Below are positions 1-64,000 of a stretch of 64,000 nt of DNA, piece after piece (the first letter of the stretch is position 1; every line of letters starts with the position of its first letter). This stretch comes from Yponomeuta sedellus (taxonomy: Eukaryota > Arthropoda > Insecta > Lepidoptera > Yponomeutidae), in NCBI GenBank assembly GCA_934045075.1, contig OW203732.1, positions 6,551,501 through 6,615,500 on the forward strand. The letters are read 5' to 3'. The notes beneath the pieces were generated by a model. It was not told where the DNA came from. It saw only the letters and a list, made by a program, of their open reading frames with translations, and made no database searches. The translations under genes were made by a program, and so were the position numbers.

Positions 1-90
1 AGGCACGCTTAGCACATCATTTTATCATGTTATTCTAGAATAAGTGGCATGTATCTGTAACATTTGAAATTAATAAACGAAATTTTTATT

Positions 91-281
91 TTAGCAAAGG
101 GGAAGATAAAAGTACCCGGAACCGGCGTGCGTGCATGCAACCACTTATGAAGTTGATGAAGCGCAGGTGATCTGTCAGGATCGTGGCAAGTGGCAGTCGC
201 AGGTCTCTGCCTACCCCTCTGTGATACAGGCGTGAGGTTATGTATGTATGTATGTATGTATGTATGTATGTATGTATGTAC
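91..281 (+). mobile_element. 3' end of an RTE-type LINE with (TATG)n tail
   Basis: This short fragment matches the last coding stretch of the RTE element interrupted by the Polinton (compare 23630-23770). It shares the block ending in the conserved peptide-like stretch SAYPSxIQA followed by TGA and then a TATG tetranucleotide run (about 238-281). It is 5'-truncated and too short to encode anything. The same 3' end recurs at 3440-3545, 27826-27938 and 60290-60430. Confidence 0.75.
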
Positions 282-302
282 ATTTTAGTTGTCTTTTATA
301 TG

Positions 303-358
303 TATTACAGTTTGAGTCTAAAATGACTAAAGTCTTTTTAGACTCAAACTGTAATAAA
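303..358. repeat. Short hairpin (inverted repeat)
   Basis: Arms of about 20 bp (TATTACAGTTTGAGTCTAAA and its complement) flank a roughly 13-bp loop. It sits between the LINE tail and the 5S-derived SINE. It is probably a tiny foldback element; no function is implied. Confidence 0.7.
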
Positions 359-391
359 TATAGCACTCGGGTTCAAAATACATAATCATCA

Positions 392-842
392 CAATCATCA
401 ACCCATTCTATCCCCACCCAGGGGCACAGATCTCTTTCCTATGGAAGGTATAGGGCATACTCCGCCACGGCGGTCAAGTCCGGATTGGTGGAGGCTTGCA
501 AGACTAGTGGCTGGTCTTACTGTCAGAAGTTTTCAAGTCGCTCTAAGACCTCTGACTTGGCTTAACGACTGCCATCTATCGACTGCAGCCGGCACCAACT
601 GCTTAACGTGCCTTGCGAAGCACGGAACCCCTCGGAAAAATGCCACAAGCGTTAGTTACAGACGGTCGCCCATCCATGCACTCAACGCGCCCTGTGTTGC
701 TAGCCTTCGTGATCGCTTAAGATCACTCAGGCAGCCGGGCCTACGAGCGATTCATAAATAAAATAGGCACCTGACCTCGCCTGTTGTTGCTTAACTCAAG
801 TGATTGGTTCCAATCACTCGGTTCGACTAGGCCACGAGCGTT
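392..842 (-). mobile_element. 5S rRNA-derived SINE, double-headed copy
   Basis: Read on the minus strand, this starts CGCTCGTGGCCTAGTCGAAC and carries a 5S-like internal promoter region (TTAAGCAAC, then a GGCGCGGTCAGG-like block), followed by a second, older head variant. The shared body follows (GGAGGCTTGC, ACTTGACCGCCGTGG, GGGGATAG). The tail faces the LINE fragment on the left. Two head types in one copy suggest insertion of one copy into another, or template switching. Apparent reading frames here are by-products of the GC-rich repeat. Confidence 0.65.
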
Positions 843-1384
843 TCTTTACTTTAAATAATAACTAATTAAGTTATTTCAGCTCATGATATCGCCAGTCCGT
901 ATTGTGCCGTTTATATTCCGTGTCGTTTTATTCCAAATTGTAATTTATTCATATCACTCGCACTAAAGAGAATTTCTCATTGTGTACCTAATCATCCTTG
1001 AGACTCATCTTCGTTCGATGAGTGATAAACCCGGACGAGCATTAATTAACTGACTATTGTTATTCACAGCATTGTTCTGTCTAGCTTCGTTAGAATCTGG
1101 GAGATTAACCTCCTTTGGAGAGAGATTCTAAACACGTTTCTTGGATCCTCATGGATAATGTGATTTTGGGAGTAACCGGACTAACCTAGAGAGACAAACG
1201 GTTTGTGAACATCGAGTTTTCTTCGACAACCAGTGAATAATGGTTTTTTACTTCGATAGTATCTTGTGGCATATTTCCACTATACAAACTTACGTACATA
1301 CTACTATTCCCCATTCCTAATGCAGGTATGTACCAATGACTTGGTTTTCTAAGATATGTACATTTGTGAAGTTATAGTTGCAAT
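843..1384. other. Gene-free stretch
   Basis: AT-rich sequence with no open frame of interest, no RNA-like fold and no family I recognise. Confidence 0.6.
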
Positions 1385-1890
1385 AATTAAAACTGTTTTT
1401 ACACGGATTTATGCTCGTTTATTACATTTTTACAATTTTCCAACGTTTCGGCACTTTTTGAGGTGCCGTGGTCCCGGATGACTGAGGTGACAGGCGTCAC
1501 TTCAGAGTGCTTAGTGTGAGTTTGACAGATCCAATCGAATAACTTTACTACCGCGTTAATCGAACAATGACTAGTGAGTATGAGTAAGTTAACCGTTCGA
1601 ACTGGCAAAACGCAGTCACAGTACAACTCGCACTCGCGTTTATTCGTGTTTTGGCTGGTAAACGTGTTCACTTCTCAACGTAAACCATTACAACTCGCAC
1701 TCAGCAATTTTAATTGCCATACTTGTCGCTAGGTGGCGCTTCCTCGATGCCATAGAAATATGAGTTTACGTTAACGCGATCGAGTAGTTAAAAAACTCGC
1801 ACTAAGCACTCAGACGTCTGTCACGTGAATCCGTGCAAAAACAGTTTTAATTATGTCTACTGCTCGTGTTAACCTTAGAAAATACTATAT
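1385..1890. mobile_element. Repeat P copy flanked by 25-bp inverted repeats
   Basis: The left edge (AATTAAAACTGTTTTTACAC) recurs inverted at 1828-1852, about 470 bp apart. Inside the left edge lies the block CCAACGTTTCGGCAC...GTGCCGTGG, which also occurs at 27630, 35680 and 43400. The open frame at 1399-1671 is a by-product of this repeat. The family is unidentified. It may be the 3' part of a Penelope-like or other LINE-like element, or a non-autonomous foldback. Confidence 0.5.
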
Positions 1891-1892
1891 AG

Positions 1893-2072
1893 TGGCAATA
1901 CCACTTGCTAACTGTGAAGGGAAAAATCGTGAGCAAACCTAAGTGTTTAAGGTTTCAAATACCCCAGCATTAGAAATGGCCAATCCGCGGTGGGCACGCG
2001 TGGTAATTAAGCCCATACTCTCTCTCTGAGAGAAGGACTGTGCCCTGCAGTGGGAGGTTTTTAGGCTACATA
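1893..2072 (+). mobile_element. SINE-B body/tail fragment (tRNA-derived family)
   Basis: Contains the shared body AATACCACTTGCTAACTGTGAAGG, then GGTGGGCACGCGTGGTAATTAA, then CTCTCTGAGAGAAG and GCCCTGCAGTGGGA. The same blocks follow a tRNA-like head in the copies at 25515 and 33105. The head is missing here. Confidence 0.65.
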
Positions 2073-2254
2073 AAAACACTACTAATTGTTAACTCGAAGC
2101 TATTTAATGAATGCTCGAAAAATAAATAGGGTGTGAAAAAAAAGTAGTTGGGAAAGAAACAGGAAACTCGTGCACTAATAGGTCCTTGAGCAGCACTAAG
2201 GTCATTGGCATGGTGAAAGTCAACCTTTTTTCATGTCGACACAGTGGTTTGCAA

Positions 2255-2447
2255 GATTGCTGCCTGTACGTAATAAAATATTGTAAAGAGGTTCGAAATT
2301 TCACTGATGCCGGTAGTCGCCATTAGCTCCAAAGAGTATATAGCCACTAATTAGCTCAGTTGGGAGAGCGCTGGCCCGGTTAGAAAGAGGTCGCGGTTCG
2401 AGTCCCGGCATGGGTGGAATATTTAGCCTCTAAATAGGTTTTTTAAA
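2255..2447 (+). mobile_element. SINE-A copy (tRNA-derived)
   Basis: An A-box-like TTAGCTCAGTTGGGAGAGCGC and a B-box-like GGTCGCGGTTCGAGTCCC lie upstream of the family 3' end AGCCTCTAAATAGGTTTTTTAAA. The lead-in GAGGTTCGAAATTTCACTGATGCCGG matches the other copies. An internal insertion or duplication precedes the A box. Confidence 0.75.
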
Positions 2448-2553
2448 TAAATTTAATGAATTTTCGCCTGTACCCCAACGGCAAAGAACAGGTTTATGAT
2501 TTGCCACGATCCAACCTTCTCGTCACTAGCAACACGTTCATCATCGATTTAAA

Positions 2554-2614
2554 GCTCTTATTTGGAAACCATGTCGGCCCGTGACCGCAGCCGACATGGT
2601 TTCCAAATAAGAGC
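2554..2614. repeat. Perfect 25-bp hairpin
   Basis: Arms 2554-2578 and 2590-2614 are exact reverse complements around an 11-base loop. Perfect arms in otherwise decayed sequence suggest recent origin or maintenance by template switching. Confidence 0.85.
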
Positions 2615-3439
2615 AGAAGCTGCATGGAGTGGCATGCGTAAGTCGCAAGGCTTGAATAACCGACTACTCTGGGCCCAGTCAGCCGTAAGCGATCGAACTG
2701 CACATTTTTCATACCACCCATATCGCGCGCCGTTCAACTTTTTTGCGCGGTCCAGCGGGAAACGTGGTGGACTGTTGGTCCATAAATCTGACTGAAACTT
2801 ATCAGCGGGTCTATTCACAGGCCTAGACAACGATATCACGACGGAGTGGTATATAGGCCAAGCAAATTAAAATGAAAAAAAGCGTTTTGAGGAAGATTTT
2901 AGCTATACCACTAAGTCAAGTTTTAGACAATCATTCGACGCAACATTTAATTTTCTTTAATATTGCAATAACGATATTTTCAGTCCAACGAACCGTTTCT
3001 GAGCTACAAGCACGAACATGAAAATAGTGCGAAAATTTCGCGGTTTTTTGGCCCCCAAAAGTTAAGCTCACCTCCTGAGACCGTGCAAACTCAGATTATA
3101 TGCATGTAGGACCAAATGAAGGTATTAAAATAGTAATTCTTAATTTTTTTTAATTTTATTGGCCTAAGGATAAGGTAATTTTAAGCATGCACAGTCAGGA
3201 GTGTGACCACGTAAGTAATTTACTGTATGGAGTTGCCTAACTTAGCCGACTGCGAACTATCAAATATTTTGATATTTTGGAGTCGTCTAAATGTTTAAGC
3301 CTATGGAGTGGAAAGTTACGTGATGCAAGGGTTGATCAGTAAGAACCTGCGTATCGCGCGTTTTAACGGTATTTTATTTCTGATGTTATATTTCATATCA
3401 TATTTTTTTTTTTAAATTATAAACACTCTTTTCATAAAT
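2615..3439. other. Gene-free stretch
   Basis: Overlapping open frames on both strands at 2558-2839 are short and shadow one another; none shows a recognisable domain. AT-rich beyond 2900. Confidence 0.5.
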
Positions 3440-3545
3440 ACATACATAACTTCACGCCTGTATCCCAGAGGCAGAGATCAGGGACTGCCACTTGCCACGA
3501 TCTTGACAGATCACCTTCGCTTCATCAACGTCCATAACTCTTTTC
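3440..3545 (-). mobile_element. RTE-type LINE 3' end fragment
   Basis: Minus-strand match to the final coding stretch of the RTE family (ATCTGTCAAGATCGTGGCAAG, CACGCCTGTATCCC on plus), with a remnant of the TATG tail (about 3440-3450). Confidence 0.7.
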
Positions 3546-3882
3546 AGGTAGTATATTTATTTAATTATGAATGTTAATAAGTTTGTTCTACGTGATTGTT
3601 AAATATTTATGTATTTATATATTTTTATACTGTTTTATGTATATTGAAGTGTATATGTATTATAAATGTTTATATATCGTGAATATATAAGTATTGCCCC
3701 CCTTCTCTTACTTTTAGTACTGTGCACTACCCATCCAGCCATTATCCACAAACGAAAGGTTGGCTGGAAGAAAATGCTACTAAGCATTAAGTGCGCCTTT
3801 GTACCACATATGATATGTTTTGTACAACAACTAAATTAATTTAATAATATAAAAAAAAACAATAATACTAATAATGTTTGTA

Positions 3883-4230
3883 GCGGTGGTAGCGGAGCGG
3901 TAGAACACCAAACAACAATCCACAGCATGTACCACGGACGAGTACGGGCTGATTGATTATTTGATTGATTGATATCTCTCAATCAGTCAAATAATCTCAG
4001 ATCTCCGTTGCACTCCACAGTAGACATGTTATGGGTATAAATTATTGCCTCCGGCATGATTAATACGATGGCGCTAGTCACGCGTTTTGTCGCGCTAAAA
4101 TGACCGAAATTGACAATGTTCTAAAAATCAAGAGCTGAACTGAGTCGTGTGAACTGCTCGACTCAGTTCAGAAACTCAGGTTTCCTCACGATGTTTTCCT
4201 TCACAGCGAGTGGTACTACTATAACTTCAC
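3883..4230. mobile_element. Broken SINE-B pieces
   Basis: A head-like piece (GCGGTGGTAGCGGAGCGGTAG, about 3886) and a minus-strand body piece (GGTTTCCTCACGATGTTTTCC, about 4180) lie 250 bp apart with unrelated sequence between them. Confidence 0.5.
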
Positions 4231-5805
4231 AAAACTTACAAAGTCGTTGCTACAGTCTATTTATCCTTACTAGTCTAATATTGTAAACAAGATTCTAACC
4301 TAAAAATTGGAATTTAATGCCATCATTAACTGCGATAAAACTAGACATTTTGTCGCATTTAATGAACTTTGCTTATAAAATTAGTAGCGTTGTATAATAA
4401 TAATAGTGTCGAAGTCGTTATTTAATTTATGGGAATATGGCAGTTTTCGACAAAAAAGTATATATACCGGTAGAATATTATTTACTAAAATGAACAAGTG
4501 AAGATAAATACTATACATGGCGTGATTTGAAAAAAACGATCTACCGATTAAAAAACCGGCGTTCTTCCGCTCCGATACCACCGCTCTCTCCATCGTGGAA
4601 ATCAGAGGCACTAGACCAAGAGGCAGTCAACCCTCGTTCTACAGCAAACTAATATCACGTTGATGTCAAACAGTCTTGAATTTCGAGATAACATGTCGAT
4701 CCCTGCCATGTCACACTTGGGTGTAAGGTTCAGCATACCGCTCACGTTTAGATTATGTAGAATTCTTGTTGAGCAATGAGGTCTTATGCGAATGAATTAA
4801 GTGTAGCCAAAGAACAGTGTTTGCTAACGGTCACTTTTTATCCGTAACAGATTAAACGTTTTATTTAAATTCTGTGTACACAAAGCAAGTAGCCGGCGGT
4901 CAATTGAAAACTTGCATAAAAAAAATGTTTTAGTCTAAAATGGGAGAGGCCACCTGACATGATAAATAAACGTGATTATTTTCTGTCCTTTTAACTAATA
5001 CTTTTCATGATATAAAGTGTCGATTAGTAATTCTAGTCGTGTGGTACAAAACGCGCCATAAAAATCGGGCTTGAACTATGACGTCACAACGTGCTCGCAA
5101 CGCGTTCTGAAGCGTTCATCGTTCAGCGTTCAGTTTATAGCAGAACCTCTTGCTATACTATATAACATTAGTCACTCATCTTCGGCTGGCTTGCGTCAAT
5201 GTTGTCTGACAGCACTATCTTTGATCCGTCGGTAAGCTCTATCCAGTGAATAAGTTTAAAAACGCAATTGACCATTAGATTTGCATAGCTATCCACAGTT
5301 AAATTGTATGACGCCAACCCTGTCAATCAGATACTCGTAGCTATTAGTTTATCCCATAAGAGTTTATTTATTTATAGGCTAACTTATCAAGGACTTCAAA
5401 GTTACACTTACAAAAGTAGGTAGGCTGTCGAATATTGATTATGATCAAGCTATGGCTAGACTGTGAATAGTGGACCAAGTGTTGGGAATCCTCTCGATAT
5501 TGGTCCTGCACCCTCATTATTGCCGTTCGTCGCTTTATTGGAGAACTACGGGGGAACTTCTGACTACAGCAGAGCGACACAGAAGTTCTGCACCACAAAT
5601 GTATCAACGACATCGGTTGGGGAAAAAATATAATAAATATGTATAGTTTTTGTTAAGTCGAAGTCGATTGTCGAAGTAGAAGATAAAGGGTACCTGAAAA
5701 GGCGCGAGTTGAGGTAGACCCCTCCAAATGTCCTTCGTTGGCACTTCTTCTAAGTAGGCCTCGACGTCAATCGATTAAAGCGGATGTATCAATAGGTACT
5801 TTTAT
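4231..5805. other. Gene-free stretch
   Basis: No supported gene. The segment at about 4465-4545 is an interspersed repeat; an inverted relative lies at about 24765-24850 (shared GGTAGAATATTATTTACTAAA-type block). The rest is AT-rich unique sequence. Confidence 0.5.
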
Positions 5806-5807
5806 TA

Positions 5808-6059
5808 TAAACTAGCTGACCCAGCGAACTTCGTACGGCCTGACAGTCGATTCTTTATGTTTTATTTTTTTTCTCTCGTAAGACTGATAGACAAGATAGA
5901 TAAGACATTTACTTGCGCTTTGTGACACCCACACATGAATCATTGCACATTGATCGCCATAACGATTCCGAATCCAAATCTAGGAAAAAAAAACATCACA
6001 ATGATTCATAAAAGTAGAATTCTCAAATTACAGTCAATTAAATCATAATAATAAATACA
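5808..6059. mobile_element. Probable Helitron-type remnant edge
   Basis: AAACTAGCTGACCCAGCGAAC is a junction I associate with abundant non-autonomous repeats in insect genomes. What follows is decayed and AT-rich up to the RTE fragment. Assignment to Helitron is from memory of the motif only. Confidence 0.35.
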
Positions 6060-6413
6060 AAATTGAATTCCCAAATCATGTTCAAATTCATTAGAGGCGA
6101 AAAAGTGGAACAAGTAAAAGAATTTGTCTATTTGGGGAGCCTGTTTACGAGGGATGGAAAGTGTGAAGGTGATATAGAAAGAAGAGTAAAAGCGGGAAAT
6201 TGTGTAAACGGTGCCTTGCACTCCATTGTGTGCAGCCGAAACATCTCCAAAAGAGCTAGATTGGCTATTCATAGTGGCGTGCTGGTCCCAACACTTATGT
6301 ATGGTAGCGAGACTTGGGTGTGGCAAAAGAAGCAAGAAAGTAGAATTAATGCAGTAGAAATGAGGTCCTTGAGAAGTAGGTGTAGTGTTACTTTGAATGA
6401 CAGGATACGCAAT
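6060..6413 (+). pseudogene. RTE-clade LINE reverse transcriptase, left half (split by Polinton)
   Basis: An open frame (about residues 1-117 of the visible piece) resembles the C-terminal part of RTE-type endonuclease/reverse transcriptases: EFVYLGSLF, then DIERRVKAGN, RARLAIHSGVL, PTLMYGSETW and a NAVEMRSL block. The LINE is 5'-truncated near 6060. At 6414 the Polinton interrupts it. The frame resumes at 23427 on the right with the TSD repeated, but an in-frame TGA at 23436-23438 shows the LINE was already dead or has decayed since. Confidence 0.8.
6408..6413. repeat. Polinton left target-site duplication (CGCAAT)
   Basis: Six bases identical to 23421-23426, directly abutting the AGT of the left TIR. 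Six-base TSDs are the hallmark length for Polinton/Maverick integrases. Confidence 0.93.
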
Positions 6414-6650
6414 AGTAGGTAGTTATTGGGCATTCTGGCTCACCATTTTTCGACATCACGCTCACGGCTCCGCCGTTCACTCGATGCCAAAAAAAGGCGA
6501 TCCAACATGCCCAATAACTACGTTGGTCCAGTCGATAATTCCTGTTGCGGACAATAATTATGAAGTTAAACAAAAAAAAAATTCCAGGAGTTCAAGCATT
6601 GTATTACATAGATTTTTTTCTTCTTAAATACTACAATGACGAAAGATTTT
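6414..6650. repeat. Left terminal inverted repeat
   Basis: Starts AGTAGGTAGTTATTGGGC. About the first 150 bases match the right end almost perfectly (one C/T difference seen). The inner part differs by small indels, including about 9 extra bases near 6590. The match fades after GACGAAAGATTTT. Confidence 0.93.
6417..6526. repeat. Internal imperfect hairpin within the left TIR
   Basis: GTAGTTATTGGGCAT at 6418 returns inverted as ATGCCCAATAACTAC ending near 6524. The intervening halves (CTGGCTCACCATTTTTCG... against ...GGCGATCCAAC) are also roughly complementary, so a single strand could fold into a roughly 110-base terminal hairpin. The right TIR carries the same structure. Confidence 0.75.
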
Positions 6651-6655
6651 AGATT

Positions 6656-6714
6656 TGTTCGTCGTGTTATAATCAATCCATCCAGGAATTGAGATTGGTT
6701 ATAACACAACGAAC
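6656..6714. repeat. Hairpin just inside the left TIR
   Basis: GTTCGTCGTGTTATAATCAA and its near complement (TTGGTTATAACACAACGAAC) are separated by about 18 bases. Not repeated at the right end. Confidence 0.7.
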
Positions 6715-7539
6715 TAGATCGATTGATGAAATCCCAAAGCACTCTTTAACGCACCGTCCCGTTGGCGATGATCGATGCTAACCAGCGATGACAAAGTAAA
6801 ATTAGAGGTGGGTCCATAAATGTCTGTTCAAACAATTTCTCGGCATAATAAAAAGGGAACATTATTAGGGGTCCGAATAGTAACCAGGCAAACCAAGGAT
6901 CCATCAAGGATCATGTAGGTACCTACCTGCAAAACATTTTCATGGGTCACACTCGACACGTGTAACCTACATTTCGCAATCACATCCGCCAGCGCTCACA
7001 TACACAAGTTAAAAAATAATTGCAGATATGACTAAAATATTAATATGTTTAACAATTAAAATAAAGCTGCAGTCTGCTTATTCATCAATTTACATGGTTA
7101 TACACAGTGTTATTTAACTGAAAAATCTGCAAAATTAATTTACTTTGTTTATACGTGTAGAGTGTAGATTTGGTGATCTATCAATCAACCTACATTCTAT
7201 TCACTGTAAACTAAGTACTGAGAATATTTTAGTTCTTATAATTTTCAGGATTCGTAGAAATAGAAATATATTCAGATAGGTATTTACTAAATTTCAAATT
7301 AAACTAATTCTATAAAAAAAAAAAAAATTGTTGCTCAGTACGATAAGTAGGTACTTTGAAAATCTAAAGTTCAAAGTTATAAAAGGATCGTAAAAGCATA
7401 TAACACTATTAGTAATCGTATCATGGATTTCGCTTTTCGCGCCTACCGTTAATTTTATAACACCTTGTATTGTTTAATTTCATGCTAACATGATATGGAT
7501 ATTCCATTTTTATCCATGTATGGCACGGTTCGAAGGAAG

Positions 7540-7715
7540 GTTAATGCAGTGTATTACTAAGAATAATAATATAAATGCGAAAGTTTGTAAAGATGGATGG
7601 ATGGATGTTTGTTTCTCTTTGACTCATAACGGATTTGCCATGCCCAGGATTAACACATAGGCTACTTTTTATCCGACTACCATGCGAACTAAGTCGCGGG
7701 CACAGCTAGTGTTCA
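7540..7715 (+). mobile_element. Lep1-like non-autonomous Helitron fragment nested in the Polinton
   Basis: Contains ATATAAATGCGAAAGTTTGT near the start and ends GTCGCGGGCACAGCTAGT, both typical of the abundant lepidopteran Lep1 family. A second block (TGAACCGATTTTGATGAATG, about 7750) is also common in that family. A host repeat inside the element means this Polinton copy or its parent resided in a lepidopteran genome. Confidence 0.6.
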
Positions 7716-8770
7716 TGAATGAATGTTCCACTGTAGCGCCTAAACTGCTGAACCGATTTTGATGAATGATCGTGTGTCAATAAATTCGACGTAAGTGCGA
7801 GTGATAATGTAGTCTGGTTCCTCCTTTTTTAATAGTTAGGATAGGAACAATAGTTAGGTTATGTTAGGATGTTATTTTTTTTTTTTTTTAATATATATTC
7901 TTCTTTACTAATGTACGTGAATGAATGTATGTATTAAATTTCCTCTGTGCTTTCTCACTCGAATAAACAATATCTACCTATTTAATTTAATTTCAAAAGT
8001 AAGGACGTTTGTTTTAAAAAGAAGCATATCCATATCATACCAACGTCATGCAGCAAGATTCCAATCACTGCATGTGTCATGACTAAGCAATTCTATGTAG
8101 GTTGTGTACCCGCGTATTACATTTTTGCACCAAGCTAAATGCGCTTACGAAATCAAACTAGCGTTGGCTTGCGGCTTCGCTCGGGGGCTATGCTATTATT
8201 GTTAAAGAAATACATCCCTCCAGCTTTACCATCAGCGCGTCCAAAACCGAAAACATGAAGACTATTGTAATGTAATATAACATAAAATAGGTAGGTACAT
8301 AATATGGCTTAGTTTAGTAAAAGGTTTAGTTGGCTTATGGTTTAGTTGTTTAGTTTTGTAGTACTTATATTAATTTCCCATTTCTTCTGGATTTAAAATG
8401 GATGTAGGTAATTTATATAGCTTGATTATAAAAGATCAAACAAATATACATGATTACATTAGATTGAAGTCATCCCTTGGGTAGATTTAAAGAGACCCCT
8501 CTTATTATATTAAGAAGGGATTATATTATTGTATAATTACTTTGTGTATTATGTATTTTTTACTGCATCGTAGTAAAGTATCTATCACGAAAGTTTTGTA
8601 GAGCAATAGGCACATTGAAACTACCCAGACTACTTTTTGTCTTTATAGTGTCCTAGGATCTATAAAGGGACCACACCGTAGTTTGATACGCAATTTAATA
8701 TTAACCTTACGCCGTAGAATGAATATAAAAAAATAACCGTGAAATTCTTTAAGACAATACGTTCAATATT

Positions 8771-9024
8771 TTATATAGTGTCACACACACATGCGCACAA
8801 ACTCCTCGTCCGACACACCAGTGCATTGTCATCAAATATTTTTCCTTTAAAAACGTCTGAAATGTTACGAAAAAGTATCACTTCTCTTCGTGCTTCAACG
8901 ATCGTCTAGTCGCTCCGAGCTACTTGTGAAACCGCTGCTGAAGCTCTGCTGCCGTTGTGCCCTGCTGAACACCTTCTTCTGCCTGCTGTCAAGTTCTGCT
9001 TCCCTGCTTCTACACCTACTGAAA
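8771..9024 (+). promoter_or_regulatory. Putative promoter and 5' leader of the spliced gene
   Basis: A TATATA-like box at about 8771 precedes a CT-rich leader. The leader holds one short upstream ORF starting at 8862 (16 codons including its TAG stop at 8907-8909). The start codon used for the gene, 9025, is the next ATG that leads into a proper donor site. Weak evidence for the exact start site. Confidence 0.35.
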
Positions 9025-10536
9025 ATGTTCGTAAGTTTATTCAATATTTTTCTTGATTTTTGCATTCCATTCAAATAATATTTAATTATTTTTTATAATT
9101 ATCCATCCGTAGGCTCAATTTTTTTTTTTTTTTCTTTTTGCCTCGCTCACTTAGATTACTTTTTTAGTTTTTTAGCCACCTCATTTGCACTTTACTTCAC
9201 TTCATAGGTAACCATTATTTTTTTTTTTATTGATAACATTTTACTAATTTATACGTTTGTTTTCAGGTCTGACTCTGAATATTGCTACAACGCCGCGGCC
9301 CCCCGCAAATCGAAGGCTGCCTTCGAGTCGGAGGACGAGTATTTTGAAAGGTATTTATTCACTTAAAAAAATATATTTTGTTCTAAAAATTTATCGTTGA
9401 CCGGTTATGTGTGTTAGTTATGTTGTGTGTGTGTTTGTTTGTGTGGAGTGCTTTAGTATTTTTACATAGAGTACATAGATCACTCCAAACTAATTTAGAG
9501 TTATTTGCAAAATCAGTTTGAACCCATTTGTGTAAGGTCATATGGATGGTTTGTGATTAATTGATTATATAGGTATTAGTCCATGTGTGTAACTATGTTT
9601 GTACGGTGACAAGCGATTCGTGTTAACAGCGCAGGTGATAAATCAGTTGTACTAGGTATAATACAACAACAAACTGAGTTTTTTGATTTCTTTTGTCAAC
9701 AGTTCCAGGAGAGCCCCGAAGCCTGTCAAGCGGATTTCCCCAGCCGAGTATAAAGCGCGTGCTGCGGAATCTGATGCAGAATCTTCTGTAGTGAGGTAAC
9801 ATCTTACTACTTTCTTATGCAAACAATTTTTTTTTTTTTTTTTTTTACCTGTAAAGATTTAACACAGTTTCGTCAATATAGTGTTTTACCTATGAATAAC
9901 AGTTTTTCCGTTCTATTTCAGAAACAAAAAGAAAGGACCTGCTCCCGGCAAGCGTCAGCACGACTCAGACGACGAAGCGGTTCCTAGGTAAACAATTTTA
10001 TTATTATTATTCTATTAATGGCAGATTACGTGACATTCACCAAACAAGTCTTTTTCTTAATGTTTTATGAACAAACTAGCCCACAGTGGTCTTTATGCAG
10101 TGTTTGACATTATGGTATTTACAGGCGCAAGACCAAGGAAGCAGCGAAGCCAAAGGAGGCAAAGCGCAAGGCACCGCCGCGGCACAAGGCCAAGAGGAGC
10201 AGCAGCTGGCGCATCTTCGACTCCGACAGCGAGGAGGAGGGTGCCGCCAGACCGCCGCAGCAGCTGCGATCCAGCTACGCAAAGCGAGTCGCTGACGGAG
10301 TCGTGCGCCGCACTGCCCAGCTTGAGGGAGGTCTATTTTTAGACCTCAAACTGTACCAGGTGGACGACATTAAAAACGTTCACCCCCTCAAGCGGCACGA
10401 AAAGGCGGTGTTGGCGCTGAAATTCCGAGGGGAACCCGACTCGCCTGAGTTAGCTGCGCTGCAGCAGCTGTTGCAGCGGTGTAAGGCGAAGTTTGTGGAG
10501 GACGGGTATTTTTACGGCGATAAGGTAGATAGGTAG
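9025..10536 (+). CDS. Six-exon charged protein, function unknown (Polinton cargo gene)
   Basis: Exons inferred from splice signals: 9025-9030, 9176-9207, 9267-9350, 9703-9795, 9922-9987, 10125-10536. All introns are GT-AG, donors include GTAAGT, and acceptors follow T-rich tracts. Exon lengths sum to 693 nt (230 codons plus stop) with no in-frame stop. From exon 2 on every junction is phase 2, usually splitting an Arg codon (AG|G or AG|A). Exons 3, 4 and 5 (84, 93, 66 nt) are symmetric, and each ends in an acidic patch (SEDEYFE, AESDAESS, HDSDDEAV); exon 6 opens with a Lys/Arg/Ala-rich run and then FDSDSEEEG. The last ~90 residues look globular (GGLFLDLKLYQVDDIKNVHP). GC-rich codon use contrasts with the AT-rich viral genes. 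The basic and acidic blocks would suit a nucleic-acid-binding or phospho-regulated nuclear protein. I recognise no family. The exon 1-2 assignment is the least certain. Confidence 0.72.
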
Positions 10537-10568
10537 AAAATTTTGTTAGTCACTCTTGTAGTTGTAAG

Positions 10569-10574
10569 AATAAA
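10569..10574 (+). terminator. Polyadenylation signal AATAAA
   Basis: AATAAA 33 bases after the stop of the spliced gene and about 140 bases before the polymerase start. It suggests the two genes are separate transcription units. Confidence 0.6.
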
Positions 10575-10715
10575 AATATGTGTTAGTTTGTATTTATTCT
10601 TTGTTTTATTTTTGTATGATTGTGGCCGTACGATATAATAATAATAATACTAGGTTTGTCTCTTTTCGTACTTTCACAGCTTTACAAAGCAAAGTAAATT
10701 CATATACACATCAAT

Positions 10716-13700
10716 ATGCCTAATAATAATTCAATATATTGTTCGGTATGTGATATCTCAGTTAAAAGTAGAGCTTTTTCCTCCCATTTGCGAAGCACTG
10801 TACATAAAAATAACAATGCTGTTAAGAAATGCGATGGTGTTGAGAAAGTATTATCCGCATTTCGTAACCGCATTGCCACTTACAGAGTGAGACCTCGTTC
10901 GGACAGCGAAGACGTCGACGAATCGAGCCCACCATCAATGTTTATTCGTTCACTGCGTAGTCAAGTGCGCCAGCTGATTAACGCACGACTTGAATCTTTT
11001 GACAGCGTAAAAGCGAATTTTGAACTATTCGCCGAGTTTACGCTGCCAAAAAATGATAGTAGTGAAGTTAAATCGTTCGCTACCGGAAACATCGTAATTC
11101 ATAAGAACTACGACTTCAATGAAATGTTTAAAAAGGTTGTCGAACAAATAGTTGCTGGTATCGACGAATTTCAGGAGAGAGATAGTGGTTGGACTTTTGT
11201 AGCTAATTCATATCTAGAGGTTAACATCAACAAGTATAATCCTCTGCGAGCGTCAGGGTTTATCGATCTTCCAAGAGCTATAAAATTAAAACATGCATGT
11301 GTCAATATCCAAAACGCTGACCAATTCTGCTTTTTGTGGTGCATTATGGCAGCTTTATTTCCTGCCCAAAAAAATTCAAACCGAACATCGTCATATCCTC
11401 ACTATGATACTTTGTTAGATACGAGACACATGACTTTCCCGGTGGGCTTCAGGGATGTCAGGGTGTTTGAAAAGAATAATAGCAATATTAGTGTAAATAT
11501 TTACGGCCTCAAAAACAACAAAACGATTGTTGGGCCGTTATACAAGTCCATGCAAAAAAAGCAAAATCATATCAATTTATTGTTCTTGGAAAGCGGTAAA
11601 AATACGCATTACTGTCTCATAAAAAATTTAAGTCGGCTGGTCAGGAATCAAGTTACGAAACATCATAGTAAAATATCTTTTTGCGATGATTGCATGATTT
11701 TCTTTTCTGACGATAATAAACTAAACAATCATAAATGCAGTGGTGTCAAAACTGCTCTGCCAGAAAAGGGAACATTAATCCAGTTTAGACATTTTGAGCG
11801 TATGCAAGATATGCCATTTGTAATCTACGCTGATTTCGAATCAATGTTACAACCCACTTCGGATGACCAAAAATCAAAAAATACAACAAACCTACAAAAA
11901 CACATTCCAGTCGCATTTGGTTATTACATCGTATGTTCTTATGATACATCTCTCAATCGGTATGTTTCTTATCGAGGACTTGATTGTGTTCAAGTTTTTT
12001 TAAAAAAATTGGGTGCTGACGTATTGAGGTTAAGTAGAGTATTAAAAAATCATATTGATATGTTACCCCTTACAGAGAGCGAGTTAAAAAGTTTTACTGA
12101 ATCTCAAATTTGCTATCTTTGTAGTAAGTTACTGTTCGAAGATAAAGTAAAAGATCACTGTCACTTGACAGGAAATTATCGTGGTGCGGCTCATTCCTAC
12201 TGCAACCTTCAATTTAAACTTCCACAGTTTTTACCGGTTTTCTTCCACAACTTGTCAGGCTATGACTGTCATTTATTTATTAGAGAGTTAGGTGAACTAC
12301 CAGGCAACATAAATGTTATCGCAAAGACAAAAGAAAATTATGTATCCTTTACTAAATTTTTTCCAATCGATAAACAAGAGTTTATGGCGGTGCGCTTTGT
12401 GGATTCTTTAAAGTTTTTAGGTACAAGTTTAGAAAAAGTTGCAGAAAATCTCTCAGTTCATGATTTTATTTATTTGTCACTTTTTTACCCTAACAAACGG
12501 CAATTTGATTTGTTAAGGCGTAAAGGAATTTATCCATATGAGTACATGAGTAATTGGGAATGTTATAAAGAAAAAGCAATACCTCCTCGCGAATGTTTTT
12601 ACAGTAGTTTAACTGACGAAACTATTTCAGAATCTGACTACGATCACGCTAAACAGGTTTGGAGGACATTTCATTTGTCAAACCTCGGTGAATACACTGA
12701 CTTATACTTAAAATCTGACGTGTTATTGTTAACTGATATTTTTGAGAGTTTTAGAAGTACGTGCAAAACTAATTACAGATTAGATCCTGCCTTTTATGTT
12801 ACGGCACCCAGCTTAAGTTGGGATGCTATGTTATTAAAAACCGGAGTCAAACTAGAACTAATCGAAGATTTGGAAATAATACGAATGATACAACGCAGTA
12901 TTCGCGGAGGAGTTTGCTTATGTTCTACTCGTTATGCTTGTGCGAATAATAAGTATCTACCTAACCACGATCTCACAACTCCAGATAATTATTTACTTTA
13001 TATAGACTGTAATAACTTATATGGGTATGCTATGTGTAGTTATCTACCCCACTCTAACTTTGAATTAATTGAGAACCCACCATTCCAAGTTTCTGATATT
13101 CTCCTTTTAAAAGATGACGCTAAAGTGGGTTACATATTTGAGGTCGATTTAGAATACCCAGAAACTTTGCATGATTTTCATAATGATTTGCCTTTCTGCC
13201 CCCAAAAATTTGCACCACCTGGATCACAAACATGTAAATTGATACCGAACTTATATGACAAGTATAACTATGTCATACATTACATTCATCTCAAGACTTG
13301 CCTCAAACATGGCCTGAAATTGAAAAAAATTCATAAAGCTATTAAATTCGATCAAGGTCCTTACTTAAAACAATACATAGATCTGAACACTGAATTGCGG
13401 CAAAAAGCTAAGTCACAATTCGAACAGGACTTTTTTAAGTTGTTAAATAATAGTATTTTCGGCAAAACATTAGAGGACACAGAAAAAAGACTAAATGTAA
13501 AGCTGGTGAACCAGTGGTCTGACGTCAGCAATAAAACTAAAAAAATCTTTTGTGCAGAACAACTAATAGCCAGGCCTAATTTTCATAGCTCGTCAGTATT
13601 CACTGAAAACTTTGTAGCAATTCAACTAAGACCTGAAAAAATTACACTGGATAAACCTATTTACATTGGTTTTTCAGTGCTAGAAATATCCAAAAGCCAT

Positions 13701-14252
13701 ATGTATGATTTTCATTACTCTATTATGAAACCTTTTTATGGAGCTAATTTAAAAATGTGCTATACGGACACTGATAGTTTTCTATACTCAATACAAACGA
13801 ATGACATTTACTGGGATATAAAGAAACATTTCAAACAGTATTTTGACACCAGCAATTACTCTGAGAATAATATTCATGGTATAACTAAACAAAATAATAA
13901 AGTTCCCGGATTGTTCAAAGATGAGTTAGAGGGGCAGCTTGTAACTGAATTCGTAGGATTGAGGTCTAAATTATACTGCATCAAAACTGAAAATACGGAA
14001 CTCAAAAAGGCTAAGGGTACGAAAAAGTCTGTCGTAAAAAAAATTAGTTTTAATGATTACAAGACCGTGCTAGTCGATAGCAGCTTAGTCAGAAAGAAAA
14101 ATATGATGTTTAAATCCTTAAAACATGAAATATTTACACAGTCACTTAATAAAGTATGTCTTTCCTATAATGATAATAAGCGAATTATACTAAGAAATAA
14201 AATTGATACTCTATCGTACGGCCACAAATCGCTTTACTTTAATAATATATGA
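10716..14252 (+). CDS. polB: Protein-primed family B DNA polymerase (pPolB)
   Basis: An 1178-aa uninterrupted protein that would copy the linear element from protein-primed ends. The exonuclease motifs are YADFES (371-376), NLSGYD (512-517) and YLKSD (664-668). The polymerase motifs are DCNNLYG (764-770), K908 through NNSIFG (911-916) and YTDTDS (1016-1021), so all catalytic acids are present. Accessory parts: an N-terminal C2H2-like finger (C9, C12, H24, H30), a second Cys/His cluster (C323, C326, H339, C341), and between Exo I and Exo II a recombination-endonuclease-VII-like insert (CYLC 466-469, DHCH 480-483, then a CN pair), as seen in many Polinton polymerases. The block around residues 196-235 (CFLWCIMAAL) is conserved-looking but unassigned. 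ATG 10716 is the first start; AATAAA follows at 14369. No intron or frameshift is seen. Confidence 0.95.
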   Translation: MPNNNSIYCSVCDISVKSRAFSSHLRSTVHKNNNAVKKCDGVEKVLSAFRNRIATYRVRPRSDSEDVDESSPPSMFIRSLRSQVRQLINARLESFDSVKANFELFAEFTLPKNDSSEVKSFATGNIVIHKNYDFNEMFKKVVEQIVAGIDEFQERDSGWTFVANSYLEVNINKYNPLRASGFIDLPRAIKLKHACVNIQNADQFCFLWCIMAALFPAQKNSNRTSSYPHYDTLLDTRHMTFPVGFRDVRVFEKNNSNISVNIYGLKNNKTIVGPLYKSMQKKQNHINLLFLESGKNTHYCLIKNLSRLVRNQVTKHHSKISFCDDCMIFFSDDNKLNNHKCSGVKTALPEKGTLIQFRHFERMQDMPFVIYADFESMLQPTSDDQKSKNTTNLQKHIPVAFGYYIVCSYDTSLNRYVSYRGLDCVQVFLKKLGADVLRLSRVLKNHIDMLPLTESELKSFTESQICYLCSKLLFEDKVKDHCHLTGNYRGAAHSYCNLQFKLPQFLPVFFHNLSGYDCHLFIRELGELPGNINVIAKTKENYVSFTKFFPIDKQEFMAVRFVDSLKFLGTSLEKVAENLSVHDFIYLSLFYPNKRQFDLLRRKGIYPYEYMSNWECYKEKAIPPRECFYSSLTDETISESDYDHAKQVWRTFHLSNLGEYTDLYLKSDVLLLTDIFESFRSTCKTNYRLDPAFYVTAPSLSWDAMLLKTGVKLELIEDLEIIRMIQRSIRGGVCLCSTRYACANNKYLPNHDLTTPDNYLLYIDCNNLYGYAMCSYLPHSNFELIENPPFQVSDILLLKDDAKVGYIFEVDLEYPETLHDFHNDLPFCPQKFAPPGSQTCKLIPNLYDKYNYVIHYIHLKTCLKHGLKLKKIHKAIKFDQGPYLKQYIDLNTELRQKAKSQFEQDFFKLLNNSIFGKTLEDTEKRLNVKLVNQWSDVSNKTKKIFCAEQLIARPNFHSSSVFTENFVAIQLRPEKITLDKPIYIGFSVLEISKSHMYDFHYSIMKPFYGANLKMCYTDTDSFLYSIQTNDIYWDIKKHFKQYFDTSNYSENNIHGITKQNNKVPGLFKDELEGQLVTEFVGLRSKLYCIKTENTELKKAKGTKKSVVKKISFNDYKTVLVDSSLVRKKNMMFKSLKHEIFTQSLNKVCLSYNDNKRIILRNKIDTLSYGHKSLYFNNI

Positions 14253-14693
14253 TTTTATACGATATCTTTTGCATGTTTTTGTAAGTAATTTAAATAGGTT
14301 TAGTACCTAAGTACTTAGTTGTCCTATACTCTATGTTTACATAGCACATAAGTAAAAGGGAATCATAAAATAAATGTTTATGTATTAAAGAAACTATTGT
14401 TTTACTTGTAAGATTTTAATTTAACCTAATCACCGCCTATTAGCAGTAATGTCATTGCACGGTAGATGCAAGTCAGCATTTTCATGTAACAACAAGTTTC
14501 TGCCCCAGATTTATTCGATACCTTGCGATCACATTCCATTAAAGCATGCCAAGCTATGTCAGCATTATTAACTCAGTTGAATGAACTGCGCCCGACACTA
14601 AGTAGGACTTTACGTTTGAGAATTGCTGACTAGAAAATATTGCAAATGTTTTGCATATTGTTGATTACTCATTCATAAGATCGCAATCGGCAG
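14253..14693 (+). other. Intergenic region between polymerase and the small plus-strand gene
   Basis: Carries the polymerase poly(A) signal (14369-14374). An ATG followed by a GTAAGT donor near 14270-14283 echoes the layout of exon 1 of the spliced gene, but no matching second exon could be identified. Confidence 0.45.
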
Positions 14694-14752
14694 GCAAGCA
14701 CACTGAGGACGTCAAGACAACTCTTCGATTCGGACGACGATTATTTTTCCAG
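14694..14752 (+). other. Leader exon or vestigial acidic exon module
   Basis: Flanked by a possible acceptor (CGGCAG) and a good donor (CCAG|GTATGT). In one frame it reads ...LFDSDDDYFS and ends in phase 2, closely resembling the end of exon 3 of the spliced gene (FESEDEYFE, donor GTATTT). Splicing to the acceptor at 14847 would give an immediate stop (AGA TAA) 3 bases before the next ATG. It therefore probably serves as 5' leader or uORF, or is a relic of exon duplication. Confidence 0.5.
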
Positions 14753-14850
14753 GTATGTGTTTTAAGGATTTACTTGCATTTGCAATTTGTGTGTATAGGA
14801 TACAACTGAAGGCATGTTTCGAGTTCTAATTTATGCTTTTATTACAGATA

Positions 14851-15228
14851 ATGGACCCTTCCGACTTATGGTTCCCAAATGCGCAGCCATTTGAAGATTA
14901 CAACGATGCACTGGAAATATCGATCCCCGCTGGACAGGAGAGCAAGGAAAAGAAAAAGAAGACGCAAAAAAACAAAATGGAATTGCGAAAAAAAGTACAA
15001 GCATCCTCCTCATACGTTATTACAAAAACGCCAAGAAGGGCCCTAAAACGCATCAAGATTGAAATATTTAACATCAGCGGAGGGCAAACGTCAGCGACCT
15101 CGGAAGATAGTGTGGTTAGTGCGCAATACATAGTGAGTGAAGTAGTGGATGACATAATGGACAAGTCCGAAAAATTGGTTAATGAAATTTGTAAGAAACT
15201 TTGTAATGACTCTTATAATGATCTTTAA
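14851..15228 (+). CDS. Small acidic/lysine-rich protein, unknown
   Basis: 125 aa from ATG 14851, which lies three bases after a strong acceptor (TTTTATTACAG), so the transcript is probably spliced in its leader. The N-terminus is acidic and aromatic (MDPSDLWFPNAQPFEDYNDA), then comes a Lys-rich segment (about 34-58; KEKKKKTQKNK), then a Ser/Thr-rich middle and an acidic amphipathic C-terminus (VSEVVDDIMDKSEKLVNEIC). AATAAA sits directly after the stop. No family is recognised. The opening acidic residues with a basic patch recall the spliced gene's composition but not its sequence. A core or regulatory protein is possible; this is inference only. Confidence 0.55.
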   Translation: MDPSDLWFPNAQPFEDYNDALEISIPAGQESKEKKKKTQKNKMELRKKVQASSSYVITKTPRRALKRIKIEIFNISGGQTSATSEDSVVSAQYIVSEVVDDIMDKSEKLVNEICKKLCNDSYNDL

Positions 15229-15405
15229 AATAAACTTTATGTACATAATTTTTCTTATCTCATTTTTCAATTCCCATTAATAAAGTAGATTAAATTAAAG
15301 AACTCAGGTATTTAGGTACACATTTATTTTTATAGGTACACATAATTAAAAACTTACATTGAAATAGCACACAGTAAAAGAAAAAAAAGTAGTTAATCAA
15401 TTCGC

Positions 15406-15891
15406 TTATATCTCAATTTTATTATCTATAATCCATTGTTTAACACATAAAACGGTTCTTAATGTACAATTTTTATTTTTATGATCTAAACAACTAAAAT
15501 TATTCTTATTATACTTTTTAAACAGCTCTAGCAAATTAGGACACCCCTTTTCTTCCACATTTATAACTGTAATATTATCACACAAGTCTCTGATCCATCT
15601 AGTTTTTTCTAAACCTTTCACTAGCACCTGTCTTTTTTCTAAATATGGTTTGATGATTTTATGGAACTGAAGATAATCTATATGTCCTTCAGACCATCTA
15701 TATCCAAAGTTACGCTCGATCCACTTTACATGTCTCTTTTCAAAATCAGTTAAATATCTATACGGCCACGGAGGTTTTATAAGAAATACTTGAGTGTTTT
15801 CAGCAGTAGCTAATGCAAGTTCTTTAATGATAAAGTGGTTTCTATCATTTTTAAATCCATGCACATCAACAATTAGGGTATTTGCGTTCAT
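15406..15891 (-). CDS. Uncharacterised 161-aa protein, conserved-looking Polinton gene
   Basis: The start codon overlaps the stop of the capsid gene upstream (ATGA, 15888-15891), the tightest junction in the element. Visible features: an N-terminal strand-like IVDVHGF with Asp, then KELALA, a PPWPYRYL motif, WIERNFGYRW, VLVKGLEKTRWI, and a C-terminal cluster CPNLLEL...C..H....C (about 128-150) that could bind zinc. The arrangement of strands with acidic residues could be an RNase H-like fold, but I cannot show catalytic residues. The last gene of the minus-strand series; an AATAAA on the minus strand lies about 80 bases beyond its stop. Confidence 0.75.
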   Translation of the reverse strand: MNANTLIVDVHGFKNDRNHFIIKELALATAENTQVFLIKPPWPYRYLTDFEKRHVKWIERNFGYRWSEGHIDYLQFHKIIKPYLEKRQVLVKGLEKTRWIRDLCDNITVINVEEKGCPNLLELFKKYNKNNFSCLDHKNKNCTLRTVLCVKQWIIDNKIEI

Positions 15892-17105
15892 GATAATTTT
15901 CTTACAATATTACTTAACGGTTTATATTCGATTAAACATTCGTTCAATATTAGACAATATGCAGATGTTTGATCTGGTATTTCTACTTCGCTTTCTAGCT
16001 CCACACGCACATTAACTACTGGTCCAGATTTAAGGTGGTCAGTTTGTCTTGAACAATCAATTACAAAAAGAGGTGCAAACTCCTCGAACTCTTTTGCACT
16101 TAACAAGGGTTCACTCCTTCGTCCGTAATACGACTGTTGGAATCTAGCGTACTGCTCGTATAATATAGCTATGTTGTTGTTACTAAAACTAACATTCATA
16201 TTGTCGTATGGAAAGTATGTGGAGTTCAGATATACCTTGACATCACGTAAATTGCAATGATCAAATCGAGACATGTCTTTAACTGCGTCATTCTTTCGGT
16301 TGGTTTGTAAACCTATAATAACAAACCTTGGCTTTTCAACTTGAGATGACGTTTTGATGGACCAAGTATGTTTTGTAGTCTTCGGCAATAAAGGGTACTC
16401 GTATAAATCCCAATTTCTGAAAGCTACTTGAACAGGTCTATCTTTTTCCAACAATCTAAGAAGATTAATTCTTTCTGTATCAGAAACTTTCACATGTGGA
16501 ACTCGCCATACAATTTTATGAATAACAACGTCATCCACAAATTCTCCCGTATTTAATTGTAATCCATTAACGTTCGTATTGCTTCGGAGCAAAACCAGTT
16601 CATGCTTACAATTAATTATTACTTTTTTATAATCTTCTGCGAATCCTAAAATATTACTTAAAGGTATTGAAGCTGAAAATTTTCCGGAGTGTACATTCTT
16701 AGTGCCATTTATATCCCATCCCCAAACCTTAGACATCTTGGATTCGCTTTCGTTCATAGATAAAATGGACTTCATAGTCGTAGTTAGTCCTGCATTTTTA
16801 ATTCTGTCTATTTCAACTCCGTTTAACTCATATCGTATATCTTGAAAAAAGAACAGCAGTGAATTATTTGTAAACTGAACACTAGAAGCCTTCTCCGATT
16901 CCGTTTCTCTCTTAAACACATTGACAACACCTTCCAAATATAATGTGCTAGCTGACGGCAGTATGTACAAATCCTGTTGGTTAATCGGTATACGAATTTC
17001 ATCGTTTCTATTGAAACTGGTCACGTAAGGTTTATAGGAATGAATTTCGATTCCATCAATGCTATTGTCATAGACAGGTGTACTCGAAATGTCTAGTATA
17101 CTCAT
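15888..17105 (-). CDS. Probable major capsid protein (double jelly-roll)
   Basis: 405 aa, no signal peptide or membrane segment, rich in predicted beta strands. Features include EIRIPINQQDLYILP (about 37-51), a LFFFQDIRYELNGVEIDRI block (about 84-102), VVIHKIVWRVPHV, WDLYEYPLLPKTTKHTW and a C-terminal SAYCLILNECLIEY. Its length suits a minimal double jelly-roll (about 400 aa) and it lies directly downstream of the penton-like and protease genes, as capsid genes do in Polintons. Role: forms the hexameric capsomers of the particle. The assignment rests on context, size and recollection of the family; a structure prediction would settle it. 4-nt overlap with the next gene. Confidence 0.7.
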   Translation of the reverse strand: MSILDISSTPVYDNSIDGIEIHSYKPYVTSFNRNDEIRIPINQQDLYILPSASTLYLEGVVNVFKRETESEKASSVQFTNNSLLFFFQDIRYELNGVEIDRIKNAGLTTTMKSILSMNESESKMSKVWGWDINGTKNVHSGKFSASIPLSNILGFAEDYKKVIINCKHELVLLRSNTNVNGLQLNTGEFVDDVVIHKIVWRVPHVKVSDTERINLLRLLEKDRPVQVAFRNWDLYEYPLLPKTTKHTWSIKTSSQVEKPRFVIIGLQTNRKNDAVKDMSRFDHCNLRDVKVYLNSTYFPYDNMNVSFSNNNIAILYEQYARFQQSYYGRRSEPLLSAKEFEEFAPLFVIDCSRQTDHLKSGPVVNVRVELESEVEIPDQTSAYCLILNECLIEYKPLSNIVRKLS

Positions 17106-17244
17106 TTTGACAACCCAATTAATTTAAGAAATTCTTTGTTTTCTGGTGATAATATTTTTTTTTTCTTCAGAGTTCTTTCCTTGTTAGTGATGAAATTGTG
17201 ACTAATGATTTTATGTTTTGGTGGAGAGGTTTTATTGAATTCTA

Positions 17245-17904
17245 TCATTTTTTCTTAAGATGTAAATATAGTTGCAGCTCTTCTCCACGTAAGTTAATTA
17301 AATGATTATTAATATCCAGTATCCTTATATTTATGCTACTTATATTATTTTGGTTAACAGGAAAATAAATGATGTTCTTAGGAATTTCTATTAATCTGTA
17401 ACCTGGTGGCACGTTAGGCGCAAACTCGTGAATAATGTGGCTAGATACACCGTTTATATATGATCCACTTACTATATCACATTCTATCCTCACCACAGTA
17501 GTTGAAAGAATGTTGACAGGATACTGTGACTCGTGTAATTCTTTTTTTTTGCCAAAGCCTAATAAGTTGCCGAGACCATTTTTTTTCTCAAAATGGATGT
17601 CTTTGGAGCTAAACAAATACGTTTTCAAAGTATTATTGTTACAGAATAGATTGAAATTGGCGTCTTTAATTTTTCCTTTAAGGTAATCTTTTATATCTTG
17701 CAATTCATATGTTCCCTCAGGTATTTCACAAAAGTCTTTATCCCCGTAGTAGAACTTGTTATTCTTACTTTCAATGTTTGGAATTGAATTAAAAGTAGAT
17801 AGATAAAGTAGAGCACACTCATATTCACCCTCTAGTTGCAATGGTGGGGAATAATTTGTTGTTAGCAGTGACTCATTGCCAGTTATTGATAGTGTGAATG
17901 ACAT
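17245..17904 (-). CDS. Penton-like minor capsid protein (single jelly-roll)
   Basis: 219 aa from the first ATG (17904; the frame is open further upstream but without ATG). Opens MSFTLSITGNESLLTTNYSP, then YECALLYLSTFNSIPNI, a hydrophilic middle with a GLGNLLGFGKKKE loop, and a conserved-looking PPGYRLIEIPKNIIYFPVN near 170-190. Size and position between protease and major capsid match the Polinton minor capsid protein that fills the vertices. A roughly 140-base spacer separates it from the capsid gene. Confidence 0.7.
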   Translation of the reverse strand: MSFTLSITGNESLLTTNYSPPLQLEGEYECALLYLSTFNSIPNIESKNNKFYYGDKDFCEIPEGTYELQDIKDYLKGKIKDANFNLFCNNNTLKTYLFSSKDIHFEKKNGLGNLLGFGKKKELHESQYPVNILSTTVVRIECDIVSGSYINGVSSHIIHEFAPNVPPGYRLIEIPKNIIYFPVNQNNISSINIRILDINNHLINLRGEELQLYLHLKKK

Positions 17905-17936
17905 TGTGTATATGATGAAAATAAAAAGAAACAACG

Positions 17937-18275
17937 CTAATTTATAGATTTATTCCAAAAGTCTTGCAAGAATTTTAAACATAAATGTCCACAGTTAAGA
18001 GTATTAAATGATTGATACGTCATGTAATTATAATACAAATTACCATTATTTAGATAATTCAAAACCTCTACTGGTGGCTTCAAATTTCCAAAACTATCAA
18101 AATATTCACAATAGTCTTTAAGTTTTACATAGGCTACCCAATGTGTCCCTTCGTTGGTGGAGTTATCTAAATTAACTACTCCACATTCTGTACTCCTTGG
18201 TTTGCTTGGTAATGCATCTTTCATAAACACTCCTCGAAAATATGGTATATCCTGTGCATATTCTAGTATATCCAT
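17937..18275 (-). CDS. Adenain-like cysteine protease (maturation protease)
   Basis: 112 aa. The catalytic set is in the expected order: H45 (GTHWVAY), D60 (YFDSFG), Q87 (TYQSFN) and C94 (NCGHLC), so the Ulp1/adenain-type active site is complete. It would cleave capsid and core precursors during particle maturation. The protein is short for the family. The frame stays open about 20 codons upstream of ATG 18275 without another Met, so either the start is truly here or a non-AUG start extends the N-terminus over the spacer toward the phospholipase gene. Confidence 0.88.
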   Translation of the reverse strand: MDILEYAQDIPYFRGVFMKDALPSKPRSTECGVVNLDNSTNEGTHWVAYVKLKDYCEYFDSFGNLKPPVEVLNYLNNGNLYYNYMTYQSFNTLNCGHLCLKFLQDFWNKSIN

Positions 18276-18304
18276 ATTGGTAAGAGCACGATTAGGCAGC
18301 CTTT

Positions 18305-19009
18305 TTAATAGTTTTTTGAACTTGTGACAAATAATCCGCTACCGGTTCGGTAGGGTTTGATATATAAACCTTTGCCTAAAGCAATTGTTTCCTTATTAGC
18401 ATTTTGTGCTATTTTATAGTCGTTTACTGTCTTCGCTATACCAGCCACACCTCCAGCTAAACTCCCTAGTGCTGATAACCCAGCGAATATTGGTATCAAA
18501 GGTAAAATTCCACCATGCTTAGGAATAGGAATTATTCTCGGTATATTAACATATTTCTTATTAGCTGTCAGCTTCCTTGCAGCCGAGTAAGCAGCTTTTA
18601 TAGCACTTTTACAATTTTTTGGTTTTTTTTTCTTGACATGAGTTTTAATATTAGTCACCAAAGAATTAAAATGTTTCATCCCTGCACCTGATTTTAATTT
18701 TGTCTTCATGACTTTACTAACTAGCCATGATGCAATTTTTTCACCGTTTTGAGCATCTTTCGATTTAAGCCTTCTCTTTGCCATGTCTAATAAACGCAAA
18801 TCAGCTTCGTGTCTGTTGGATAAGTCGTTAAATTTTGCATATGCGATATCGTGATGCATACAAGCGTCATCTAATTGGTTCACACCTCTATCTCCGCGTG
18901 ATAATCGTTTCTCCAACTTTGTCCCTGGGCCACAATAATTGTAACCGGGTAGATGTAATTCAAAGGGCAAATTATTTATTAAAGTATTAACTAGTCCTCC
19001 ACCTTTCAT
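18305..19009 (-). CDS. Phospholipase A2-domain capsid-associated protein with pX-like tail
   Basis: 234 aa. Residues 14-80 form a parvovirus-VP1-type phospholipase A2 domain: LPGYNYCGPGT (20-30, calcium loop) and DACMHHDIAY (48-57) with the catalytic His53-Asp54 pair. A Lys-rich middle follows (KKKKPKNCK, about 126-134). Then comes a Pro/Gly-bordered hydrophobic segment (166-192, GGILPLIPIFAGLSALGSLA...) like the membrane-active or core peptide region of adenoviral pX/pVI-type proteins, and a short polar tail. In parvoviruses this enzyme breaches endosomal membranes during entry; a similar role here is inference. It lies between the integrase and protease genes. The hydrophobic segment could equally be a membrane anchor. 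Confidence 0.85.
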   Translation of the reverse strand: MKGGGLVNTLINNLPFELHLPGYNYCGPGTKLEKRLSRGDRGVNQLDDACMHHDIAYAKFNDLSNRHEADLRLLDMAKRRLKSKDAQNGEKIASWLVSKVMKTKLKSGAGMKHFNSLVTNIKTHVKKKKPKNCKSAIKAAYSAARKLTANKKYVNIPRIIPIPKHGGILPLIPIFAGLSALGSLAGGVAGIAKTVNDYKIAQNANKETIALGKGLYIKPYRTGSGLFVTSSKNY

Positions 19010-19035
19010 TACTAGATATGGACTAAGGGCTTATT

Positions 19036-19965
19036 CTAGACTATAGCCTTTTTATCAATCCAACTGTTTTCACTCTTATGTAAGCCCAACCATTTTACAA
19101 GCAACTTATTACCTTTTCTCCTTAAAACCTTTTCAATTAAATAAACATTAGGATATTTGGTCTTTTGTAGTTCTTGCTCGTAAAAACAACCTAAAATTGA
19201 TTGATGTCGTAGATCTTCTATATCATAAGTTATAGGGTTCGTTTTGTTTATTTTCTTTATGGTAAATATTTCAGTAGACCAATTGGGAGTATACCCCTTT
19301 TGAAATTCACCTTTGTACTTGCTGATCCTAACGTAGTCACCAACATTACATTTAGGTTTTCTGGTTTTAAGGGCACTGCTATGGAATTTATTAATATTAT
19401 TCATAACATTATCTTCATTCAGTTTACTTACATCTTTAGGCTTATGTTTAATTATACGATGTTTTGTACTATTGTAAGATTTAACAACACTTTGTAATGG
19501 CTTACCAATCCATTTGTAACTACCTTGGAGATGAAATAATTTAAATAATTTCGTTTTCAACGTTCTAATTAATCTCTCTACTATCGAAGCTTTTTTAACG
19601 GAGTAAGTAGAATAATGATTAATTTTGTAAGAATTCATTATTTTTTTAAATTCATCGTTGTAAAATTCGGTTCCCATGTCAGTCTGTAAATTACTAGGAC
19701 ATCTTCCACTTTTTTGCAAAATACTTTCAAATGCATGAGATGATTCGGTTTTAGTCTTTGTTTTTAACGGTATAGCCCACGCATACTTTGAAAAACAGTC
19801 TATTACAATCAGAATAAACTTAAATCCATTATTGTGTATCTTCAATGAAATTAAGTCGATAAGATCTGCTTGCCACAAATCATCTATACCTTTAAGATGA
19901 ACAGAACGTCGTAGGAAATTTTTTCTTGCATTTTTATGAATTTCATTAACCACTTGTTTCTTCAT
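19036..19965 (-). CDS. int: Retroviral-type integrase with C-terminal chromodomain
   Basis: 309 aa. The DDE core residues are D34 (LWQADLIDL), D96 (LQTDMGTEF) and E130 (ASIVERLIRTLK). A further region has the GDYVRISKYKGEFQKGY SH3-like stretch (about 222-240). The last ~38 residues form a chromodomain (VYLIEKVLRRKG...LLVKWLGL...SWI). It joins the TIR ends to host DNA with 6-bp staggering, consistent with the CGCAAT duplication. The chromodomain probably guides it to modified histones. ATG 19965 follows an in-frame TGA two codons upstream, so the start is firm. No separate N-terminal zinc finger is visible. Confidence 0.93.
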   Translation of the reverse strand: MKKQVVNEIHKNARKNFLRRSVHLKGIDDLWQADLIDLISLKIHNNGFKFILIVIDCFSKYAWAIPLKTKTKTESSHAFESILQKSGRCPSNLQTDMGTEFYNDEFKKIMNSYKINHYSTYSVKKASIVERLIRTLKTKLFKLFHLQGSYKWIGKPLQSVVKSYNSTKHRIIKHKPKDVSKLNEDNVMNNINKFHSSALKTRKPKCNVGDYVRISKYKGEFQKGYTPNWSTEIFTIKKINKTNPITYDIEDLRHQSILGCFYEQELQKTKYPNVYLIEKVLRRKGNKLLVKWLGLHKSENSWIDKKAIV

Positions 19966-20071
19966 TTTTCAGTCTATTTCTAGTGAATATTCATAATTTC
20001 TAAAGGAGGTATGTTAACAGCTATGTTTCTGTTTATAAAATGTAGCAAACTTGTATGTCCTTTCTATTTAT
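19966..20071. promoter_or_regulatory. Spacer upstream of integrase
   Basis: About 100 bp, AT-rich, the longest gap but one in the minus-strand block; a promoter for the integrase group could sit here. No clear TATA box. Confidence 0.25.
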
Positions 20072-20428
20072 TTACTTGTTCATATCTCTCAATGATATTA
20101 TATGATCTTTAACAATGTTATTCACTTCAATTTTCGAACATTTATTTTCTAATTCTTTCTGCAACGCTTGCAATTGAGTCCTTAAAATCCTAAGGTCTGC
20201 AAGAATGTCTTGTTTTTTACAACATTTTTCAATGTTTTGGTCAACATACTCTTTACTTACAGCTTCATCTCCATCTACAGCCCATATCAATCCTTTTAAT
20301 CTACTCTGTTTTAAATCATAATTTCCGGAATCATTTTGAAGCAGCAATTTGTTTAAAGGTGTAATTTCAAATGAATCCAACAAACGTAATCGTTTATGTA
20401 CATGATGACCAAATTTATCGATGTTCAT
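20072..20428 (-). CDS. Small coiled-coil protein, unknown
   Basis: 118 aa from the first ATG (20428). The N-terminus reads MNIDKFGHHVHKRLR, the middle contains SRLKGLIWAVDGDEAVSKEYV, and residues about 70-100 show heptad-spaced Leu/Ile (DILADLRILRTQLQALQKELE), predicting a coiled coil. It could trimerise as a fibre or spike-like virion part or act as a scaffold; this is inference from the coiled coil and the neighbourhood. No domain is recognised. Confidence 0.7.
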   Translation of the reverse strand: MNIDKFGHHVHKRLRLLDSFEITPLNKLLLQNDSGNYDLKQSRLKGLIWAVDGDEAVSKEYVDQNIEKCCKKQDILADLRILRTQLQALQKELENKCSKIEVNNIVKDHIISLRDMNK

Positions 20429-20491
20429 CTTGCAAAGGAAACGAAGGTTAGAGTTATAATAAAACAAAAAATACTTTACACAACTATTTAT

Positions 20492-21175
20492 TCAATCAAT
20501 ATAACCACGTTTCTTACATTCAGCTGTGATAAACGTAATATCATTATCTAGTCCAGTGTGACCAGCTTCTTTTGTGGCTATCAATAATTCCAAAGTTTTC
20601 ACTAATTCATTCTGTTGCTCCAAAGCCCAATCCATATTTTTATTAGGTTCTTTTATCAATTGCATATTTTTTCCTTTTTCGTGCAATAATGGTTTTACAA
20701 CTTGTAAATATTTAAATCCTCTGCTTCTTTTGATTGATTTCTTAGGATCATATCTGCATCGGTGAGCATTTGTGTCCATTAATATGGTCTTGTAATTCTG
20801 TTTATCACTTTCTGTAACAGTACTTAAATCAGGTCTTTTTTTGTAGAGTAATTCAACAAGACCACTAGTTTTCTTATAAGAATTTCTTGCTATATACAGC
20901 ATGTTATCTCTTATAAAAAGTGGTACTGACCCAATCATAGGTTTTCCTTTTTCCATTCTTACCCCGTAAGGTACATTATTTAATAATACCGGTGACTTTT
21001 CCTTTATATTATTTTTGATACATTGATCAAGTTCTAAATCACTGAGAACCTGCTTATTAGTCATATGTTCCAATATTTGTTTCGATGTGTTCGGTGAAGA
21101 AGCACTAGTTTCACTTAGATTTCTTTTCTTGGCTTGTGTAGACTGCAGCGTAACTGCTATAGCAGAATTGTTCAT
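20492..21175 (-). CDS. DUF8207-like protein, copy 1
   Basis: 227 aa. A disordered Ser/Thr/Lys-rich N-terminus (1-60) is followed by the domain from about 67: NVPYGVRMEKGKPMIGSVPL, SYKKTSGLVELLYKK, LMDTNAHR and FKYLQVVKPL, ending TKEAGHTGLDNDITFI. The same blocks occur in order in the neighbouring 321-aa protein. The domain is one I associate with DUF8207 proteins of insect and cnidarian genomes; function is unknown. The neighbours suggest a virion core or DNA-binding role. Confidence 0.75.
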   Translation of the reverse strand: MNNSAIAVTLQSTQAKKRNLSETSASSPNTSKQILEHMTNKQVLSDLELDQCIKNNIKEKSPVLLNNVPYGVRMEKGKPMIGSVPLFIRDNMLYIARNSYKKTSGLVELLYKKRPDLSTVTESDKQNYKTILMDTNAHRCRYDPKKSIKRSRGFKYLQVVKPLLHEKGKNMQLIKEPNKNMDWALEQQNELVKTLELLIATKEAGHTGLDNDITFITAECKKRGYID

Positions 21176-21398
21176 TATAGCGAAGGTTACTTGGTTACTT
21201 AGTTACTGAAGAACTAAATGGACGAATCTCTAAGAACTCGTCGTTTTATACGCGTAAAATATGGAAAGTAAGCAAAAAAAATAATAACAATAAGAATTAC
21301 ATAAAATTAGGCTTTATTTTATTTATGTAAGTATTTTATTCGCACTAGTTGAAAATAAAAATATATTACTCTGATCTGCATCTAGTTATAAATATATT
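21176..21398. other. Spacer between the DUF8207 paralogues
   Basis: About 220 bp, very AT-rich. The largest spacer in the minus-strand block, so a likely place for a promoter and/or poly(A) site. Confidence 0.3.
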
Positions 21399-22364
21399 CT
21401 AATTCAATAAACCATATTCATTCAGTTCCTCTATAATTGACAGTATTTCATTATCAAGTCCAGTGTTACCAGCATCGCGTGATGCAATCAATAGTCGTAA
21501 CCTTTCCACTAACTCATTTGGATCATCCCAATAAATATAGTCCACATTTCTCTTCCACTTTTTTAATGTTGGCAATCCTGAACCTGTAGGAAGTTTTTCC
21601 GGAGTTTTGACAAAGTGAGGTTTTACGAATTCCAAATATTTTTTCCCTTTATTACTTTTTATTGGTTTACTTGGATCATTATCTCTTCTATGCACGTTTG
21701 TCTCCAAAAGCATTGACTTGTAGTTAAGTTTATCTTTCTCAGTTATTAATGCTGAATCCGGTGATCGTTTTGTTATTAATTCCATCAAACCAGGAGTTTT
21801 GTGGTAGTTGTGTTTTCCTATCATAATGTTTTTATCTGTGATAGATACTGTTACTGACCCCATCATAATTTTACCCTGAACATGACTAATACCAAAAGGA
21901 ACGTTTTTAATGTATTCTGATGATAACGACCATGAGGAACAATCAGGATCACTGCTGACTGCTGAATGTTCTGATATATTTTTGTCACCTATGTAAGTGT
22001 TTTGTTTGTCATATTCTTTATCAGAAATTCCGTCATCTGATTCCACTGAGGGATCTACACTTTGAGAAGGAGTTTGAAAATTATCAGATTTTCTATTCCT
22101 TTTCATCGTTTCATCTAAAGTACTCCAATCATATGGTTCATCTTCATTATAATCCTGAGGTAAGTCTTTAATATTTTCTTTCGGTATAGGTTTTATATTT
22201 TCTTTATGTTTGACTGCTTCACTTATTTGATTGAGGGGATTGATAACTGGTTTAAAAATATTTTCTAGAGATTTTTCGTGATCGGATTCAATACATCGCA
22301 TTTTCTTGAATTTCTTCTTCACTGCATCTGCAGCAAGAACAATTTGTTTTAATTGTTTATCCAT
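21399..22364 (-). CDS. DUF8207-like protein, copy 2 (long form)
   Basis: 321 aa from the first ATG (22364). A long charged N-terminal half (basic 1-22, acidic/Ser-rich 70-145) precedes the same domain as the neighbouring gene: NVPFGISHVQGKIMMGSV, NYHKTPGLMELITK, LLETNVHR, KKYLEFVKPH and SRDAGNTGLDNEILSI. Two diverged tandem copies suggest duplication followed by specialisation, the long copy having gained or kept an extended tail. Also contains a GSGLPTLKKWKR segment that could be a basic binding loop. Confidence 0.78.
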   Translation of the reverse strand: MDKQLKQIVLAADAVKKKFKKMRCIESDHEKSLENIFKPVINPLNQISEAVKHKENIKPIPKENIKDLPQDYNEDEPYDWSTLDETMKRNRKSDNFQTPSQSVDPSVESDDGISDKEYDKQNTYIGDKNISEHSAVSSDPDCSSWSLSSEYIKNVPFGISHVQGKIMMGSVTVSITDKNIMIGKHNYHKTPGLMELITKRSPDSALITEKDKLNYKSMLLETNVHRRDNDPSKPIKSNKGKKYLEFVKPHFVKTPEKLPTGSGLPTLKKWKRNVDYIYWDDPNELVERLRLLIASRDAGNTGLDNEILSIIEELNEYGLLN

Positions 22365-22455
22365 GTTAAATATAATCAATTTTGCTTCTCGTTTTAACAA
22401 GTTTACTGATATGAATGCAAAAGTACCACGTGCTGCATCCTTATATATTTTCTAG

Positions 22456-23148
22456 TTATGAATTAAATACTACGAATGTGTCAAATTGCTTACGATAGCA
22501 ACCTTGGTTTTTCTCACAATCTTTATTTATTACTAAATAGTTGTAAGGCTCACTCCATATTGTTGCACACAATTTCCGAAATTCATGCCAAGACATATCT
22601 GTGCTAACATGTTCATCATATGCGTGACGCAAGTTAATGTCATCTTGTTTGAAGAGAACAATCAGGTTTGCATTATCTCTAACAAGTTGTTTTGGTATTT
22701 TGGTGTAAGTTTGGTTTAAATAAAAGCTATCAATATTTTTGTGTCTACCCATTGCAAAATAATCACGCATGTTGTTTTGATTTTCACATGCAACATCATC
22801 AAATATTATTATAGAATTAGATTTTGCTTCATTTGTACTGAGAACTTGCTGATTTGCATGAAACTTCATGAAAGATACACCTGGTACTAATCTCAAAACA
22901 TTTTCTAGAAAAGCATATTTTGGTTGATGTAAAGTTTTTGAATACACGTAAACGTTTTTATAGCGCAGACCATTTTCATGCAAAAGAAGCCCAATCATTA
23001 GGTTAGTTTTGCCGCAATTAGATGGCCCACAGATTATGCATCTGATAGAATTAGGTAGAAGAGATCCATGACGAAATGTTTGTTGTATATATTCCGTAGG
23101 ACATAACAAGTTGAAACGTAATGTTTTTTTTTGTTTTAAGAATTTCAT
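22456..23148 (-). CDS. FtsK/HerA-type DNA-packaging ATPase
   Basis: 230 aa from ATG 23148. Walker A is GPSNCGKT (44-51). Walker B is IIIFDDV (116-122), with the acidic pair expected of A32-like packaging ATPases. A downstream NQTYTKIP motif (about 148-155) fits the sensor position. It would pump the linear genome into capsids. It is the outermost right-hand gene, about 50 bp inside the right TIR, and presumably first from a minus-strand promoter near the TIR. Confidence 0.92.
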   Translation of the reverse strand: MKFLKQKKTLRFNLLCPTEYIQQTFRHGSLLPNSIRCIICGPSNCGKTNLMIGLLLHENGLRYKNVYVYSKTLHQPKYAFLENVLRLVPGVSFMKFHANQQVLSTNEAKSNSIIIFDDVACENQNNMRDYFAMGRHKNIDSFYLNQTYTKIPKQLVRDNANLIVLFKQDDINLRHAYDEHVSTDMSWHEFRKLCATIWSEPYNYLVINKDCEKNQGCYRKQFDTFVVFNS

Positions 23149-23193
23149 TTGAAACAAGAAGCGTTTTATTTGAGGATCGACCTTAAACTAAAA

Positions 23194-23420
23194 AAAATCT
23201 TTCGTCGTTGCAGTATTTAAGAAAAAAATAATCAAGGTAATACAATGGCTGGAATTTTTTTTGTTTAACTTCATAATTATTATCCGCAACAGGAATTATC
23301 GACTGGACCAACGTAGTTATTGGGCATGTTGGATCGCCTTTTTTTGGCATCGAGTGAACGGCGGAGCCGTGAGCGTGATGTCGAAAAATGGTGAGCCAGA
23401 ATGCCCAATAACTACCTACT
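23194..23420. repeat. Right terminal inverted repeat
   Basis: Reverse complement of the left TIR, ending ACT at 23420. Contains the same internal terminal hairpin. The plus-strand open frame at 23183-23425 is an artefact of the TIR. Confidence 0.93.
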
Positions 23421-23426
23421 CGCAAT
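23421..23426. repeat. Polinton right target-site duplication (CGCAAT)
   Basis: Identical to 6408-6413. Confidence 0.93.
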
Positions 23427-23768
23427 AGTCTGATTTGAGAACGTTGTGGACTGAAAGAGGATGTAGTGACTAGAATTGAGAAAGGAATGTTGCGTTGGTT
23501 TGGACATGTGGAGAGGATGAAGGAAGAAAGATTGACGAAACAAATATATATTGCGAATGTGAGTGGAAGGGCTGGTAAGGGACGTCCCAGACGGACTTAC
23601 ATCGACAAAATAGGGGATGTATTAGCAAAGGGAAAGATAAAAAGTACCCGGAACCGGTGCGCGTGCATGCAACGACTTATGAACGTTGATGAGGCGAAGG
23701 TGATCTGTCAGGATCGAGGCAAGTGGCAGTCCCTGGTCTCTGCCTACCCCTCTGGGATACAGGCGTGA
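23427..23768 (+). pseudogene. RTE-clade LINE, right half and stop
   Basis: Continues the reading frame left at 6413: MLRWFGHVERMKEERLTKQI, GRPRRTYIDKIG, LMNVDEAKVICQDRGKW and a terminal SAYPSGIQA before TGA. One in-frame TGA (23436-23438) breaks it. The 3' UTR is essentially absent; the tetranucleotide tail starts at once, as is usual for RTE elements. Confidence 0.8.
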
Positions 23769-23770
23769 GG

Positions 23771-24121
23771 TTATGTATGTATGTATGTATGTATGTATGT
23801 ATGTATGTATGTATGTATGTATGTATGTATGTATGTATGTATGTATGTATGTATGTATGTATGTATGTATGTATGTATGTATGTATGTATGTATGTATGT
23901 ATGTATGTATGTATGTATGTATGTATGTATGTATGTATGTATGTATGTATGTATGTATGTATGTATGTATGTATGTATGTATGTATGTATGTATGTATGT
24001 ATGTATGTATGTATGTATGTATGTATGTATGTATGTATGTATGTATGTATGTATGTATGTATGTATGTATGTATGTATGTATGTATGTATGTATGTATGC
24101 ATGCATTGTATGTATGTATGT
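23771..24121. repeat. (ATGT)n microsatellite, about 350 bp
   Basis: Pure ATGT units for more than 320 bases, with variation only near the right end (ATGCATGCATTG at about 24097). It grows from the LINE's TATG tail. The roughly 110-160 aa open frames of repeated YIHT or MYVC on either strand are not genes. Confidence 0.97.
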
Positions 24122-24189
24122 TCAACTTCAATCATGACAATTATTTTGAATGAAGAAGTTGAGTTGACCTTCTGTTTTTCCTCTTCATG

Positions 24190-24480
24190 TGAGTAGCAAA
24201 CTTTGGAGCGCGGTCAGCACCCGTCCAAACGCGACAAATCAACCATCCCGACGACACCTTTTTAGGGTTCCGTAGAAAAGAAAGTAACCTTATAGTTACG
24301 CCATTTCCGTCCGTATGTCTTTCCGCGGCGACAGTAAATACTAAAGAGCTGAAATTTGACACAAAATGTACATGTTAACTACGGCGGTAGTAAAGTAGTA
24401 GTAATAGTGAAACAGTAGGATAACATTTAAAAAAATATTTGTCTATATATAAGCCGATATAAGTCTGATATAAGCCGGGT
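24190..24480. mobile_element. Interspersed repeat, unclassified
   Basis: Contains TTTTTAGGGTTCCGTAGAAAA, CCGTCCGTATGTCTTTCCGCG and GAGCTGAAATTTGACAC, a block common in moth genomes. A faint echo of the last block occurs near 53500. The class is not determined. Confidence 0.45.
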
Positions 24481-24499
24481 TTAACTCGGTCCCTTTTCT

Positions 24500-24730
24500 T
24501 CTTCTTATTCAGGCTATATTAGTTGTGCCATCATTGAGGGGTAGTGCCCATAATCCCCACGTTGGGCATGCGGGTTGGGAATCGCAGTTTGGTGGAATTG
24601 TACTGCAGGCGGCGCTGCTGCCCACCCCCCGGTTTGTGTCCCTTAGTCGCCTTTTACGACACCCGCGGGAAGAATTTGGGTAGGTGCTATTCTGTTGGCC
24701 GACACACACAGCCATTACGATGGAGAGTAC
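24500..24730 (+). mobile_element. Repeat C copy
   Basis: Blocks in order: CTTCTTATTCAGGCTATATTAG, GGGTAGTGCCCATAATCCCC, GGCATGCGGGTTGGGAATCGC, CCCCCGGTTTGTGTCCCTTAG, GACACCCGCGGGAAGAATTT. The same order is seen at 44500 (inverted), 57905, 61675 and 63055. Unclassified; apparent frames are shared by-products. Confidence 0.65.
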
Positions 24731-24764
24731 AGTGGTATCCCAGCGGAAGAACGTTTCTCAATCG

Positions 24765-24960
24765 CAAGACCATTTTTTCAAATCACGGCATGAACAGTCT
24801 ATTTATCCTTACTTGTCCATTTTAGTAAATAATATTCCACCGGTAAAGTATGTATGACTTTAAAAACCGGTTCGAGTCCCGGCGTGTGTGGAATTTAAAG
24901 CCTCTAAATAGGTATTTAGAAATTGTCCTTAGCACGGGTTAGTGCATTAAAAAAAGAATA
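24765..24960 (+). mobile_element. Junction of an interspersed repeat and a truncated SINE-A
   Basis: Up to 24855 this matches (inverted) the repeat near 4465. It then switches to a SINE-A 3' half beginning GGTTCGAGTCCCGGCG and CCTCTAAATAGG, ending CACGGGTTAGTGCATTAAAA. Confidence 0.6.
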
Positions 24961-25510
24961 TTAACATCAAAATTTCTTCGCTAACATAATTGCAAGCAAC
25001 ATGTAGCAATTCATGAATAGCCCCCCAAGTGTGAGTTGGACTCAATATTTTTTTTACCAAAGCACAGTCTACTCGGAAATCTATTAAAAAAATATATGTC
25101 TGAGAGACTGACCAGTTATAATATTATTTTAAAAATAGTTCCGATTAAAATAGGTATTACGTTCCAATTTCGAAATATCCTTCCAGATTTTTGGTGAGCT
25201 AAATCAAATTAGCGTGTCTCATTAAAAATGTGTAAAACAAAATTGAAACAGGCTCGCCTCGGCGTGTTTATCACATCATTACAGGTAGTGAGTCTTGGAT
25301 TTATCAGTACGATTAAGAAAAGAGGCCCCTCGATGGTTTGGATGTTTCAAATCAAAAGCGGGGCAAAAGTGTTTAGAAAACTGGTTCAGAGGCAATAAAC
25401 TTTGTACAGAGGTTGGTGGAGAGTATTTTCAAAAATTGCTAATAATATATATTTACGTATAGAACAAATTATTAAATTGCGCAAAATTTCTGATTATCTC
25501 ACGTTTATAT
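24961..25510. other. Gene-free stretch
   Basis: AT-rich; nothing recognised. Confidence 0.55.
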
Positions 25511-25514
25511 TATG

Positions 25515-25765
25515 GTATATGTAGCGGTAGAAGGCCGGCCTCACATATGAGAGGTCGTAAGTTCGAATCCCAATTTGTCCCATTGACTTTTTGGTGTAAG
25601 TTACATACATGTGTGAAGTTGTACCACAACACTCGCTAACCACGTGAGATAACCCGAGTCTCTGAGGTGGTCACATACATGAGCATTTAAAATTACCAAT
25701 CCGCGATGGGCACGCGTGTTAATTAAGGTGCCCTGCTGTGGGACGAAGGCATGTAAACCAGTTTA
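25515..25765 (+). mobile_element. SINE-B, near full length
   Basis: A tRNA-like head (A-box TGTAGCGGTAGAAGGCC; B-box GGTCGTAAGTTCGAATCCC), then AAGTTACATACATGTGTGAAG, CACTCGCTAACCACGTGAG and the tail block ATCCGCGATGGGCACGCGTG and CCTGCTGTGGGAC. Confidence 0.7.
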
Positions 25766-26330
25766 CGAAACTAGTATACGAAACCCTTGCTATACGATTT
25801 CTAACTCGGAATTGGTTAGTTTTTTTTTATTGATTTTTACAGTTTGCCAGTCAGCGTTTGGGTAAAACAAGTACGTACGTGATCGCATAGAACCAATCTC
25901 TCTATGGCTGGATGCTCTGAAAGTTTCCGCTTTGAAATTTAGTTTTGGTTGTTTTGCTACCGTGTTGTTGCGCATACAAATTTGAGTATAGAACGAATAT
26001 AATATTCATAAATACGAGTTAATCTCAAAATGTTTAACAAACTAGCCAGCACGATTCCATGAAAAAGTCTAACGGGAATTTGTTTGACAAATTTTATGAA
26101 CTTAGAAATTGAAATGATTGTAGAAATAAAAATAAAAAAAATATTGTGATACCTGGAATTTCAAAAATTGGGGTTCACCATGGGTTCTTAAAAGACCAGA
26201 TTATTTAAAGAATTAATAAAGTCAGCTGAAATAAATATCGTTAATAATCTGTGCCAATAATATTGATCTTTCCTTGTTGAAAAATAATTTCAATTCATTC
26301 CTTACATAAGTGTTTTCTCTCAACTCCCTA
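25766..26330. other. Gene-free stretch
   Basis: The minus-strand open frame 25790-25975 has no recognisable domain and weak coding character. Otherwise AT-rich. Confidence 0.5.
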
Positions 26331-26334
26331 TATA

Positions 26335-26475
26335 AAGCAGCCTATTAAACGTCCCACTATAGGGCACATACCTTCTACCAAAGAGAGTATGGCCTTAATA
26401 ACCAAGCGTGCCCACCGCGGATTAGCAGTTTAAGCGCTGAGGCATGTGAACACTCTTTGGCACTCAAGTTTTCCT
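26335..26475 (-). mobile_element. SINE-B tail fragment
   Basis: CTATAGGGCACATACCTTCT, GAGAGTATGGCCTTAATAAC and GTGCCCACCGCGGATT are the complement of the SINE-B tail. Confidence 0.6.
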
Positions 26476-26954
26476 TAACATAATATGTTAACATATAAGG
26501 ATATTATCCTTCCTTAATTACATCGAATTTTATCAGATATTTTTCTTGAGTCAAACCTCGCATGTTTACACTGTAACTTAAATAGTAGCAACAGCAAACT
26601 TTCCTCATGCATAGACTTACAAATTAAACACAATGAAACAGTGCTGTAGACGAGGAGTTTGCGGACTTGGCAAAATGAATGTAGGAGCCAGCGGTCATAA
26701 TAAACGACTAACTGTCACGGATCGGCGCCTGATTCTGAGAGCTGAGGACAGTTTAGATTATAGTAACTATGACTACGTAACTGCGTAACGTTACTATGCT
26801 TATAAATGTTATGAGCTACGTAATTGTACCTACTTAGGTGTCATACAACTGCGTAATTTAACTAAAGCATATTCGTAAAATTGTAACAGCAATACTCGCA
26901 GCCGCGAAAGAAATCATCGTGAGGAAACCTGCGTAGCTGAGGTGTTACAAACCA

Positions 26955-26988
26955 CGATGGTCTCTCTTTCTCTCTCTCTCTCTCTCAA
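26955..26988. repeat. (CT)n run
   Basis: Short CT dinucleotide tract, in the position where SINE-B copies have CTCTCTCTCTGAGAG, so probably expanded from that block. Confidence 0.8.
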
Positions 26989-27165
26989 CGGTTTTAACCA
27001 TTATTATTTATTAGGTAGAGTTTTAAAATGTATAGGAATTACAACAAAGGATCCTCTCCCGAATTGTCCAGTACAGACAATTTAGTTAGAACAAGTCTTA
27101 CTTTTTCACAAGTACATAATATATTGCTTAGAAATTATTGTTATCTTGTCTTAAGTAGAGGCTCT

Positions 27166-27380
27166 TATAATGAGCTGTTTTCAGCACAAATCCCAAAAGC
27201 ATTTCATAGATGGCGCGTATAGGCGTAAACATATAAGAACACGGGACACGTCCATCTAATTTTGCTTTGCACCGATTAATTTTGACAGCCGTATTTCGGT
27301 TCTTCTATGGCCACGCCTATCAGCGCCATCTATGAATTTCTTTGAAAATTTGTGCTGAAGACGGCTCATTGTAAGATTTT
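27166..27380. mobile_element. Foldback element, about 215 bp
   Basis: The left arm (TCTTATAATGAGCTGTTTTC, CAGCACAAAT, CATAGATGGCGCGTATAGGCG) returns inverted on the right (ACGCCTATCAGCGCCATCTATG, ATTTGTGCTGAAGACGGCTC, ATTGTAAGA). Arms of about 64 bp are roughly 80-85% matched. Non-coding MITE-like. Confidence 0.7.
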
Positions 27381-27609
27381 TTAGTTGGCCATTTTTAGAA
27401 TAAATAATAAAAATAAATTTAATTTCAATTAATAATCAGTATCTTTAAGTTCATATAAAGTAATTTGTTTATAAATTTAATTTTAACTTCAATTACTAAT
27501 AATCAATATTGTTGACTTTATATAAAAATAATTGGTTTGTCTATTTTGGAACGTAACTTCATAATTAACTTTTGTAATTTTTGCCGAGGGTAGTAAACTA
27601 ACCGTTAAT

Positions 27610-27780
27610 GATTTCTAAAAGACACCTGTCACCTCAGTCATCCGGGACCACGGCACCTGAAAAAGTGCCGAAACGTTGGAAAATTGTAAAAAATGTAATA
27701 AACGAGCATAAATCCGTATAAAAACAGTTTTAATTATGTCTACTGCTCGTGTTAACCTTAGAAAATACTATAAAGACCAG
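27610..27780 (+). mobile_element. Repeat P copy
   Basis: Carries AAAGTGCCGAAACGTTGG, AATAAACGAGCATAAATCCG, AAAACAGTTTTAATTATGTC and TGCTCGTGTTAACCTTAG, the blocks seen at 1385-1890 and 43341-43560. Confidence 0.6.
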
Positions 27781-27825
27781 TACTTAAAAAGATTTGTCAA
27801 AACTTCATATTTTGTATTAAAACAA

Positions 27826-27938
27826 ATTGCATGCATGCAACGACTTATGAACGTCGATGAAGCGAAGGTGATGTGTCAGGATCGTGGCAAATGGCAGTCG
27901 CTGGTCTCTGCCTACCCCTCTGGGATACAGGCGTGAGG
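27826..27938 (+). mobile_element. RTE-type LINE 3' end fragment
   Basis: Starts GCATGCATGCAACGACTTATG and runs to the terminal TGA after SAYPSGIQA. It lacks the tetranucleotide tail; instead GGTGATTTT follows. Confidence 0.72.
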
Positions 27939-28119
27939 TGATTTTATGTTAAATTTTGCAATTATGTATTTTTATAGAGGGCCTGGTAGTAATTATTATC
28001 TAACCGAGATAGATAAGATATGACTCAAATGCCCTTAAAGTAGGGGACATATCTTTCCTCCCATCACCCAGAGCCCTTTTTCATAACGCTAAAATTCGAT
28101 GTTTTTCATGTTCTGTACA

Positions 28120-28320
28120 TTAACTCACAGATTCAGAAGTAAGAAGACTTTGTTTACGTAATAGACATGGAACTATGTTTGTAGCTGGGGACAAAAACCC
28201 CAGGTCTTGGATGTTTACATGTTTGTGATGTCGCTGTTTCTGGTTCCCACGACACGGGGTATCATAGTGTGGGGCCAGAAGCGCGTATGTGCCTGTATAT
28301 AATGTTAATGTTATAAAACG
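28120..28320 (+). mobile_element. SINE-D fragment
   Basis: CCCCAGGTCTTGGATGTTTA, CATGTTTGTGATGTCG and TGGTTCCCACGACACGGGGT are shared with 35745-35965 and with the right edge of the window (63885-64000), there on the other strand. Confidence 0.6.
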
Positions 28321-28389
28321 TGGCCCAGAATAGTCCTTCAAATTCATCACCAGGCGGCGTGAACTTCGCTGACCGGTACGTTGCAACTT

Positions 28390-29929
28390 CTGCCCTCAAA
28401 CTTTGTTCATACTACGACGAGCTATGACTCTGCGACTCCGGCCAACTTTTAGCTAATATTTTATGGCCCTTTTCTTTTATGGAGAACCACGACAAATTAC
28501 CGAAGACGTTTTGAATATATATGTAATTTCAGTCATTGGACACCTTAGAAATTCCATGTTTAATATTGCAACCGTTTTGAACTTTCAAGACTCAATTAAA
28601 CAATACAGGTAAAGCTAAATCTTTAAAGACGTTGATACGATCCGTAAAATTGGTTTTATTTTAAAATGTCTTGATTGATTTTGTTGGTTCTGTTGGTTGG
28701 TTCGGTAAATTATGAACAAGTTTTCTAACTTTACGCGATGGGTTGAGCGGTGCCGACGTAAATTTAATCTGTTGAATACCGATTTGATCACTCAGAGGGA
28801 CGCCAATGCGATTTGGGGCAAAGCTTCTGTATTTGACTCTTAAACTGACAGGAATTTATTATTTTAAATAAAAAACCGCCTGATTCATGTCTATCCGTCA
28901 AAATTTTCTGCCCCTGAGACATTTTCGGTTACGTTTCACGTAACGTTAAATTTCTCTCTCGCGGATTAAGATTTTCTCCTTCATGTAATAAAGTTTAAAG
29001 AAGAGAAACTAAAATACAAAGTTAAATGGGCGCTAAGTCTTCAGGCCCCGCGTTAGGAGGTAGGCAAACAAATTAAGCCGGGGCGAGTGTACCGGCGGAT
29101 GCTAAGAGTAAGCGGATTATAACTAGAGAAATAAATCCCGTTTAGCCACGAAAGCGTTCCAGAAATACAAGATTGAATAAAGAGACCTAGATTTTGAGAG
29201 GGTATCTGCCCATCTAAATCTGCGAAAGCATTACCTGGGGTTGTTACTCTGATAAGCGGTAAAATTGTTTAACGAGAGAAGTTAATGCCGGCACTCAGAC
29301 CGCGCAGGGTCCACCACACGTTAATTTTAGAACCTCGTTGGATTTCCAATAGCTTAAGCCATTTTACTGCACATCTGGATCTCCAAAGCTACAGTTGAAA
29401 CTTTGCCGCATTTTGGAGCAAACTGCCACAGAAAGCGGCTTTAGCTAACCATTCATAAAACCAATAGGAAACTTGGAGCAACTTTATCCAGACGTGTGCA
29501 AAATATAGAAAACGATTTGTCTATGTCGCCCGCGACGCTCCGCACGCTGGCGCACGCCCGCAAGTTTTTGCGAGTAACCCACGCGAGTGTTAGCATTGGA
29601 AAATCCGTTAAAACACCAAGGAAATTCATCCTGCAGATTATCGGAATAGCATGAATTTAAGATACGGAAAGTTTGCTCCAGTAATAATTGGAATACCTAA
29701 CTAGATTAAGCTCCAAGCGATTTATCTGTTGCTTTTTTGCGATATGATGATTGTAAGGACGATTATCTATGTTTTGTTCAATTATTGTGATGATTAGCAG
29801 GCCGGGTTTGTCTTACACTGCTTAGGCTTTCTCCGTGTTTTCCATTCCTCCCCATCGTTGCTATAAAATTACTAATACCATTGAGAATAAATTTACCGAA
29901 AATAAATAGCCTATTATCATCTTAACCAA
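28390..29929. other. Gene-free stretch
   Basis: No supported gene. A GC-rich patch at 29520-29590 (CGCCCGCGACGCTCCGCACG) stands out but has no long frame. No clear repeats. Confidence 0.5.
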
Positions 29930-30200
29930 AGGTGGCCCACTACTGGGTAAAGGCTATTTCCCCATCACGCCATCCTTCGCGGTCTCTCGCCATTCGCGTC
30001 CACGGGCTCCATGATGATCTGACAACATCGTCCGATTCTCGGGTAGTTGGTCTACCCACACCTATGCCATTTAGCATTAAGTGGTAGTTCCGCCATCATC
30101 GCATTGGTCGACCGTGACTGTGATGATTGTCATATATGGCATTGTTGGAAAGAAGGGAGGAAGAGCGAGCTAAAGTGGGCCCCTTTGCCTAACAATGGAA
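29930..30200. mobile_element. Interspersed repeat, unclassified
   Basis: GTGGCCCACTACTGGGTAAAG, CGCCATTCGCGTCCACGGGC and GGGCCCCTTTGCCTAACAATGG. A related stretch occurs at 44800-44940 (CATTACTGGGTATACGCCTTC). The phrasing resembles LINE-derived debris. Confidence 0.4.
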
Positions 30201-31118
30201 CAAAGTAGGAATTAAACAAAAAATATTTCGTAAATCCTTTAAAAATACAACATGCTTGCTTGTTCTAAATGCGGCATAGGCGGCGGACCTCATGCAGATG
30301 CAGATAAACAAGGTATCTTCTCAGACGCTCGCTGGGATTTATACGAATCTGTCAGAGCAGCCAAACAAACGCTTAGAAAGATGCGAGACAAGAAATCGTT
30401 TCTCCTTTCAATTGCGAGATAAGCTGTTATGTATTGTATAACTCTATATTCGAACAGAACATAGCTTCTTTAAACTTTCGCAAGCACAGCACGTTTTAAT
30501 ATTGCACAATGGTTTATCAAGCGTTCTTAGGCTTTTAACGAACTAAACTTCATTGAAAAAGTAAATTTTGTTAATTCATTCAGAAATTTGGTTCATTCAT
30601 TCATTTTGTTCATCAGAGGATACATTGCTGTTGGTACCGGAGCAAAGCGAGAATTGGGTCAAAGCAAGGCACTTCGTCACCCCGACTCCTTACTTAGGCT
30701 GAGCATAACGACAATCTAATTCGCTTTCTTTTCCGAGGCCAAAGCCAAAAATTGAAATATAAAGAGGCACCCTTTTCAACACGCGAAGGCGTCTGAATAA
30801 TTTGTTGTGACAAATTGTCGCCCTATTCAAAACAAGTGGTTCAAGCAGCGCTGCCGCTTTATTTATGTCCCTTGTGTACGGAGAGGAAGCAGGCGTGGCT
30901 GAGGATTCGAGCTAGAGCTGCGGAGACTACTCTGGTAATGAATCTCCCTCTTTTAAACGTTCTTGAGAGAGCACGACTCGCTTTAACTCAAGGGCTTTCA
31001 TACAACTTAGCAGTATCATGTTTTCGGATTGTCTCCGGCCGTTAAGACTTTTTAGTTAAGACAGCTTAGATGATTTTAATTTTATTATTACGTGTATTGC
31101 ATTTCGATATCGATATCG
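30201..31118. other. Gene-free stretch
   Basis: The plus-strand frame 30815-31045 is uninterrupted for 76 codons but has no recognisable domain; not called. Confidence 0.5.
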
Positions 31119-31243
31119 AGCACGGAAGCGCTCGAAAAAATGCCACTAGCGGTAGTCACTGGACGGCCACCCATCCCGCACCTGACCGCGCCTGTTGTTG
31201 CTTAACTCAAGCGATTGATTCCAATCACTCAGTTCGACTATTA
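31119..31243 (-). mobile_element. 5S-derived SINE, head only
   Basis: Minus strand: AGTCGAACTGAGTGATTGGAA, GAGTTAAGCAACAACAGGCG, GGTCAGGTGCGGGATGGGTG, then GGCATTTTTTCGAGCGCTTCC. The body is absent. Confidence 0.75.
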
Positions 31244-33104
31244 TTGCATTATTAGTATTGCATTTATTGCATCATAAGTATGCGATATCAGTGCGGTTTT
31301 TTTTTATAGTACCTCCCCTACATGTAAATAGAGATGTAATTTTTTCTCCTCTACACCTTAGTGTGGGATATTGTTGCATGGGTCGGTTACATTATACATA
31401 TTTTGGCTGTAAAAAACCATTTTTCGATTTAGGTATCCGTTTGCAAAATATTAACCTTTAAAATACATTTTTTTGTTAGAGTAGAGCCCCTCCCTCCCTC
31501 GTCTCTCCCAGCTAAAAGATTGATTATAGAATTCTGAACAATTCAGGGCAGTAGCACACATAATGAACTTAAGAGAAAAACTATTATATAGTATGCTAAG
31601 AACTAGCCATTACAAGTTAACGATAACAATTACTTTGTTGAAGTTGTTAGCTGTGTAAAGCAGGTAATTACTCCTACTTGGACGGAGTCCTACACTGCAC
31701 GTGGCGAGACATGTACCGGTTTTTATCAATAATTTTTTTGTCCTGATTTTCTCCAAAATGATGTAGATTTTAAAATGAACACTTAGATAAACTTGTAACG
31801 TTCATTAAGTCGGAGTTTCTGTGTTCCTTTGAATGATTTGATGTTTTGAATATCGGCAGGATACAGAGTAGAAGCCCCGTTTCCAAAAAGCGGATACAAG
31901 TTGCTGAATTCGTATTGTATGTTTGCGATTTTATCGAGGTCTAACTTGCGTTGAATTATAGTGGTACGTTTTGTATTTCTTTTAATTTCCGCAACTCCCG
32001 AGGTTTCTTTTTGTGGCATTCTTTGTTCTAAGAGAAGTTTTTCGAGGCACCCACTTCCTTGTTCCTGAAGTGTTTGCCGCGTTAATTAAATGTTCTGTGT
32101 GAGTTTGCTCCTACTTCATTTTGTCAGAGCTCTTAGTTAAGTTTTGAAGATAAATTTGTTTCAGGTATCAAATTTTGACGAAACTCCCCTGACGATATTC
32201 GCGCTAAGATTTTCACGCCGTTTTCGCTTAAAATTCTGTGCGAAAGTTCCGAGTTGCACTATAAATAAATTAAAGTAACCCGTAATCAAGGCGTGTCAAT
32301 TTAACCATGCGGCAAAAACTCAACGGACTTGCGGTGTTTTCGGGTTACCCCTTTGGGACCCTTTTCCGCATAATGGCAGGGCGGCGAGGCCTGTCATAAA
32401 CACTGGTCGCGAATGCACTTGTTGAATATTCACGAGCCATAACGATCTGCAGTACATTCGAAATTCAACTGTCTATTCGCGCGGAACAATGTTTTATTTA
32501 TGGTTAAAATAAAAAAGGCCATTTTTTCGCCGCGCTTCTCTGAACGCACCGTTGTGTGATTTGCCGCGTCGATAAAGTTTGAAAATGGTGAAGGAATATT
32601 TTATTTTGCATTGCCATGGCATAGATATGTGTTGTTTTGGCAGGATGTAATATTTTAATACATCTTTTAACTTGGACAGTATTCTTTGATTTGTAAACGA
32701 CCTAGAATGAGTAAATAACTTGATTGACATTATCGTTTTCTGTATATTAATTACTTCAACCATAGATTCATATTATTATATATAATATTAAAATTATTTT
32801 AAAGTTTATTTAGATGTCAAAGATGTCTTGAATTAAAACCAATTCAATGTTGAGATTTAGGTTTTATATAAATTGGGGTAGGTTTTATAATATGAAGACT
32901 CCGTTAGCTTAGAACCAATGATGGGGTGTTTTTGTTTAAAATTATGTAGAATTTGAAACCGATACACCTAGTTTTACTTGTAACGTTCTCTAAGTCACAG
33001 TTTCTATGTTATTTTTGAATAAAAACACTTGGATATTGCAGGGGTTATAATGTCTAGTAAGAATATCAACGAAATGATAGATAGGTGGTAGGTATTCCTA
33101 ATAA
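31244..33104. other. Gene-free stretch
   Basis: Nothing supported. Minus-strand frames at 31783-32019 and 32494-32763 are short and without motifs. AT-rich. Confidence 0.5.
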
Positions 33105-33325
33105 AACTGCAGCGGTAGCGCGTACGGTATAACTTACGCTAAAGGGATCGTAGGTTTGAATCCCAATAACTTCGTTTTGTAAGGTTACGTACAACTGTGA
33201 ATTCGTGTTAGCAATACCTAACTGCGAAGGAAAATATCAAGCGGAAACCTGAGTTCCTGATGTATTCTCATTCCATTCCTCAGCACTTGAAATTGCCGTG
33301 GACATGCGTTTTGATTGAGGCCACG
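33105..33325 (+). mobile_element. SINE-B copy
   Basis: Head GCAGCGGTAGCGCGTACGG, B-box-like GGATCGTAGGTTTGAATCCC, body GTGTTAGCAATACCTAACTG, tail with TGCCGTGGACATGCGTTTTG. Divergent copy. Confidence 0.6.
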
Positions 33326-33344
33326 CGAGAGAATGCCTATAATA

Positions 33345-33375
33345 ACTGCACAGAATGTCTGTGCAGTTATTACAG
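33345..33375. repeat. Hairpin
   Basis: AATAACTGCACAG and its complement CTGTGCAGTTATT around a 5-base loop, with looser pairing outside. Confidence 0.75.
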
Positions 33376-34009
33376 ACATTCTTATTTTCCATTCGGCCGC
33401 AGCAATTACAGGCAAAATATTGTACTTGAGCACTTATAATAAGTTTTTCAATGAAATACGAGTAGGTATACGTATTTTACCTTAGTAAAACCTCAATTAA
33501 AAACCACCTGTTCAGGAGTACAAAGGAGAATTGTTCCACTTTCCATTATTATATATAAGAAAGAGTATTCGCTCATGTAAAGTCGTGTATTAATTTTCTA
33601 TAAGAACTTTGATAGTAACCTACAATTGGGTCTTACATTGTTATTTTCTCATGTACTGTTTAGTAACGTGTCTATTGATTTCCCAACAAATGAAATTACA
33701 GATTCCCAATCGTCCTCTATACCCGCTCTATAGTCACGGGGAAAATATTCCAAATGTTGTTGCAATCATGGTGAAATGCTGCATGTATGAGCACGGGCGG
33801 GCACGGACAGTCGATTTGGAGCGTGTTTTGTAAAAATTTCAATAAGCGGCCGCCGTTGAACGCCACAAAGTGGGCTTCCGCAATTTTCGATTCAATTTCG
33901 CCTCTTTTGCTGGACGGAATGCCGTTTTTCGCATTCAAAAGTGCATGTTGAATATCTGGGCCGCATCGTTCACTTAAATATTACTGAACGTTAGTAGCAG
34001 CAGCGCCCC
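33376..34009. other. Gene-free stretch
   Basis: Short overlapping open frames on both strands near 33609-33938, none with a motif. Confidence 0.45.
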
Positions 34010-34150
34010 CTGCTGTACAATTCCACCAATCTGCGATCCCAACACGATTGCCCAGCGTGGGGATTATGGGCATTACCCCCCAATGATGGCACAACCTTGT
34101 GCTATGGCGCTCATTAGGGGAGGACTATGTCCAGCAGTGGATTATTAAAG
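34010..34150 (-). mobile_element. Repeat C fragment
   Basis: GCCCAGCGTGGGGATTATGGG, GGCGCTCATTAGGGGAGG and CTATGTCCAGCAGTGG are the complement of the repeat C start. Confidence 0.6.
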
Positions 34151-34217
34151 CATGAAGAAGAAGATTTTGGCACCCCAAAGCCAGCGCAATTTATTAGCAA
34201 ATTAGCGCATACGACTT

Positions 34218-34330
34218 TTATGCGACAAATATCTAATCCCTCGAATATTTTGCGTCTACGCTTTCAATTTGTATGGACGAGAATCGGCTCCATGGTGATG
34301 GAAAATTTCGACAAACGAGTGCGGTGTATG
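34218..34330 (+). mobile_element. Repeat shared with the Penelope-like fragment region
   Basis: GCGACAAATATCTAATCCCTC...CGTCTACGCTTTCAATTTG...GAGAATCGGCTCC matches 51719-51790, which borders the Penelope-like coding remnant, so this is probably part of the same element. Confidence 0.5.
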
Positions 34331-34369
34331 CAATTTACTCATCTAGCCTCATAGTTGGGCCATTGTACG

Positions 34370-34475
34370 TAGCAAGCGCTGAGGTACTTTAACCCTTCAG
34401 GCACTTGGGTTTCCTCACGATGTTTTCCTTCACGGTCAGCAAGTGGTGTTGCTACGTAATTTCACAAATGTATTA
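34370..34475 (-). mobile_element. SINE-B body fragment
   Basis: GCGCTGAGGTACTTTAACCC, GGGTTTCCTCACGATGTTTTCC and CAGCAAGTGGTGTTGCTACG. Confidence 0.6.
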
Positions 34476-34735
34476 AACAGGTCTAATCGTGATTATTAAT
34501 AAGGTAAACGTTTTATCTTCATTCCCGACGTTAAATCATCACTGTTCGACCCGTTTAATATATTTTATTAATCATGTATGAGCATCCAAAAAGTCATTAC
34601 GAAAAACAATAAGCGTGACGAAAGTATCAAATAATCAAAGATTTAACGATATTAGCGGCAAGTACATGTCAAAACGATTTAAGACACTGATTTAGTTTTA
34701 TGAAAAAAAAATCTTTTACCAAACTTTCAAGAAAA

Positions 34736-34905
34736 TAATAATAATAATAAATATTCACGGACATATTACACAGATCTAGTTAGCCCTATAACATCCAAGA
34801 CCCGAGACAAACTAGAAAAGTTCGTTTCCTAGTTTGACCGGCCGGGGTTCGAGACCTTCGGTTTTACAGTCAGCGTGCCAAACTACTGCGCCACCGAGGC
34901 CGTCA
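34736..34905 (-). mobile_element. SINE-E copy (tRNA-derived)
   Basis: An AATAAT run, then ATTCACGGACATATTACACAG, GACCCGAGACAAACTAGAAA, and a minus-strand tRNA-like head with GGTTCGAGACCTTCG and CAAACTACTGCGCCACCGAGG. The sister copy at 53590-53875 is very similar. Confidence 0.65.
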
Positions 34906-35619
34906 TTAAATAAAAGATAATAATACTACTTTCACTGAAACACCAATCACACCGCGTGACATCACGCTTAGTAAACTTCACCCGTGTTTTTTTTGTGGCT
35001 ACCAGTGATTACGGTGTTTGTTTACCTAGCCGTGACGTCGGATTGGACGCCATGACACTGCGAGCTGTTTTCCCACAGACTTAAAATATTTTTCAAAAAA
35101 TGGCTTAACCTTCGTTAAACTTTAGTTTATTACTGTAATATTGATTGTTTTATTATCATTATTAATAATACGTTTATTGCACATAAGGAAAAAAATACAA
35201 TGGCAATGTGGCGGACTTAATGCTATAAGCATTTTCTACCAGTCAACCACAGATGGTGCAAGAGATTAAATGGTAGGCATTCGAAACAAAACGGAAGAGA
35301 TACTTAGTTAAAATTAGATATGCTGACAAGTACTCAATAAGTACATATAATATATAAGTAAGTAAATATACACTACATACTTATAATTATGTTTTTGTTT
35401 TCTATGTTTTGTAAATGATCAATGTGTCCTCACATTATGGAAGAGGATTTAAAAATATTTCGTCATGTCTATTGTAGAGCATGCATGTATTTTTTTTCTA
35501 TGTAGCCTATCAACGTCTCTATGTAGGACAAAGGCGTTCTCTCGGAGAGAGAGTATGGGCTTAGTGACCAAACGTGCCCATCGAGAATTTGTATTGAAAC
35601 CTAAATAACCTAAAAGTTA
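34906..35619. other. Gene-free stretch with repeat traces
   Basis: GTTTATTGCACATAAGG...GGACTTAATGCTATAAGC (35170-35250) looks like a widespread repeat; a SINE-B tail (GAGAGAGTATGGGCTTAGTG) lies at 35540-35590. Confidence 0.4.
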
Positions 35620-35725
35620 TAATAAAAACTGTTTTTATATGTACGGATTTTACTCGTTTATTTTACATTTTTACAATTTTCTGACGATTCGGCGCATTTT
35701 CAGGTGCTGTGGTCTCGGAAGACCA
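35620..35725 (-). mobile_element. Repeat P fragment
   Basis: AAACTGTTTTTATATGTACGG, CTCGTTTATTTTACATTTTT and GGCGCATTTTCAGGTGCTGTGG. Confidence 0.55.
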
Positions 35726-35744
35726 CGTTAAAAGTTATAATTAA

Positions 35745-35965
35745 TAACATTTACATTTACATTTAAATAACATTTACATACAGGCACATACATGGCTTCT
35801 GGCCCCACACTAGGATACCCTGTGTCGTGGGAACCAGAAACAAATACATCACAAACATGTAAACATCCAAGACCTGGGGTTTTTTTTAATTTTTTGCCGG
35901 GATTCAAACCCGGGACCTCTTGCATGGTAGGTAGATGCGCTACCGCTACGCCACAGAGGTCTTCA
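35745..35965 (-). mobile_element. SINE-D copy with tRNA-like head
   Basis: On plus: CATGGCTTCTGGCCCCACAC, GATACCCTGTGTCGTGGGAA, AACATCCAAGACCTGGGG, then CGGGATTCAAACCCGGGACC (B-box complement) and GCGCTACCGCTACGCCACAG (A-box complement). The head therefore lies on the right and the element reads on the minus strand. Confidence 0.7.
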
Positions 35966-36174
35966 GATAAAGCTATCATGATTAAAACAAAACCTGTGAC
36001 CAACTGTAATGGGATTGTCTTAGGAATTGTAGAAATAGCTCTGAAGACACAGATTACAGTTTGACGAAGGTAAGTAAGTATTGCCTTAGTATTCAAGAAT
36101 AGGCTTAGAAAATCTAAATGGAACAATCATCCTGTCGTCTACAAACTTGTCCAAACAATTTTGTTAAGTAAGTA

Positions 36175-36265
36175 AGAGCGGTGTTAGCGGAGCGGTAGAA
36201 GGCCGGTTTCTTATACGGCAGGCCGTGGGTTCGAATCCTGGCATGTGCCAATTACCTTTCTAAAG
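36175..36265 (+). mobile_element. SINE-B head
   Basis: GCGGTGTTAGCGGAGCGGTAG and GGCCGTGGGTTCGAATCCTGG, then family sequence GCATGTGCCAATTACC. Confidence 0.65.
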
Positions 36266-37180
36266 ACCTTTGACCTTTTTTATAAACCTATGATTTACAA
36301 TTCTATACGCCAATCTGCTAGGATTGCCTAGGATTGCTAGGCAATCCCTTACCTATTGGGTGCATGCTCAATTACTTAGTTAACTTTTCTGTTATTATTA
36401 ATTTCTTCTCCCAGAGCTGTATTGTGGGAGTGTCCGTAGTTAAGACACGTGTACTTTGAAGTAAACATAAAAAAATGTTAAAAACTGATTAAGAAAACAT
36501 TAACTAATCAAACAATCAGTGAAACTTAGTACCTATCCACGACCTCGTTAGCGAAGAGATTTTTATATTGATATGTATTTTTCCGGGATCAAAAGTAGCC
36601 TATGTCCTATTTCATACTATAATCTATCTATGTGCCTAATTTCATCCCCATCCATTCAGCCGTTCCGGCATAATTGAGGAGCTAAGGTAGGCCCTCTTAG
36701 CGATTCATTCCAGTTAGTCAATAATAATTATTCTATTTCTAAATATTTCCTATTATATCAGACTTGTTTAGGAAACCGGTAATGAGTTATAAAATGTTTA
36801 GTCTAAGTTCAGAATGGTCCAAAGTACAAATCATTTGTTTCAAACAATTTCCGCTTTTATCGTACTCGGGATAAGAACGAATATCGAGCACACAGGCATA
36901 TAGTTCCTAGTACCAGCGTCTGTATCAGTGACAGTAGAGCGTATCTCCACTCCACCTTTACTGGTGTAACCAGCACACTGACCGCGTTCCAAGCGCATTA
37001 AATGAAAATACAGAAAGAACGCTGCTTTAAAATTTTATGTTGAAGATATAGATAAGGTGGTTAAAAAAACAGAAGTAGACGTAGAAATAAATTTATTTAT
37101 AACGACAGTCACACACACACAAAAGTAACATTAAATAGATAGAACAACAAAAAGAAAATAGACGGATAAAGGCAGTGTGC
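36266..37180. other. Gene-free stretch with a repeat trace
   Basis: About 36560-36680 (CCGGGATCAAAAGTAGCCTAT, CCATTCAGCCGTTCCGGC) is a block common to insect non-autonomous transposons. The rest is unassigned. Confidence 0.45.
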
Positions 37181-37181
37181 A

Positions 37182-37568
37182 GTGCTTCAGGCGCTTAGGG
37201 GCACTAACTAGCGCCTCCAATGGCATAAAAATCATAACTTGTTTTATAAGACGTTTTTATCTAAGTAAACATGAGAAATCTTAACAATGTAAATACTACT
37301 TTTAGAAAGTACTGGCTTGAACCTAGGATCACCAGTCTAGGACTTAAATAAAACGGCCATTTTTGGCGGAAATCGATTGAAGTCCTAGGACATTCTGGGC
37401 TGTGTGTTCTAAAAATAGTTACCACAGATTTAAGATTCCTAATTTTATTTTTTGAAAAAAAAAAAGTAAAACGTTTCGGAATGGACCATGTTACGATTAT
37501 AAAACAAGTTATGATTTTGTTCTATTGGTGAAGGCGCTTAGGGGCGCTTGTTAGCGCCTTAAGCACCT
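37182..37568. mobile_element. MITE/foldback with about 70-bp inverted ends
   Basis: Ends GTGCTTCAGGCGCTTAGGGG and, inverted, GGTGCTTAAGGCGCTAACAA, both followed by AAAATCATAACTTGTTTTATA. The interior holds CTAGGACTTAAATAAAACGG and GGCGGAAATCGATTGAAGTC, related to 58910-59000 in another element. Non-coding. Confidence 0.6.
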
Positions 37569-38585
37569 TCAGCCTTCAGCGATGGTTTTCAGTTTGAGTG
37601 TACCTCGAAATTTAAGAAGCTTTGCTAGTCACTCAAAGATTTCAATGCCAAGGTACTAAAGGAGGTTTTAGAACCAAGGCGTTGTAGAATGTAATATTAA
37701 GCGGGTCTAATCGCCATTAAGGTAAGGAAATCACGTTTAATTGCGATTAGAAGCGTTCAATATAGAACTGTGTATTGCATAGCGAGTCATTAAGAAAAGC
37801 TAATATGAGATTGAAATTCGAACAAGATTGTACCTAAGTAAAATTCTGAAGTATCCGCTCTAGAATATTTTTTAATTGTGGCTAATTTTATCATATCAAT
37901 TGAACTCAGTTGAGTTTCACTAGCGCCAGCAATAAAAATCATATGTTCTGTTACAGACGGATTGTGCTTCCATGACCCTCAATATAATATTTCATAGTGT
38001 CCCGTACTTTAACATTTTGTCCGTTTGTGAACCAGCACAAAACAAGGATCGATTTTTTTAATTTCCTTATCTTCTTTTTTTAACATATCAAAATATTTAA
38101 CCAAACGTTCGGTCGGTGCAGACTCTAAGCGCATCGAATAAAAATAAAATTCTCTATGACCGACCGTGAAGCACGCTAACTCGTTGCACCGAACATAAAA
38201 ATCCCTAAAATCAAAAGTTGTCCATCAATCCATCCAAAGATTCATCACCGGGGCCCCGGATCACAGCAGTAGCCGTGGACCAGGTGAGTGGATTCATACA
38301 TTGCCTAGATCTTGCGCTGTGGATTTGCTTCACAGATTCCCCTACACATAGGCCGTTGATTTCGTAGACATGGTCCATTCCGAGCATTTTCGCTGGAAAC
38401 GGCCGTTTTATAAACACGCAAACAAAGAAACAAACGCAATTAGCGTTAAATATGAAATTACGTTTCATGAATGTTGTTAAGTCAGTCCCCATTCTTTAAT
38501 CCTAGGTTCTCGGGCGTGTGCCCTAAAAATATTTTTTTATGAACACTTGTATGTCCCCTTCAGCTTACTTACTCCTTTGTTAATA
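37569..38585. other. Gene-free stretch
   Basis: The minus-strand frame 38211-38492 (93 aa) has a hydrophobic middle (FIFNANCVCFFVCVFIK) but no recognisable family; not called as a gene. Confidence 0.4.
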
Positions 38586-38587
38586 TA

Positions 38588-38790
38588 CAGGGTGTCTCAT
38601 TCAAATCGGTCAGTATGGGAAAGTCTGAAACTATAAGACATACGAAGATCTGTTCTGAGGAACCATGTCATCGATTTTAATAACAAGAAAAACTGCATTC
38701 ATACATTTAAAAAAACATGTGTACTCCGTTCGGGAATCGAACCCGGTTGTTCTGAAAAAAAAAAAACCTACACCATTTCTATTTAGATAT
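38588..38790. mobile_element. Interspersed repeat with tRNA-like B-box complement
   Basis: Starts ACAGGGTGTCTCATTCAAATC (a common end for non-autonomous insect repeats). Near its end, CGTTCGGGAATCGAACCCGG looks like a tRNA T-arm in antisense. Confidence 0.4.
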
Positions 38791-39134
38791 CGATTGTGTA
38801 GGTCTTAAGCAGTAAATGTCTGTATGAAACATGATGTCTAAAAAGAATAAAATGCATTGTTTTCATACAAAATGCAATCGTAAGATCGTTACCTAAACGT
38901 GTTGAATACCTTCACCCATATTGTGTAAGTGGAGGTGCCACTGGACGCTGTTCAAATAATTCCTTTAAGTAGATGCAAAGTAGTTACGTACCTTGTTAAG
39001 TAGATACCTACGTATATGTTTTTCTATTTCGATGTTATACCCATAGCAATAAATTGATTGTGCTTACAAGCAAACTGTTTTCTGGGAAATTTAAAACAAG
39101 GGGAAATGTATTCGCAGAACATCCTTACACGTGT

Positions 39135-39245
39135 CCACTTTAAACGGTGAAAATGGACCTTCGTCTAGTGATTACAAATATGACACCAAAACTTAAACAC
39201 TTCCACTTCAAACGGTGAAATTGGACCTTAGTCTACTGATTAATT
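39135..39245. repeat. Short tandem duplication, period about 70 bp
   Basis: CACTTTAAACGGTGAAAATGG...GTCTAGTGATTA (39138) is repeated as CACTTCAAACGGTGAAATTGG...GTCTACTGATTA (39207). Confidence 0.65.
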
Positions 39246-39491
39246 TGAGCCTTGCATGGAGCAAACCGTCTATCCATTTCCGTGTTGCAAGCTAGTGGCT
39301 CGTTAAGACACGCCAACTCTCCCGTTAAATGTTTATTGCCCGCCAGCGGTCTTTACACTGCTCTGCGTTGTTTATGGTACGTTGCTGGAGACAACGTCGG
39401 TGTTAGTATTTAGCTATGGAGCCTAACAGTGATAAACTACTGTTAGGGGGGAAGAAGGAGTTGCGAATTGTTTTATGGTTAAGTATTTATA

Positions 39492-39570
39492 GGTGCAGTG
39501 GCAGGGGAGCGGTAGAACGTCGGGTTCTCATTCGGGAGGTCGTGAGTTCGAATTCCGGCATGCACCAATG
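39492..39570 (+). mobile_element. SINE-B head
   Basis: GTGCAGTGGCAGGGGAGCGG and GGTCGTGAGTTCGAATTCCGG, then CATGCACCAATGAA. Confidence 0.65.
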
Positions 39571-39684
39571 AATTTGTTTTTGTAGCTATCATAACCATCA
39601 CCATCATTAACCATTCAAATGTATTTATTTATTTTTAATCAATTGTTTAAGTAAGTTCCTTTTCATTATTTTCTTTTTAATGCA

Positions 39685-40371
39685 CTAACCCGTGCTGAGG
39701 ACAATTTTAAAAAACGTATTTATTGAATTTTTGCCTCTAAATAGGTTTTTAAAATTGTCCTTAGCACGGGTTAGTGCATTGAAAATAAAAATGGTATAAT
39801 CATGTGGGTACAGTGATATCATTCCGATGTAAAAACCTAACTGCAAAGTAGGTAGTAGGGGCTGTAAGTAATGCAATTTACTTAAGCCAGATGTCGCTGC
39901 CTGTACGTAAGACAGAGAATAGTGTAAAGAGGTTCGAAATTTCACTGATGCCGGTGAGTCACTCATTAGCTCAATTGAAAGAGCGCTGGCACGGATAGCC
40001 AGAGGTCGCGGGTTCGAATCCCGGCATGGGTGGAATTTTTAGCCTCTAAATAGGTTTTTAAAATTGTCCTTAGCACGGGTTAGTGCATTGAAAATAAAAA
40101 TGGTATAATCATGTGGGTACAGTGATATCATTCCGATGTAAAAACCTAACTGCAAAGTAGGTAGTCGAGGCTGTAAGTGATGCAATTTACTTAAGCCAGA
40201 TGTCGCTGCCTGTACGTAATACAGAGAATAGTGTAAAGAGGTTCGAAATTTCACTGATGCCGGTAAGTCGCCCATTAGCTCAATTGAAAGAGCGCTGGCA
40301 CGGATAGCCAGAGGTCGCGGGTTCGAATCCCGGCATGGGTGGAATTTTTAGCCTCTAAATAGGTTTTTAAA
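39685..40371 (+). mobile_element. SINE-A tandem array, 309-bp period
   Basis: GCCTCTAAAT recurs at 39733, 40042 and 40351, exactly 309 bases apart. Between these lie two near-identical full units (tail, CACGGGTTAGTGCATTG, AATCATGTGGGTACAGTGAT, CTGCAAAGTAGGTAG, GATGTCGCTGCCTGTACG, then tRNA-like head). An inverted tail fragment precedes the array (39680-39720). Minus-strand open frames of 78-93 codons are shared by-products. Confidence 0.85.
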
Positions 40372-40599
40372 ACGTTATTTCTCATTTCGTGTGGAGATGC
40401 CATTTGAAAATCAGTGCTGTTTCGAATAGAAACAGCGAACGCTGAAATAGTATCATTGTAACACGAACATTTTGTTTTATAATTATTGTTATATAAGCAT
40501 ATTTGTTTGTGGCAAAATAAATCATTCATTCATTCATTTGACGCCCACTGCAGGACATAGGCCTCTTTCACGGTATTCCAAGCTTCACAGTCTGGTAGC

Positions 40600-40755
40600 A
40601 ATACCACTTGCTAATTGTGAAGGAAATACAGTGAGAAAACCAGAGTGCCTAATGTGTTCATATACCTCAACGCGTGAAATTGCCAATCTGACAAAAGTGA
40701 TTAAGCCCCTACTCTCTCTTTGAGAGAAGGCCTGTGGCCTACAAAGGGACGTATA
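40600..40755 (+). mobile_element. SINE-B body and tail
   Basis: AGCAATACCACTTGCTAATTG, CGCGTGAAATTGCCAATCTG and ACTCTCTCTTTGAGAGAAGG. Confidence 0.65.
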
Positions 40756-40792
40756 TAGGGTGCATTAATAACTTTTAATATTCATAGCTAGG

Positions 40793-41010
40793 GACCCAGT
40801 GGTTAGGCCATACTCCACATGGCCTAACCTTCCTGCGATGCAGGAAGTGACCCGAGCCGCAGCAGTGGGGACATACGAAGGATTTTTTCTTTTTTTTGAA
40901 AAACTCCCAGACTGAGGCCACTTGTACAAATAGATGGTGACCCCCAGTTGGAATCAAACCCACGAGGTCTGCCTTGGTAGCTATGGGCCTTAACGGCTAG
41001 ACCAACGAGG
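40793..41010. mobile_element. 5S-derived SINE tail joined to a tRNA-like SINE
   Basis: Plus: ACATGGCCTAACCTTCCTGC, GATGCAGGAAGTGACCCG and GTGGGGACATACGAAGGA (5S-SINE tail). Then a different piece with antisense tRNA-like boxes (GGAATCAAACCCACGAGG, GGCTAGACCAACGAGG). Confidence 0.55.
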
Positions 41011-41264
41011 TTGATATCAAGTATCATTTTAAGTAAGGCAAAGTAAAAAGATATGAGGTTTAGTTAGGTTTTGTATTGAGTTACCGGCAGAGGGTACTTG
41101 GATGCGGATTGCAAAGGATCGTGAAAGATGGCATTTGGGGAGGAAAACGACTGCCAGTACATGACAACCGGCACTAACGGCATAATGTGCCTGTAAGAAG
41201 TGCTTTAGAGGAATCGTGTTTTTATAACCAGGTAGGACTGTTAAAGCACAACGTATGAAATATG

Positions 41265-41345
41265 GGCATTACCCCCTATGATAGCACAACGTGGAGCTCT
41301 TTAGGGGAGGGCTATGTCCACCCGTGGACTAGTATAGCCTGACGA
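41265..41345 (-). mobile_element. Repeat C start fragment
   Basis: GGGCATTACCCCCTATGATAG, CTCTTTAGGGGAGGGCTATG and CTAGTATAGCCTGACGACG. Confidence 0.55.
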
Positions 41346-41504
41346 CGACGACGTATGAAATAGCCATATATTGTAAGGAAAAAATCTGTTTTTGCTACAA
41401 GCGACGTGGCAGACCAAGGCGGAAATGGTGTGACGACGTGACCAATTATAGATAGATAAAGAACACTTCATTGCACATTCAGGAAAAATAATATACCATA
41501 TTTA

Positions 41505-41742
41505 TTTTTAATTCACTAACCCATGCTAAGGACAATTTTAAAAACCTATTTAGAGGCGAAAAATTCCACCCATGCCGGGATACGTAATACAGAGAATAGT
41601 GTAAAGAGGTTCGAAATTTCACTGATGCTGGTAAGTCGCCCATTAGCTCAGTTAGATAGAGCGCTGGCACGGATCGCCAGAGGTCGCGGGTTCGAATCCC
41701 GGCATGGGTGGAATTTTTAGCCTCTAAATAGGTTTTTAAAAA
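41505..41742. mobile_element. SINE-A inverted pair
   Basis: A minus-strand tail (CACTAACCCATGCTAAGG, AAAACCTATTTAGAGGCG, CCCATGCCGGGAT) is joined to a plus-strand copy with head TTAGCTCAGTTAGATAGAGCG and 3' end AGCCTCTAAATAGGTTTTTAAA. Confidence 0.75.
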
Positions 41743-42460
41743 TAATATAGCCATGATTTCTTAAATCTGAGTAATGTTATACAATTGGCGGTCTCGCTAA
41801 GAGCGATCTCTTCAAGACAACCTTTAGATGGAGTGGATTGCATGAAAATTTAATCTTTCGCTATCAATATATTTTCCATTTAATCATGTACATAAATAAT
41901 TAAATCGAAAGCAAATAGCAAAAAAGTGCAAGAATACGATATAAATATTTAAATGATAATATACAAAAATGATAACATACAAAAAAATTATCGTCACACA
42001 ATTAAATACAATATATAGGCTTTATTTATATTTGAATAGGTGGGAAGAATTGGCCAGAGACAAGGAGGAGTGGAAATCTACGGAGATTCCTATGCCCTGC
42101 ACAGGGACACAGACGTAGATAATTTTAAAAAATCCCAAACAAAGTCGCACCCACAACCCGTGAAAGAATTACGAACTTGACAACTTACTAAAGACCTGTC
42201 GGAGAGAAAATCAAACTCTATCACATCCACACTGAATTTATAGTATTACTCTCCATTATTTTCGTACCATTCTAAGGGTAGGTCCTAAATTGAAAATCTC
42301 AATCGGGCAAAAAAATATGTTACCCTGTCAAAGTGTCAAACCCTAATCCCGAGTGTTTCACATCGTTATTTTTTCTATTTTCCCAACTTAAAGGCATTTT
42401 ACGAGTGGTTCTAGCTTGCCTTTTAAATCTTGTTCATTTCACGCGGCTGAGACGATAAAA
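41743..42460. other. Gene-free stretch
   Basis: AT-rich, nothing recognised. Confidence 0.5.
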
Positions 42461-42464
42461 TAAC

Positions 42465-42865
42465 ATTTTTAAAAACCTATTTATATAGGTTTTTCTAAAT
42501 AGGTTTTTAAATTTGTTCCTTAGCACGGGTTAGTGCATTAAAATAAAAAATAGTAAAATAACATTTGTTTCGACGTTTTAAAGTTAAATAATAACAAAAA
42601 CAATATAATCGTGTGGGTACAGCGATATCATTCCGATGTAAAACCTAACTGCAAAGTAGGCACTAGGGGCTGCAAGTGATGCAAATTACTTCAGCCAGAT
42701 GTCGTTGCCTGTAAATAATACAGAGAATACTGTTCAAAATTTCGCTGATGGCAGCACTTGACCATTATCTCAGTTAGGAAAGCGCTGTTACGGTTAGCCA
42801 GAGATCGCGGGTTCGAGTCCCGGCATGGGCGGAATTTTTAACCCCTAAATAGGTTTTTAAATAAT
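42465..42865 (+). mobile_element. SINE-A copy, diverged, longer spacer
   Basis: Inverted tail piece AAAACCTATTTATATAGG, then tail, spacer with an extra ~40-base AT insertion, and a diverged head (TTATCTCAGTTAGGAAAGCGC; GGTTCGAGTCCCGGC). Ends CCCTAAATAGGTTTTTAAAT. Confidence 0.7.
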
Positions 42866-43031
42866 TAAAGGTCAACTGCATCACTTTTTTAAATGCAGCT
42901 TTATTTTTAGCATTGAACAAAAATTGTATACAACATTCAATTTGAATAGCTGCTTAAGTCTCCCCTAAGGAGCAACAAACGTAGTTTACTTTTCATTGAC
43001 AATCGACATGTCGGATTGAAGTTAGACTTTG

Positions 43032-43055
43032 CCAATACGTTTCGAAACGTATTGG
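43032..43055. repeat. Perfect 24-bp palindrome
   Basis: CCAATACGTTTC followed directly by its reverse complement, no spacer. A further copy of AAACGTATTGG occurs at 43148. Confidence 0.85.
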
Positions 43056-43340
43056 AAATAAACTTGGAAAAGTCTTATGACGCTTATGTTTTTTATTCCA
43101 ATAAACTGAGTTGTATCGCACGATCAAATCTAGATTTGTGTCCTCTAAACGTATTGGCAAAGTGTCGTAGCGAACAAAGGGCTTATACCATTTTACTAAT
43201 GCAAAATTTCTGAAATACAGCACGAAAACATTGTGTTTTTCTACATACAACTTTTGTTATTTTTCTAACGAGTAGGTTTTATTTAGATTTTTTATATTTT
43301 CCACATACCATGGTCTAGACTGCCAATTTTATACTACTTC

Positions 43341-43510
43341 CTGTTTTTACACGGATTTCACTCGTTTATTATATTTTTTACAATTTTCCAACGTTTCGGC
43401 ACTTTTACAGGTGCCGTGGTCTCGGATGACTGCACGGCACCTGTTAAAGTGCCGAAACGTTGGAAAATTGTAAAAAATTTAATAAACGAGTGAAATCCGT
43501 GTAAAAACAG
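43341..43510. mobile_element. Repeat P as a 170-bp palindrome
   Basis: The two ends (CTGTTTTTACACGGATTTCAC and its complement) converge on GTGCCGTGG...CACGGCAC with arms of about 80 bases nearly identical throughout. The right arm continues into the usual repeat P downstream block (TTAATTATGTCTAGTACTCG). Looks like a snap-back copy. Confidence 0.8.
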
Positions 43511-43569
43511 TTTTAATTATGTCTAGTACTCGTATTAACCTTAGAAAATACTATATATACTACTTACGA

Positions 43570-44330
43570 AGATAAAACAAACTATTAGATTTTTTTAATT
43601 CTTTCCATTCTTTATTCCGTCGTCTGTTATATATTCCAGAAGATCTCATCATACGGAAACATTCCTGGAGAACATTCTCCTCAGCCCATCACTAGTGGCT
43701 GTTCAAGCAAGCGAGACTTAACCACATAATCATATCTTGATCATAGCCGGCAAATAACACTACCAGACAAGGTTAATGAGAATTGCATCACAGCGCTAAT
43801 GGGAATAGACGGGGATAATCTAATCTAATATCAATGGCTTCGAGTAAGGTGGAAAATGCGGTCGTGTACAGGCGTCGCAGCTCGTCCTTTACATTCTTGT
43901 GGCAAATTCGTCCGTAACGTAACTGAGCAGACGGCAAGGTATAGATGTACGTGCTGTCAACTGTACAGTTGAGAAGTATGCCAAAATCACTCTTAAAGTG
44001 TGCATAGCAGGTGCGAAAACTGCAAGATAAGGTCCCGTGTCACTCACTGTGCAAATCAAGACCGAATTTCAGTGAAAACTGTAGAGGTGATTTGGGAATG
44101 TTCAATGGAATGTTCGTATTGGGCAATATCGGTGCTGGTTTACTTGGTTGAAATAGTTACCGTTTCTGAAATGAGAATTTCAATCAGTGAATAGTTATTC
44201 TAGTATCGATCTGCCTCCTCAGTCTTTTAAAATAGGATTTTGATGAAGCGACTGTAACTTGAGGTTTTTAGTTAATGAATTATACTTTATTGTACACGAA
44301 ACATTAACTTAGAAAAAAATTGTCGTGGCG
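43570..44330. other. Gene-free stretch
   Basis: One short plus frame (44000-44194) without motif; otherwise unique. Confidence 0.5.
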
Positions 44331-44500
44331 GTAGCCGAATAGCAATGGACTTGGAAGCGAATGCTACAAGTTTGATTCCCAGTGCGCATGTACCAAAGAG
44401 TTTGTTTTCTAACTTCTGGCATATTGCTACAATAACGTAAATCACGCAAAGTTACGTAAAGCTACGTAAAATTACGGTAGCAATATGCCACTCGCTAACT
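44331..44500. mobile_element. SINE-B remnants with an internal hairpin
   Basis: Head-like GGCGGTAGCCGAATAGCAATGG at 44328. GGCATATTGCTA (44417) returns as TAGCAATATGCC (44478) around ACGTAAA repeats. Confidence 0.45.
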
Positions 44501-44504
44501 GTGA

Positions 44505-44700
44505 ATGCTGTGTGGTGTCGGCCTAGAGAACAGCACCAACCCAAATTCTTCCCGCGGGCGTCGTAAAAGGCGACTAAGGGACACAAACCGGGGGGTGGGC
44601 AGCACCGCCCGCTGCAGTACAATTCCACCAAACTGCGATCCCCAAGCCACATGCCCAGCGTGGGGATTATGGGCATTACCTCCAATGATGGCATAACCTT
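44505..44700 (-). mobile_element. Repeat C copy
   Basis: Complement of repeat C: GTGGTGTCGGCCTAGAGAAC, AAATTCTTCCCGCGGGCG, GGACACAAACCGGGGGG and GCGTGGGGATTATGGGC. Confidence 0.7.
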
Positions 44701-44799
44701 GCGCATTTTAAAATAGCTTATGTCTTCGGCGCAATTATAATGCATCGTTGTCATCTTATCTGTTAAAATCTGACGATTGGTAGCCATTAGCCCATGTAC

Positions 44800-44945
44800 G
44801 ACCATTACTGGGTATACGCCTTCTCCAGGGCATATTAATTATTTCTGGTCTCTGCCATCCTCGCCCACCCGCTACCAGCCATCTACAATCTGATCGTAAG
44901 TCTATGCTGCATTTGCCAGCTTGTGGTTGCCATTCGAGAATATCA
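44800..44945. mobile_element. Interspersed repeat related to 29930-30200
   Basis: CATTACTGGGTATACGCCTTC, CTGCCATCCTCGCCCACCCG and AGCCATCTACAATCTGATCG. Confidence 0.35.
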
Positions 44946-45219
44946 CATCACAAGTTATTGGACGTATACAAGTTATTGGACGTATTGGACGTTATTGTCA
45001 TAGAAAGACATAAAATAAAATGAACGAAGCATAAAATGTAATATATGAAGTTATATATTAAACGGGTTTAATGGCGATTATATTGGGTAAAACGTAATCA
45101 CCTTATTTCCCGATGTTTCGGCAGCGTTACAGTGGCCGTGGTGTCGGGTAGACTGAAGTGGCGAGTACAGTCAATTATTGTGGGTCGTCACTTTGTTTTT
45201 TTTTTTTACCTAATAAATA

Positions 45220-45648
45220 ATTAGATTAGATTAGAAAATTATTTATTGCACAATAATCATATTTGTACAAAGGCGAGCTTAATACTAATGAGTATTAAAA
45301 ATAATAATAATCGTGATTAGATCCGGTTACGTTACGTTATCAACCCTTGTATGTCCCCACTGCTGGGGCACGGGTCTCTTCCTGCATCGCAGGAAGGTTA
45401 GGCCATACTCCACCACGGGGGCCAAGTCCGGGTTGGTGGAGGATCGTAAGACAGTGGCTGGCCTTACTGTCAGAAGTTATTAAGCCGCCCATAAGGCCTC
45501 TGACATGGCTTTACGACTGCCATAATATGACAGCCGGCACCAACGGCTTAGCGTGCGTTGCGAAGCACGGAAACGCTCGTACTCACACATATTCATATAT
45601 TAACCGGATCTGAAATCTGAATTAGATTAGAAAATTATTTATTGCACA
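45220..45648 (-). mobile_element. Locus duplicate 1 carrying a 5S-derived SINE body
   Basis: Unique lead (TTATTTATTGCACAATAATC, AAGGCGAGCTTAATACTAATG), then the SINE tail/body on the minus strand (on plus: GTATGTCCCCACTGCTGGGG ... CCGGCACCAACGGCTTAGCG). The lead recurs 398 bases later, so the locus is tandemly duplicated. Confidence 0.75.
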
Positions 45649-46325
45649 ATAATCATATTTACACTATTTTTATTTTTAATGCACTAACCCGTGCTAAGGA
45701 ACAAATTTAAAAACCTATTTAGAGGCTAAAAATTTCACCCATGCCGGGATTCGAACCCGCAACCTCTGGCTATCCGTACCAGCGCTCTACCAATTGAGCC
45801 AATGGGCGACTCACGGCATCAGTGAAATTTCGAACCTCTTTACAATATTCTCTGTATTACGTACAGGCAGCGACATCTGACTTAAGCAAATTGCATTACT
45901 TACAGACCCGACTACCTACTTTGCAGTTAGGTTTAACATCGGAACGATATCACTATACTCACATGATTACATGGGTGAAATTTTTAGCCTCTAAATAGGT
46001 TTTTAAATTTGTTCCTTAGCACGGGTTAGTGCATTAAAAATAAAAATAGTGTAATCATGTGAGTATAGTGATATCGTTCCGATGTTAAACCTAACTGCAA
46101 AGTAGGTAGTCGGGTCTGTAAGTAATGCAATTTGCTTAAGTCAGATGTCGCTGCCTGTACGTAATACAGAGAATATTGTAAAGAGGTTCGAAATTTCACT
46201 GATGCCGTGAGTCGCCCATTGGCTCAATTGGTAGAGCGCTGGTACGGATAGCCAGAGGTTGCGGGTTCGAATCCCGGCATGGGTGAATTTTTAGCCTCTA
46301 AATAGGTTTTTAAATAATCATATTT
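45649..46325. mobile_element. SINE-A inverted dimer with 13-bp TSDs
   Basis: TSD AATAATCATATTT at 45649-45661 and 46313-46325; inserted sequence 45662-46312 (651 bp). The first half is an antisense SINE-A, the second a sense SINE-A; both contain head, spacer (GATGTCGCTGCCTGTACG or complement) and tail, ending TAAATAGGTTTTTAAA. The TSD length fits target-primed reverse transcription. Confidence 0.9.
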
Positions 46326-46763
46326 GTACAAAGGCGAGCTTAATACTAATGAGTATTAATAATAATAATAATCGTGATTAGATCCGGTTACGTTACGTTA
46401 TCAACCCTTGTATGTCCCCACTGCTGGGGCACGGGTCTCTTCCTGCATCGCAGGAAGGTTAGGCCATACTCCACCACGGGGGCCAAGTCCGGGTTGGTGG
46501 AGGATCGTAAGACAGTGGCTGGCCTTACTGTCAGAAGTTATTAAGCCGCCCATAAGGCCTCTGACATGGCTTTACGTCTGCCATAATATGACAGCCGGCA
46601 CCAACGGCTTAGCGTGCCTTGCGAATCTAGGAAGCGTTCGGAAAAATGCCACTAGCAGTAGTCACGGGACGGTCACCCATCCCGTACCTGACCGCGCCTG
46701 TTGTTGCTTAACCAAGTGATTGATTCCAATCACTCGGTTCGCCTAGGCCACGAGCGCTTCAGA
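46326..46763 (-). mobile_element. Locus duplicate 2 with full-length 5S-derived SINE
   Basis: Matches duplicate 1 at an offset of 1061 bases (398-bp tandem period plus the 663-bp SINE-A insertion and its TSD). It then continues into a complete 5S-type head: minus strand AGGCGAACCGAGTGATTGG, GTTAAGCAACAACAGGCG, TACGGGATGGGTGACCGTCC. Confidence 0.85.
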
Positions 46764-47035
46764 TCCGGTTAATATATGAATATGTGTGAGTACGAGCGTT
46801 TCCGTGCTTCGCAACGCACGCTAAGCCGTTGTTGCCGGCTGTAATGTAATGGCAGTCGTTAAGCCATGTCAGAGGCCTTACGGGCGGCTTGATAACTTCT
46901 GACAGTAAGGCCCGCCACTGTCTTACAATCCTCCATCAACATGGACTTGGCCCCCGTGGTGGAGTATAGCCTAACCTTCCTGCGATGCAGAAAGAGACCC
47001 ATGCCCCAGCAGTGGGGACATAAAAGGGGTTTCGA
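46757..47035 (+). mobile_element. Inverted third copy of the 5S-derived SINE body
   Basis: Starts with the complement of 45605 sequence (CAGATCCGGTTAATATATGAA), then GAGCGTTTCCGTGCTTCGC, CGTTGTTGCCGGCTGTAATG, GTGGTGGAGTATAGCC and AGCAGTGGGGACATAAAAGG. It forms a long inverted repeat with duplicate 1. Confidence 0.75.
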
Positions 47036-47540
47036 TGTACGAGTGTCGCGAATGATTAAGAAATACTATTGTAACGTATGAAGTCGACTTTACTTTACTT
47101 TTCAACGTAATTTTTCCGAACCCGAGGCCTTCCACATTCCACCTCGATGCGGCTGCTGTAGGCTCTCCCGCGGGACCTACGTTATTAATTAGTGTTGGTT
47201 CTCGGGAGAATAATCGCGTGCATTTCACCACGTGATATATCATCGTGCTGGCCGTAAATTTTACGTACAAAATGTTAAAAACCTGATGCAAATGTGTTCA
47301 GTAGCAATTATTTCCATGAAAGAGGAAGGATTTGTGGAGGAATAGAGGCGTTTGCAACAAATATCAGTTACGAACACAGTCCCTGCGGGAAAAAAGCAGA
47401 ATAGTTCTTGGCATTAGTAGTGCAAATTAGCAGGCAAAGAAAGTGATTATTATGCTAACTCTAAGTAACAAATAATAAAAACCAGTGTAGGTGGAGTGCC
47501 GCTATGAATTCCAAATAAATGAAAATAAAGTCTTTCATCA
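47036..47540. other. Gene-free stretch
   Basis: Part of the minus frame 46971-47291 overlaps the SINE; no independent coding evidence. Confidence 0.45.
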
Positions 47541-47542
47541 TC

Positions 47543-47705
47543 ATTAACCCATTAAGTCGCCACCAAGAGGCACAGGTCTCTTCTCTGAGGAAGGTATAGG
47601 CCATACTCCACCACGGGGGCCAAGTCCGGATTGCAGGACGCTTGAGAAACTAGTGGCTGATCTTACTGTTAGAAGTTTTTAAACCGCCCTAAGGCCACAG
47701 ATTAG
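47543..47705 (-). mobile_element. 5S-derived SINE tail, second subfamily
   Basis: ATCATTAACCCATTAAGTCG, GGCACAGGTCTCTTCTCTG, CCACGGGGGCCAAGTCCGG and CTAGTGGCTGATCTTACTG, like the copy at 392. Confidence 0.6.
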
Positions 47706-47786
47706 ATAATAAGTAGTTACTACGTAACAGATACATCTCTCCCATACTAAAGCGAAAATACCTACGCTTTAATAGCCTACAAAACC

Positions 47787-48165
47787 TTAATAATAATAAC
47801 TACTGTTCACAGCGAGGAGAAATATACCATAAGTACCCGCGTGCAAGCGCGTCATCGCACGAATGCGCTGGGGTTGTACCTTGTCAAAAATATGTAAAAT
47901 AAAATGAGAAGCTGACTTTGTTTGAGTTGTTATTGGATCAGGTATGAAACATAATTTTTCGTCATTGTGGGCGATTTTGACCGCCACGTTTAATCCTGAA
48001 ATTGGAATGGGTTCTATTTGTCCCTCTCTATTCCTAGACAAACATCTAAAATGAAGGGGACTGATAGAACGGATTTTAGTTTTTGGATTGTGCGTGGCGG
48101 TCAGAATCGACCACATTATATCGGTTTGAATTCGAGAAATACATAAATATTCGACATCCATGTTT
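47787..48165 (-). mobile_element. Foldback-bearing repeat with an open frame (124 codons)
   Basis: The core 47960-48115 is an inverted repeat (GTGGGCGATTTTGACCGCCA and TGGCGGTCAGAATCGACCAC at its ends; TTCTATTTGTCCC and GACTGATAGAAC inside). The open frame across it has no known motif and owes its length to the palindrome, so I treat it as non-coding. Confidence 0.5.
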
Positions 48166-48244
48166 GTTGTACATGTTTTGTTTCTAATGTTTACTACGTA
48201 ACACTAAAAAGCCAAATTAGTTGATCCTAAATTAAATTAACATT

Positions 48245-48359
48245 AAAAACAAATACATACACGACAAAGATTGGTAACTACCATCGATAAAATATTACTA
48301 CTTTAGTAATATTTTATCGATGGTAACTACCCATCTTTGTCGTGCATGTATTTGTTTTT
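48245..48359. repeat. Near-perfect 115-bp palindrome
   Basis: Arms of about 55 bases: AAAAACAAATACATACACGAC ... ATCGATAAAATATTACTA against its complement, with one or two mismatches and a 4-base centre. Confidence 0.88.
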
Positions 48360-48364
48360 CACGA

Positions 48365-48400
48365 CTCCACGACTTTTAGCAACTGCTAAAAGTCGTGGAG
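48365..48400. repeat. Perfect 17-bp hairpin adjoining the palindrome
   Basis: CTCCACGACTTTTAGCA, a 2-base spacer, then the exact complement. Starts 5 bases after the larger palindrome. Confidence 0.85.
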
Positions 48401-48668
48401 CGAACTATAACAAAATTGTTATTTTAGGCATTTTCCATCAATTTACGACTAATGTTGTGCATTTTTTAAAAAATTCGGTAGGTATATCCACTGTAAGCCG
48501 TGAAAACGTGACAAACAGAGACACGCATAATAATGTTAGAACGGATGTGGTTATTTAGAATCAAAATTTACAACTCCACGAAAAAAAGCAGTTACCTTTA
48601 TTTTTTTACTAGTACCTACCTACCTTTATGTTTAAAGAAATAAATATAAGATTTAAAATACTACTTAC

Positions 48669-49260
48669 CTTTCTTCGTCTCTCGGCAGTGAAAAAAATTA
48701 TAATCCCGTCCACTGCACAATAATTATGTTGGTAGTTAGCCAGTGTCGGCTAGGTCTATCTACCTCACGATGGGCTGGTTGAGAGAGCGGAATGGGAGGT
48801 GAAGTGAATGGACTTACTTGGTGATGGTGGATGATGGCTCGCTTTAGCTGTTGGGCAGATGATGAGCCGTGATGGATGAGCTGATGCGTCCAGCGCACGG
48901 AGAACACTCCTGCACTGTTCACTTATAGTCTAATATTGTCAATATATTGTTCTTTGAGCTGATAAAGTTTCTTGGTCACCAAAATGTCTATCACTTCACG
49001 AGAATTCGAGCACTTATCACGCGCGTATGTCACAGTGCGAATGTGTGTGCAGATGGCTGGATAAATTAGTAGCGAGCGAGCGGCACGAGCGACGGCACCG
49101 GAACGACTCAGAATAATGAATGAATGAATGACCACAGATTCATGATTACGTCGCGCGATCGATTCTCGCGCGAACATATGTGGTTTCTGCATTTCGAGTA
49201 GCAAACGCGGGAAAGGTGCGGTGCGAGCGCTCAGCGGGCGTAGCGGCCCTTTGTCGGTTG
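48669..49260 (-). other. Candidate host first exon (5' UTR), minus strand
   Basis: CpG-rich, low-repeat sequence unlike its surroundings. On the minus strand it has two consensus donors: CACCAA|GTAAGT (exon end 48818) and GAAAG|GTAAGT (exon end 48669). A TATATA box near 49290 on the same strand sits about 30 bases upstream of a plausible start near 49260. There is no convincing coding frame, so it would be leader sequence of a gene extending left of, or hopping over, this region. A sense-strand promoter reading is also possible. Confidence 0.35.
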
Positions 49261-49285
49261 TATCGTGGACGATACGCCCCGGGCG

Positions 49286-49298
49286 GCAGGTATATAAC
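49286..49298. promoter_or_regulatory. TATA-box-like site in CpG-rich region
   Basis: GGTATATAACGCG; TATATA is readable on either strand. Supports, without proving, a promoter for the candidate exon on the left. Confidence 0.35.
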
Positions 49299-49334
49299 GC
49301 GTGACCTTGAGCGAGTGACGGACGCCAGATAAGG

Positions 49335-49530
49335 CGTCCTAAGTCCGTCGCTTATAGACTGCTATCTATCGACGCCAGCCGGCACCAATTGCTTAACGTA
49401 CATTGAAGTACGGAAACGCTCGAAAAAATGCCACTTAGACGGTCACACATCCACGCACTGAACGCACGCTGTGTTGCTGAACCTACGTGATCATTTGAGA
49501 TTTAGTCACTTAGGCAGCCATAGCCACGAG
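49335..49530 (-). mobile_element. 5S-derived SINE, second head subfamily
   Basis: Minus strand: GTCGCTCGTGGCTATGGCTG, AGGTTCAGCAACACAGCGTG, TCAGTGCGTGGATGTGTGAC, then GGCATTTTTTCGAGCGTTTCC and GCCGGCTGGCG. The head diverges from the main type but keeps the same spacing. Confidence 0.65.
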
Positions 49531-50000
49531 CGACTCAAAAAAGTCTTTCATTTTGTAGAAAATATATTTCGGAGTGTCTGTGCAACTCGGTGGACTAATA
49601 TAGCCTGAAGAAGAAGAAAAAGAAGTGCAACGCGTACTTCACCAGTTTGTTTATGTAAAGCAAACCCGATTGATTGCTCCGAAAAAATCTTCAATACCTC
49701 AAAAAGCATCAAACATATCAAATTAACACCGTCCGCGTCCGCTCGACGAGAAAGGCATTTTTAGCGAACGATCAAAACATTGCCCCCAGTCCCTGTGTAT
49801 CCGGAGCAATAAATTAATCGCGGCGGGCACGCAGCGGTGACAGGCCCTCATGTGGTCTGCGAATTAATTAAGCCCCAATAATTCGATTAATTCACTCCGC
49901 GTTGTTTTTGTTTTAAATCTGAACGACCCCTTTGGGGATACAATATACCGACAATTTTGATATAACACATTGTAGGTAATACAGAGCACGGTCGCGGAAT
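49531..50000. other. Gene-free stretch
   Basis: Includes a repeat C edge (GGACTAATATAGCCTGAAGAAG, about 49590). Otherwise unassigned. Confidence 0.45.
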
Positions 50001-50148
50001 AGTGTAAAGAGATTCGAAATTTCACTGATGCCGGTGAGTCGCCCATTAGCTCAATTGAAAGAGCGCTGGCACGGATAGCCAGAGGTCGCGGGTTCGAATC
50101 CCGGCATGGCCACCCATGCATTTTTAGCCTCTAAATAGATTTTTAACA
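50000..50148 (+). mobile_element. SINE-A, 5'-truncated
   Basis: GATTCGAAATTTCACTGATGCC, full tRNA-like head (ATTAGCTCAATTGAAAGAGCG; GGTCGCGGGTTCGAATCCC) and 3' end AGCCTCTAAATAGATTTTTAAC. Confidence 0.78.
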
Positions 50149-50256
50149 TTGTAGGTGTTACGGCATTATTATCAAACAAGGTGTATTTGATGTGCCGTCT
50201 CCTATCGAAAGTTGGCAACCAATTCGGCTATCTTGCTTTTCGAGGTTGCCCATACA

Positions 50257-50575
50257 AGAAGCGCTCGTGGCCTAGTCGAACCGAGTGATTGGAATCAATT
50301 ACTTGGATTGAAAACAGCAGGCGCGCTCAGGTGGAGGATGGGTGACCGTCCCGTGACTACAGCTAGTGGCATTTTTCCAAGCGCTTCCATGCTTCGCAAG
50401 GCATGCTAAGCCGGTGCCGGCTGTCATATAGTGCCAGTTGTTAAGCCATGTCACTGTCTCACTGTCTTAGGATCCTCCACCAACCCGGTCTTGGCCCCGT
50501 GGTGGAGTACGGCCTAACCTTCCTGCAATGCAGGAAGAGACCCGTGCCGTAGCAGTGGGGACATACAAGGATTGA
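50257..50575 (+). mobile_element. 5S-derived SINE, full length
   Basis: Best forward copy: GCGCTCGTGGCCTAGTCGAA, CCGAGTGATTGGAATCAAT, CAGGCGCGCTCAGG, GGATGGGTGACCGTCCCGTG, GGCATTTTTCCAAGCG, CGGTGCCGGCTGTCATATAG, GTGGTGGAGTACGGCC, GGGGACATACAAGGATTGAT. The 5S A-box TTAAGCAAC is mutated here to GAAAACAGC. Confidence 0.82.
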
Positions 50576-50815
50576 TATCAATACACACAAGGAACTGGTG
50601 CTGTATCGAAACCACTATCGTGAAGTTAGAATCACAAAATTCCCTTGATCCAGAAACCAGACCGCACTAGTAAATTACCGTGCCTGTGATTTTAGAACTA
50701 TATTATAATTATAATTGTAAAATTGGACCCTTACGTCTGTACTCAAGGTTTGCCACGTGATCCTGACATATCTACTTCTTTCTTTTTACTGACATTGGTG
50801 TTCTATAATAATAGA
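50576..50815. other. Gene-free stretch
   Basis: AT-rich; nothing recognised. Confidence 0.5.
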
Positions 50816-50816
50816 G

Positions 50817-50890
50817 GGGTGGTAGCGTAGCGGCAGAACGAGAACTTCTCAATAGGGAGGTTGTGGGTTTGAATCCCGGTTTGAACCGGG
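50817..50890 (+). mobile_element. SINE-B head
   Basis: GGTGGTAGCGTAGCGGCAGAAC, GGTTGTGGGTTTGAATCCCGG; then a short hairpin AACCGGGATTGG. Confidence 0.6.
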
Positions 50891-51375
50891 ATTGGCTCAA
50901 ACATTTTAAATTTTAAGATAAGTAGCCTTCCTGTTTACAGCGGTAGTACTACACTTTAACTGGAAATAAACGTTTTTGCTTTGCTTTACTTTACTTTAAA
51001 TGTAAACCTTTAAATTTAGAATCTTTCCAAACGGGAAGCTAAAACGGAAGCTACGAAAATAGCTTTATTAGGACGATAATTTTAGTTCTCAGGTAACAAA
51101 CTTCAGAGGCGATAATTTGTGTCTAAAGAGCTTTATGAGGGTTCTAAAAGGTATTTTATAACAAACCAATGGAACGTGAAAATTAAATGGCAGGCTTTAC
51201 TAAAATAGAACTAGAGCATTTATAAAAATACGTTAATTTGTGAATATAAATATGTGTCACGTTGTTATTAGGTACTTCAAATAATCTACTTCTGGACTTA
51301 CCTTGTTCTACATAAATGAATAGGTATTAAATATTTCTTATACTAGTACGTACAGTTAACAGTATGTTAATGTTT
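50891..51375. other. Gene-free stretch
   Basis: AT-rich; nothing recognised. Confidence 0.5.
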
Positions 51376-51377
51376 GT

Positions 51378-51500
51378 TTGACCAACCTGGACTTGCCCCC
51401 GTGGTGAAGTATGGCCTAACCTTCGTGCGTTGGAACAAGAGACCGTGCCTCAGCAGTGGGGCATAGTCCGTCACCCCACATAAAGGGTTGATACCTACCT
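51378..51500 (+). mobile_element. 5S-derived SINE tail
   Basis: CAACCTGGACTTGCCCCCGTG, AGTATGGCCTAACCTTCG and CCTCAGCAGTGGGGCATAG. Confidence 0.65.
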
Positions 51501-51718
51501 AGAACTACTGCAACTGCAACTTTGTACACACCTGGGAGACAATTCTCACCTAATTAGCAAATAAGTCGTATACGACTCTAAGGCTTATGACTTAGAATTC
51601 TACGTAATTATGTCGAGCGACAGCCAAAACCTGTATTCTGCACGCCATGCTAGATTTAATTCGAATGAGAAAATAAATGTTTAATGACTCTGTCGCGTTT
51701 TCCTATCTTATTTTAATG

Positions 51719-52031
51719 CGACAAATGTCTAAGCCTTCGAATATTTTACGTCTACGCTTTCAATTCGCATGGGCGAGAATCGGCCCCCTGGTGTTTGATA
51801 GGGTATGGTGTCCTTGACTGTTCGTACCTGCGCTGCTATCTTGAGCAGTGGAGTGAAAACTGTCTTGATTCCATACTTCTTTAGCAAAGAACCGACTTTG
51901 TCTGTCACTCCCCTAATATACGGCAAGTATGCTCGCTCCCTCGGAACGTCAACCCTCTTTTCCCTAGTTGTACGCCTCTGATACATGCCCTTCACCCCAT
52001 AGCCATTCTTGTAGTCGAGGTAAAATAGCAA
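51719..52031 (-). pseudogene. Penelope-like element remnant (RT-to-endonuclease linker)
   Basis: About 100 codons open on the minus strand: RAYLPYIRGVTDKVGSLLKKY then GIKTVFTPLLKIAAQVRTVKD and PYQTPGG. That arrangement (LPY...G...LLKK..IKTVF...KD) is what I know from the region before the GIY-YIG nuclease in Penelope-like retroelements. Both ends are truncated; no RT or GIY-YIG motif remains. Its right-hand plus-strand border (51719-51790) recurs at 34218. Confidence 0.6.
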
Positions 52032-52109
52032 TAAATTACTACGCGATTAAGCCCCGAAAATATTCTAACTATGTGATCAAGTCGCGAAAGTTTAAAATAT
52101 GATACCATA

Positions 52110-52165
52110 ATGTTTGTTTAGTCGTGGGTTCGATCCCTTCTGAGGGCCGCCGTTCAGTTATATGT
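52110..52165. mobile_element. tRNA-like fragment
   Basis: GTCGTGGGTTCGATCCCTTC resembles a B box; followed by GGGCCGCCGTTCAGTT. Family unclear. Confidence 0.35.
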
Positions 52166-52267
52166 ACACATGGCCTCAGTCTTTTTCATTTTATATTCGC
52201 ACGCACTTGTGCGGACAATAACATAGACTTTTCTGTTAATTTAGGGAAGAAAAACTTGCAAGCAAAC

Positions 52268-52522
52268 TTTTGTAAAAACCTATTTAGAGGCTGAAAATTC
52301 CACCCATGCCGGGATTCGAACCCGCGACCTCTGGCTATCCGTGCCAGCGCTCTTTCCAACTGAGCTAATGGGCGACTCAGCTCAATTGAAAAGAGCGCTG
52401 GCACGGATAGCCAGAGGTCGCGGGTTCGAATCCCGGCATGGGTGGAATTTTTAGCCTCTAAATAGGTTTTTAAAATTTCCTTAGCACGGGTTAGTGCATT
52501 AAAAATAAAAATAGTATTAACT
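52268..52522. mobile_element. SINE-A inverted dimer
   Basis: Antisense half 52273-52378 (AAACCTATTTAGAGGCTG ... CTAATGGGCGACTCAG), then sense head 52379-52440 and tail (CCTCTAAATAGG, CACGGGTTAGTGCATTAAA). The arms meet almost head to head (CTGAGCTAATGGGCGACTCAGCTCAATTG). Confidence 0.8.
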
Positions 52523-53205
52523 TTTGTAAGTTTTAGTTTACAAAATTGTACAGACTTTTTGCAAATCTACTTTATACATTTGTGTTTGTTTTGCTTTGCA
52601 TTATTTTATTGCAGCCTGTAAATATAGAAAACCAACAAAACAAATAAAAGAATTGAAATAAAAAGGTCGGCTGTGTACGGCTGAGAAGTAAGCGTAGATG
52701 AAAAACTTTGACCTGTGCGTCTACGTAATGAGATGATTTATACACAGCGTACAGTTTTTATCTTTTATAATGTGTTATTTTGTATATGAATTTTGATTTA
52801 TCTGAACTAAAAATTATTATTAACAATACTTTTTTAAGATTTTCACCAAAACACAAACATTTTCAGTTTGGTCAGTCCACCACTGGATCTCCGTACATGT
52901 ACACACGTACGAGTATAATCAATAATTGTAGCATTAATTATGTGCTATTCGTCCGAATATAATACCTAATTATCAGAATGAAAATCGGTACAGAAGGCAA
53001 TTAGTAGACAGTTTTATCGCCATTTATGTATAATTGGACATACCTTGTATCATGGGTGACGTTACGGGCACTGTCCTAATTATTGATAATAGTTGCAATA
53101 TAAGTGCATGCAACGAACGAACGAACGAACGGTGTATTTCTTACAAATTGAAAGAAAAGTCAGTAATTATAATGCTGGAATCATCAACATCATCAGCCTA
53201 TAGCT
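52523..53205. other. Gene-free stretch
   Basis: AT-rich. Short (CGAA)n run at about 53114-53130. Confidence 0.5.
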
Positions 53206-53218
53206 GCCCGCTGCTGGG

Positions 53219-53272
53219 TATCAGGGGGCCCGGCAGTGCCCACGCCATCAGGGGGAACGGCAGTGCCCACGC
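53219..53272. repeat. 27-bp tandem duplication
   Basis: ATCAGGGGG...CGGCAGTGCCCACGCC occurs twice in direct succession in a GC-rich patch. Confidence 0.75.
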
Positions 53273-53594
53273 CAAGCCGAGCGCGAAGCAAACACTGCCA
53301 TAACTATATTTACAGGAACCATTTCGCCGCATTTTCAGGCCCCTGTTTGAGAACCTCTGGATAAGACCAGAACGCAGAAATTTTCGTCATTTAGTAAGCT
53401 ATAGTCACACACTTAAAATCCAAATTCAAATCTGTAAGTCATTTAGTACTGACGATCATCAAAATAGAACTAGTACTTCCCATAAACTCAGAGAGCTGAA
53501 ATTTGGTACCGAGTTAGGGTTTAATAGCCAAATAAACGGAAAATTATTACAACTAGGAAAATCGAAGATCTTGAGTACCTGGTGACCCTGACAG

Positions 53595-53878
53595 AAAACA
53601 CAACACAAGATAATAATAATAATAATAATAAATAATAAATATTCCTGGACATATTACACAGATCTCGCTAGTCCTATACTAAGTGCAACTAAATGACTTG
53701 TGTTATAGGTGCTAACTCGACGATAGATTTAATACAATAAATACATAGATAACAGCCAAGACCCGAGACAAACTAGAAAATTTCGTTTGCTAGTTTGACC
53801 CGGCCGGGGATCGAACCCGAGACCTTCGGTTTTGCAGTCAGCGTGCCAAACCACTGCACCACCGAGGCCGCCATCCCA
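53595..53878 (-). mobile_element. SINE-E copy with (AAT)n tail
   Basis: An ATAATAAT run at 53609-53635, then the family body TTCCTGGACATATTACACAG, GACCCGAGACAAACTAGAAA, and antisense head boxes GGGGATCGAACCCGAGACC and CCACTGCACCACCGAGGC. The 3' end of the SINE is the AAT run, on the left, so it reads on the minus strand. Confidence 0.72.
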
Positions 53879-54202
53879 ACCAAACTATTAGAAGATTATT
53901 ATTTATTTATTATGTCGCTCAAAATTTGGTCAAAATATAATGCATTGGACTAAGAGTGCCGGTGACACCCTCACACGTCGCTAGATGGCGCTGACTGTAT
54001 TTTAAAACGCGCTTACGTTTTGTTTATCCGATAACCTTATATGGCGAAGTGGCAACCGGGCGCGTTACAGTCGTTTACGATATTCTTCTACTGCCCTTGA
54101 TTTACGGGGGTACGAATTGATTTATTTTATAAGAAAATCTAATAAAATAAAACAATATGTCCACGATTCTTCAAAAAGAAGTGAAATCCCACTAAAAACA
54201 TT

Positions 54203-54837
54203 CTGTAAAAACTAGCCAAGTCTCGATGGAGATGCTCGTTTATCTTTAAAAAGTGCCAAGTCTAAGATTCCTTACTGCGATCTGTTTATTATTATACCTA
54301 TACTAAGGGCCGATTCGACCAAACTATTTATGCTTGGTATAAGTGCTAATCTTGGAATAAATCTAGAATTTAACAAGAGAATTTCTCGATTTATTCCAAG
54401 ATTAGCACTTATACCAAGCATAAATAGTTTGGTCGAATCGGCCCTTAATGTTATGTGACTAGGCCCTGATTAGAAGTCCGTCTATGCTAGAAATATTTTT
54501 TTATACTGTTTGTTTCAAGCTCGCTTATACAAAAGTATTATTGACATACGCAACTTTATCAAGCTTACAATTAACTGGTTACTCAATCAACGTTTTTCAA
54601 GTGGCAATTTCCCATCGTCAATGGGTAGCGGTTCTGGCGACAGATTGGTGCAATGGTGTCATGGAGCACCTGGTTTTCTACCCTTGTGTACCCGTCGTCG
54701 GCCAAGTCACACAACATTAAATATAATAATAAACAGATCGCAGTAAGGAACCTTAGACTTGGCACAACTTTGTCAAGATTTCATAATTTTTTAGAGATAA
54801 ACGAGCAGCTCCACCGAGACTTGGCTAGTTTTTACAG
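54203..54837. mobile_element. Non-autonomous DNA transposon (about 635 bp) with a nested foldback
   Basis: Ends CTGTAAAAACTAGCCAAGTC and its complement GACTTGGCTAGTTTTTACAG. Inverted similarity continues inside (GCTCGTTTATC / GATAAACGAGC; AAGTGCCAAGTCTAAG / CTTAGACTTGGCAC; GATCTGTTTATTATTATA). ATT flanks both ends, a possible 3-bp TSD. The four open frames within (54484-54856) are by-products. Confidence 0.7.
54304..54448. mobile_element. Nested foldback MITE with 59-bp perfect arms
   Basis: TAAGGGCCGATTCGACCAAA... and its exact complement lie around a 25-base centre. Arms 54305-54363 and 54389-54447 are identical, so the insertion is young. It sits inside the older 54203-54837 element. Confidence 0.88.
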
Positions 54838-55780
54838 ATTGTTTTTGTTGGGATAAGTCTTTTCCAGTCATCGGACCATCGGGCTGCTGGTCTGCCCACT
54901 GACCGTCGTCCGGTTTCCGAATATACAATAATAAATTAATAACATTCTCAGGTTTATGTAGTTTTGTGAATAAGTGTATAACATTCATACGACCTTGTGA
55001 CGTTCCAAGTTTTCCAAGTTTACAGTATACCGGTATTGTCATATAATGTTTCCTACATTGACACAGATTCCGATTATTTTTAGCATTCGAATGATTATCA
55101 GAGTGGAGTTTGTTTTCCGCTGCCTTTTTCTCCACTACAATACGGCCCGAAGGCGGCGGCTTACATTTTACATTGTACATTGACATTCAGCAAACAGAAT
55201 GTAAATTCTTTACGTTGAAATAAAATGATTTGAATTTTGAATTAAAAAATATGATTGCATATTGGGCATTGTACATACACTTTAAAGAACAGCCGTGCTA
55301 GACGGAATATGATTTATAAAAAAAATTATATAAAATATGTTTGCATATTGGGCTTTATACATACATTTTAAAGATCAGCCATGCCAGAAAATTCTTCGCC
55401 AGTTGCTTCTGCTTTCCGGCCGCCCGGTTTTACAGCGTGGCTTTATCATAATTTATGGCGGTAATGTAGCTGAAAGAGTTAGCATTAGCCAGAGCCAGTT
55501 TGTTCAATTAGTTAATGGGCACGCGAAACACACCTAGGAGGGCGCGGCGCGACGTACCTCTTGAAAACGGTCGCACCCAGAACTCTAGACCAGGAGCCGG
55601 CGAACAAAATCACACTTCGATGTAGCATATTGTCCCGTTCCTATAGCATATAAACTTCCCACTGCAGAGCATAGGCAGGGTCTTCTCTTAGAAAGAGAGA
55701 TTATGGGCTTAATTACAACGCTCCTCATACACTCAGGTTTCTGAAAGTTTCCGAGTGTCCTAAGCGTTAATAGCTATTTT
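54838..55780. other. Gene-free stretch
   Basis: Contains a diverged tandem duplication (GCATATTGGGCATTGTACATACA at 55258 and GCATATTGGGCTTTATACATACA at 55344) and SINE-B tail traces near 55660-55710. Confidence 0.5.
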
Positions 55781-55782
55781 AA

Positions 55783-55925
55783 AAACCTATCTAGAGGCTA
55801 AAAATTCCACCCATGCCGGGATTCGAATCCGCGACCTCTGGCTATTCATGCCAGCGCTCTTCCAACTGAGCTAATGGGCGACTCACCGCGTATCATGGGT
55901 GGAATTTTTAGCCTCTAAATAGGTT
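55783..55925. mobile_element. SINE-A head antisense joined to sense 3' end
   Basis: Antisense: AAAACCTATCTAGAGGCTAAA, GGGATTCGAATCCGCGACC, CCAACTGAGCTAATGGGCG; then abrupt CATGGGTGGAATTTTTAGCC and CTCTAAATAGGTTTTAAA in sense. Confidence 0.75.
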
Positions 55926-56088
55926 TTAAAAAAAAGAATATAATCGTTAATAGCTACTTTTTTATTTTACTTTAGGTAGCCTATATACTCGCTCTCAGGG
56001 TGTATGGGCAATTTCAAGCACTGAGGTATGTATTCATGCCTAAATTCGAACCCACGACCTCCTGATTAAGAAGCCAGTGTTCTACTGT

Positions 56089-56089
<1 letters not shown>

Positions 56090-56117
<28 letters not shown>
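56090..56117. repeat. (TA)n run
   Basis: TATATA tract of about 28 bases. Confidence 0.9.
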
Positions 56118-56119
<2 letters not shown>

Positions 56120-56339
56120 TATTCGGACTACAAACAAGGTATACATCAAAACATTCACAAAAGACTTAAGCTAAGTGTTACCTCACTTACAGGCAGTCAC
56201 AACATGCACCGTTAGTATAAAGTCGCTTGATGATTTAATGCTTAATTATAGTTAATACTGGTTTATAGTTAAGTTTGCTAATAACTCCACTCTTGAGATT
56301 ATTTAATTATAATAATACTTAGTTAGTTAGACCTGAGAT

Positions 56340-56580
56340 TTCCGCACTTAGCCTCATAGTTGGGCCATTGTACGTGGCAAGCGCTGAGGTACGTTACCAA
56401 TTCAGACACTAGGGTTTCCTTACGATGTTTTCCTTCACCGTCGGCGAGTGGTATTGCTACTAAAATTTCACAAATGCACATAACTTAGAAAACAAAGTCA
56501 TTGGTACATGCCGGGGTTTGAACCCACGACCTCCCGATTGAGAGGCCGGCGTTCTACACCGCTCCGCTACCACCGCCCGA
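56340..56580 (-). mobile_element. SINE-B, near full length
   Basis: On plus: GTTGGGCCATTGTACGTGGC, GGGTTTCCTTACGATGTTTTCC, GGCGAGTGGTATTGCTACT, GGTTTGAACCCACGACCTCC (B-box complement), CACCGCTCCGCTACCACCGC (A-box complement). The head is on the right. Confidence 0.75.
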
Positions 56581-56706
56581 GATAATAATATAATATTACT
56601 TTACTAATATTACTATGGTGGTATAACGTACTTCCAGGTTAACCATCTTTACCTTACACGTTTTCTATGGTGGAGTCAAAAGACGCCGTCCATATTGCAA
56701 AATATC

Positions 56707-57075
56707 ACATGTCCAAAATTATACCATTTTTATTTTTAATGCACTAACCCGTGCTAAGGAAAAAATTAAAAACCTATTTAGAGGCTAAAAATTTCACCCA
56801 TGCCGGGATTCGAACCCGCAACCTCTGGCTATCCGTGCCAGCGCTCTACCAATTGAGCCAATGGGCGACTCACCGGCATCAGTGAAAAGAGTGCATAGTG
56901 TCTTTACACTATGCACTACGAACCTCTTTAGGTTCGAAATTTCACTGATGCCGGTGAGTCGCCCATTGGCTCAATTGGTAGAGCGCTGGCACGGATAGCC
57001 AGAGGTTGCGGGTTCGAATCCCGGCATGGGTGAAATTTTTAGCCTCTAAATAGGTTTTTAAACATGTCCAAAAAT
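56707..57075. mobile_element. SINE-A inverted dimer with 12-14 bp TSDs
   Basis: TSD ACATGTCCAAAA(W)T at 56707-56720 and 57062-57075; insert 56721-57061. The antisense SINE-A is joined to sense SINE-A at a central hairpin (GTGCATAGTGTCTTTACACTATGCAC, 56890-56916). The 3' end is the family TAAATAGGTTTTTAAA. The arms are almost identical. Confidence 0.92.
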
Positions 57076-57385
57076 CAAGATTGCGGTTTTTCATCAAAAT
57101 TATATGAAAATTAATTCTGAAAGTACACTGTACCTACCTCGTGACATTTTGCAATATCAACGACGTACTAATTTAAATTTTTATTTGCCTGACAAAAACA
57201 TAAATAGTTTATCTTGGATTGAACTGTACCAATAATTTTAATCGCTTTATATTACAGCTCAGTTCTGTCATGTTACTATTTGTGGTTATCCGATATTAGC
57301 AATATTTTAAACCTCCTCTGCGCAATTTAATGAATTCAATTTCATGTTGCTTTCAAAATAAATAATAATGATCGTCGCAATTCGA
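57076..57385. other. Gene-free stretch
   Basis: AT-rich; nothing recognised. Confidence 0.5.
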
Positions 57386-57389
57386 TATC

Positions 57390-57530
57390 ATATCCGCCCT
57401 TGTATATCCCCACTGCCGGGTCACGGGCCACTTCCTGCATCGCAGGAAGGTTAGGCCATACTCCTCCACGGGGGCCAAGTTCGGGTTGGTGGAGGATTGT
57501 AAGACAGTGGTGGGCCTTACTGTCAGAACT
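57390..57530 (-). mobile_element. 5S-derived SINE tail, main subfamily
   Basis: GTATATCCCCACTGCCGGG, CTGCATCGCAGGAAGGTTAGG, CCACGGGGGCCAAGTTCGGG. Truncated at CAGAACTAG. Confidence 0.7.
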
Positions 57531-57634
57531 AGATTATTTTATTTATTTCTCTGATATGGCAATGGCAAATGGCAGTGGAGTATCTACCACTACCTACAAA
57601 CCTAATTAAGAAATATCTGTAATACTAACACTAT

Positions 57635-57755
57635 CATCATCATCAACCCATGTTGTCCCCACCGAGGGGCACGGGTCTCTTCCCCGAGGAAGGTATAGGC
57701 CACACTCCACCACGGCGGCCAAGTTCGGATTGGGGGAGGCATGCGAGACTAGTGA
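57635..57755 (-). mobile_element. 5S-derived SINE tail, second subfamily
   Basis: CATCATCAACCCATGTTGTCC, GAGGGGCACGGGTCTCTTCC, CACTCCACCACGGCGGCC. Confidence 0.65.
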
Positions 57756-57904
57756 CACTATCACTGTTATGTTCCGCAATTTAAAATATTGAATTGAATT
57801 GATGTTGTCCTAAACCGTGACTATGAATACTAATGATACGACACTAAAAAGTTCAGTATTTGTAATACGATTATTAATCAATAATATTCTTGGTAGAATT
57901 ATAG

Positions 57905-58150
57905 GTACTGCAGGGGGCGCTGCTGCCAACCCCCCGGCTTGTGTCTTAGTCGCCTTTTACGACACCCGCGGGAAGAATTTGGATTGGTGCTATTCTCTAG
58001 GCCGACACCACACAGCAAACTGCGATCCCCAACCCGCATGCCCAGCGTGATTATGGGCATTACCCCCTAATGATGGCACAAACTTGCGCTATGGCGCTCA
58101 TTGGGGGAGGGCTATGTCCAGCAGTGGACCAATATAGCCTGGAGAAGAGA
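57905..58150. mobile_element. Repeat C, rearranged copy
   Basis: Plus half GCAGGGGGCGCTGCTGCC, GACACCCGCGGGAAGAATTT, TCTAGGCCGACACCACACAGC, then an inverted piece (AAACTGCGATCCCCAACCCG, TGATTATGGGCATTACCCC, CAGTGGACCAATATAGCC). Confidence 0.65.
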
Positions 58151-58292
58151 AGAATATTGTTGTCATTCGAGAATAAGTCTGTAAGTTTAATTCTACCTTC
58201 TGATATTTCGTTTTACGTAAAATCTGTATCTTAGGTAGGCAAACCTGTTAACCTATAGACGAGGCAGTCAAATCCACAAGATAAAACATGTC

Positions 58293-58512
58293 TACAGTCT
58301 GTTAGCTTTTAGAATATACCTCGGGCTGTAGAATAGGCTTCGGTTTTCGCCGAAAGCACACGAGTGTTAAACTACTTCCTGCTCTGCATAAAACTTTTCT
58401 TATTAAGTTTATTTAATTAAGTGTCATATTAATTCCGATATTTCTATTACACCAATATATCCGATTCTACTCGATAGTAGCCGAGGTATATTCTAAAAGT
58501 TAACAGACTGTA
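58293..58512. mobile_element. MITE with 31-bp inverted ends and TA flanks
   Basis: TACAGTCTGTTAGCTTTTAG... and its complement at 58482-58512. The TA at each tip fits Tc1/mariner-type integration. 220 bp, non-coding; a small hairpin GGTTTTCGCCGAAAGC lies inside. Confidence 0.75.
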
Positions 58513-58684
58513 CGTAGGTAGAAAGACAGTGTTATTTAAGACACAGTATAATAAAAGTAAGATCAAATAGTTTCATGCATCCTGCCTACTACTAATTGCA
58601 AACTGGGCTACCTGCACCGGCGTGCATGACCAAGGCACGTTTCCATTAGTTTCACAGACAGGATAAGCAAAAAAAAATATGTGA

Positions 58685-59085
58685 GAATGTAAGTGTAAAA
58701 AAGTGTAAGTTACAACTCATTTAAAAGTTTTACGGTGCCGCTAGATAGCTTCGCTTACCCTTCCGCTACGGGAGCTACGATGGCGCTTAAGGCGCTAAGC
58801 GATACGATGTAAAAGTAGCGGCACCAATAGTATAAAAGTTGTAACTTGAATTATGAATTATTAAAAAACATAAATTTTAAAAACTGTGACAAATATTTTC
58901 AGAACGTACAGTCTCGAACCCAGGACCAACAACCTGGGAGTTAGATCGATTTCCGCTAAAAACGGCCGTTTTTGCAAAACTGTTTTAAATCCCTAGATTC
59001 TTGGACTAGGTGCTTGTCAGTAGGTTTTAAAATATTTACTATATTTACTAAGTTGATGTCCCTTTTTTTCAAAAAGTGAGGTTAT
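58685..59085. mobile_element. Foldback/MITE related to 37182-37568
   Basis: AAGTTACAACTCATTTAAAAG...CGGTGCCGCT returns as AGCGGCACCAATAGTATAAAAGTTGTAACTT. The following segment (CGATTTCCGCTAAAAACGGCC, TAGATTCTTGGACTAGG) matches the interior of the element at 37.2 kb. Confidence 0.55.
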
Positions 59086-59715
59086 GAAATGATGTGGTTG
59101 CGATAGAATGCTCGCTAAAAAACTCCCTTGATTTTGTGAGCTTTTACCTGTAATGAACATTCTCTAATATGCTAATCACAAGTTAATGCTCAAGTCTATC
59201 AGCAGCTTTAGAACATCCAACTGCTTACAAGGGCAGCACCAACCGTCAGGTAGAATCAATAGTATGCAGTCAGTACTCTGTGCGCGTGTTTGCTTCACAC
59301 AGTCTAGACTGCACCGGCCAAGCACGAAATGCGCATTAGCAGCGTTTGCACAGTTAGCCTATTACGAGACTGTTTGTAACCAGTTATTGTGCTAAATCGC
59401 TTGTATTTAATCGGGTGAGCTCGGTGTTATTTTAGATTGTCTGGGAACTTTAGTCTGTATTTGTATATGAATAAAGTCTGTAGTTCTATTGGAAGGTAGT
59501 AATGGAGCCATCGAATATTATACGTGCAACAGGACTAATTGCGTATTGACTAGCTTCGACAATTAAGTGTGAATGGAATTTGTGAAAATTACAGTTAATT
59601 AAAATCAATACTGTCGTTCATGTATTTTATACATTTATTTTGGACCAATAAAGTTGTAAAGCTTATCATGAGTTGGTAAAACTAAAACAAGTGAGTAAAT
59701 AACGCAATAATTTGT
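59086..59715. other. Gene-free stretch
   Basis: The plus frame 59186-59395 has no recognisable domain. Confidence 0.45.
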
Positions 59716-59717
59716 CC

Positions 59718-59815
59718 TGGTCTTCTTCTTCTTCTTCTTCAAGCTATATTATGTAGTCCACTGCTGGACAAAGCCCTCCCCTAATGAGCGCCATAGCGCC
59801 CTGTCTTCAGCTTGT
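59718..59815 (+). mobile_element. Repeat C start fragment
   Basis: (CTT)n run, then CAAGCTATATTATGTAGTCC, GGACAAAGCCCTCCCC and AATGAGCGCCATAGCGC. Confidence 0.6.
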
Positions 59816-59929
59816 TCTGGTCCCAAGCAAGGATACCCTGTGTTTTGGACCAGGGTATTCTAAGCAGCTGCTAAACATTGAAATGTCGAGTCTTTTATTT
59901 GATTTGTGCATACTAACTTACTTAGTAAT

Positions 59930-60085
59930 AAAACCTATTTAGAGGCAAAAAAATCCGACCATGCCGGGACTCGAACCCGCGAACTCTGGCTAACCGTGCC
60001 AGCGCTTTCCCAACTGAGCTAATCGGCGATTATACGGCATAGATGAAATTTCGAACCTCTTAACAATACTCTCTCAGAAAAAGTG
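59930..60085 (-). mobile_element. SINE-A copy
   Basis: AAACCTATTTAGAGGCAAAAA, CGGGACTCGAACCCGCGAAC, CCCAACTGAGCTAATCGGCG, GAAATTTCGAACCTCTTAAC. Confidence 0.78.
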
Positions 60086-60289
60086 TATAGTTGTGATGAA
60101 ACCAGTAAGCCATAAACCCATTTAGATATTAGGAACTCCGTGTGTTTAGGTTAAGATAAGCATGATTACTTAGTTAATTAAAGTATTGTAAAGACGGAAC
60201 AATGCTCGTAGCATAGTTGCATTTGGATTGAATCGCATTCAGTTTGTTACTTAGTTTCCACCTCTTTGAAATCAGTTTAAAGGGTCTTG

Positions 60290-60432
60290 CATACATACAT
60301 ATATAACTTCACGCCTGTATCCCAGAGGGGTAGGCAGAGACCAGGGACTGCCACTTGCCACGATCCTGACAAATCACCTTCGCTTCATTAACGTTCGTAA
60401 GTCGTTGCATGCACGCACGCCGGTTCCGGGTC
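60290..60432 (-). mobile_element. RTE-type LINE 3' end fragment
   Basis: CATACATACATATATAACTTC (tail), CACGCCTGTATCCCAGAGGG, GCCACGATCCTGACAAATCA, GTAAGTCGTTGCATGCACGC, CGGTTCCGGGT. Confidence 0.75.
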
Positions 60433-61665
60433 TTAATACACGTGTTAGCACTTAGCAACTATATGATAACAGGTTTATTTCTTAAATGCGCAATTCCCGA
60501 GTCACTTCAGTAAGAGTTCTTTAATTCTATGAGTTTTTTTTTCTATCTTCTTCTTCAAAATCTACGTAGTTTTAGAAGACTTGAAGTAACTGTTACTCCA
60601 GGGCTTAGGAGGATGTAGTTTTTTTTAATTTTAAATATCACGCGTCCTACAAATGTTGCAGCTTTCAGTAAATTATTGCCCTACACGAAGAATATCCATT
60701 ATACTTAACTAAATATGGTTTTCAGTATCATAATCTATAAAAAGCGCCAATGCAAAGCAAGAACACAAAATAATATCTGATATATTTGAACCAAATCCTT
60801 ATAAATTCTTCAAAACTTTAAAATGATTGGCTCTATAATTTGTAACTCGTCTTCGTCCAACGCTTCACACAATAATTGAATGATTAATTAAACTTATTTG
60901 TGATGTAGTTTACGTTAAACGTTTTAATGTTCTAGATTAAGTTATTACTGCATATCCCGCTTTCAATTTGGAAAACCTTTATGTTTACACACCTTGGACT
61001 GCAGTCCAGAACACAGTTTATGAATTTTTAAGTAGAATTTGTAACGAGTGTATTCTGTTTTGTAAACTTAATAAAAAATAAATAAATTAAAAATTATACA
61101 AAACCTTTCAAGCGTTGTAGAACAAAAGTGATTTTAAATAACAAACATTAATAAATTTTAATTTAGGAATTGCAGTTTAGAAATAACTCTATGTATTGAA
61201 AACAAAATCATCCGCAAGAGCGCGATTTTCAGTACATTTCATTTATTCCATAAATTTGGCATTTTACCGCGTTTCATTAGTGCGTTTTGGCCCTTATAGA
61301 CATTGTGGTAATGTTGAAATTCTGTCGGCACAAAAAAGTTAAAATATGACTCGAAATACACCATAATAATCCACGACCGTACCGTGATACCCCTAATTCC
61401 GCGCAAAAAATTGGCCTTTCCCTGCGTAGCAACAGTGCTCCACAAATTTATATTAGGTTGAGAGGTTCTCCAATGGCATATATTTAAAAAAAATAATTAT
61501 ACAATTTCACAAATGAGACTGTACGCCCATCAAATAACTTGATCAAACTTCTGATTTCGCATGGACGAATTTCGGAAGTCGTTATACTATTAACAGACTA
61601 TCAAACTTGGCACGGGCCGGACAGCGGATTCGGTACGCTCCATACCATATCCGTTCGTCTGGAAA
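60433..61665. other. Gene-free stretch
   Basis: AT-rich. The minus frame 61239-61445 has no motif. Confidence 0.5.
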
Positions 61666-61667
61666 GT

Positions 61668-61795
61668 TGTCTTCTTCTTCAGGCTATATTAGTTCACTGC
61701 TGGACATAGCCCTCCCCTAATGAGCGCAAGGTTAAGCCATAATTGTGGGGTAATGCCCATAATCCCCACGCTGGGCATGCAGGTTGGGGAAAGTT
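61668..61795 (+). mobile_element. Repeat C start
   Basis: GTCTTCTTCTTCAGGCTATA, GGACATAGCCCTCCCCTAATG, TGCCCATAATCCCCACGCTGG. Confidence 0.68.
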
Positions 61796-61854
61796 GTTTG
61801 CCGAACGTAATAACGAAGCTATTTATGTAAGTCAACGTATCGATAACAACCGCC

Positions 61855-62190
61855 GTAAGTCCCCGCCGCTGGGGTACAGGTCTCTTTCTGCATCGGAGGA
61901 AGATTATGCCATACTCCACCACGGGGGCGAAGTTCAGGTTGGTGGAGGATTGTAAGACAGTAGTGGACGGTTCCGTCAAAAGTTATCAAGCCGCTCACAT
62001 GGCGTAACGACTGCCATTACATGACAGCCGGTACCAGCGGCTTAGCGTGCCTTGCGACGCACGGAAGCGCTCGGAAAAAATGCCACTAGCGGTAGTCACA
62101 GGCTGGTCACCGATCCAGCACTTGACCGCGCCTGTTGTTGTTTAATCTTAGTGATTGATTCCAATCACTCGATTTCACTAGGCCACACCA
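61855..62190 (-). mobile_element. 5S-derived SINE, full length
   Basis: On plus: AGTCCCCGCCGCTGGGGTAC, ATACTCCACCACGGGGGCG, CCGGTACCAGCGGCTTAGCG, GAAGCGCTCGGAAAAAATGCC, CACCGATCCAGCACTTGACC, GCGCCTGTTGTTGTTTAATC, TTCCAATCACTCGATTTCAC. The head is on the right, ending at GGCC. Confidence 0.78.
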
Positions 62191-62525
62191 GCCCATAGCG
62201 CAACTATGTTTATCCGGTTGCAAATTAACAAAGTACTCGTAAAGTGCTTCAAATAAAAAAAAACGTTGACTCCGTAGAGAAGAGGTAGGCCATTCCGCTG
62301 CCAGTTGACCCGCGGCTCAACCGATAGCCACCGGGATTAGCGGGGATTAGATGAAACACCAGATTAGATAAGCGGCCGAGATTACGTCCCGCTTTCGTCT
62401 AGTTAGAGAGACAGATACAGAAGATTCGCTAGTGAATAGCTTGGTTTTCTGGAGGGAGTTTCTATATGGGGTGTAAGATCATTCCCATTTATTTTATGTA
62501 GCTTATCTTCGTCAAACTGTAGCGC
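62191..62525. other. Gene-free stretch
   Basis: Nothing recognised. Confidence 0.5.
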
Positions 62526-62527
62526 AC

Positions 62528-62795
62528 AGGCTTTAATTAATACGCGTGCCCACCGCGAATCGGTAATATCAAGCTCTTTACAACACACACCTTAGTTGTG
62601 TGTACACTTCAGACACTCAGATTTCCTCACGAGATTTTAATTCACGGTTAGCGAGTGGTATTGTAACTATGGTATAACTTCACAAATGTACGTAACTCTG
62701 AAAATAAAGTCATTGGGACATGCTGGGATTCGAATCCACGACCTCACGATTGCGTATCCAGCGTTCTGCCACTCTGTTACCACCACACTTTGGTA
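62528..62795 (-). mobile_element. SINE-B, near full length
   Basis: On plus: GTGCCCACCGCGAATCGG, AGATTTCCTCACGAGATTTT, GGTTAGCGAGTGGTATTG, GGGATTCGAATCCACGACC, CCACTCTGTTACCACCAC. Confidence 0.72.
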
Positions 62796-63050
62796 AATAA
62801 ATAAACACATACACAAATTTAGGGCAGGTAATACGAACAGATAATACCAAAAAAACAGCTGATGTATTTCCCCAATTTTGACGTTTTTCCCTTTGTAAAA
62901 CATGTGACAAGTACTGACTTCTCCTATAATTGACAAGTAAAACCCCATTTTGGTATGTAGATTGATAGATTGTTTGATAGAAAACTTTTTATTAACACTT
63001 AACACACATACACTTTTGAAGTATGTAGTGATTTGGTAAGTATATCACAA
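62796..63050. other. Unassigned
   Basis: AT-rich; no feature. Confidence 0.5.
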
Positions 63051-63051
63051 T

Positions 63052-63190
63052 GTATCGTCGTCGTCGTCAGGCTATACTAGTCCACTGCTGGACATAGCCC
63101 TCCCCTAATGAGCGCCACGTTGTGCTATCATAGGGGGTAATGCCCATAATCCCCACGCTGGGCATGCGGGTTGGGGATCGCAGTTCGGAT
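63052..63190 (+). mobile_element. Repeat C copy with (CGT)n lead
   Basis: CGTCGTCGTCGTCAGGCTATA, GGACATAGCCCTCCCCTAATG, GGGGTAATGCCCATAATCCC, GGCATGCGGGTTGGGGATCG. Confidence 0.7.
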
Positions 63191-63524
63191 CACAATGTGT
63201 TTAGGGTGGAAATTAATTCGCACAAGTCGTATTTTATTTTATTCAATAAGAAGAAGCTCGCAGCGCAAATATAATTTAGATACACATTAAATTACTCAGA
63301 CTTAACATGGGTCAATTAAGAGCTATATTTTTCATCCTAACGTGGTTAAGTTTAAATTTACAAACGGGATGCCGGATTCACTGAAACTCATTGCACGCAA
63401 CATCAGCCCATAATGTTTAGGTGTCTTCATGGGGAACACGACCGTTCTATGAAAAGCGTATCGTTAAAGAAGGAGAAAAGCGGTCCGGAAATTGGAGCAT
63501 ATATGATGATTCTATAAAAAGCCT

Positions 63525-63675
63525 CATCAACCCTTTGTATGTCGACACTGGTGGGGCACAAGTCTCTTCCTAGTAGGAAGATTCTTCTTCTTCAGGCTAT
63601 ATTAGTCTACTGCTGGACTGCTGCGCTATGGCGCTCATTAGCCCTCCCCTAATAATAATAATAATAATAGACATT
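63525..63675. mobile_element. Repeat junction: 5S-SINE tail, repeat C edge, (AAT)n
   Basis: CCTTTGTATGTCGACACTGG and CACAAGTCTCTTCCTAGTAGG (SINE tail), TTCTTCAGGCTATATTAGTC (C) and an ATAATAATAAT run (63650-63668). Confidence 0.5.
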
Positions 63676-63884
63676 TATGTCGAAAAAAAAAACAGTGTTC
63701 CATAGTGATGTTCGTAACTTAAAAAACTAAATCTAAACTAAAGGTAAAAACTATGTTAGTGGGTTTGATAGGTATATCTACGTTGTAAACTCATTTGGAC
63801 GGCACACACGTGATAAAAATAAGTTGTGCTATTTTCCTCACATGCAAGCCATCCAAATCAAATCATCCAAAAGCCATTTTTTAT

Positions 63885-64000
63885 AACATTTACAGACAGG
63901 CATATACATTGCTTCTGGCTCCACGCTAGGATACCCTGTGTTGTGGGAACCAGAAACAACGACATCACAAACATGTAAACATCCAAGACCTGGGTTTTTT
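63885..64000 (-). mobile_element. SINE-D copy, cut by window end
   Basis: ACAGACAGGCATATACATTGC, GGCTCCACGCTAGGATACCC, GTGTTGTGGGAACCAGAAAC, AACATCCAAGACCTGGG, matching 35760-35880. Confidence 0.68.

What the first reader, a model, noticed from the sequence alone, without database searches (positions are those of the whole stretch)
6414..23420. Structurally complete, uninterrupted Polinton/adintovirus with exact 6-bp TSDs
TSD CGCAAT, AGT...ACT ends, nearly identical outer TIRs and a full set of replication, integration, packaging, capsid and protease genes without a visible stop or frameshift. Most animal copies are broken, so an intact one suggests recent integration and perhaps an element still able to move or make particles.
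Basis: partly seen in the sequence, partly recalled or inferred. Interest (0 to 1): 0.9.

Follow-up and report, generated by a model that had tools for sequence, protein, structure and literature searches.

The report
Young Polinton provirus with hairpin ends
A 17-kb virus-like mobile element (a Polinton) sits whole in a likely moth genome that holds at least 21 more copies with the same ends, and a sister family there has lost all or part of its DNA polymerase gene in five different deletions, one of them now found at 58 places, which suggests that such copies likely borrow polymerase from complete ones.

Summary
The empty site exists: 10 of 10 fetched repeat copies carry CGCAAT once. The element is young, but neither unique nor pristine: 22 end pairs share its termini, 16 of them 16.95-17.10 kb long, and this copy alone lacks four penton residues that 120 of 120 listed relatives keep. 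End-to-end similarity is no clock here, because fixed differences between the two ends are inherited. A sister family (B; 220/216 ends) differs by 0-6 sites per 3.4 kb among seven copies. Of 220 B junctions found, 162 are undeleted and 58 share one 4.7-kb deletion that removes pPolB; four more distinct deletions hit pPolB. Twenty of 21 pol-less pairs have a listed intact integrase, and ten of ten tested have distinct, exact target duplications. The terminal repeats examined fold into ~100-125-nt hairpins whose stem covaries across four lineages (9 of 21 pairs changed on both sides), always in one orientation. Best reading: capsid-encoding proviruses, likely copied by protein priming, polymerase supplied in trans to pol-less derivatives. 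Movement today and particles are untested.

The parts
6408..6413 (.). Left target site duplication CGCAAT
   Evidence: uninterrupted single hexamer at paralogous empty sites, 10 of 10
6414..23420 (.). Whole integrated Polinton (17,007 bp), family A
   Evidence: 16 of 22 end pairs lie within 16,950-17,100 bp
6414..6650 (+). Left terminal inverted repeat: 166 nt at 99% plus 54 nt at 89%
6419..6521 (.). Palindrome in the left TIR, folds into a ~103-nt hairpin, z -5.1
   Evidence: covariation over four lineages
10108..10536 (+). Conserved open segment, likely last exon of a spliced gene (34% identical over 104 aa to family B)
   Evidence: five homologues
10716..14252 (+). pPolB-like DNA polymerase, 1178 aa
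   Evidence: Pfam finds only an Endonuclease VII-like stretch below cut-off; identified by size, position, recalled motifs and correspondence to Sf Maverick POLB, which has the same endonuclease VII-like annotation
14833..15228 (+). 131-aa frame, probably an exon preceded by an acceptor-like CAG; 38% identical in B
15406..15891 (-). 161-aa protein (by place and length ORF8 of Sf Maverick)
15888..17105 (-). Major capsid protein, double jelly roll, 405 aa
   Evidence: PF21738 E 2.8e-110; 78% to 'hexon [Spodoptera moth adintovirus 1]'
17245..17904 (-). Penton-like protein, 219 aa, with a private in-frame 12-bp deletion
   Evidence: model (pLDDT 65) matches mavirus penton 6g42 at E 7e-5
17937..18275 (-). 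Adenain/Ulp1-like protease, 112 aa
   Evidence: PF02902 E 0.015, below cut-off; His-Asp-Cys motifs recalled
18305..19009 (-). PLA2-like minor virion protein, 234 aa
   Evidence: PF08398 E 7e-15
19036..19965 (-). Integrase: rve core and C-terminal chromodomain, 309 aa
   Evidence: PF00665 E 2.4e-10; PF00385 E 8e-4, below its bit cut-off
20072..20428 (-). 118-aa frame, 59% identical in B
20492..21175 (-). 227-aa protein, likely paralogue of the next; both match one 316-aa frame in B
21399..22364 (-). 321-aa protein (by place ORF2 of Sf Maverick)
22456..23148 (-). Packaging ATPase, A32/FtsK-like, 230 aa
   Evidence: PF04665 E 1.5e-7
23194..23420 (-). Right terminal inverted repeat
23313..23415 (.). 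Palindrome in the right TIR, same orientation as the left one relative to its end
23421..23426 (.). Right target site duplication CGCAAT
6078..6407 (+). Left part of the target: open frame of a high-copy interspersed repeat (LINE-like, label recalled)
   Evidence: no Pfam match, no reverse-transcriptase match for a paralogue
23427..24121 (+). Right part of the target repeat and its probable (TATG)n tail

Best explanation
This is a 17,007-bp integrated Polinton (an adintovirus, now Eupolintoviridae) that was likely inserted by its own integrase into one copy of a high-copy repeat, and it is one of at least 22 same-ended copies that likely arose recently when a capsid-encoding parent was copied by its own, likely protein-primed, DNA polymerase. 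Shown: exact ends and TSD, empty sites, open frames, near-identical sister copies at different sites with different TSDs, and capsid and penton genes better conserved between families than the polymerase. Inferred: protein priming, integrase action and a particle stage. In sister family B five different deletions removed all or part of the polymerase gene, and the commonest of these forms stands at 58 places; the likely reason is that polymerase made by complete copies replicates it in trans. The covarying hairpin inside the terminal repeats is likely a cis-acting replication or integration site; its single orientation speaks against parvovirus-like rolling-hairpin replication.
For: Ends/TSD/TIR. 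Empty site. Copies: 48 exact ends, which I pair into 22 elements + 4 single ends. Capsid gene: 20 full-length copies at 93-100%, 11 of them (window included) identical over 1218 bp, 18 of 20 open. pPolB: 12 of 15 near-full A rows without a stop, 17 of 17 listed B rows without a stop (best-scoring rows only). TSDs: 12 of 13 A pairs, 9 of 10 full-B pairs, 10 of 10 pol-less B pairs match. Constraint A against B: dN 0.20-0.26 in capsid, penton, protease, PLA2, integrase and ATPase against 0.37 in pPolB, dS saturated in most genes; position 3 differs 3-4.5 times as often as position 2 in capsid, penton, protease, PLA2 and ATPase, 2-3 times in integrase and pPolB. Pol-less forms: 58 exact junctions against 162 undeleted ones; four further deletions; an identical, open integrase is listed for 20 of the 21 pol-less pairs. 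Hairpin.
Against: pPolB gives no Pfam DNA polymerase match and no PDB match, so its identity rests on motifs and on correspondence to published Sf Maverick POLB. The protease match is below cut-off. This copy carries a private penton deletion. The 131-, 161-, 227- and 321-aa frames are not well conserved (dN 0.35-0.58). No transcript, particle, small-RNA or polymorphism data exist here. One A pair and one B pair have non-matching TSDs. The four rarer pol-less forms were not tested for TSDs, and the 21st pol-less pair (11,877 bp) is not in the integrase list.
Confidence: 0.85

Rival explanations
1. The window element is an ordinary dead fossil: an old insertion whose open frames survived by chance.
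For: It has a private in-frame penton deletion; several A copies carry stops or frameshifts.
Against: Sister copies differ by a median 0.14-0.21% over 4.2 kb; two private substitutions in this copy; 18 of 20 capsid genes open; TSD still exact.
Confidence: 0.07
2. The many identical copies come from segmental duplication or assembly error, not from transposition.
For: Identity is extreme: the 124 listed (best-scoring of 2586 candidates) B integrase copies are all 100% identical in protein.
Against: TSDs differ from copy to copy and match within 31 of 33 tested pairs; the 58 pol-less junctions lie on 28 contigs; empty repeat sites exist for the window insertion.
Confidence: 0.02
3. The terminal hairpins prime replication as in parvoviruses (rolling hairpin), so the element replicates like a hairpin-ended virus.
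For: Long palindromes at the ends, z -5.1 to -9.9 in four lineages, covarying stems.
Against: Rolling-hairpin replication inverts the palindrome (flip/flop; recalled): 0 of 26 A ends and 0 of 39 B ends are inverted; the two B ends keep five fixed differences; the palindrome starts about 5 nt inside the end.
Confidence: 0.06
4. The pPolB interval is a deletion hot spot, and pol-less copies spread only because the burst is so young that cis genes are not yet needed; nothing special is shared in trans.
For: Left breakpoints of four of the five deletions lie within about 215 bp (7431-7646), next to an A/T-rich tract.
Against: Right breakpoints spread over 1.9 kb and one deletion lies wholly inside the gene; the main pol-less form reached 58 sites, with distinct TSDs in 10 of 10 tested, which needs replication by some polymerase.
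Confidence: 0.3

Closest known systems
Sf Maverick 1 and 2 (Spodoptera frugiperda, KY042018/KY042019; PMC5803895, section 11 part 1 and passages read)
   Same: Gene order ATP-ORF2-INT-CAP(PLA2)-PRO-ORF6-ORF7-ORF8 with POLB; POLB on the opposite strand as in Sf Maverick 2; capsid 78% identical to S. frugiperda ORF7, penton 71% to ORF6
   Different: In what I read the paper reports supercontigs and two lineages, not copy number, TSDs or pol-less forms; the window element has a second ORF2-like paralogue; terminal hairpins were not compared because the records are not held here
Adintoviruses / Eupolintoviridae (alpha and beta clades; PMC11071296 and PMC12451622, passages read)
   Same: rve integrase with C-terminal chromodomain, hexon-like DJR capsid, penton, protease, ATPase
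   Different: Clade not placed by a tree here; Starrett 2021 is not held
Vertebrate Mavericks (PMC8097293, passages and section 7 read)
   Same: 6-bp TSDs, AGT-type ends, size near 17 kb, core genes under purifying selection there
   Different: [quoted passage not shown] here one genome holds 162 B copies with the undeleted pPolB-side junction (not all checked for open frames); module orientation differs
Bidnaviridae (PMC4061559, passages read)
   Same: Insect viruses with a Polinton-type PolB and TIRs
   Different: Their repeats are stated not to form hairpins; descended from parvoviruses according to that paper
Parvovirus-type terminal hairpins (recalled)
   Same: Palindrome of about 100 nt at each end
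   Different: No flip/flop, not at the very end, no NS1-like Pfam match in the 12 frames

Membership tests
Polinton/Maverick | Terminal inverted repeats with AG(T)-type ends and 6-bp TSD | tested here: met
Polinton/Maverick | rve integrase | tested here: met
   PF00665 E 2.4e-10
[quoted passage not shown]
   1178-aa frame at the expected place, recalled polymerase motifs; no Pfam polymerase hit, no PDB hit
Polinton/Maverick | DJR major capsid protein and penton | tested here: met
   PF21738 E 2.8e-110; penton by fold, mavirus penton E 7e-5 on a pLDDT 65 model
Polinton/Maverick | Adenain-like protease and A32-like packaging ATPase | tested here: inconclusive
   ATPase met (PF04665 E 1.5e-7); protease only PF02902 E 0.015, below cut-off
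Adintoviridae/Eupolintoviridae | Integrase with C-terminal chromodomain | tested here: met
   PF00385 in A at E 8e-4, below its bit cut-off; in B at 1.3e-6, above it
Adintoviridae/Eupolintoviridae | Hexon recognisable by BLASTp against family members | tested here: met
   78% over 100% of the query to hexon of Spodoptera moth adintovirus 1
Adintoviridae/Eupolintoviridae | PolB with N-terminal OTU-like domain | not tested
   Only recalled Cys/His motifs; no structure of pPolB was predicted
Adintoviridae/Eupolintoviridae | Virions | not testable with these tools
   sequence only
Parvoviridae | NS1/Rep superfamily 3 helicase | tested here: not met
   No such match among the 12 element frames scanned with Pfam; the spliced left arm was not scanned beyond one segment

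The most novel reading that the evidence does not exclude
A natural helper-satellite system inside one animal genome: Polinton DNA polymerase is a shared, trans-acting good, so pPolB has been deleted independently at least five times and one pol-less, capsid- and integrase-bearing form has spread to 58 sites, while a terminal hairpin, conserved by compensatory changes across four lineages and never seen inverted, is the cis-acting handle that every copy must keep.
Probability: 0.45. Interest if true: 0.8.

Novelty: new variant of a known kind. Interest (0 to 1): 0.62.

Why it matters
Polintons sit near the root of many eukaryotic DNA viruses, yet particles of theirs are hardly ever seen (PMC8097293, abstract opening). 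A genome with about 240 young copies in two families, plus pol-less derivatives, turns the questions into countable ones: which products act in trans, which sites act in cis, and do capsids matter for spread. The covarying, non-inverting terminal hairpin is a concrete structural prediction that can be checked in every published Polinton. The case also warns against dating Polintons by the similarity of their two ends.

Tried and rejected
Tried without result: MCP relatives in IMG/VR, single protein and alignment (no confirmed relative). PDB by sequence for pPolB, MCP and penton (nothing convincing). PHROGs on 8 of the 12 proteins (only endonuclease VII-like, transposase and one unnamed family). 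Pfam on the target repeat (no reverse transcriptase match, so 'LINE-like' is recalled from the look of the frame). Splicing of the 131-aa frame onto the upstream exon through a shared GTRAGG site was considered and dropped: out of phase in both families (my reading). TIR identity as a clock was rejected. In one search the first B table was distorted by one copy (L058), probably by an insertion; only the first 3430 positions are used. Dropped rows: L038 was left out of the divergence table (one gene interrupted); L049-L053 were not entered. A seeming absence of copies from contig C7 was checked and dismissed: C7 has only 45,946 bases.

Literature: ten searches. None of the listed titles and abstract openings described hairpins in Polinton TIRs or pol-less Polintons; 'hairpin' occurs 0 times in PMC8097293 and once, in the reference list, in PMC11071308. 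Starrett 2021, Kapitonov and Jurka 2006, Koonin 2024 and Jeong 2023 are not held, so these features may be in print there.
Full report
OBSERVATION. The element spans exactly 6414-23420 (17,007 bp), between two copies of CGCAAT. The outer arms are 166 nt at 99%, with a further 54 nt at 89%. Twelve open frames of 112-1178 aa lie between them.

TARGET. Joining the host flanks gives 228 bp that match 40 of 40 scored places (1843 candidates) at 97-99%, 38 of them over exactly 228 bases. In 10 of 10 fetched places the hexamer CGCAAT stands uninterrupted, with 2-3 mismatches in 120 bp. So the element interrupted one copy of a high-copy repeat. That repeat looks like the end of a LINE reverse-transcriptase frame followed by a (TATG)n tail, but Pfam does not confirm the label.

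FAMILY A. The exact 20-nt end occurs 48 times in the 657.5-Mb assembly, which I pair into 22 elements and 4 single ends; 16 of 22 pairs are 16,950-17,100 bp long, and the rest are 17.3 to 38.2 kb. Of 13 pairs whose flanks were at hand, 12 have matching TSDs, none shared between copies. The search with the capsid gene (40 scored of 370 candidates) gave 20 full-length copies at 93-100%: 11 of them, the window's own included, are identical over 1218 bp, and 18 of 20 are open. pPolB is free of stops in 12 of the 15 near-full A rows listed (a best-score list, so damaged copies may be missing). Over 4.2 kb around the capsid gene 17 copies differ by a median 0.21%, the 14 closest by 0.14%. The window copy has two private substitutions there.

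DAMAGE IN THIS COPY. The penton frame is 12 bp shorter than in the other A copies aligned. The four missing residues are filled in 120 of 120 listed relatives and are moderately conserved. That the protein is a penton rests on its place, on identity to ORF6 of S. frugiperda and on a low-confidence model (pLDDT 65) that finds mavirus penton (E 7e-5) and a MELD penton. Whether the deletion disables it is unknown. Copies without it exist.

FAMILY B AND POL-LESS FORMS. A second end variant occurs 220/216 times with 0/0 in the control. Among 48 pairs in the part of the list shown, 24 are 16.36-16.42 kb and 15 are 11.70-11.72 kb; the others are 11,813 (twice), 11,877, 12,163, 13,762, 13,956, 16,504, 16,540 and 24,275 bp. 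The one 11.7-kb copy compared equals a 16.4-kb copy at 99.86% over 4.2 kb but lacks the pPolB frame. Genome-wide, the junction of this deletion occurs 58 times, on 28 contigs, and the undeleted junction 162 times (one mismatch was allowed; all 58 and all 100 listed undeleted ones are exact). Four other deletions were mapped in five copies: 7466-12054 (two copies), 7431-11668, 9081-11525 and 7646-10284, against 7510-12194 for the main form and 8552-12109 for the pPolB frame. Two of the rarer ones also cut into the 131-aa exon, and the main one removes the last few codons of the upstream exon. If the five deletions were placed at random between the TIRs, all would fall inside 7140-12200 with probability about 3e-6; the bounds were chosen after seeing the data, and the milder statement, all inside 7140-16180, has probability 0.015. 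TSDs match in 10 of 10 pairs of the main pol-less form and in 9 of 10 full pairs, and differ from copy to copy; the rarer forms were not tested. Of the 21 pol-less pairs (15 of the main form, 5 of the rarer ones) are among the 124 listed integrase matches, which are all identical and open; the 11,877-bp copy is not (a best-score list of 2586 candidates). Seven copies of B differ at 0-6 of about 3.4 kb.

AGE. With a recalled butterfly rate of 2.9e-9 per site and generation, the divergences correspond to about 0.6e5 generations for five full B copies and 2-4e5 for A, and about 1.6e5 (roughly 0.2-6e5) for the window insertion. The rate comes from no call, and changes made during replication would make the insertions younger.

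CONSTRAINT. Between A and B protein identity is 0.71 for capsid, 0.72 penton, 0.70 PLA2-like, 0.68 ATPase, 0.67 integrase, 0.62 protease, but 0.57 for pPolB. dS is saturated in most genes, so ratios are not given except 0.06 for capsid; position-3 differences are 0.51-0.62 against 0.13-0.23 at position 2 for these seven genes. Capsid and penton are thus kept at least as well as the enzymes of replication and integration, which fits a history with particles. It does not show particles today. Other frames are looser: dN/dS 0.26-0.37 for the 118-, 227- and 321-aa frames, dN 0.44 and 0.58 for the 161- and 131-aa frames.

TERMINAL HAIRPIN. From about nt 6 of the end an imperfect palindrome (103 nt in A, up to about 125 in the others) folds with z -5.1 in A (both ends), -8.8 in B, -9.9 in C (L113), -6.7 in D (L115) and -7.2 in an older A relative (one end each for B, C, D and the relative). 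In the outer 21 pairs of A-D, 78 of 84 cells pair, 9 pairs have a change on both sides, and sliding the partner by 1-3 columns drops pairing to 30-44% (four sequences only, aligned by hand-cut arms). Copying of one arm from the other could produce the same pattern without selection on a structure; that too would need the hairpin to form. All 26 A ends and all 39 B ends examined lie nearer to one orientation than to the inverted one (three A ends shifted by small indels score 19-22 against 40-42). Of the 39 B ends, 19 equal one type, 19 differ from it at the same five sites and one differs at another site; in the 19 pairs compared each element has one end of either kind, and the kind follows the gene orientation read. 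So the two ends are not homogenised in each cycle. Rolling-hairpin replication is unlikely; end-by-end protein priming remains the best guess. The likely role of the hairpin, a binding site for the polymerase-priming complex or for the integrase, is inference.

LEFT ARM. 6650-10700 has no long frame. One segment (10108-10536, +) is conserved with B (34% over 104 aa) and has five database homologues. Acidic repeated segments upstream suggest further exons (my reading). Transcripts are needed.

PLACEMENT. The nearest named relatives of the capsid protein are Spodoptera moth adintovirus 1 and S. frugiperda ORF7, then Chrysodeixis and Helicoverpa proteins, so the host is probably a noctuid-like moth; this was not tested. 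Gene order equals that of Sf Maverick apart from the extra ORF2-like and small frames. ICTV renamed Adintoviridae to Eupolintoviridae in 2025. Membership in Polinton/adintovirus is accepted although Pfam does not recognise pPolB and the protease is sub-threshold.

VERDICT. The element is real, young and complete in structure, a new member of a known kind, with one lesion of its own. What lifts it to a variant is the company it keeps and what it shares with it: some 240 related copies in two young families, repeated loss of the polymerase, and covarying terminal hairpins. The last two may turn out to be general among insect Polintons.

Noticed in passing
G000:C5:5867702, C9:1649567, C19:17414726; L113, L115: At least two further Polinton lineages (pPolB 57-58% identical, open frames of 1178-1184 aa) share the same genome; the left ends read for C5 and C19 bear the hairpin.
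   Followed up: partly
window 23772-24121 and 239-280: (TATG)n arrays of 87 and 10 copies; the long one is probably the tail of the interrupted repeat, since a paralogue (L061) has a like tail.
   Followed up: partly
window 35895-57034: Twelve tRNA-like matches (Rfam, 30-40 bits) and six tRNA-Ser(GGA) plus one tRNA-Phe calls by ARAGORN in about 21 kb, two of the Rfam ones inside a 309-bp tandem array at 39725-40372: a tRNA cluster or a tRNA-derived repeat.
   Followed up: no
window 6650-10700: Four kilobases of the element without a long frame; recurrent acidic S/D-rich segments look like exons of a spliced gene.
   Followed up: partly
window 10716-14252, C-terminal end: The last five residues of this copy's pPolB are not matched in 14 other near-full A copies.
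   Followed up: no
G000:C4:18165810-18182209 and C13:6139126-6156144: One B copy and one A copy have non-matching hexamers at their ends, perhaps recombination between copies.
   Followed up: no
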